Source: a virus. From it: a stretch of DNA of 26,174 nucleotides. Positions 1 through 26,174 of the stretch are shown piece by piece (position 1 is the first letter of the stretch; each line of letters begins with the position of its first letter). The position numbers and the translations under genes are program-made. Location of the stretch: IMG/VR virus record IMGVR_UViG_3300012936_000142, positions 1 through 26,174 of that record. The stretch is one strand, 5' to 3'. The notes beneath the pieces were generated by a model. That model saw only the letters and a program-made list of their open reading frames with translations. It was not told where the DNA came from and ran no database searches.

Positions 1-395
1 AAGACGTGACACTTAACTTAGACGATATTCAACCTGAAGGTAATCTTCCTGAAGACTATACAGTCATGATTACTGATAAAGTAGGATTGACATTAATGGT
101 TCCACTTGTTGAAGGAGTCGAAAAGGTCGCAGACCTTAAAGAGGAAAGTCAAACAGTAGAACTTATTAAACAATCTATAGTAAACATTTTTGACGAAGAG
201 AATGTTTATGAAGGTTCGGACTTGACTAAAGCAGAAAGGGACGAGTTTGTGGATTCTTTAACGTTCCCTCAGTTAGAACTTGTTGGAAAGTGGTTTGACC
301 AACTTCCAAAATTAAGTGCAAGACTAGAGTGGGATTGTGAAGAGTGTGGAACAAAGAATGAGCAAAACTTAGAAGGAATTCAAAATTTTTTTTAA
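1..395 (+). CDS. 26: T4 gp26/gp51-type baseplate hub assembly protein, 5' partial
   Basis: The reading frame is open to the left edge, so the N-terminus is probably outside the window; the GTG at 6 is only the first possible start inside it. The visible 129 residues resemble the T4-like baseplate hub assembly chaperone (gp26/gp51 family): an acidic N-terminal part, a conserved-looking stretch around TFPQLELVGKWFDQLP, and a C-terminal CEECGT half zinc-knuckle. In T4 this class of protein helps assemble the central hub of the baseplate and is not thought to be a major part of the finished virion. The frame ends at TAA 393-395 straight after a run of eight T. A second ORF in the -1 frame continues the family's usual C-terminal region (see 386-392 and 416-604). 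Family call from recalled resemblance; good confidence on hub chaperone, less on gp26 versus gp51. Confidence 0.72.
   Translation, partial: DVTLNLDDIQPEGNLPEDYTVMITDKVGLTLMVPLVEGVEKVADLKEESQTVELIKQSIVNIFDEENVYEGSDLTKAERDEFVDSLTFPQLELVGKWFDQLPKLSARLEWDCEECGTKNEQNLEGIQNFF
386..392 (+). promoter_or_regulatory. Candidate -1 ribosomal frameshift slippery site (T TTT TTT)
   Basis: Zero-frame codons run AAT TTT TTT TAA, so both codons before the stop can re-pair perfectly after slipping back one base. In the -1 frame the ribosome would miss the TAA at 393-395 and read Leu-Ile-Ala-Leu-Ser-His-Glu into the ORF annotated at 416-604. The -1 frame is open on both sides of the site. The downstream ORF has no good start or ribosome binding site of its own. 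Inferred, not proven. Confidence 0.55.
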
Positions 396-415
396 TAGCT
401 CTTTCTCATGAAAGT

Positions 416-604
416 GTGTTCAATCATTATAACACTAACTTTCAATTAATGCAACACCACAAGTATTCGTTGACTGAATTAGACAATATGATACCTTGGG
501 AAAGAGAGATTTACATTAAGTTATTAATGCAACATCTTAAAGAAGAAAAAAGTAGACAAGAAGCCGAGAACGCAAAAATCAGAGCTCAGTCTAAAAGAAG
601 ATAA
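416..604 (+). CDS. C-terminal part of hub assembly chaperone, probably made by -1 frameshift
   Basis: This 62-codon ORF is in the -1 frame relative to the gene before it. Its first in-frame start is a GTG at 416 with no Shine-Dalgarno sequence; the first ATG (449) also lacks one. The frame is open upstream through the T8 run at 385-392, giving a joined product ...NFF-LIALSHES-... . Features such as MQHHKYSLTEL and MIPWEREIYIKLL, then a charged helical tail, look like the conserved C-terminal part of T4-like hub assembly proteins, which I recall as continuous with the gp26-like part in related phages. I therefore read it as the extension of a short/long chaperone pair, by analogy with lambda G/GT. 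An independent gene with a GTG start is the alternative. Confidence 0.6.
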   Translation: MFNHYNTNFQLMQHHKYSLTELDNMIPWEREIYIKLLMQHLKEEKSRQEAENAKIRAQSKRR

Positions 605-614
605 GGAAAACATT

Positions 615-1001
615 ATGGCGGACACAATCATAAAGGAAAATAATACGACTAACGAAGTCGAGATTTCCCTAGACAAATATATGAAACTTATCGACCAGTT
701 AGATGAACAGGAAGATAAGATTAAGGAAATGCAAGAAGAGGCCAAGAAAGCTAGGTCACAACTTGCACCACCTAAAAGAAAATTCATGGATTTGTTTTTA
801 GACGACAATGATATAAATGAGAAATCAATTATTGGTTTTATCTCATTTGCATTAATGACTGTATTCGGTATTTGTGATTTGGTCACTGCATTCGCAGGTA
901 AAGACCTAGTAATCTCGGATACTATTTACACTTCATTTGTTGTTGTGACACTAGGTGCATTTGGTATTAGTGAAGCAGGAAAAGCCTTCGGCGGAAAATA
1001 G
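615..1001 (+). CDS. Putative membrane protein in the tail hub operon
   Basis: 128 residues, not assigned to a family. The first ~55 residues are charged and likely coiled coil (DQLDEQEDKIKEMQEEAKKA); after a Pro-rich linker come two hydrophobic segments, roughly residues 76-98 and 102-122, with a Gly/Lys-rich end. The start ATG at 615 has an AGGA ribosome-binding element about 8 bases upstream and follows the hub ORF by 10 bp. It sits between the hub chaperone and the tape measure, so it could be a tail component with membrane-active segments, or a holin-like protein placed in the late operon. The sequence does not decide between these. Confidence 0.6.
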   Translation: MADTIIKENNTTNEVEISLDKYMKLIDQLDEQEDKIKEMQEEAKKARSQLAPPKRKFMDLFLDDNDINEKSIIGFISFALMTVFGICDLVTAFAGKDLVISDTIYTSFVVVTLGAFGISEAGKAFGGK

Positions 1002-1012
1002 GACTCGTATAA

Positions 1013-3550
1013 ATGGATGACGGAACCAAGAGTATAAGAGAACAACGGGAAGATTTAGCTAAAGAAATCAAAGACGTTAATGCTAAACTGAAGCCTGGTT
1101 TTCAAAAAATCATATCAGATTTAGAAGAAGTTTCTCCACAAGTTGCTAAGATAACTGCAGACTTTAGGGAATCTAGTAAGGATTCCTTTACGGGTGCATT
1201 GGCAACTAGAAAATTAAAAAACCTCACTGGTCTTGTCGACAAATATATGAAAGAGGGTGAATCAGCCCTTGACCCTAAAGAACTCAAACAATTACAATCA
1301 AACTTCTCACAAGAAATTGATGGTGTAATGGAAACCTTCGACTTTGAAGGAATGAGAAATGCACAATTAGAATTCAATGCAACTCAAGACGCATTAATAG
1401 AACTTGAAGACAAAAAACAAGCAAGACTTGAAGTTGCACTTAAAAGAAATAATGTTCTCGGTCAATTAGATAAAAAGATTGACGATGCACGTGCAAAATC
1501 ATTTGGTTTACAAGGTGCAGCCTTAAACGAGAACACTAAACTCATAGAAGATTTACAATCACAAAGAAAAGAAAAACAAGACGAAATCACTGCAGCCTTT
1601 GATAGAGAGATTGCACTAGAGAAAAAATCATTAGAAGAAAAGAAAGAAGCACTCTCAGAATCTACTGAAGCATATCAAAAAGGTTTAGAACAAGCAACTA
1701 AATTTGAAGGTATGGAGAAGTTCAGTAGTGGTATTGAAGAACTAACTGGAATTGATATACTTGGTTTTGCTGATACAGTCACTAAGAAAGTAAATGCAAT
1801 TAGTGACGTTATGGGTTCAATCGGTGGTGCATTAGGTGAAGCAGGTAAAGGACTCAAAGAAAAAGTCGGTGGTTTCATGGAAGGTTTCAAAAACCTTCTT
1901 ACACCTAAAGCAAAAGAAGGTGGTAAAGACGAAGGTGTTATCGGTGGTGCATTAAAAGATAAAGCAAAAGGAATGGCTGCTGGTATGTCTTCTGACCAAG
2001 CAGATAAGTCAACTGGTATCACAAAGAAAGCAGGTAAGAGTGGTGGTTTCTTAGGTGCAATTGCAAGAGGTGTTAAAAGATTTGGTGACTCTAAAGTATT
2101 AAAAGGTGCATTGACACTTGCGATACTTGGTGGAACAATCGGTATTCTTGCAGTCGGACTTAAAGCATTCCAAGGTTTAGATTTCAAAACACTATTAACT
2201 GGTTTTGTTGCACTTGGTGGTTTAATACTATTTGCAAGATTAATCGGTAAAGCAACAATGGGTATCTTAAAAGGTGCCGCTGCTATCTTTGTATTAGGTG
2301 CCTCATTAATCCCATTTGCATTTGCACTTAACTTAATGAAAGACGCAGGTATAGGAACCATAGCTGCAATTGCAATCGGTCTTACTGTTCTTGGAGTAGC
2401 AGCCTCAATACTAGGTGGTATGCTTCCTGTTATTGCACTAGGTGCTGTTGCAATCGCATTACTAGGTGCAGCTCTAATTCCATTTGCATATGCAGCTCAA
2501 CTAGCTGCACAAGCATTCAATATGTTCATAACGGATATATTGAAACTAAGTTTAGTTGATGGTGGAAACTTAATTCTAGTTGGTGTTGGATTAGCAGCTA
2601 TTGGTGCTGGTCTAGTTGCAATGACTGGTGGTGGACTCATAGGAAGTTTATTAGAAGGACTAGGAAGTCTATTCGGTGCAAAATCTCCTATGGAGAAAGT
2701 GACTGACTTTGCAAAAGGTTTAGAAGACGTTGACATGACTAAGATAGTTGACCTAGGACAAGCATTCGAAAAATTACAAAATGCAGAAGGTGCTATAATG
2801 TTATTCAGTAATGTTGATGCGAAAGCAAAAGGTCTAAAACGATTTGCAGAAGGTATAGACGAACTAACTGCCGCACTAATCAGATTAGAAGAAGGAGCTC
2901 CTAAGAAACAAAGTTGGTGGGATAAAATGACTGCACTTGCAAGTAAAGTCATGGGAACAACACCACAACAAAGAACTGAAGAACAGATTGCACAATCCGA
3001 AGATAGATTAGTTAGAAAACAAACTGCTCGTGACCAAGTTCAAGTAGACCCAACTGGTAGGAACGGCCCAGTGACAGATAGTGCAATGTCATGGGAAATG
3101 TGGGAAACCAAACAAAAACTTCTTGCAGATAGAGCAGAAGCATTCCCTGAACATGAAAAAATGCGTCAAGAGTTTATGTCGGGTAAAGGTGAAATGGAAA
3201 CTGCAACTGCAGAAATGCAAGCAGAAGAAATTAGATTGTCTAGATTACAACAACAGATGATAGAACATAATATTGTTGCAAGACAAAAATTCGGAATACC
3301 ACACTTATATTCACCTGATGAAATTGCAGCTGCTGGAGTTCAAGACCAAGGTGGTCAAATCGCAGGTGCAAGAGAAGACGCAGGAATGGGTGGACAAGGA
3401 CAAGGTGCTCAAGTTGCAATGGCTAACAGCACAAACCTAATGATGAGTGGTCAAACTTATAATGATATCAATCCACCAAGAGTAAACAATGACGATGCTT
3501 CAGTCTATAAGTATGGTGGTGGTATGGGATATGGAGAAGACGACTTCTAG
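1013..3550 (+). CDS. 29: Tail tape measure / baseplate hub protein (gp29-like)
   Basis: 845 residues, the largest protein here. Residues ~1-240 are strongly helical and charged (coiled coil, many Lys/Glu/Gln). Residues ~245-350 are Gly/Lys-rich. Residues ~355-570 hold a series of Ala/Gly/Leu/Ile-rich hydrophobic segments like the membrane-active helices of tape measure proteins. The C-terminal ~250 residues are polar and Gln/Gly-rich, ending GYGEDDF. Length, architecture and position after the hub chaperone match a tape measure protein that sets tail length and is ejected with the DNA; T4 gp29 is shorter (590 aa). The start is the ATG at 1013 with a weak AGGA 10 bases upstream. The stop overlaps by 4 bp the stop of the opposing gene at 3547-4104, with no terminator visible between them. 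Confidence 0.8.
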   Translation: MDDGTKSIREQREDLAKEIKDVNAKLKPGFQKIISDLEEVSPQVAKITADFRESSKDSFTGALATRKLKNLTGLVDKYMKEGESALDPKELKQLQSNFSQEIDGVMETFDFEGMRNAQLEFNATQDALIELEDKKQARLEVALKRNNVLGQLDKKIDDARAKSFGLQGAALNENTKLIEDLQSQRKEKQDEITAAFDREIALEKKSLEEKKEALSESTEAYQKGLEQATKFEGMEKFSSGIEELTGIDILGFADTVTKKVNAISDVMGSIGGALGEAGKGLKEKVGGFMEGFKNLLTPKAKEGGKDEGVIGGALKDKAKGMAAGMSSDQADKSTGITKKAGKSGGFLGAIARGVKRFGDSKVLKGALTLAILGGTIGILAVGLKAFQGLDFKTLLTGFVALGGLILFARLIGKATMGILKGAAAIFVLGASLIPFAFALNLMKDAGIGTIAAIAIGLTVLGVAASILGGMLPVIALGAVAIALLGAALIPFAYAAQLAAQAFNMFITDILKLSLVDGGNLILVGVGLAAIGAGLVAMTGGGLIGSLLEGLGSLFGAKSPMEKVTDFAKGLEDVDMTKIVDLGQAFEKLQNAEGAIMLFSNVDAKAKGLKRFAEGIDELTAALIRLEEGAPKKQSWWDKMTALASKVMGTTPQQRTEEQIAQSEDRLVRKQTARDQVQVDPTGRNGPVTDSAMSWEMWETKQKLLADRAEAFPEHEKMRQEFMSGKGEMETATAEMQAEEIRLSRLQQQMIEHNIVARQKFGIPHLYSPDEIAAAGVQDQGGQIAGAREDAGMGGQGQGAQVAMANSTNLMMSGQTYNDINPPRVNNDDASVYKYGGGMGYGEDDF

Positions 3551-4104
3551 AAAAAGTCCTCCAACGAACCTTCTTTACAATCTACTAAATCTCCTTCCAT
3601 AGAATCTAACACTTCTTTTGCTTCGTCAACTGAAATCTTAAACCATTCACCATTACATACAACTCCTCTTTCAGTTAGAAGTTGTTGAAACTCTAGTTCT
3701 CCTTGTCTTCTATTTTTAAACCATTTGTAATATCTTAGTTCATAATCTCTGAAAGGACTTCCAGTTTGATATCCATTACACCTATCTTGTGCAACGGAAG
3801 CTTTACCAGTGCATACCCATTCGGGATAAGCAGGATTTGTAATTATATAAACGTCACCACTTAACACTTTATCTTCTAAACTCTTTGCAAGTGTTAACAT
3901 ATCTTCCCGACTTTCGATACCTTTGGGTGGAATAATTTTATCTATACTTCCTCCCTGTTGTAGATATCCGTCAATAGTTCTCCATTCAACCTTATAAAAG
4001 ATTCTACCCTTTTCGTCCATTTGGTGATTGACTCCATTCTTTCTCCATGTATGTCCGTCCCATTTCTTTCCGTCACTACGGATATCACCATACTCGGGTT
4101 TCAT
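3547..4104 (-). CDS. GIY-YIG-superfamily (T5orf172-like) protein
   Basis: 185 residues. The N-terminal ~65 residues (WDGHTWRKNG, GRIFYKVEWRT) look like a small DNA- or substrate-binding module. From about residue 84 a GIY-YIG-like core can be followed: VYIITNPAYPEWVCTGKA, then an Arg (QDRCNGY), YQTGSPF, a Glu-containing helix (GELEFQQLL) and GEWFKIS, in the order seen in T5orf172/MUG113 domains. These are usually DNA endonucleases or inactive relatives. The usual K-I-G after the second strand is CTGK, so catalytic status is uncertain. The start ATG overlaps the previous gene's stop as ATGA (4101-4104). Last gene of the bS21 group. It could be a free-standing homing-type endonuclease; no recognisable intron lies nearby. 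Confidence 0.6.
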   Translation of the reverse strand: MKPEYGDIRSDGKKWDGHTWRKNGVNHQMDEKGRIFYKVEWRTIDGYLQQGGSIDKIIPPKGIESREDMLTLAKSLEDKVLSGDVYIITNPAYPEWVCTGKASVAQDRCNGYQTGSPFRDYELRYYKWFKNRRQGELEFQQLLTERGVVCNGEWFKISVDEAKEVLDSMEGDLVDCKEGSLEDFF

Positions 4105-4310
4105 TCTTTCCAGTCGAATTTATGTTTTAAGTGTCTAGGGATAACCTTAGTCTTATCTTTATGAATCTGAGTAGACCCATGTGAGGGTGTTTCTTTACGA
4201 ACTTTAATTTCAGGTTTTGGTTTGCCAAAGATTTTCTCCCAGTTCTCTGAGTATAAATCTTCGTTAGAGTTCCTTCTTTTGGAACCCTTTCCACCATGCC
4301 AATTACTCAT
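4101..4310 (-). CDS. Small conserved-type phage protein (MSNWHGGKGSKRR)
   Basis: 69 residues, basic. The N-terminus MSNWHGGKGSKRR followed by ENWEKIFGK is a pattern I recall from small uncharacterised proteins in many tailed phages; no function is known to me. I chose the ATG at 4310 because the conserved-looking start is there and because a separate small gene (4313-4432) ends 2 bp upstream; the longer open frame has no reason to be used. No Shine-Dalgarno sequence is seen, so translation probably depends on coupling to the upstream small gene. Its stop overlaps the GIY-YIG start (ATGA). Confidence 0.65.
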   Translation of the reverse strand: MSNWHGGKGSKRRNSNEDLYSENWEKIFGKPKPEIKVRKETPSHGSTQIHKDKTKVIPRHLKHKFDWKE

Positions 4311-4312
4311 AT

Positions 4313-4432
4313 TTAAAATAGTGAAGGTTGGAAATTTAAATAGATATAGATTGCACCTATCAAACAAACTATACCTACAACAGTAGAGATTATCCACTGT
4401 CTTATAATTCTCTGTTCTCTTTTACTTCTCAT
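4313..4432 (-). CDS. 39-aa single-pass membrane peptide
   Basis: Short ORF found by direct translation of the gap between bS21 and the 69-aa gene. It begins with a basic stretch ([12 protein letters not shown]), then one hydrophobic segment at about residues 13-33 ([20 protein letters not shown]), and a short tail. The start ATG at 4432 overlaps the bS21 stop in an ATGA arrangement (4429-4432), and the stop lies 2 bp before the next gene's ATG. Tight packing on both sides and a clean positive-inside topology support a real gene. Function unknown. Confidence 0.6.
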
Positions 4433-4665
4433 CGAATATGTCTATAACCTTTCATAGAAGCACGTTTAGCTTCTATTTTCTTTCTACGTTTAATCTCTTG
4501 ATTCTTTTGATTCCTTTTAGTGTTAGGTTTCTCATAATATTGTCTATCACGGCATTCTTGAACGATACCTTTACGTTCACATGCTTTTTTGAATCTACGT
4601 AGCATTCTATCGAAAGGTTCGACATTTTTATTCTTAGGATTAACTTTTGGTTTTACACTCGGCAT
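4429..4665 (-). CDS. rpsU: Ribosomal protein bS21 homologue
   Basis: 78 residues (E. coli bS21 has 71). The core [16 protein letters not shown], then [16 protein letters not shown] and a long Lys/Arg-rich tail, matches bS21 along its length, with a slightly longer N-terminus. In bacteria bS21 is a late-joining protein on the 30S platform beside the anti-Shine-Dalgarno end of 16S rRNA and promotes initiation. Homologues are known from marine phages, including pelagiphage HTVC008M, and are thought to replace host bS21 on ribosomes. The gene lies 1 bp after the methyltransferase stop and is coupled by ATGA to a 39-aa membrane peptide. See also the RimK-RimB fusion at 19311-20738, which may act on the same part of the ribosome. 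Confidence 0.92.
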
Positions 4666-4666
4666 A

Positions 4667-5554
4667 TTAACTAAAAAATTGTTCTAAAGATTCTACTTTA
4701 TTCTTTATTTTATCTGAGTTAGAAACTAACTCCCCACTTTTACGAAACACTAAAATGAACTCATGCACTTTTGCAGTGTATCTTTTACTTGCACACTTAC
4801 CTGCTTGTAAGGCTGCAAATATGGTGTCGTTCTTCATTACAATAATGTCATGAAGATTTAGACCAGCCATTGTGAACATATTTATGGTATCTGAATGGAA
4901 AGGAATGTATTCACCACCTTTTCTCCAATCACCACAAACCCAAACACAAAACCCGCCAGGTTTCAACACACGTTCTATATTCTGTCCACATATTTCTATA
5001 CGATTACGGAACTCAGTATAACTTCTAATATCAGATAACTGACCTTCTGCACTTTCGTATCTTTCTATGTCACCATAAGGTGGACAAGTCATAACTAAGT
5101 TTGCACTCTCATCATCTGTATGGGACATTTCACACCCGTCACTCTCTATGATATCATAGTATCCGTCAAAGGAATGTCTTCCCATTTCTTCTCTAACTTT
5201 TTTTACTGTTTCGGGAGATACGTCATAACCTATATAATCTCTCCCTAATTTTGCAGACACGAACGCACGTGTCATTCTTCCAGCAAAAGGGTCAACGATT
5301 GTATCACCAACCATAGACCAATAGTGAACTATATTCTCACATAAACCAGCATGAAACTCTGACATCATTAAACCATTAGGAAGACGAGGACAAACACCTC
5401 TCTTTTCTTCATACGCAGTTAAGTATGCGTCGTCCCAATTGTTCTTAGATGATTTAGTTGGTGTTATAACTGACTGAGGGTTCCAACCAAACTGGTCGAT
5501 AACCCTTTCGTTTTCGTTCCATGGTAGAACGTTTTTATAATATTCACTTTTCAT
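4667..5554 (-). CDS. N4/N6-type DNA methyltransferase
   Basis: 295 residues. The SAM-binding motif I is DPFAG (residues 88-92) with GYD following at about 109-111; the catalytic motif IV is TCPPY (156-160), in place of the commoner (D/N/S)PPY. Motif I therefore precedes motif IV, unlike the beta-class order. Further C-terminal are [15 protein letters not shown] and a final FILVFRK strand, usual for the amino-methyltransferase fold. It should methylate an exocyclic amino group of A or C in DNA; the recognition sequence cannot be read from the protein. No cognate restriction enzyme is seen nearby, so it is best called an orphan phage enzyme, perhaps for protection against host restriction. ATG at 5554 overlaps a small upstream frame's TGA (ATGA). 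Confidence 0.85.
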
Positions 5555-5708
5555 AATCTATTAAAGTGTGAAGTCACCCCACGCCTTACAGCAACCCGTT
5601 CTTCACCAATCAACTCCGCACCTGTAATGATGTTGTTGATTTTTCCCTTACTAAGCACCCCCTAATTTCCACGGCCTTAGTGTTGTAGTCGTCTTTATTC
5701 ACGGACAC
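5551..5708 (-). pseudogene. Possible small gene split by a one-base shift in a G run
   Basis: The ~190 bp between gp32 and the methyltransferase is not obviously regulatory. On the - strand one frame starts at GTG 5708 (or GTG 5702) and reads protein-like sequence NKDDYNTKAVEIRG to a run of five G (complement of 5658-5662), then soon stops at 5610-5612. The -1 frame takes over exactly at that run: VLSKGKINNIITGAELIGEE and on to a TGA at 5551-5553 that overlaps the methyltransferase ATG. A sixth G, or a -1 slip, would give one ~52-residue protein. It may be a sequencing or assembly error, a recent mutation, or programmed frameshifting. An 8-bp inverted repeat (5685-5692 with 5721-5728) lies near the start. 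Confidence 0.4.
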
Positions 5709-5741
5709 ATTTTGAAACAAACGACTACCCCAAATTAGAAA

Positions 5742-6641
5742 TTAACTATCTGAAGCTAATTTCTTAAAGTAATCCATCGCGTCGTCTTCTTCCACTTGTG
5801 GAGAGGATTCTGCTGATGCGATTACAGGTTCTTCTGCAACACTTTCAGTGTTCACGTTAGACCAAGGCACTTCGTCTAAGTCTTCAGCAACACTTTCTGC
5901 AGTTGCATTAGATACAGTCCCAGTTAAACCCAACACTCTATCGAGTTTCTCTTTGAGTTCCTCGTAGGTTTTGAATTCACTTGGTGCAATCACTTCTTGC
6001 AATGAATGAGTTTGATTATTTATATCATTCAATTGATTTTCATCATCAAAAAGTGGAGCAGGTGTATCGAACTCTGATTTATCATAGTTCCAATATCCGT
6101 CTACTTTTCTGATTTTGATTTTGAAGTTTGCACCTTCACCTCTTAAATCAAAAGGATTGATTGCTTGTTCATCGTCAAACGCTGGTGATATTGCTTCTTT
6201 GAGTTGTTCAAAGATTTTTTTACCATATCTGTATTTGAATACTTTACCTTCGTTATCAGGATTTTTTGGGTCTGAGATAACATAGACATTGGACACATAG
6301 TGTAAACGTCTTTTTTGTTTACGTGCAATCTCTTTGTTTGCTTCAATCCCAGTATTCCATAACTGAGTATTGTATTCGGACACTGGGTCTTGTTTACCAA
6401 GAGTCGTTAAAGACTTCTCGATATACCAACCGCCTGGCCCTTGGAACCCGTGGTCAAAGTAAGATACCCAAGGCATTTCTTCGTTTTCGGGAGTAGGTAA
6501 GAAACGAACTACTGCATAACCATTACCAGTTTTATCTAATTCAGGTTTCCAGTAAGTATCGTCTGAATAGGACTTTTTTGCACCTTCAGTAGGTGAAGCA
6601 GATTCCATAGCTGCTCTTAGTTTATCTAATGATGTCGACAT
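5742..6641 (-). CDS. 32: Single-stranded DNA-binding protein gp32
   Basis: 299 residues, close to T4 gp32 (301). The N-terminal segment is MSTSLDKLRAAMES; the core holds GNGYAVVRFLP, the OB-fold region (YVSNVYVISDPKNP, KVFKYRYGKKIFEQL), and NPFDLRGEGANFKIKI; the C-terminus is a long acidic tail ending EEDDAMDYFKKLASDS, which in T4 recruits replication partners. No cysteine is present in the whole protein, so the His/Cys zinc site of T4 gp32 is missing; I believe this is also so in cyanophage relatives. It coats ssDNA in replication, recombination and repair. AGGAGA lies 7 bases before the ATG. The promoter and an unstructured A-rich leader lie upstream, and the helicase loader gp59 is the neighbour upstream, as in T4-like gene order. 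Confidence 0.92.
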   Translation of the reverse strand: MSTSLDKLRAAMESASPTEGAKKSYSDDTYWKPELDKTGNGYAVVRFLPTPENEEMPWVSYFDHGFQGPGGWYIEKSLTTLGKQDPVSEYNTQLWNTGIEANKEIARKQKRRLHYVSNVYVISDPKNPDNEGKVFKYRYGKKIFEQLKEAISPAFDDEQAINPFDLRGEGANFKIKIRKVDGYWNYDKSEFDTPAPLFDDENQLNDINNQTHSLQEVIAPSEFKTYEELKEKLDRVLGLTGTVSNATAESVAEDLDEVPWSNVNTESVAEEPVIASAESSPQVEEDDAMDYFKKLASDS

Positions 6642-6712
6642 TGTATTCTCCTATTGTATCGCATTGTATTAGCATTTTATCTTTGCATAGAAACCTTAGT
6701 TCCTATACTCCT

Positions 6713-6741
6713 ATTATAGTGTATTACTGATAATCCTACAA
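6713..6741 (-). promoter_or_regulatory. Sigma70-like promoter for gene 32
   Basis: On the - strand TTGTAG (complement of 6736-6741) is followed after 17 bp by a perfect TATAAT (complement of 6713-6718). The predicted start of transcription is near 6706, giving a leader of about 65 bases before the gp32 ATG at 6641. The leader is A-rich and lacks clear hairpins; it holds repeated AATAC/GATACAAT-like elements beside the ribosome binding site, which suits autogenous control by gp32 as known in T4. Confidence 0.55.
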
Positions 6742-6764
6742 GAGGGTTTCTCAGAAATACCATA

Positions 6765-6772
6765 TATTTATA
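6765..6772 (-). promoter_or_regulatory. Possible T4-type late promoter (TATAAATA) upstream of gene 32
   Basis: An exact TATAAATA lies on the - strand in the gp59-gp32 gap, about 125 bp before the gp32 start. T4 gene 32 has several promoters including a late one, so the place is sensible. In DNA this A+T-rich, a few chance copies of the octamer are expected in 26 kb, so the evidence is positional only. Confidence 0.3.
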
Positions 6773-6832
6773 TAATTTATTTTCTTAGGATTTGTTTTTT
6801 TATACATAATAATGTTATGTCTATAACCCGCT

Positions 6833-7423
6833 CTATATACACAACTCTTTGAGTAGGTCTTTATACTTCTTATAATCAACACTTATAAAACTCTTATACT
6901 TGTTAATCCTATTCTGTATGTCGGGGTAGACGAGGGTTTCGGAAATTAGTCGTTCCCAATCCTTCGTAAATCCTATGATTTCGTCCATTATACAAATCGT
7001 TTCGAGGGATATCTTCTTACCCATAAACTGTTTAAGTAATATGGGGTGTTGTCCGTTCTTCACTTCTAACACTTGATTGATATTCTTCTTACGTAGTAAA
7101 TCAGACACTTCCGTTTCAAAAAGATACGATAGTTTCTGATTCCTATTCTTCCAATCTTTATAGACTTTGACACACTCATTATCAAGTAAGTCACCTGCCC
7201 ATAAATCTTTTAAAGACAAGTTTGCAATATAAAAATCTTGCAATTCTTGTTTGTGGGTTTTGAACAATTTACCAAAGTGGTATTTGTCCTTACGTTTTAG
7301 AAAAGAATTGATATCACTTTTCACTTTACCATTGTATTTTATAAAGTCATAATCCTTAGAATGGAAATGCAACTTTATTCCAAGGTAAAGTGTATATGCA
7401 TCATATCCTTCTCTACTTGTCAT
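6833..7423 (-). CDS. 59: Replicative helicase loader gp59
   Basis: 196 residues (T4 gp59 is 217). The N-terminal YTLYLGIKLHFHSKDYDFIKYNGK, then FLKRKDKYHFGKLFK, is the hallmark of this family. The C-terminal half is helical with FTKDWERLISE and basic IQNRINKYKSF. In T4, gp59 binds fork DNA and gp32 and loads the gp41 helicase, coupling recombination to replication. The gene stands directly upstream of gp32 and directly downstream (no gap between stop and start) of the 95-aa gene. The ATG at 7423 abuts the preceding stop and has no strong Shine-Dalgarno, suggesting coupling. Confidence 0.88.
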   Translation of the reverse strand: MTSREGYDAYTLYLGIKLHFHSKDYDFIKYNGKVKSDINSFLKRKDKYHFGKLFKTHKQELQDFYIANLSLKDLWAGDLLDNECVKVYKDWKNRNQKLSYLFETEVSDLLRKKNINQVLEVKNGQHPILLKQFMGKKISLETICIMDEIIGFTKDWERLISETLVYPDIQNRINKYKSFISVDYKKYKDLLKELCI

Positions 7424-7711
7424 TTAAGTGACAATCTTTTTTTCGGGTGGAACTGCAATACCACTTACTGCAGTTTTATGTGCTTCAGCAACTTCTTGAT
7501 TACACTTCGAAATAAAAACATATGAACCAAATATCATTTCTGTTGGGTTCACTTCACCTGTCACTGCAACACCTTTAGAGAAACCCATTCCTCCTTCGGG
7601 TGTATTGACAATCATTTTTGGGTTTCCTAGTGTCACTGGTTTAGTCGAAACTAACTCACCAACATATTCACCACTGGTAGCAACAACTGCTACTATATCA
7701 CCTTTCTTCAT
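7424..7711 (-). CDS. Small beta-rich conserved-type protein, possibly Sm-like
   Basis: 95 residues, no cysteine-based motif apart from one Cys. The sequence MKKGDIVAVVATSGEYVGEL followed by TLGNPKMIV reads as short beta strands with a G-E-Y-V-G-x-L turn, as in Sm/Hfq-like small barrels; this is only a fold guess. The rest (GMGFSKGVAVTG, MIFGSYVFISKC) is also beta-like. I recall similar proteins near gp33/gp59 in marine T4-like phages, without function. AGGAG lies 6 bases before the ATG. It lies between gp33 and gp59, so a role in replication or late transcription is possible. Confidence 0.65.
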   Translation of the reverse strand: MKKGDIVAVVATSGEYVGELVSTKPVTLGNPKMIVNTPEGGMGFSKGVAVTGEVNPTEMIFGSYVFISKCNQEVAEAHKTAVSGIAVPPEKKIVT

Positions 7712-7719
7712 AATAACTC

Positions 7720-7959
7720 CTAATCTGAAAAGAATGAGGTTATACTTCCTTTGGAATTATTTCCTCGGTTAATTAAATTTAAACCAGCTGCTTCTGCTTC
7801 TAGTTTGTCTTTAAGAGGTTGTGTTAATAATCTCTTTGCACTTTCGGGTTCGATATTGTTTAAATCACAAACCTTTACAATTGCAGACATAACATCTGCA
7901 CCACGTCCTTTGACTAATAGTTTTTCAACTTGTTCTGAAAATTCTTTACGTGTAATCAT
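7720..7959 (-). CDS. 33: Late transcription co-activator gp33
   Basis: 79 residues. MITRKEFSEQVEKLL, then DLNNIEPESAKRLLTQPLKDKLEAEA resembles the short gp33 proteins of cyanophages and pelagiphages, which are smaller than T4 gp33 (112). In T4, gp33 binds the RNA polymerase beta flap and, by its C-terminus, the gp45 sliding clamp to drive late promoters. Here the end ITSFFSD has two aromatic residues flanked by acidic/polar ones and could be the clamp-binding tail. Gene order gp33-gp59-gp32 is that of T4-like phages. The start overlaps the preceding gene's stop (ATGA, 7956-7959), with GGAG 7 bases upstream of the ATG. Confidence 0.75.
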   Translation of the reverse strand: MITRKEFSEQVEKLLVKGRGADVMSAIVKVCDLNNIEPESAKRLLTQPLKDKLEAEAAGLNLINRGNNSKGSITSFFSD

Positions 7960-8267
7960 TCATCTCTCCAATCTCTTAACCATTTACTTCCGTCACGTTC
8001 TGCATCTAAGAATACAGCATTCGTAAATGCAACTGGTAAAATTACTGCAACGTGAACTATGATACTGGTCACGATTGAATAACCTAACCAACCCATATAA
8101 AAACTTGCAACGAATCCAAAGTAGATTGACCACATTGTAAACAAGACAAGTGTAAAATAAGTTTGTAGACTTGGGTCGGGAATGAATCGTAATGGATTGT
8201 ATCTATTGTCCATTACCAATCTCCAACTATCGACTACAAATATTATAAATTTTCTAAACCATTTCAT
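7956..8267 (-). CDS. Two-pass membrane protein
   Basis: 103 residues. An amphipathic N-terminus (MKWFRKFIIFVVDSWRLV), then two hydrophobic segments at about 36-58 (YFTLVLFTMWSIYFGFVASFY) and 61-88, and a charged tail with RDGSKWLRDWRDE. No family recognised with certainty, though I recall similar proteins from marine T4-like phages next to gp33. Its ATG overlaps the stop of the 113-aa gene (8264-8267) and its stop overlaps the gp33 start, so the three are probably translationally coupled. Confidence 0.65.
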   Translation of the reverse strand: MKWFRKFIIFVVDSWRLVMDNRYNPLRFIPDPSLQTYFTLVLFTMWSIYFGFVASFYMGWLGYSIVTSIIVHVAVILPVAFTNAVFLDAERDGSKWLRDWRDE

Positions 8268-8605
8268 ACGATTGGTGCTCCTTCATAATGTTCTAGGTCA
8301 AAGTTCTCAATCCAATCTTGCATAACTCTATAGTATGCATAATATGTCGCACTATGACCATTCATATCTTGACCCATTCCACCTTTGTCATGAGGTGCTT
8401 CTAAGTATTCTATTAATGTTTCACACTCTTCTAAGTGTTCCCTAGTTAGTTCTTCTTGACTTCCTATTTCAAGATACTCTAACATATGTTCATATGCATT
8501 ATCATATGCTTGTTGATGAATCCAATCATCACTCTTCCAAATAATCTTACTCCAATTCCAATCTTGTTTTAGATTGAACTTTTCTTCATCATAAAAATTT
8601 GCCAT
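8264..8605 (-). CDS. Hypothetical acidic protein
   Basis: 113 residues, rich in Trp, Tyr, Glu and His (DWNWSKIIWKSDDWIHQQAYDNAYEHML), probably all helical and soluble; no family recognised. GGAG lies 8 bases before the ATG at 8605, inside the end of the nuclease gene, whose stop is 1 bp away. The ATGA overlap with the membrane protein downstream places it in the nuclease-to-gp32 operon. Confidence 0.6.
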   Translation of the reverse strand: MANFYDEEKFNLKQDWNWSKIIWKSDDWIHQQAYDNAYEHMLEYLEIGSQEELTREHLEECETLIEYLEAPHDKGGMGQDMNGHSATYYAYYRVMQDWIENFDLEHYEGAPIV

Positions 8606-8606
8606 T

Positions 8607-9287
8607 CTATACTCCGTATAAATTTTCGTATCGTTTTCTTAAATTCACTAACTCGTCAATGTAGTCCAGTGGATTCCCATAAAAAATCTGAAAGGCATTG
8701 TGTCCTTCCACACCTACTAGTGCAACAACCTCTTCGATTGCTTGACCAGTTAATTCTTCAACCATTAATGCATATGCAGTCATTTGTATCATCCATGGTT
8801 TAGTCATATACTCTTCTTTGTATTTTCCACTAGACTTGAAATCTATTACAGATAACACTCCGTCTAACATACCAATACAATCTACACGACCAGCCATTTT
8901 TAGATTAGGACTCCACAATGGTGCTTCTAAAGCAAGTGGGACGATTTCGTCTAACACTGGTTGAACTGCTTTGAACATTCCTTCTTGAAGGACATTATCA
9001 AACTCTATAAACTCTTTTTCTTTTCTAAGATAGTCTTCTATGTTTTGGTGGAAACTGGTTCCTCGTTTTGCAGCTTGTGAAGATATCTTATTTGCAGTTT
9101 CTTCACCTACACGTTTTCTCCACAACTTGATATGGTCACGTGATAGTAGAGAGGTGACAGTTGTGACACTTGGATATTTTGCACCAGTGTCGTCAACGTA
9201 AAATCTTTTTCCGTCTTCTTGTATTGTGTTAAGTTTGATATTCTCTAAATCAGTGATATCCATAGTTTGTAATTTCAATTGTGTCAT
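8607..9287 (-). CDS. PD-(D/E)XK exonuclease, Cas4/RecB-like
   Basis: 226 residues. The motifs of the RecB/Cas4 branch appear in order: KRGTSFHQNIEDYL (His80), EAPLWSP (Glu121), GRVDCIG (Asp136), VIDFKSS (Asp149, Lys151) and QMTAYALM (Gln168, Tyr172). These residues would bind metal and cleave DNA. The N-terminal YPSVTTVTSLLS stretch is also usual for phage members of the group. No Fe-S cysteine cluster, so unlike true Cas4. Likely role: processing DNA ends in recombination or degrading host DNA. It stands at the head of the run leading to gp33, gp59 and gp32. No strong Shine-Dalgarno before ATG 9287. Confidence 0.8.
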   Translation of the reverse strand: MTQLKLQTMDITDLENIKLNTIQEDGKRFYVDDTGAKYPSVTTVTSLLSRDHIKLWRKRVGEETANKISSQAAKRGTSFHQNIEDYLRKEKEFIEFDNVLQEGMFKAVQPVLDEIVPLALEAPLWSPNLKMAGRVDCIGMLDGVLSVIDFKSSGKYKEEYMTKPWMIQMTAYALMVEELTGQAIEEVVALVGVEGHNAFQIFYGNPLDYIDELVNLRKRYENLYGV

Positions 9288-9293
9288 TATATT

Positions 9294-9593
9294 TTACTTC
9301 TTTTTACTTTGTAAGTCAATGTGTTTTTTGACAATCTGTTCAGTCTTGACTTCCTTAACAGATTTTTTATAAAGGTGTGAACCCTTATGATTCTCTCCTA
9401 CCTTTGCAAGAACTTCTTTAAACCCGTCATCAGTTTTAACCCTATCACCATGACCACCAACTGTATCGGGTGCATGAAGGATAACTTGTTTAAGGTGAGG
9501 GTTGTCTTCTTTGAATTGGTCTAACTTTGTATAGGACATAATACGTTCTTCTATACAACCAGTTTCTTCATTCTTAAATGTGTAAGTCGGCAT
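9294..9593 (-). CDS. Small FmdB-like protein without zinc cysteines
   Basis: 99 residues. The N-terminus MPTYTFKNEETGCIEER resembles FmdB-type zinc ribbons (MPTYxFxCxxCG) but the CxxC pair is replaced; only one Cys remains. The middle FKEDNPHLKQVI and DDGFKEVLAKV are shared with small proteins I recall from cyanophages; the C-terminus is Lys-rich. Function unknown. The ATG overlaps the preceding gene's TAA (9593-9595). Confidence 0.6.
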   Translation of the reverse strand: MPTYTFKNEETGCIEERIMSYTKLDQFKEDNPHLKQVILHAPDTVGGHGDRVKTDDGFKEVLAKVGENHKGSHLYKKSVKEVKTEQIVKKHIDLQSKKK

Positions 9594-9772
9594 TATATAT
9601 CTCTTGATTGAATTACTTTCTCAACCATGTCCTTCACTTGTTGTTCTTTATACCATAGACCACTGAGCATAGAGGTTGTTCCATTGTCCCATTCAATAAT
9701 ATATCTTCTATAACCAAAAGGTCTTTCATAAAAGATTCTGATATCACCATAATTTTCAACTAATACTCTCAT
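9593..9772 (-). CDS. Hypothetical 59-aa protein
   Basis: Starts at ATG 9772 (MRVLVENYGDIRIFYERP), overlapping the TGA of the previous gene as ATGA; the longer in-frame extension upstream is not needed. The protein is beta-strand rich and aromatic in its first 40 residues with a helical, charged C-terminus (QQVKDMVEKVIQ). No family recognised. Confidence 0.55.
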   Translation of the reverse strand: MRVLVENYGDIRIFYERPFGYRRYIIEWDNGTTSMLSGLWYKEQQVKDMVEKVIQSRDI

Positions 9773-10305
9773 GACATAAAACTCGGAATAGGTCTTGCAG
9801 TCCATCTCGCAAAATCTTTTTTGTAGACTGCATAGTATTTATGGTATGCTTCGATAACACTTTCTGACTTCACGTCTTCAGGCATACACTGAGGTGGTTC
9901 TCTGAATCCATTCTTAGGTATGTTGTTTGGAACGTCTGATAATATTACACAAAGTTTTCTGTAAGTTTCGTGAACTTTTCCATATCGATATGTGTATTCA
10001 AAACACAACTGCCTCCATAATGCAAGTAAGTGTTGGTAGTGTTCTACACTCTCTCTGACCCATATTGCAGTTGGGTGATTGATATGAGAAGCTTTGTAAA
10101 GTGTTTCTTCCATTGTTTCGTTAGGGTGTTTCCACCTACGAATTCTACGATTGAGTTTTGTTCTTCCCTCGTATTCTTCTCCGTCCAACATTCTATGTGC
10201 AGTAGACATAAGTTGTGCATACTCAATAATCATTTTAACAACATGTTTGTCACAATGAAGTGTTGCACACTCTGTTGGGTCTTTACTCAAATAAAATAAG
10301 TTCAT
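9769..10305 (-). CDS. Conserved-type phage protein of unknown function (MNLFYLSKDP...HCDKHVVKM)
   Basis: 178 residues. The pattern MNLFYLSKDP, HCDKHVVKMIIEYAQLMSTA, HPTAIWVRES, FEYTYRYGKVHETYRKL, PPQCMPEDVK and a final YYAVYKKDFARW is one I recall from several marine phages and a few other T4-like phages. The many invariant-looking His, Asp, Lys and Arg residues suggest an enzyme, but I do not know the reaction. It is not DenV: the pyrimidine-dimer glycosylase signature is absent. GGGGGAG lies upstream of ATG 10305; the stop overlaps the 59-aa gene and the start overlaps the 89-aa gene's stop (10302-10305). Confidence 0.65.
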   Translation of the reverse strand: MNLFYLSKDPTECATLHCDKHVVKMIIEYAQLMSTAHRMLDGEEYEGRTKLNRRIRRWKHPNETMEETLYKASHINHPTAIWVRESVEHYQHLLALWRQLCFEYTYRYGKVHETYRKLCVILSDVPNNIPKNGFREPPQCMPEDVKSESVIEAYHKYYAVYKKDFARWTARPIPSFMS

Positions 10306-10571
10306 AATGATTTAATCTCCCCCAAGATATTTTCTACGTTTGTCCACGTTAAGTGTCCAATAACGTCATCAGTTATACTAGTAGAATAACACAATTCTTC
10401 TCCTTCGAGAACCGCTAATTCCCATAAACCATTACGACCACCATAACTGTAATCATGTTTGATTACACTTGCACCATATCCATTCTCAAAAGTATAAACA
10501 TGACGAACACCATTGTTAAGATACTCAGTGTTTGTTAGATACTTTCTAAATGGTTCTACATTATCATACAT
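10302..10571 (-). CDS. Hypothetical protein (NGYGASVIKHDYSYGG)
   Basis: 89 residues. The block ENGYGASVIKHDYSYGGRNG followed by WELAVLEG recalls small phage proteins of unknown function in which a GxYGASVV..SYGG core is conserved. Mostly beta strands followed by a C-terminal helix (WTNVENILGEIKSL). AGGAG lies 9 bases before ATG 10571. Confidence 0.6.
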   Translation of the reverse strand: MYDNVEPFRKYLTNTEYLNNGVRHVYTFENGYGASVIKHDYSYGGRNGLWELAVLEGEELCYSTSITDDVIGHLTWTNVENILGEIKSL

Positions 10572-10583
10572 TATCCACTTCTC

Positions 10584-10757
10584 CTATTTTGCATCATAAT
10601 ATTCGGGGAGATGATATAACTTATTATAACATGAAGAACAAGTTTGTCCTACCCCATAAACATAATTTTTTCTTTTCTCAACGTGAGTGTTAACTGCAAC
10701 TTTAGTGTCACACTTGCACACTACACATGATTCAGTTTTACCATTTTTCAGTGACAT
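10584..10757 (-). CDS. Small zinc-ribbon protein
   Basis: 57 residues from ATG 10757, chosen because AGGAG lies 6 bases upstream; longer in-frame starts have no such site. It holds two Cys pairs, CVVC (with a further C) near residues 11-16 and CSSC near 41-44, spaced as a treble-clef or zinc-ribbon knuckle, with basic residues between (HVEKRKN). It could bind nucleic acid or be a small adaptor. It overlaps the end of the preceding gene by 20 bp. Confidence 0.6.
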   Translation of the reverse strand: MSLKNGKTESCVVCKCDTKVAVNTHVEKRKNYVYGVGQTCSSCYNKLYHLPEYYDAK

Positions 10758-10971
10758 CTGCAACTCCTTTTTCATAATTCCATGGGACTGATACTGAGTA
10801 TGGGTCACTCATAGAACTACCAACATATTTAAAATTCTTTTGAACAACGAAAGGTGCAACATGGTCAAAGTAATGTTCAACACATGTTTCAGCTATCTCA
10901 CAATATGCTTCAACCTCTTCGTAAGTTCCATAGACCAATTGTCCATCTTGTAATTGTGCAAGTTCTATCAT
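10738..10971 (-). CDS. Hypothetical 77-aa protein
   Basis: Acidic N-terminal half (GTYEEVEAYCEIAETCVEHYFDHV), then VVQKNFKYVGSSMSDPYSVSV. No family recognised. The ATG at 10971 overlaps the stop of the 55-aa membrane ORF as ATGA, and its C-terminus runs over the ribosome binding site of the zinc-ribbon gene. Confidence 0.55.
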   Translation of the reverse strand: MIELAQLQDGQLVYGTYEEVEAYCEIAETCVEHYFDHVAPFVVQKNFKYVGSSMSDPYSVSVPWNYEKGVADVTEKW

Positions 10972-11135
10972 GCAATTAAAATCTGTATCATTGGTGGAAA
11001 GAAATATGTGTATACCATAATTGCAAATATGATTAACAATATTGCAACTGCAAGTTTGACTCCAAACTTTATAACAGCTGGAAATATTCTAAATGCAAGA
11101 TAGATACACGTTAATAATCCTATAATCTCTAACAT
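10968..11135 (-). CDS. 55-aa hydrophobic protein next to the lysin: holin candidate
   Basis: Found by translating the gap downstream of the lysin. MLEIIGLLTCIYLAFRIFPA begins a protein with two hydrophobic segments (about 3-20 and 25-46, the latter VKLAVAILLIIFAIMVYTYFF) separated by a short stretch holding one Lys, ending PPMIQILIA. Its ATG at 11135 follows the lysin stop by 5 bp with AGG nearby, and its TGA overlaps the next gene's ATG. Size, two membrane segments and position fit a small holin or a membrane helper of lysis, but many small membrane ORFs occur in this genome, so the role is inference. Confidence 0.55.
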   Translation of the reverse strand: MLEIIGLLTCIYLAFRIFPAVIKFGVKLAVAILLIIFAIMVYTYFFPPMIQILIA

Positions 11136-11140
11136 AATAA

Positions 11141-11704
11141 TTACCTATAAAAAATGTGGTCTGTTATCTGAACTGTTTCATTCAATGAATCATTCCAATA
11201 TGGGTCAACCATAATTGAATGATAATGTGTTGCACCTTCTGTAATGTCGGGATACTTACCCATGATTACGTCTTGTGCAATTGTATATGATTCAAAGAAC
11301 GTATCAGTGTCTAGAGGTTCGTCTGACTTTCCGTCACAAAACCAACTAAACTGACACTGGTGTCTTACTGGAACTAAATTACCTTTCCAGTTTTCTCTAA
11401 GTTTTGCTTGGTAAACGACACCACAAATATCTTTAGGGTATGAGGCATGTTCCATACGATTGATTACAACTTGTGCAACTGCAACCTTTCCAGCAAGTGG
11501 TTGATTACCTGCTTCGAAATAAATGTTTTTTGCTAAACAAACTGCATCACCATTCTCGTCAAATGCTTGAACCTTTTGTGGTATCAACAGAATGAACATA
11601 AGTAAGGCACCAAAACCCATTCCTGCGAGGAATGATTTAAATACTAGTGAACCTTTATACTTGACTTCTTCGTCAATAGCTTTTCCCCATTTACTAGGCT
11701 GCAT
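11141..11704 (-). CDS. Exported SleB-like cell-wall hydrolase (endolysin candidate)
   Basis: 187 residues from ATG 11704, chosen for GGAG 6 bases upstream. Residues ~19-42 are a strong hydrophobic segment preceded by Lys, followed by KVQAF, which fits a signal peptide or signal anchor. The domain after it matches the SleB/CwlJ hydrolase family (Hydrolase_2): NIYFEAGNQPLAGKVAVAQV (Glu64 as the likely catalytic acid), VINRM, CGVVYQ, QCQFSWFCDGK, and GATHYHS. Such enzymes cleave the glycan strands of peptidoglycan. With its own export signal it need not wait for a large-hole holin. It overlaps the end of the upstream gene by 11 bp and is followed by a small hydrophobic ORF. Confidence 0.85.
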   Translation of the reverse strand: MQPSKWGKAIDEEVKYKGSLVFKSFLAGMGFGALLMFILLIPQKVQAFDENGDAVCLAKNIYFEAGNQPLAGKVAVAQVVINRMEHASYPKDICGVVYQAKLRENWKGNLVPVRHQCQFSWFCDGKSDEPLDTDTFFESYTIAQDVIMGKYPDITEGATHYHSIMVDPYWNDSLNETVQITDHIFYR

Positions 11705-12083
11705 ATCTATCTCCGTTGTGATTAATTCCGTTCTGATTGTAGTTGTCAAGAATCATGTCAACTACATCAGTTGCCCATATTGATTTACCACCAACATGCC
11801 AATCATACTCTTCTAAAGGAACTCTTCCGTCCTTCCAGTTGTAGATTGTGACTGTTTCATATTCCCAGTCGTCATAATCAATTTCGTCAACATTATTTGC
11901 ATCATAATATTGTGCATCAATAACCCACTCACAATTTACTTTGTCATATGGGTCTGCAGAAGTAAATGTTGGTTTACCCAACACTTCAACCAACCTATCG
12001 TAGGTTGTTCGTTTGTATCCCTGTAGGGACGTTCCACCCGAACACATATCGGGGGATAACACTTCGTAGTCTTTAATTATCAT
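11694..12083 (-). CDS. Conserved-type hypothetical protein (EWDWHVGGKS type)
   Basis: 129 residues, very acidic in the middle (VDEIDYDDWEYETVTIYNWK). The C-terminal EEYDWHVGGKSIWATDVVDMI recalls small phage proteins in which the Trp-His-Val-Gly-Gly motif is kept; function unknown to me. AGGAGA lies 6 bases before ATG 12083. Its end overlaps the lysin start. Confidence 0.6.
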   Translation of the reverse strand: MIIKDYEVLSPDMCSGGTSLQGYKRTTYDRLVEVLGKPTFTSADPYDKVNCEWVIDAQYYDANNVDEIDYDDWEYETVTIYNWKDGRVPLEEYDWHVGGKSIWATDVVDMILDNYNQNGINHNGDRYAA

Positions 12084-12092
12084 ATCGTTCTC

Positions 12093-12467
12093 CTATTTTA
12101 AATAATCAGGGCCGTATTTTCTCATTCCAAAGATATCATATCCATCGAAAAGATTACCTCTTGGTGCGTTCAACGCAGGTGTTCCCCACCCAGCAGCTTT
12201 TAACACGTCACCACTTCTAAAGGTAATTCCAGTCGACCCTTTTTTGAATTCTTTTTTATTAATGAAACCCCAAACAGAACGTTGGTTTCCACTGTCTTGT
12301 ATAACTTTGATATACTTACGTCCACGAGTTTCATAAGAAAATGAATACTCAGTAAGTGTTGGATATTGTTTTAAGTGTTCCTTTAACAAGTCTTCACAAA
12401 GTTTATCACATAGTTGTAATAACTCTTGTTCGTTGTTAACTTCGTTTACTAATTCAGACAATTTCAT
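12093..12467 (-). CDS. Hypothetical 124-aa protein
   Basis: Start set at ATG 12467 (MKLSELVNEVNNEQ) because AGGAGA lies 6 bases upstream; an upstream in-frame ATG at 12497 would lie at or before the transcription start predicted from the promoter at 12502-12531. Residues 1-40 are helical; the rest has RKYIKVIQDSGNQRSVWGFINK, FRSGDVLKAAGWGTPALNAPRG, a pattern I recall from small phage proteins of unknown function. First gene after a strong promoter, so likely expressed early. Confidence 0.62.
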   Translation of the reverse strand: MKLSELVNEVNNEQELLQLCDKLCEDLLKEHLKQYPTLTEYSFSYETRGRKYIKVIQDSGNQRSVWGFINKKEFKKGSTGITFRSGDVLKAAGWGTPALNAPRGNLFDGYDIFGMRKYGPDYLK

Positions 12468-12501
12468 AATTTCTCCTTTTGTTTTATTTCTCATCATGTA
12501 T

Positions 12502-12531
12502 ATAATAACAAAAAGTGAGGGTCATTGTCAA
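12502..12531 (-). promoter_or_regulatory. Strong sigma70-like promoter (TTGACA-18-TATTAT)
   Basis: On the - strand TTGACA (complement of 12526-12531), an 18-bp spacer starting ATGAC and ending CTTTTTGT, then TATTAT (complement of 12502-12507). Predicted start near 12495, giving a leader of about 28 bases to the 124-aa gene with a good ribosome binding site. One of four near-identical promoters in the window. Confidence 0.75.
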
Positions 12532-12534
12532 GTC

Positions 12535-12669
12535 TTATAGACCTAATTTATCCCTTAATTTATCTATAAAACCTCCGTCTTCCCAAAACATTGGTTTGTT
12601 CATATGGAGTCCTACGTATAACATAGACACCATCATGAATCCTAAGAATATAAAAAATATTGTTTCCAT
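12535..12669 (-). CDS. 44-aa single-pass membrane peptide
   Basis: Short ORF between tRNA-Asp and the next promoter. METIFFIFLGFMMVSMLYVG forms one hydrophobic segment, followed by a soluble tail with FIDKLRDKLGL. A GGAG element lies 6 bases before ATG 12669, 17 bp downstream of the tRNA 3' end. It would be made from the tRNA-Asp transcript. Function unknown. Confidence 0.55.
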   Translation of the reverse strand: METIFFIFLGFMMVSMLYVGLHMNKPMFWEDGGFIDKLRDKLGL

Positions 12670-12685
12670 ACTATCTCCTAAAAAC

Positions 12686-12760
12686 TGGCGGTCTGTAGGG
12701 GAATCGAACCCCTCTCTTCGCCGTGACAGGGCGACATACTAACCGATATACTAACAGACC
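12686..12760 (-). tRNA. tRNA-Asp (GTC)
   Basis: The - strand folds as a full cloverleaf: acceptor GGTCTGT/ACAGACC, anticodon stem TCGCC/GGCGA around the loop CTGTCAC (anticodon GTC, Asp), T arm GGGG-TTCGATT-CCCC, discriminator G, and an encoded CCA. 75 bases with CCA. It lies just after a stem-loop with a U-run and just before a 44-aa membrane ORF. tRNAs of this kind in phages supplement host pools or replace cleaved host tRNAs. Confidence 0.95.
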
Positions 12761-12769
12761 GATAAAAAA

Positions 12770-12847
12770 GGGAGGGGTGGTTCGCACACATCAAATCTAA
12801 TATTAATGCTTGTGGATTTTGTGATACTTGAACCATTATCCCTTCCC
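12770..12847 (-). terminator. Long stem-loop followed by six U: terminator or processed RNA element
   Basis: On the - strand a 5' GGGAAGGG pairs with 3' CCCCTCCC (7 pairs, one mismatch), then TGGTTC with GAACCA, then AAATC with GATTT and CACA with TGTG around an A+T-rich loop; TTTTTT follows directly. It begins 15 bases after the stop of the 90-aa gene and ends 9 bases before tRNA-Asp. The simplest reading is a rho-independent terminator, but it is long for that and could be an RNA that also marks the tRNA 5' end for processing. It does not fit a tRNA cloverleaf. Confidence 0.55.
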
Positions 12848-12861
12848 CGAGTCTTACGACC

Positions 12862-13134
12862 CTAAACTAAATCCTCAATTGGTATCGAAGGGTGTTCCAA
12901 TCCATACTTGTCTAAGTAATTGTAGACAACCTTCGTTTCATTATCATTGAGGTCTTCAAAACTTTTAAAGTTTGACCATGTCGTTCCTAATGTCACTAAC
13001 TTATTACCAGCAGTCACAGCTGCATTCCAAAGTAAATCGTCCTTTGGATATATCTCATTCTTCTCTGCAAGTGTAATTAGGTTCCGACCCATTCTCACGA
13101 TTTTCTCTTCGTGCTTCTCATATATACTTTGCAT
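12862..13134 (-). CDS. Hypothetical 90-aa protein
   Basis: Helical, with charged N-terminus (MQSIYEKHEEKIVRMGRNLI) and a central Trp/Ala-rich stretch (LLWNAAVTAGNKLV). No family recognised. ATG 13134 follows the preceding stop by 3 bp and has no Shine-Dalgarno, so coupling is likely. A stem-loop with U-run lies just downstream. Confidence 0.58.
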   Translation of the reverse strand: MQSIYEKHEEKIVRMGRNLITLAEKNEIYPKDDLLWNAAVTAGNKLVTLGTTWSNFKSFEDLNDNETKVVYNYLDKYGLEHPSIPIEDLV

Positions 13135-13137
13135 GAC

Positions 13138-13308
13138 TTAGAACCCACTTGTAGTATGTGCATAAGCATCGGGACAATCTTTTACCCCACAAACACACGT
13201 ATCATTATCGACTGGGTCAGACAAACTATCCAATGTTGCATCTACATGTGCTTTGTCATTGTCAGATAGATTATCATAATCCTTTATTGCATCGTTTAAC
13301 CACTTCAT
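13138..13308 (-). CDS. Small protein with a Cys-rich C-terminus
   Basis: 56 residues from ATG 13308, chosen for AGGAGA 6 bases upstream; the longer frame would run into tRNA-Glu. Acidic helical body (NDAIKDYDNLSDNDKAHVDATL) and a C-terminal CVCGVKDCPDAYAH, three Cys and a His that could bind one metal ion. Function unknown. It would be transcribed with tRNA-Glu. Confidence 0.58.
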   Translation of the reverse strand: MKWLNDAIKDYDNLSDNDKAHVDATLDSLSDPVDNDTCVCGVKDCPDAYAHTTSGF

Positions 13309-13327
13309 ATTTTTCTCCTTAATAAAT

Positions 13328-13402
13328 TGGCAGGGTGTAGGAGAATCGAACTCCTGTTGCATGGATGAAAACCATGTGTCCTAACCACTAGACGAACACC
13401 CC
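13328..13402 (-). tRNA. tRNA-Glu (TTC)
   Basis: Complete cloverleaf on the - strand: acceptor GGGGTGT/ACACCCT (one G-U pair), D arm with AGTGGTTAGGA, anticodon stem CATGG/CCATG with loop TTTTCAT (anticodon TTC, Glu), T arm AGGAG-TTCGATT-CTCCT, discriminator G and encoded CCA. 75 bases. It lies about 20 bases after the predicted start from the promoter at 13430-13459, so it leads its own transcript. Confidence 0.95.
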
Positions 13403-13429
13403 ATATTTCACTTTTAAACTCATATCATT

Positions 13430-13459
13430 AGTATACGAAAAAGTGTGACCTATTGTCAA
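13430..13459 (-). promoter_or_regulatory. Strong sigma70-like promoter for tRNA-Glu (TTGACA-18-TATACT)
   Basis: TTGACA (complement of 13454-13459), spacer of 18 bp ending ACTTTTTCG, TATACT (complement of 13430-13435). Predicted start near 13423, upstream of tRNA-Glu. Same architecture as the promoters at 12502, 19280 and 25464. Confidence 0.75.
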
Positions 13460-13465
13460 GGACTT

Positions 13466-13714
13466 TTATAAGTTTTTTTGGATTTCGTTTAGTTCGAGAA
13501 TTTTCTTCTGAATGATTTCGACCCTGTTAGGCCAATATATGTAATCTTTATCAGAATCCTTTGCAAGATTTTCAAGGAGTGGTCTGATAAAGTCGTCAAG
13601 GTTTTTGATAACCTCTGTTGCAGTTGTGGTCTTCTCTACAATCTTTGTATCTACAGAGGCAAGTTCCTCTGCGTCCATTGCAGTAAAACCGAAGTCGTTA
13701 TATTCTATACTCAT
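13466..13714 (-). CDS. Conserved-type hypothetical protein (MSIEYNDFGFTAMD)
   Basis: 82 residues, acidic and helical. MSIEYNDFGFTAMDAEEL, a linker with TTTATEVIKNLDD, then DKDYIYWPNRVEIIQKKI is a layout I recall from short T4-like cyanophage and pelagiphage proteins with a conserved YIYWPNR; function unknown. The ATG at 13714 has no Shine-Dalgarno and lies only 7 bp from a TATAAATA late-promoter-like box, so its mRNA may have almost no leader. Confidence 0.62.
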   Translation of the reverse strand: MSIEYNDFGFTAMDAEELASVDTKIVEKTTTATEVIKNLDDFIRPLLENLAKDSDKDYIYWPNRVEIIQKKILELNEIQKNL

Positions 13715-13721
13715 AATAGTA

Positions 13722-13729
13722 TTTATACT
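13722..13729 (-). promoter_or_regulatory. Candidate T4-type late promoter (TATAAATACT)
   Basis: On the - strand TATAAATA followed by CT matches the T4 late consensus fully and stands directly before the 82-aa gene. The box contains the TAA stop codon of the SDR gene. Transcription would begin at about the ATG. Chance occurrence is possible in A+T-rich DNA; position and the extra CT raise the odds. Confidence 0.4.
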
Positions 13730-14322
13730 TCTTGATTAGGATATGTGATATATCTTTCTAAATCTTTTAGAACCTCTTTATCACTCTGAACTTCACTATA
13801 GTTTGCTCTATGTTGCATTGTGATTTCGGGAAACTCTATAGAAGGATATGTAGTGATTAAGTTATACACCATACGTGCAACGTCATTCTTCGTAAGACTA
13901 GGAAGTTCGTCATGGTCAATTAATCCTAAGTTCAGTGTAGTCATTTTATATTTCTTTTTAGAGTTGTAAGTTAGATTATTTGCAAGGTGATTGAGTTGTG
14001 CTTTCTCACTTGCATAGGCATAACCTTTAGATATGTTTGGTTGACTTGCACGACTAGAGAAGTTGATAATCATTTTACTTCCTTCGTCTTTCCAAGCTTC
14101 ATGTGCAATTGATAAAATCTTTGCTTGGTCTTGGTGTGCAAAATTTAATAATACGTCACACGGAGTATGACCATTGAATATCCAACAGTTCGTTTTGTTC
14201 ATTGTTATATCTTCACAACGAATCGGTGTGACCTCGAATGTTTGACCAGCATGTGGACTTGCTTCTATAACGTCTTTGATTGTTTTTGCAAGACCACTAG
14301 TTCCTGTTATTGCTATTCTCAT
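13723..14322 (-). CDS. Short-chain dehydrogenase/reductase (SDR)
   Basis: 199 residues, a little short for the family (~250). N-terminal MRIAITGTSGLAKTIKDVIE is the NAD(P)-binding strand and glycine turn (TGTSGLA, residues 6-12). LLNFAHQ at ~58-64 stands in the NNAG position, INFSSRASQ has the catalytic Ser (about 89-90), and Y103-A-S-E-K107 is the YxxxK pair. So the catalytic set seems intact and the protein should be an NAD(P)H-dependent oxidoreductase; the substrate is unknown. The ATG lies 26 bp inside the end of the radical SAM gene, so the two are coupled and may act in one pathway. Confidence 0.8.
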   Translation of the reverse strand: MRIAITGTSGLAKTIKDVIEASPHAGQTFEVTPIRCEDITMNKTNCWIFNGHTPCDVLLNFAHQDQAKILSIAHEAWKDEGSKMIINFSSRASQPNISKGYAYASEKAQLNHLANNLTYNSKKKYKMTTLNLGLIDHDELPSLTKNDVARMVYNLITTYPSIEFPEITMQHRANYSEVQSDKEVLKDLERYITYPNQEV

Positions 14323-15226
14323 AATATTTTCTCACTATATCGAAAGAGGGTTTCCCAAAGAGTGACCCGTCTACACTACACTTATTACAAGGGGACTGTT
14401 CTCTGTTCCCCTTCATTAATTTCTTACGTATCTTAGTCATAGGTTTACTAAACCAAACGTCATGTAAAGACATTGACAGTAGATTACCTACAACGTGTTC
14501 TCTTCCCCAATCATTACTACAGAAGAGAACGTCACCATTCCAATCTACAAACATTTTATAGAATGGATAGTGACATGGTTTACCTTTTAGATTTTCTATA
14601 GTGTCGTCTTCAACACCAATCCAATCGATAACACCACTTCTATTATTTAGTATCAATCCGTGTTTCTCAAAATCACCCCAATGCATTCTGAATTTATATT
14701 GGTCTTCTCTTATACGTGCTTCTTCCAACATAGTGTCGAAGTGTTCCATTTGTTCAGGCCCGTCATACAGATTAATATACAACTGGTCAAGTCCACTACG
14801 AAAGAGTTTCTTCAACATTTCCACGTCTAACTTATCACCATTAGTATTACACTCTAGTGTTGCTTGTGGTAATTCTATGTGGAATACTTTTACAATTTCT
14901 GCAAAGTTTGGATTCAATAAGTTCTCACCGAATCCACTAAAAGATATTTTACCTTGATATCCATTGTCTGCTAATTCTTCTGCAATGGTTTCAGCACCTT
15001 TAATCGTAAGGTGGAGATTCCTGTTTGGAAATACTCGGGGGTCATGCCTCGGACAAAAGACGCATGTGCGATTACACAACTCAGTAGTATTAATTTCAAC
15101 TGTAAGAATCGAGTCAAGGGGTTTATTACCACTTACTTGGTCGAAGTGTTTCTGTTCCTGTTCTCTCCTATGTTCAAGAAAATCGAACTGGTCAACTGCT
15201 GTAATTGGGATATTTCTTTGTTCCAT
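14297..15226 (-). CDS. Radical SAM protein with SPASM-like C-terminal domain
   Basis: 309 residues. C51-N-R-T-C55-V-F-C58 is the CxxxCxxC site for the 4Fe-4S cluster; EINTTELC before it and FSGFGENLL (the GGE-like SAM contact) after it are typical. Near the C-terminus GKPCHYPFYKMFVDWNGDVLFC and SPCNKCSVDGS form a SPASM-like auxiliary cluster site. Family members modify peptides, sugars or other small molecules; substrate unknown here. SDR is coupled downstream; IscA, which could help load the clusters, is at 21198-21572. No Shine-Dalgarno before ATG 15226, 3 bp from the preceding stop. Confidence 0.87.
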   Translation of the reverse strand: MEQRNIPITAVDQFDFLEHRREQEQKHFDQVSGNKPLDSILTVEINTTELCNRTCVFCPRHDPRVFPNRNLHLTIKGAETIAEELADNGYQGKISFSGFGENLLNPNFAEIVKVFHIELPQATLECNTNGDKLDVEMLKKLFRSGLDQLYINLYDGPEQMEHFDTMLEEARIREDQYKFRMHWGDFEKHGLILNNRSGVIDWIGVEDDTIENLKGKPCHYPFYKMFVDWNGDVLFCSNDWGREHVVGNLLSMSLHDVWFSKPMTKIRKKLMKGNREQSPCNKCSVDGSLFGKPSFDIVRKYYENSNNRN

Positions 15227-15229
15227 GGT

Positions 15230-15640
15230 TTAACAGATTGAAACCTTGAGGTGTCTTTCTGTTCCTGTAGCTTCTTCACTTTGGTATTCATAACGAATTT
15301 TATCTCCTATTTTAAAATCACAATAATCGTTGGGAAGTCTTATAAACTTTGCACAAGTTAAATCGTCAAGTTCTACACTCGTTGGACTTCCGTTAACTTT
15401 ATAATAATATGTAGGGGTTTTAAGAGGGTTAGGTTTGTCTAGTGTAAGACATGATATGAAAAGATTATTGTCTTCCCAATAAACATTGATTTCTTCTGCA
15501 TATAAAAATCCAATCTTCATGCAATAGACATAAGGGATATCTAAACGTATCCCTTCTTCTATATTGTATATTGGACTATAAGGGGTTAATGAAAAGACTT
15601 CTGAGTCTTTAGAAATAACCTCCATCTCTCCTATCATCAT
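15230..15640 (-). CDS. Hypothetical beta-rich protein
   Basis: About 136 residues; start uncertain. The frame overlaps the end of the 500-aa gene. Options are ATG 15640/15637 (MMIGEMEV) and ATG 15625 (MEVISKD), the last only a few bases after AGGAG. The protein looks like alternating beta strands (VFSLTPYSPIYNIEE, PYVYCMKIGFLYAEEINVYW, CDFKIGDKIRYEYQS), perhaps a small barrel or a virion decoration protein. No family recognised. Position after the large acidic protein suggests the two work together. Confidence 0.58.
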   Translation of the reverse strand: MMIGEMEVISKDSEVFSLTPYSPIYNIEEGIRLDIPYVYCMKIGFLYAEEINVYWEDNNLFISCLTLDKPNPLKTPTYYYKVNGSPTSVELDDLTCAKFIRLPNDYCDFKIGDKIRYEYQSEEATGTERHLKVSIC

Positions 15641-17111
15641 CGTCTTCTTCACCTTTTGTAGTTTCAGTTGCACTTATAAATTCATCTGATTCTTGAAGAG
15701 ATTCGATAAGTGATTCGGTTTGCACTGCAATCGATTCAATCATTTCTTCTTTAGTGTCATTGGTTGACACTTCAAAGTTTAGACCTTCTGCAGTTTCTTT
15801 GATTTTCTTTTTAGTCATTCCCCTTAGTTCGTCTGCACTTGGGATAACTAATTCATCAAACTCTTCTTCCTCTTCAACCTTTGCATCGTCAATCTTCTTC
15901 TGAACAGCTTCTAACATTTCTTCTTCTGAAGCATAAGTGTTAATCTTCTGTTCTTCTTTGATTGGTGCTTCGACTGAATCACCATTTGTTAGAGGTCTAA
16001 CATTTGTTTTAGTGATAGGAACATTGTTTGGTTTTGCATATGTTGGTTGAGTCTTAACGTCTTCTTCTGCAACCTTTAAATCTACACCACCATCTTCAGT
16101 TGGTGTTTCTACTATTTCGTCTTCGACTCTATCAACTTCTGCATAGAAGTCTTCTATCCCTTTTGCATCTTCGGGAACTGGTAATTCAAGTGTAGGAACT
16201 TCTTCTTCCAGTGGTAAATCGAATCCGTCTTCTTCTGTAGATTCATTTCCAAATATCATTTCCTCGTCTGCAACTTCTGTTTCAGTTTGTTCTTCCCACT
16301 GAGAGAATGCTTCTTTTGTTTCTTCGATTCTATCTTTTAAATCTTCGTCTGTAGTAAATGGAACTGTAGTTTCTGATTGAGGAACGTATCCGTCTGCAAC
16401 TGGTGAACCATTTGCGTCCCAACCTTCTTCTACTGGTTGAACTTCTGCAACACTTGGTTCTGATTGTTCTACACCTTCATCGGGATTAAGGAGTCTTGCC
16501 ATTTGAAATGCTTTAGACGTTTGTTTTGGTTCTCCTTGTTTACCCTTTTGGATTTTAGTTTCGGGTATAGACACTCCATGTTCTTTTGCAAGTTGAGCAG
16601 CTTCTTGTGCTGACAATTCTACGAATCCGTCTTGATTGAGTTGTCCTTCTTTGACACCAATCACTCCGTCATTGTTTAAGTCAACGTTGATACCATGTGA
16701 AGCAAGGATTGCTTCTAGTTGTGCAACTTTAAGTTCTGCATCTTTTCTTTGTTTACGTTGGTCACGAATCTTATCAGTCAATGCAGCTTTGTCTGCTTCA
16801 ATCTGAGCTTCTTTTGCAAGTCTATCTGCTTCTTGAAGTTCTGTTAATTGTTGTTGTGCAACTTGAACTGCTTGATTGTAATTTGCTAATCCAGTATCAA
16901 TTTCATTTCTTACTGCAATCACAGCATCGAGTTCTTCAATCTTAATAAGACCACTCTTTAAATGTAATTGTAATAACGTAGAAACAGCATTTGCAGATGA
17001 GGGATTAATTCCTATCTGATAATTTGCGATACGTTGTTGAACTTTTTGTAGTTCTGTTAATTCGGGAACAACCTGTTCACTTGCGAATTCTGATTTCACT
17101 TCTTCTGCCAT
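15609..17111 (-). CDS. Large acidic coiled-coil protein with EF-hand-like loop
   Basis: 500 residues, unknown function. Residues ~15-145 are helical/coiled coil rich in Gln, Ala and Leu (QVAQQQLTELQEADRLAKEA). Residues ~155-167 read DLNNDGVIGVKEG, an EF-hand/dockerin-like calcium loop. Residues ~210-410 are low-complexity, very acidic, with many Glu and Pro. Near 435-465, DELRGMTKKKIKETAEGLN with STNDTKEEMIESI resembles a short SAP/LEM/Rho-N-like helix-extended-helix, often nucleic-acid or protein binding. The end is EEDDDDRRDGGYF. It could be a virion protein or a scaffold. GGAG lies 11 bases before ATG 17111 within a perfect 14-bp palindrome, so translation may be regulated. Confidence 0.7.
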   Translation of the reverse strand: MAEEVKSEFASEQVVPELTELQKVQQRIANYQIGINPSSANAVSTLLQLHLKSGLIKIEELDAVIAVRNEIDTGLANYNQAVQVAQQQLTELQEADRLAKEAQIEADKAALTDKIRDQRKQRKDAELKVAQLEAILASHGINVDLNNDGVIGVKEGQLNQDGFVELSAQEAAQLAKEHGVSIPETKIQKGKQGEPKQTSKAFQMARLLNPDEGVEQSEPSVAEVQPVEEGWDANGSPVADGYVPQSETTVPFTTDEDLKDRIEETKEAFSQWEEQTETEVADEEMIFGNESTEEDGFDLPLEEEVPTLELPVPEDAKGIEDFYAEVDRVEDEIVETPTEDGGVDLKVAEEDVKTQPTYAKPNNVPITKTNVRPLTNGDSVEAPIKEEQKINTYASEEEMLEAVQKKIDDAKVEEEEEFDELVIPSADELRGMTKKKIKETAEGLNFEVSTNDTKEEMIESIAVQTESLIESLQESDEFISATETTKGEEDDDDRRDGGYF

Positions 17112-17119
17112 ATTTAAAA

Positions 17120-17133
17120 TACTCCATGGAGTA
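17120..17133 (-). promoter_or_regulatory. 14-bp perfect palindrome over the ribosome binding site
   Basis: TACTCCATGGAGTA reads the same on both strands and contains the only GGAG before ATG 17111. As RNA it could form a short hairpin or dimer hiding the site; as DNA it could be an operator. The 108-bp gap upstream also holds a GGAAAG...CTTTCC hairpin. Confidence 0.4.
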
Positions 17134-17219
17134 GGACTCTGCTAGAAAGTTTTACACATTGGAAAGAATAAAAACTTTCCTAATTAATATGTATAGCATC
17201 TGCCTACAAATATATTTAT

Positions 17220-17735
17220 TTAATTTATGTGTTCGGGAAAGGCTTTTTGTGCAAGTTCTTTTGTAATATTCTTGAACGGCCAAACCTTCTCTTTCACTAA
17301 TTCTAACAACTCTGCTTCCTTCGCAGGAATACCTTCTAACAATTGAATCCACATTGTTTCTCTTCTGATTTGTGGAATCTCTTCAGTCACAAAGTATTTG
17401 AATTGTCTTGTTTCAAATCTAAGACTTGTTGGTGCAAGGTCTGTTGCTGGTGAGTCGTCTTGATTGTAAGGTGTCTTACCTTTAGGTAATGTTGATTGAA
17501 TGTTATCGTCATATACCCATTGCAATAAAAATCTTACTGCACCATTTCTATCGTTAAAAGTTCTAAGACCATTAACTGCATTTTCTTCAGACTCTTCTGC
17601 AACGATATTTGCTTGACAAAATATCTCATACACGTCTGCATCATTAGTCAACTGTTTTCTTTCAGTGACTAAATCCATTTTTGGTTTATTGGGAGCACCC
17701 TTAGGTCTACCCCTTCCTCTTTTTTTCTCCGTCAT
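17220..17735 (-). CDS. AT-hook-like conserved-type phage protein
   Basis: 171 residues. The N-terminus MTEKKRGRGRPKGAPNKPK contains the GRP core of an AT-hook, which binds the minor groove of A+T-rich DNA. The rest is helical with ANIVAEESEENAVNGLRTF, AVRFLLQWVYDDNIQ and LRFETRQFKYFVTEEIPQIRR; I recall similar proteins in T4-like marine phages filed as a domain of unknown function (perhaps DUF6433, unchecked). A role in DNA packaging or nucleoid handling is a guess. AGGAG lies about 10 bases before the ATG. The ATG region overlaps the stop of RNase H (17732-17735). Confidence 0.68.
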   Translation of the reverse strand: MTEKKRGRGRPKGAPNKPKMDLVTERKQLTNDADVYEIFCQANIVAEESEENAVNGLRTFNDRNGAVRFLLQWVYDDNIQSTLPKGKTPYNQDDSPATDLAPTSLRFETRQFKYFVTEEIPQIRRETMWIQLLEGIPAKEAELLELVKEKVWPFKNITKELAQKAFPEHIN

Positions 17736-18568
17736 AACGAAAAATCTCCTACATTGTCTAATAACTCATTTAACCTATGAGTCCTTAGGTAATCAAACAC
17801 TTTTCCTTTTACTGGTCTAGTGTTTGCGAATTCACTAATAATACTATCTTCAATATCCTTCGGAATGAAATCGAAATCAATTAGTGTTTGATTTCTTAGA
17901 TAGTTCCGATAGTATTTATCGTCATTTTCAATACTGATTCTGAGATACTTATCTTTGATTGGTTTACGTAATGGTGTCTGTCTAATACCTTCGACCATAC
18001 AATCGTCACTGGATAAGATATTAGGAATCCCGTCTGACTTATCCCCAGTGAGGATATGTTCCTTTAGGAATAAGGACGGGTCTTGACATACGACTTCTTT
18101 GTTTAGGTTTGGTGACCATTGAATTACATTGTCTAGTGATTGTAATTGTTGAAAGTCTTTATCACCACTGATTATAAGTATGTCTTCCTGTATATGTTTT
18201 GATAATACTGCAATGATATCATCTGCTTCACACCTCTCAACATACATGTATCTATATGGAAAGTTATCTCTGAGTTCGTCTTTGATAACTTGAAGTGTAT
18301 TAAAGATTACACCCCAATCCTTATCGTCTTCTTCTCTGAGTTTCTTTCTGTTTGCTTTGTAGTTAGGAAAGAACTCTCTTCTCCATGGGTTAGCAGCGTC
18401 CGTGCAAAGAACTATTTCTCCATAGTCACCAGCATATTTCTTTTGATAATTCCGAATGGAATTAATAATCATTGGTCTGAGTTTACTCTCACTCAGTTCA
18501 CCATCGTTCAACTTGAGTTGAACCATCAGACCAGCAATTATGGTCTGAGTAAAATCTATAAGTATCAT
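17732..18568 (-). CDS. rnh: RNase H, 5'-3' flap nuclease (T4 rnh type)
   Basis: 278 residues (T4 RNase H 305). Acidic residues of the FEN/5'-nuclease fold are in order: MILIDFTQT (Asp5), VLCTDAANPWRREFFPNYKANR (Asp57 and the basic arch region), ERCEADDIIAVLS, IISGDKDFQQL, and TGDKSDGIPN in the helix-hairpin-helix region. It removes RNA primers and flaps from lagging-strand fragments, working with gp32. ATG 18568 overlaps the upstream gene's stop (ATGA). Confidence 0.92.
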   Translation of the reverse strand: MILIDFTQTIIAGLMVQLKLNDGELSESKLRPMIINSIRNYQKKYAGDYGEIVLCTDAANPWRREFFPNYKANRKKLREEDDKDWGVIFNTLQVIKDELRDNFPYRYMYVERCEADDIIAVLSKHIQEDILIISGDKDFQQLQSLDNVIQWSPNLNKEVVCQDPSLFLKEHILTGDKSDGIPNILSSDDCMVEGIRQTPLRKPIKDKYLRISIENDDKYYRNYLRNQTLIDFDFIPKDIEDSIISEFANTRPVKGKVFDYLRTHRLNELLDNVGDFSL

Positions 18569-19272
18569 TTTATCACTTTAATCAATAATGTATTTTTGGT
18601 AATTAAATCGTTTCCTTCTTTTAATTTAGAACGAGGTATCTCGTCAATAAATCCTTTTGCAATAATATTACCACCTTTATATATTCTATCAAGTAATTTG
18701 TAATCCGTCAAGGTCTTTTCTTGACATGTCACGAATCCATTGATACGTGAACCTTTTACAGATAGTCCACCATTCTCTGCATCGAATACAGTGAACTTTT
18801 TACTTGCAGTGTTATAAGTGAATAACATTCTTGCACGAATTATTTCTTCGGGGTTAATAGATTCATACTTGGTAAACTTCTTAAGATAAGGAAGTTTCTT
18901 TACAAGTTGAGCAGGGGTCTTGATTCTGACTTTACGGACTGGTTTATATTCGTCCACATATTTTTCAATATCAGTTTCAAAACCCTTAAGTGTTTTAATA
19001 ACTTTTTTCTTTTGTGGTTTTGTTAGGAAGTTATAAGCTTCGTCTAACTGTTCACAACCTTCTTTGTTCTCTAACTCAAAGATTATATCTTGGGTAAAAC
19101 CTTTCATGTAATTAACTACACGTCCACTGTAGTCTAATTGTTTGAGATACTTATACATGGAGAAAGAAGTAGACTTCTTTTCCATAAGGTTATCTATTTG
19201 TGCCTCAACTTCTACCAAGGCAAGTTCTGCCTTGTTTTGCATACGTTCTTGAATTGTTGGTTTTGTATTCAT
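18565..19272 (-). CDS. Conserved-type hypothetical protein upstream of RNase H
   Basis: 235 residues. The first ~130 are helical and Lys/Glu-rich (ERMQNKAELALVEVEAQIDNL, KPQKKKVIKTLKGFE); the last ~100 look beta-rich (ARMLFTYNTASKKFTVF, GNIIAKGFIDEIPRSKL). No family recognised. Its promoter at 19280-19309 would start RNA at about the ATG 19272, so the mRNA would be leaderless unless a downstream ATG (residue 11) is used. First gene of the RNase H transcript. Confidence 0.62.
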   Translation of the reverse strand: MNTKPTIQERMQNKAELALVEVEAQIDNLMEKKSTSFSMYKYLKQLDYSGRVVNYMKGFTQDIIFELENKEGCEQLDEAYNFLTKPQKKKVIKTLKGFETDIEKYVDEYKPVRKVRIKTPAQLVKKLPYLKKFTKYESINPEEIIRARMLFTYNTASKKFTVFDAENGGLSVKGSRINGFVTCQEKTLTDYKLLDRIYKGGNIIAKGFIDEIPRSKLKEGNDLITKNTLLIKVIK

Positions 19273-19279
19273 AAAACAA

Positions 19280-19309
19280 AGTATAACAAAAAGTTTAAGT
19301 CACTGTCAA
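19280..19309 (-). promoter_or_regulatory. Strong sigma70-like promoter (TTGACA-18-TATACT)
   Basis: TTGACA (complement of 19304-19309), 18-bp spacer beginning GTGAC and ending CTTTTTGT, TATACT (complement of 19280-19285). Predicted start at about 19273, next to the ATG at 19272. Lies in the short gap after the ATP-grasp gene. Confidence 0.75.
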
Positions 19310-19310
19310 G

Positions 19311-20738
19311 TTAGTCCTCTTCAGAAGTGTCGTGTTTGTTTGTCAATAGGAATTTCCTAGACGGGTTAATCATTAAGTTTGCACGATTCATAAAATCTCT
19401 ATTTGCAAGAAAAGGGATTTTACCTCTTTGGTCTAAACTGACTTCCTGTTCATATATAGTATTTAAGAAGTTTAACTCACACATCACCACTGGTCTAGTT
19501 TCGGGTGGTTTGAGTAATGTAAGTTCTCTGACTAAAGGTTTCTTATATTTTTTACCATTCCTTTCGAAATGAACAACCTTCCCTCTGACCTCATAGGAGT
19601 CTGCGTGAAGGGCACAAGCGTTTGCGCTATTACCAGTGTCTAGCTTTGCAGTCATCGTTTCTCCATCGACCTCTATCGTTTCGAGAACACCACATTCTGT
19701 TGCACTCTTCTTCCAAATATTTCTATCGAAGTAATCGTCTATGATTGTTTCACAAACTTCTTCACCTAGTGCGTCACTGATTCCTTGTGACCCAGGCGAC
19801 TGGTTAACCTCTAAAATATAAGGTGAATCTTTCTCTCTATTATCAGCAGGAATAAAGTCAACACCAACCCATTGACCATTTACTGCTTTTGCAGCGACAA
19901 GACATGTTTCTTTTTCTAAATCTGTTAGTTCGATTTCTTCTGCTTCTGCACCTTGTGAAATATTAGAACGGAAGTCGTCAATGATTTTCTTACGTTTCAT
20001 TGCACCGATAATTCTTTTATTGTTTATCATAACCCTTACGTCATATTCCATATCGATATACTCTTGTAAAAGAATATCACAATTAGGGTCAATCTTATAC
20101 ACTAGACTCACTGTAGACTGCAGAGAACGTTCCGTTTCAACAAGCAATACCCCAACACCCTTTGCACCTTGAAGTGTCTTTAGAACCATTGGGAATTCGT
20201 TGTCGAGTCTTTCAGCAGCTAGGTCAACAGTTTCGGGGTCTTCGTTTGGAACCAAAACTGTTCGAGGTTGGTTCATACCAATCTCTTGTAATCTCAAATA
20301 AGTTCTAAACTTATCTGCACAAACTTCGATACACTCCCTTGAATTTACTACAGGGAATCCGTATCTTTCGATTTGTGAAATTAAATCTAAGTATGAATCT
20401 TTAGTTGTGACTGCACCACGAACCATAACAAGTGTGTTTGCATCTAATTCAAAACCTTTCTTATCGTCTTGGTTATGAATTGTAATGGTTCCGTTATCGT
20501 CACGTTCAATATATGCACCATTCACTTTAACACTATACACTTCACAACCACGTTCTTTTGCAATGTTGTAAAGTTTACTGGAAGTTGAACTTGGTTTTTT
20601 TATGACTGGTTTGTCTTTGTTCTTCTTTGCCTTTTTCACCATGCGACGTTCTGCAATGACAACCAAACGATATGGTTTATCATTAGTCTTCTCTTCTGAG
20701 ATTAACTCATTGAACGATAACATTCTTTTATTCCTCAT
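19311..20738 (-). CDS. RimK-type ATP-grasp ligase fused to RimB-like aspartic protease domain
   Basis: 475 residues, two domains. Residues ~20-335 are a RimK-type ATP-grasp enzyme: RECIEVCADKFRTYLRLQE, FPMVLKTLQGAKGVGVLLVE (ATP loop), ILLQEYIDMEYDVRVMINN, and the metal site YILEVNQSPG. RimK in E. coli adds glutamates to the C-terminus of ribosomal protein S6. Residues ~350-465 match the retropepsin-like RimB/zinc-protease family: AKLDTGNSANACAL (Asp367-Thr-Gly), RPVVMCEL, EQEVSLDQRG, IPFLANRDFM, INPSRKFLL. Bacteria usually encode these as two proteins. A plausible role is changing ribosomal S6 or another phage-chosen protein. The ATG lies 11 bp inside the upstream nuclease gene. Target is inference. 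Confidence 0.88.
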   Translation of the reverse strand: MRNKRMLSFNELISEEKTNDKPYRLVVIAERRMVKKAKKNKDKPVIKKPSSTSSKLYNIAKERGCEVYSVKVNGAYIERDDNGTITIHNQDDKKGFELDANTLVMVRGAVTTKDSYLDLISQIERYGFPVVNSRECIEVCADKFRTYLRLQEIGMNQPRTVLVPNEDPETVDLAAERLDNEFPMVLKTLQGAKGVGVLLVETERSLQSTVSLVYKIDPNCDILLQEYIDMEYDVRVMINNKRIIGAMKRKKIIDDFRSNISQGAEAEEIELTDLEKETCLVAAKAVNGQWVGVDFIPADNREKDSPYILEVNQSPGSQGISDALGEEVCETIIDDYFDRNIWKKSATECGVLETIEVDGETMTAKLDTGNSANACALHADSYEVRGKVVHFERNGKKYKKPLVRELTLLKPPETRPVVMCELNFLNTIYEQEVSLDQRGKIPFLANRDFMNRANLMINPSRKFLLTNKHDTSEED

Positions 20739-21066
20739 GTTTAATTAATTGAACAAATTTTTCTGCGTCAATCACCACCAGTGGTTTATGACGATTCCTT
20801 TTTATTACTACAAGGGGTTCATACCCTTTGCAGTTTTCAGAAGCTTGTTCGTATGCTTTCCATACATTAACTGCTTCTTGATTCTTACATTCTACACTAA
20901 AAGGAAATAACTGTCTAGATTGTTTTCCAAGAATAATGTCTTCACCTTGTGAACCCATTGGTCTTGATTCTATATCTTCAGAATCTAATCCTAGTGTTTC
21001 GACTAGGACGTTTGCAAACCACTGTTGTAATTTACGACCCTTTGCTTTTGCTGACTGAGTTTTCAT
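20728..21066 (-). CDS. Small PD-(D/E)XK nuclease, Holliday-junction-resolvase-like
   Basis: 112 residues. KAKGRKLQQWFANVL (basic N-terminal helix), MGSQGEDIIL (Asp43), PFSVECKNQE (Glu59, Lys61) and a following helix with Gln74 make the PD-(D/E)XK core in the arrangement of Hjc/VRR-like nucleases. It may cut branched DNA in late replication or recombination; T4 endonuclease VII, which does this in T4, is of another fold and is not in this window. The ATG lies 35 bp inside the end of the small gene upstream, and its own stop overlaps the RimK-like start. Confidence 0.75.
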   Translation of the reverse strand: MKTQSAKAKGRKLQQWFANVLVETLGLDSEDIESRPMGSQGEDIILGKQSRQLFPFSVECKNQEAVNVWKAYEQASENCKGYEPLVVIKRNRHKPLVVIDAEKFVQLIKHEE

Positions 21067-21178
21067 AATCTAATATTTCATTACTGACTTTCGTTTCCCA
21101 TATCCATGGTAGTAGACCATGCACAAAAAGAATTAAACCCATTCTCCATGCATGTAATAAATGTCGAAAATAATTCAT
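21032..21178 (-). CDS. Small amphipathic or membrane protein (DUF6356-like)
   Basis: 48 residues from ATG 21178. NYFRHLLHAWRMGLILFVHGLLPWIWETKV is strongly hydrophobic with His/Arg near the start and resembles small phage proteins I recall as DUF6356 (not checked). Tail KSKGS is basic. No clear Shine-Dalgarno. It lies between IscA (20 bp upstream) and the nuclease, which it overlaps. Function unknown. Confidence 0.55.
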   Translation of the reverse strand: MNYFRHLLHAWRMGLILFVHGLLPWIWETKVSNEILDYENSVSKSKGS

Positions 21179-21197
21179 TTGCACTTCGTCTAAGTGT

Positions 21198-21572
21198 TCA
21201 CACTTCAATTGCAAATATTTTCTTCTCATCTAGTTCTACTTTACTTAAGTCAAAGTTAATTGAAACACCACAACCACATGATGCTTCTTCTTTTGGGTTA
21301 ATAAACTTAAATACTTCGTTTAAACCTTCCTTACGATAGTCAAGTGTCATTCCATTTATATACGGAACTGATAATCTATCTATAAGAAATTGAATCTTAC
21401 CGAAGTCGATTTCTATGTCGTCAGCATTCTTGCTAGTAGTAGAATCAAAAACATATTCAAAACCAGCACAACCACCCCCAGTAATTCCGAGTCGAATATA
21501 CTTGAAGTTTTCTTTTTCTTGTTTTTCGAGTAGTTTGACAATAGCTTCGTCTGTTAGTTCTATTAACTCCAT
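21198..21572 (-). CDS. iscA: A-type iron-sulfur carrier, IscA/ErpA family
   Basis: 124 residues from ATG 21572. Cys35 (TGGGCAGFEY), Cys99 and Cys101 (SCGCGVSI) are the three conserved ligands, at the same numbers as in E. coli IscA; a C-terminal tail of ~18 residues (KVELDEKKIFAIEV) is extra. The longer frame upstream would run into the carbamoyltransferase gene and was not used. A-type carriers hand 2Fe-2S or 4Fe-4S clusters to target proteins; phage copies are known from cyanophages and pelagiphages. The radical SAM protein here is one possible client. No Shine-Dalgarno; a TATAAATA box lies just before the ATG. Confidence 0.9.
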   Translation of the reverse strand: MELIELTDEAIVKLLEKQEKENFKYIRLGITGGGCAGFEYVFDSTTSKNADDIEIDFGKIQFLIDRLSVPYINGMTLDYRKEGLNEVFKFINPKEEASCGCGVSINFDLSKVELDEKKIFAIEV

Positions 21573-21575
21573 AGA

Positions 21576-21583
21576 ACTATTTA
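21576..21583 (-). promoter_or_regulatory. Possible late promoter box before iscA
   Basis: Exact TATAAATA followed by G on the - strand, 4 bp before the iscA ATG. If used, RNA would begin at or just inside the gene, so it is either non-functional or gives a leaderless or shorter product. Confidence 0.22.
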
Positions 21584-21585
21584 TA

Positions 21586-22203
21586 TTATCTATTGTCGTC
21601 TTGTGGTGGATAATTTGTTCTCTTGTCTTTACACAACTCGTAAGGAATTGCAATCTCTTGGTCTTCGGGAATATACAAGTGATTTATCTCTGAACGATTA
21701 CACGTATCAATTGCATCAAATATATTCTCCACAAGTGCTTCACCACCTAAGTTAAATGAAGTGTTAAAGATAATAGGTGTTCCAGTGATATCACCGAACC
21801 CTTTAATTAAATCGTAATAGTTTTTATTCTGTTTACGATTGACTGTTTGAATTCTACAGGTTCCGTCTGCATGAACCAAACTAGGAATCTCGTCATATGC
21901 TTTTTGTTTCGCTTGAATTGCAAAAGACATATTCGGTGAAGACTTGAGTTGCAACATTTCAAAATATTCATGTGCATGTTCTTCTAAGATTGTTCCTGCG
22001 AATGGACGATAGTCTTCTCTACGTTTGACTTCATTAACGATTTGTTTTGCATGAGAGTGACGTGGGTCAAATAATATACTACGATTACCTAATGCACGAG
22101 GCCCCCACTCAGACTGACCTTGAAAGATTGCAACAATTTGTCTACGTTCAATCAGTTCATGTAGAACGTCATCTAAATTTCTATGTATTCTAGTTATTAT
22201 CAT
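21586..22203 (-). CDS. Carbamoyltransferase, C-terminal (YrdC-like/Kae1-C) part
   Basis: 205 residues. IVAIFQGQSEWGPRALGNRSIL, FDPRHSHAKQIVNEVKRREDYRPFAG, LVHADGTCRIQTVN and GTPIIFNTSFNLGGEALV are the hallmarks of the C-terminal half of the NodU/CmcH/TobZ carbamoyltransferase family. In most homologues this is joined to the N-terminal half in a single ~570-600-residue protein. Here it has its own ATG at 22203, 14 bp inside the end of the N-terminal gene in another frame, so the two halves would form a two-subunit enzyme or reflect a frameshift. See 22190-23404 for the reaction. Confidence 0.85.
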   Translation of the reverse strand: MIITRIHRNLDDVLHELIERRQIVAIFQGQSEWGPRALGNRSILFDPRHSHAKQIVNEVKRREDYRPFAGTILEEHAHEYFEMLQLKSSPNMSFAIQAKQKAYDEIPSLVHADGTCRIQTVNRKQNKNYYDLIKGFGDITGTPIIFNTSFNLGGEALVENIFDAIDTCNRSEINHLYIPEDQEIAIPYELCKDKRTNYPPQDDNR

Positions 22204-23404
22204 TTCTTCTACTCACTATATCTTTATTCTTCATTAACAAGTCAAGGTGAACACACGCACCAAACGCAGTTCCTCCGTCATGTGGAATTGGGTCAACAAA
22301 AAATTGATGGTCGGGGAAGACACTTAAATATTTGTAATTGTTTGTGCAATTCAACGCATAACCACCACTCAACAATATGTTCTTACAGTCGGGGTTGAGG
22401 TCGATTGCTTTTTGTATAGTCTTACAAGTGTTATCGAATGCATGAAGTTCTAACTCTTGTGCATACGCATAATTATTAAAGTTTCTATGTGGTGGTTCGG
22501 TTGCAATACCATAACTTGCCATACCCATAACTTTACCAGCTGCACGTCCTAACTTATCACACCCTAGTGCATGAGATATATTAGAAAAGTCCATACCATT
22601 ACTTGCACGTGAAGTGTATTCGTATTCCACTCCGTCTTTGACTTCGATTACATTCTCACCCATATAATCCAATGACCCGTGTTGTTGATTCGGGAAACCA
22701 TTTCCATGTAGATTACCTAATGCACGATGATTGGATTGTAAGACCCATTGACGTTCTGCAAACTCACCTTTTTTCATTCTGTAAATGGATTCAATCTCTT
22801 GATAACTTCTCCAGTTATCCCAGTCTAACCTTGCACCACCGCCGTCCATGGTGATTGCAATACAGTCTTCACCATTTTCGTAATAGGGACTGAGGTAATA
22901 ACCACAATATGCGTGAAACAAGTGGTGTTCATACCAAAAATAATATGAGTGCATAGGTTCACCATTAACTTCGAACTGACTTGCAAACCCGTCATGAATT
23001 CCTTTCTCTTCATGAATACCACCGACACCACTTCCCGTAATAAAATCACTGTATTTTTCTACCAGTCTTTCTTCACGTTTATTATTTAAAGGTTCAGACG
23101 CAATCCATTCTGCAATCTCCATTGAGGTCATACGATTCTCTAAGAGTTTATCTACGTCCCAATCTATATTAAAGGAACGTCTATCAAAACTTGCAAACAC
23201 TAGTTCGTCTGGCCTTTGCACACCACCTTTATAGATTGCACTCAACACGTCATGGTGTTGGTTGTCTGAACTTTTGTAATGAGGTGACCAATATTTGTGT
23301 CGTCTGAATCTATCTTCTTCGTGCATGAAGTCGAGTGTTTGGGTTTCGGTATCATACTGACACACGGAAGTGTCGTGACTGGAATTTATTCCCACAATTT
23401 TCAT
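22190..23404 (-). CDS. Carbamoyltransferase, N-terminal (Kae1-like) part
   Basis: 404 residues. MKIVGINSSHDTSVC, HEEDRFRRHKYWSP, HHLFHAYCGYYLSPY (metal-binding His pair), AITMDGGG and a later ILLSGGYALNCTNNYKY, PHDGGTAFGAC are the expected blocks of the Kae1-like domain of NodU/TobZ enzymes. Those enzymes use carbamoyl phosphate and ATP to carbamoylate a hydroxyl, usually on a sugar or antibiotic; the phage substrate is unknown. The frame ends with VSRRNDNN just as the C-terminal gene begins. AGGAT lies before ATG 23404. Together with PLP, radical SAM and SDR genes it suggests a small-molecule or DNA/sugar modification set. Confidence 0.87.
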   Translation of the reverse strand: MKIVGINSSHDTSVCQYDTETQTLDFMHEEDRFRRHKYWSPHYKSSDNQHHDVLSAIYKGGVQRPDELVFASFDRRSFNIDWDVDKLLENRMTSMEIAEWIASEPLNNKREERLVEKYSDFITGSGVGGIHEEKGIHDGFASQFEVNGEPMHSYYFWYEHHLFHAYCGYYLSPYYENGEDCIAITMDGGGARLDWDNWRSYQEIESIYRMKKGEFAERQWVLQSNHRALGNLHGNGFPNQQHGSLDYMGENVIEVKDGVEYEYTSRASNGMDFSNISHALGCDKLGRAAGKVMGMASYGIATEPPHRNFNNYAYAQELELHAFDNTCKTIQKAIDLNPDCKNILLSGGYALNCTNNYKYLSVFPDHQFFVDPIPHDGGTAFGACVHLDLLMKNKDIVSRRNDNN

Positions 23405-23419
23405 ATTAAATCCTATACT

Positions 23420-23617
23420 CTATTTTAATTTTTTCTTTAGTTGTTCTTGTTCTGCAATTTCACCAATAAACTTCTTCGTTTTATTTAGGTCGAGTAATTC
23501 TTGGTCTAACATATCCTCAAACATTTCCCCACGACCATATTTTTTACCACTTGCCCATGAGAAATAAACACATGCTGTGATAAACACAAAGTGTAATAAA
23601 ATTAATTCGGTTGACAT
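23420..23617 (-). CDS. Single-pass membrane protein with coiled-coil tail
   Basis: 65 residues. One hydrophobic segment at ~4-22 (ELILLHFVFITACVYFSWA), then a basic turn (GKKYGRG) and a helical charged tail (ELLDLNKTKKFIGEIAEQEQLKKKLK). Unknown function. The ATG overlaps the stop of the preceding membrane gene by one base (23617). Confidence 0.6.
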   Translation of the reverse strand: MSTELILLHFVFITACVYFSWASGKKYGRGEMFEDMLDQELLDLNKTKKFIGEIAEQEQLKKKLK

Positions 23618-23802
23618 TATACTATATAGTCCTCGGGTGTTTCTTCTTTTTCTTTCTTTCTACTTGACTGCCATTCTTCCCAATAACGAATTGCACCTTC
23701 TTTAAATATCCATACGAGGACTGCAATGATACTTCCCCAAAAGATAACGTTGAGTGCAACTTCAAATAAAAAGATAGGAATATTCCATAAAAATTCTAAC
23801 AT
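23617..23802 (-). CDS. Single-pass membrane protein, basic/acidic tail
   Basis: 61 residues from ATG 23802 (MLEFLWNIPIFLFEVALNV); the earlier in-frame start would overlap the micropeptide gene. Hydrophobic segments cover about residues 3-32, followed by a charged tail (SRKKEKEETPEDYIV). Unknown function; part of a run of small membrane genes. Confidence 0.58.
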   Translation of the reverse strand: MLEFLWNIPIFLFEVALNVIFWGSIIAVLVWIFKEGAIRYWEEWQSSRKKEKEETPEDYIV

Positions 23803-23804
23803 AA

Positions 23805-23885
23805 TTATAATTGTGTATACCACACGTATGCAATCAGTGTAAGTATAAGTGTAATATATGTTAATTCAAAAATAACACTTATCAT
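23805..23885 (-). CDS. 26-aa membrane micropeptide
   Basis: MISVIFELTYITLILTLIAY followed by VWYTQL: one hydrophobic helix. Its ATG overlaps the TGA of the 100-aa membrane protein (23882-23885, ATGA), and the next gene's ATG is 2 bp after its stop. The tiling is the main evidence; too short for codon statistics. Confidence 0.45.
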   Translation of the reverse strand: MISVIFELTYITLILTLIAYVWYTQL

Positions 23886-24184
23886 AATATACTTTCCACT
23901 AGATTACGGATTAATAATAACAACCCAGCACCATTCAACATGATTAACGCTCGGTCATTCCATAAAACTGATACCCATAACCAAAGGGATATTCCGACCA
24001 TACTTAAATATAAGTCATAGTGTTGGTATCCCTCTACACCACGAAACGACATTGCAACCAATACAAAGATACTTGCAACCCATTTTACATACCAGTCTGT
24101 AGTATATTTAGGTGTTGCAGATTTAAATATTCGGTCACTCTTCTTTATTTCTTCTATACTAAACTTATTTTTCTTTGGTGTCAT
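23882..24184 (-). CDS. Multi-pass membrane protein, conserved in type
   Basis: 100 residues. The N-terminal 30 residues are basic (PKKNKFSIEEIKKSDRIFKS), followed by TPKYTTDWYVKWVASIFVLV and two further hydrophobic stretches (YLSMVGISLWLWVSVLWND, ALIMLNGAGLLLLIRNLV): three helices. I recall similar ~100-aa proteins with a YTTDWYVKW motif in marine T4-like phages; function unknown. Overlaps the end of the PLP enzyme gene by 20 bp. Confidence 0.65.
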   Translation of the reverse strand: MTPKKNKFSIEEIKKSDRIFKSATPKYTTDWYVKWVASIFVLVAMSFRGVEGYQHYDLYLSMVGISLWLWVSVLWNDRALIMLNGAGLLLLIRNLVESIL

Positions 24185-25040
24185 AACCTTTCCTTAATTT
24201 ATTCGTATTACCAATAATCCAATAACACTCACTATTATTCTTTTCCCAATCAACCATATCAAAGGCCTTAGATTCATATATCATGTCCAATTCGATAGAC
24301 CCCACACTACGAGGGTGGAGTTTTGCATAGGGATATTTACCTTTACGAAACTCATAATCGTATTCAAAGGTCATTCCTTCACATATACTACTAACAGTCC
24401 CAGTTCGGTCATACCCAAAAGGTTGTAAACCCACGATATGATAATCACCACCATACTTTTTACGACCCTCTAAGACCCCTGCTAAGGTCACACCCGACCC
24501 CACTGGAACATACAAGACACGGACATTTTCGGGAATATTTTGCACTTGTTCAGATATTCTCCCAACAATTGATTCCCTATGTGTTTGAGCTGCATATCCA
24601 AAGAGTATAGGGAAGAATGGTCTTTGTAATTGTAGTTTCTTTAAATTACTGTAAAGAACATTATTAAACCCTTGTGACTCAGATAATACTACGAGTTCTG
24701 CACCCATATCATTACACCACTGCATAGGAATCTGTTTCAAAGACTTCTCGACAGTGGTATTCCCAAACCCTATAATGCAATTTAAGTCAAACTCTTGTGC
24801 GACACGTGCAACAATAGGGGACTGAGGACTATGAATACTAGCTGCAGTTGCAATGGTTGAATCACAAAACTCATGAATGTAGTCTAAATTACGTTCAACT
24901 AAGTCCCTACATTGACGTATCTTACCACCACTAATAAAAGAATCCCCATAAGGTGCATATAAGTCCTCACGTTTGAAGTGAATACCCTCTACAAGGTCTA
25001 CAGGTGTAAATTCACTAGTCTTTAGGTGGTGTAATGACAC
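24165..25040 (-). CDS. PLP-dependent enzyme of the ACC deaminase / D-cysteine desulfhydrase fold
   Basis: 291 residues. HFKREDLYAPYGDSFISGGK places Lys40 as the residue that forms the Schiff base with PLP; TAASIHSPQSPIVARVA stands in the substrate-carboxylate loop; VPVGSGVTLAGVLEG is the glycine-rich loop that binds the PLP phosphate. This is the fold-type II (TrpB-like) family that includes ACC deaminase and D-cysteine desulfhydrase; the reaction here cannot be read. Start is GTG 25040, with AGG 7-8 bases upstream, inside the preceding small gene. Next to membrane genes and a short way from the carbamoyltransferase. Confidence 0.78.
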   Translation of the reverse strand: MSLHHLKTSEFTPVDLVEGIHFKREDLYAPYGDSFISGGKIRQCRDLVERNLDYIHEFCDSTIATAASIHSPQSPIVARVAQEFDLNCIIGFGNTTVEKSLKQIPMQWCNDMGAELVVLSESQGFNNVLYSNLKKLQLQRPFFPILFGYAAQTHRESIVGRISEQVQNIPENVRVLYVPVGSGVTLAGVLEGRKKYGGDYHIVGLQPFGYDRTGTVSSICEGMTFEYDYEFRKGKYPYAKLHPRSVGSIELDMIYESKAFDMVDWEKNNSECYWIIGNTNKLRKGYDTKEK

Positions 25041-25161
25041 TTTCTAACCTTTCCATTAATATCTCAATGTGTTTCTGTTGTCTTTCTATCAAACTCAGAC
25101 ATTCTCGCAGTAAATCCCCTTGTTCTTTGATATGTTTAATTGCATACTCTATTCTACTCAT
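25015..25161 (-). CDS. 48-aa coiled-coil protein
   Basis: MSRIEYAIKHIKEQGDLLRE, then CLSLIERQQKHIEILMERLE and a short tail: one long amphipathic helix with heptad-like Leu/Ile. ATG 25161 overlaps the TGA of the membrane ORF upstream (ATGA), and its end overlaps the PLP gene start by 26 bp. Found by direct translation; function unknown. Confidence 0.55.
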   Translation of the reverse strand: MSRIEYAIKHIKEQGDLLRECLSLIERQQKHIEILMERLESVITPPKD

Positions 25162-25289
25162 ACTGATATTATAACACTAAGCCATGAGATTGCATAGGTG
25201 AAAAGTAATAATAATAGAATATACACAAAGCCTGTGAAGGTAAAAATACCCCAAAAAAATTTTTCAATACGTTTTATTATACTCTTCAC
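25158..25289 (-). CDS. 43-aa membrane peptide
   Basis: From GTG 25289: MKSIIKRIEKFFWGIFTFTG (basic start), then FVYILLLLLFTYAISWLSVI as a long hydrophobic helix. Stop overlaps the next ATG as ATGA (25158-25161). No Shine-Dalgarno seen and a GTG start, so less certain than its neighbour; the topology and coupling support it. Confidence 0.48.
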   Translation of the reverse strand: MKSIIKRIEKFFWGIFTFTGFVYILLLLLFTYAISWLSVIISV

Positions 25290-25309
25290 AAATATTCACA
25301 TGGGGGGTT

Positions 25310-25457
25310 GACTCTACTAATATTTCCCCTAGGAGTCCCACAGCACTGTTCTAAGACATTCTGAGCATATCCCCCTCTACCCTACTACCAGTCACCCTGA
25401 GCAACTCGTTAGAATCGTTCTAAGGGGCTCGGAGGAATTCAGGCCGAGGGCACCCAT
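25310..25457 (-). ncRNA. Candidate structured RNA downstream of a strong promoter
   Basis: About 150 bases of comparatively G+C-rich, gene-free DNA follow the promoter at 25464-25493. The RNA would hold a CTCGG...CCGAG hairpin, a perfect TTAGAA-CGA-TTCTAA hairpin, GAG-ttg-CTC, a second CTTAGAAC copy, and GACTC...GAGTC near its end. No open frame of use crosses it. In an A+T-rich genome, a raised G+C content without coding is a classic mark of a functional RNA; it may instead be a long structured leader for the small membrane genes at 25289 and below. Ends are approximate. Confidence 0.42.
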
Positions 25458-25463
25458 TATACT

Positions 25464-25493
25464 ATTATAACATTTTTTGCATGTCATTGTCAA
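25464..25493 (-). promoter_or_regulatory. Consensus sigma70-like promoter (TTGACA-18-TATAAT, extended -10)
   Basis: TTGACA (complement of 25488-25493), 18-bp spacer beginning ATGAC and ending TGT, TATAAT (complement of 25464-25469), so TGT-TATAAT is also an extended -10. Both hexamers are perfect: the best promoter in the window. The -35 directly abuts the base of a hairpin at 25494-25531. Predicted start near 25457. Confidence 0.8.
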
Positions 25494-25640
25494 CGCTCTG
25501 CGAACCCTTATAAACAAAGGGTTTCAGAGCGGGGTGGCTCTCTCATACACCCACGACCTTCTCGGTAGATAACCCTAGTGACTCTTATACCTTAAGCAAT
25601 CCACGATACCCATTCACTAGTCGCCTTCTCATGGTTCTTA
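25494..25640 (-). ncRNA. Second candidate structured RNA, ending in a strong hairpin
   Basis: From the promoter at 25647-25675 the - strand gives about 147 gene-free bases. A CTAGTGA...TCACTAG stem closes the 5' half, GGT-tatct-ACC follows, and the 3' end is a strong hairpin at 25494-25531: CGCTCTG and AAACCCTT on one side pairing with AAGGGTT and CAGAGCG on the other. No U-run follows the hairpin, so it is not a standard terminator; the next promoter starts at once. It could be a small RNA, a leader or a replication-origin element. Boundaries are approximate. Confidence 0.42.
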
Positions 25641-25646
25641 TACTCT

Positions 25647-25675
25647 ATTATAACACTAATGAAAGTCTTTTACAA
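25647..25675 (-). promoter_or_regulatory. Sigma70-like promoter (TTGTAA-17-TATAAT, extended -10)
   Basis: TTGTAA (complement of 25670-25675), 17 bp, TATAAT (complement of 25647-25652), with TGT just before the -10. It lies over the last codons of the 74-aa gene. Weaker -35 than the four consensus promoters. Predicted start near 25640, upstream of gene-free structured DNA. Confidence 0.55.
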
Positions 25676-25880
25676 CCCCATTTATGCATATTTTAAACAA
25701 ATGTATGTTATTGACCACACGAATACCTGTATCTTTATACACTATATCCATGGCCTTTGACCAGTTATCATTAATATTACCTTTCTTTGCAGTAATAAAC
25801 AACACGGCCTTCATACTGAGTGGTATCTTTATATCTTTACCACCATTAACCTTTTGACCTATTATATAATTATCCCTCAT
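25656..25880 (-). CDS. Hypothetical 74-aa protein
   Basis: MRDNYIIGQKVNGGKDIKIP, then SMKAVLFITAKKG and a C-terminal IRVVNNIHLFKICING. Basic, mixed alpha/beta by eye, no family recognised. It overlaps the preceding gene by 11 bp. Its end carries the -35 of a promoter. Confidence 0.55.
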   Translation of the reverse strand: MRDNYIIGQKVNGGKDIKIPLSMKAVLFITAKKGNINDNWSKAMDIVYKDTGIRVVNNIHLFKICINGVVKDFH

Positions 25881-26058
25881 AACTTTTCATCCATTCTGCA
25901 AGTATAGTCCTAGCTTCATACTTACTGATATTAAACTCTTTTGCAACATACGGAGCTGCACCGAACATATTAGTTTCACCATGACTCCTGAGTAGGTCAA
26001 GGTAGAAGAATATATGTTCCTTTCTATTATTACTTACTGTAAACAACTCTGCATTCAT
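25870..26058 (-). CDS. Small conserved-type protein (helix-turn-helix-like)
   Basis: 62 residues from ATG 26058 (MNAELFTVSNNRKEHIFFYL). TNMFGAAPYVAKEFNISKYEARTILAEW reads like a short winged-helix or helix-turn-helix unit (helix, turn at FNIS, second helix), and I recall similar small proteins in T4-like marine phages. Could bind DNA or RNA polymerase; unproven. The ATG overlaps the stop of the membrane peptide upstream (ATGA). Confidence 0.6.
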   Translation of the reverse strand: MNAELFTVSNNRKEHIFFYLDLLRSHGETNMFGAAPYVAKEFNISKYEARTILAEWMKSYEG

Positions 26059-26153
26059 ATTATCTGTCCTACTATTATAAGGGTTAACATACCACATAGT
26101 GTAGTGACAAAGTCCCTATCTAGTAGTCCGTGTTTTCGTATTGTTTTTATCAT
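26055..26153 (-). CDS. 32-aa membrane micropeptide
   Basis: MIKTIRKHGLLDRDFVTTLC followed by GMLTLIIVGQII: a basic N-terminus then one hydrophobic helix. Its TGA overlaps the next gene's ATG (26055-26058). No clear ribosome binding site is seen in the few bases left at the window edge. Modest evidence, from coupling and topology. The last ~20 bases of the window contain nothing else I can call. Confidence 0.42.
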   Translation of the reverse strand: MIKTIRKHGLLDRDFVTTLCGMLTLIIVGQII

Positions 26154-26174
26154 GATACTAGTATACCAAAAAAT

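Follow-up and report, generated by a model that had tools for sequence, protein, structure and literature searches.

Avoidance of Type II restriction sites is known in non-temperate phages; roughly one viral genome in ten has eliminated such sites completely or almost completely, and Type I and Type IIG sites showed no avoidance (Rusinov et al. 2018, PMC6286503). The absence of GATC from phiX174 has been attributed to mismatch repair (PMC5014478). Phages also make restriction-resistant cytosines by combining C5-methyltransferases, TET/JBP enzymes and glycosyltransferases (PMC12730594), and phage DNA methylated by C5-methyltransferases, including those acting at GpC, resists cognate and overlapping restriction (PMC7653180). 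The virus DNA studied here displays the known phenomenon of restriction-site avoidance in a form both extreme and stepwise. Like the avoidance described in PMC6286503, it concerns short, mostly palindromic, Type II-like words completely lost from a non-temperate double-stranded DNA phage; unlike it, about eleven word families are affected together, the sets are stepwise and differ between close relatives, non-palindromic words (GAGAC, ACCGT, HCCAGA) are included, and several losses are flank-dependent. As in phiX174, GATC is wholly absent, but here it is one of many lost words. Two relatives, the contig G012 and the cultured phage Melnitz, resemble the known C5/TET hypermodification systems in possessing a C5-methyltransferase adjoining a Tet_JBP oxygenase and in their GpC footprint; unlike in those systems, the corresponding slot in the species under study is occupied by an unrelated 482-aa methyltransferase, and the footprint is an evolutionary one.

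The stretch of DNA analysed, hereafter the window (G000), is a virus record of 26,174 bases with T4-like genes (baseplate hub, gp32, gp59, gp33 and a T4-type RNase H); it is part of an uncultured marine lytic T4-like phage. By gp32, the nearest cultured phages are the Methylophilales phage Melnitz (54%), the cyanophage P-RSM1 (53%) and the pelagiphages Mosig (53%) and HTVC008M (52%). IMG/VR is rich in close relatives of the window, and these relative contigs are mostly incomplete. A sister genome (G033C79; JAAXIF010000105.1), a 121-kb contig inside a metagenome-assembled genome (MAG), is 95.7–98.6% identical to window positions 1–11187, with a gp32 distance of 0.013 between the two. The gene used as the marker for finding relatives and for the tree, and the zone under study, are as follows:

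5742–6641, minus strand, gp32 single-stranded DNA-binding protein
1–26174, no strand, zone without eleven word families (summed expectation about 356 sites, found 0)

The MAG that contains the sister contig (G033; JAAXIF01) holds two T4-like phage contigs, C79 and C58, both of which are probably mis-binned. The window also encodes a ribosomal protein bS21 (TIGR00030; 4429–4665), which adjoins a methyltransferase gene (4667–5554) and is present in 23/23 relative contigs searched. This 'Sphingobacteriales' MAG (SW22112_bin_1) was rejected as the host: the phage bS21 shares only 30% identity with the MAG's own copy and no more than 47% with any copy from the other searched genomes of that phylum, and a binning error is probable. 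Cargo genes at 13723–15226 and 19311–25040 encode a radical SAM/SPASM protein, a RimK-like ATP-grasp protein, a carbamoyltransferase and a PLP-dependent enzyme.

Neither GATC nor GTAC occurs in the window, as the preliminary description of this DNA had claimed, against 65.7 and 56.6 sites expected under a second-order Markov model and 85.6 for either word from base composition alone. The absences extend to GTWAC (44 expected), GAGAC/GTCTC (38), ACCGT/ACGGT (29), GGWCC (26), CCGG (11.6), GTGCAC (12), HCCAGA/TCTGGD (41), HCCWGGD (18) and HCCTGCA/TGCAGGD (13); the Markov and reference expectations are not alike in every detail and lead to the same conclusion. The preliminary description was right about its two words and incomplete as a list, as it missed at least nine further lost words, among them CCGG despite the assertion that other palindromes occur normally, together with the GpC exemption discussed below; its G+C content of about 33% has to be corrected to 36.2%. 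Its contention that the coding sequence actively avoids these words holds. The GAT codon is used in 0/50 cases before a codon starting with C and in 228/407 cases elsewhere (p = 9e-17), GTA in 0/49 cases before such a codon, TAC in 0/44 and ATC in 0/82 (p = 7e-12) cases after a codon ending in G, and the Asp examples that had been quoted are real to within 1–3 bases (GAC at 1271, 1994, 3032 and 3344). Within-gene shuffling of synonymous codons (300 shuffles) gave 54 ± 6 GATC (minimum 39) and 41 ± 5 GTAC (minimum 27); the corresponding expectations for the coding sequence are 33 for GTWAC, 26 for GAGAC, 26 for ACCGT, 10 for GGWCC and 9 for CCGG. A strand-asymmetric, Type III-like avoidance is ruled out by the depletion of the non-palindromic words in both orientations. 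We know of no restriction specificity that matches ACCGT or HCCAGA. The GGATG sites surviving in the window (1015, 8790, 13363, 25888) lie in 4/4 cases within ATGGATGA, as do 13/16 in the contigs of its clade, some of which overlap.

When the relatives are compared, individual words switch lineage by lineage, and each contig lacks its own particular set. The words are thus absent or depleted relative to composition and codon controls, in a manner that is word-specific and variable among relatives, without a general compositional trend. GATC is the most widely lost word, and is still present in G005, G011, L009, L019 and L050; ACGT, present in the window, is missing from G008, G009, G010, G012 and G029–G032. 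On the gp32 tree, the minimum number of changes is 11 for GATC, 8 for CCGG, 7 for ACGT, 5 each for GGWCC and ACCGT, 4 each for GTAC and GTWAC, and 3 for GAGAC. Complete loss of GAGAC is confined to the window's own species (the window itself and G001, 0/66); the word is nearly gone from G033C79 (17/156) and about half depleted in G019 (25/46) and G021, so that its purge is still in progress in a genome that is about 96% identical to the window. Of the GAGAC sites of G019, 21 could be aligned to the window, and every one of these is changed there, eight of them to GAAAC, as against 21/82 for the control word GAGAA; likewise, 45/45 GTAC and 69/69 GTAAC sites of G014 are missing from G001. Such complete loss of homologous sites is the pattern expected from selection by restriction. 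The cultured phage Melnitz (PMC9004378) has, like the window, been purged (GATC 5/169, GGWCC 0/40, HCCWGGD 0/20); unlike the window, it retains GTAC, GTWAC and HCCAGA.

The words built on CC (CCWGG, GGNCC, CCAGA, CCTGCA and CCGG) have been purged only where they do not overlap a GpC dinucleotide, most clearly in the form GCC. Relatives that do not purge hold HCCWGGD and GCCWGGN in a ratio of 152:55; the corresponding ratios are 0:50 for G033C79 (p = 5e-24) and 0:64 for G012 (p = 3e-29). For GGWCC and GGSCC, the non-purging relatives give 120:19 and G012 gives 0:52 (p = 4e-31). Every avoider has 0 HCCWGGD, and most of them have GCCWGGN at no less than the reference level; GGSCC, which contains a GpC, is enriched where GGWCC is absent. 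The residual CCAGA sites of the window's clade are GCCAGA in 21/21 cases, while 542/613 sites in five non-purging relatives are something else, and all residual CCGG sites in G012, G002, G007, G013 and Melnitz have a GCC flank. Within the window, the four CCWGG sites, the five GGNCC sites (5/5 GGSCC, 0 GGWCC) and the sole CCAGA site all overlap a GpC:

1093–1099, no strand, CCWGG survivor GCCTGGT, exempting 5' G
4955–4961, no strand, CCWGG survivor GCCAGGT, exempting 5' G
6432–6440, no strand, CCWGG survivor GCCTGGC, overlapping the surviving GGCCC at 6436
19791–19797, no strand, CCWGG survivor CCCAGGC, exempt on the opposite strand (GCCTGGG)
3065–3069, no strand, GGNCC site GGCCC with a GpC inside (others at 6436, 12109, 14757 and 22100)
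23208–23213, no strand, sole CCAGA/TCTGG site TCTGGC, GCCAGA on the opposite strand, an exempt context

The exemption is clear for GCC and weaker for GCT (CACAGC is retained more often than CACAGD), and it is not seen for GCATCC, lost like other CATCC sites, or for GTGCAC, lost although it has a GpC inside. The words concerned are separable: Melnitz and G030 purge CCWGG and CCTGCA and retain CCAGA, G004 and G026 purge CCWGG and CCAGA and retain CCTGCA, and a single enzyme of odd specificity therefore fails to explain the exemption that they have in common. On its simplest reading, the pattern suggests a GpC modification of the phage DNA, in which case only unshielded sites would have needed purging. 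We found no description of this flank rule in the literature searched.

The readable DNA-modification slots of the avoiders, located near the DNA polymerase gene, are filled in one of two ways: by a C5-methyltransferase accompanied by a TET oxygenase, or by a 482-aa methyltransferase, unrelated to the former, that takes the place of the C5/TET genes between the same neighbouring genes. In G012 and Melnitz, the C5-methyltransferases are 54% identical to each other, and each is followed by a Tet_JBP protein; Burke et al. reportedly found in 2021 that phage TETs prefer Gp5mC, a preference with which the GpC footprint would fit. The window lies outside the slot, and the 482-aa gene is assigned to its species via G033C79, where the slot lies between the Hsp20 and lysozyme genes, and via the locus L335, which has a 98% identical protein of this type, an identical set of lost words and the sample number of G001. 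The sequence available for the species yielded no adjacent C5/Tet_JBP pair. The 482-aa protein of G033C79 (C79:90983–92431) contains the motif TSPPYF (SPPY-type) and matches N6_N4_Mtase marginally (27.3 bits, the cut-off being 26.7); its AlphaFold model is predicted to be a class I SAM-dependent methyltransferase (mean pLDDT 81), and a fold search gave no informative match. Among loci that are related and partly overlapping, so that the counts do not represent independent events, 80 IMG/VR C5 loci (77 with TET; 757 kb) hold 7 GGWCC, 3 HCCWGGD, 368 GGSCC and 173 GCCWGGN, and 51 loci of the 482-aa type (at least 56% identity; 413 kb) hold 0 GGWCC, 0 HCCWGGD, 0 HCCGGD, 78 GGSCC and 111 GCCWGGN. 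The two enzymes occur together in 0 of the loci surveyed. Homologues of the 482-aa protein at 50–55% identity are found in phages that as a group show no purge, and in G008, which has neither slot enzyme, the CC-built words are unpurged.

A footprint of another kind is found in G008 and HTVC008M (L216, first 50 kb), in which 18 and 24 GATC sites survive, all of them as GGATC on one strand; HGATCD is represented by 0 sites against 395 expected in G008 and 0 against 141 in HTVC008M. By the same flank logic, survival of GATC only as GGATC would predict a GGATC-related modification in these two phages. In the same 50 kb of HTVC008M, TCGA stands at 0/39 and GANTC at 16/109.

Three genes of the window could be suspected from their products of a part in the losses:

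4667–5554, minus strand, N4/N6-type DNA methyltransferase (N6_N4_Mtase, phrog_12517)
3547–4104, minus strand, GIY-YIG/T5orf172-type nuclease ORF, cleanly inserted (about 550 bp) and missing in the sister G033C79
20728–21066, minus strand, small PD-(D/E)XK nuclease-like protein (PDDEXK_15), with homologues in the GATC-containing G005 and G011

The preliminary description had suggested that the methyltransferase may be related to the losses; METHYLTRANSFERASE at 4667–5554 is of the N4/N6 type. When gp32 loci no shorter than 5 kb are counted, GATC is absent from 54/54 carriers of this gene and also from 33/59 non-carriers, and 32/54 carriers retain GTAC. The methyltransferase is thus unnecessary for the loss of GATC and insufficient for that of GTAC; it accompanies heavily purged lineages and tracks no loss exactly, and a homologue was not found in Melnitz at the search sensitivity used. 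Nor do Dam-type (PF02086; 0/23 phage contigs) or C5 (PF00145; only in G012) methyltransferases explain the relatives that contain GATC. The GIY-YIG/T5orf172 ORF, probably a homing-type endonuclease, was found among the loci searched only in the window and in G001 (with L083, the same contig). None of the gene families tracking GTAC, ACGT or GATC status is able to explain the losses.

We consider it likely that restriction-site purging along the lineage and GpC modification shielding the residual sites of CC-built words together account for these observations. The ancestors of the phage would have repeatedly encountered hosts whose restriction enzymes were sequence-specific and mostly Type II-like. 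Every enzyme newly met would have selected point mutations, mostly absorbed by codon choice, until the genome was rid of its word, and words would have been added successively along the lineage. Cytosine modification at GpC would have provided a second defence by blocking enzymes that cut CC-built words, the putative modifier being the slot enzyme: the C5-methyltransferase with TET in some lineages, and the unrelated SPPY-type 482-aa enzyme in the window's species. Exposure to restriction, already favoured in the preliminary description, is the best explanation for losses that are complete, word-specific, switched on and off among close relatives and achieved through codon-absorbed point changes; which enzymes were met is a matter that we infer. 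We further hold, with slightly better than even confidence, that the genome records both sides of this conflict, in that the purged words would correspond to the enzymes met and the survival flanks to the recognition sequence of the phage's own modifier, that two unrelated enzymes swapping in one slot would leave the same GpC footprint, that G008 and HTVC008M would have a separate GGATC shielding, and that modification and site removal would be complementary layers.

Flanking bases affect cutting by some restriction enzymes, and the flank rule could accordingly be a property of host enzymes that do not cut where G precedes CC, the phage DNA being unmodified. We regard this as unlikely, since the same 5' G exemption applies to separable words lost in different combinations, since GGNCC has no such flank and is instead exempt when a GpC lies inside it, and since the exemption coincides with cytosine-modification genes in far-apart lineages. 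The presence of two nuclease-like genes in the window (3547–4104 and 20728–21066) might instead suggest that nucleases encoded by the phage attack host DNA at these words, which the phage's own genome must therefore lack. This is highly improbable: G033C79 does not have the GIY-YIG gene and is nevertheless strongly depleted in GAGAC, so that this gene was rejected as the cause of that loss, and the PD-(D/E)XK gene, which occurs in the GATC-rich G005 and G011, was discarded as an explanation for the absence of GATC. A nuclease gene tracking word loss, as phage-encoded restriction-modification would require, was looked for and not found; the only families that occur in both GTAC-less genomes, G012 and G033C79, and in none of the incomplete contigs that contain GTAC are two small ones of unknown function.

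Escape from methyl-directed mismatch repair, for which phiX174 provides a precedent (PMC5014478), would agree with GATC being the word most often lost in the group, but the loss is not confined to GATC. GTAC, GTWAC, GAGAC, ACCGT, GGWCC and CCGG behave alike and would be left unexplained, and the survival of GATC only as GGATC in G008 and HTVC008M is not predicted; we give this explanation hardly any credence. Chance, base composition or codon usage can practically be dismissed, as none of the synonymous shuffles approaches 0 for the main words and relatives of equal composition have normal counts.

With purging combined with GpC shielding as the preferred explanation, the course of avoidance can be traced word by word in marine phages that are abundant and uncultured, and one purge is seen before its completion. 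With the flank rule, it may be possible to read both the modification specificity of a phage and the restriction enzymes of its unknown hosts from sequence alone; the rule is also evidence from nature that sites would be shielded from restriction where phage C5/TET pathways modify cytosine at GpC. Both claims are directly testable, for example with the cultured phage Melnitz and its OM43 host. Beside the C5/TET genes of G012 lie two further genes, one for a 331-aa protein that has no Pfam or PHROG match (L253:5519-6514) and one for a P-loop kinase-like protein (L253:6511-7047), which could possibly carry out later steps of cytosine hypermodification.
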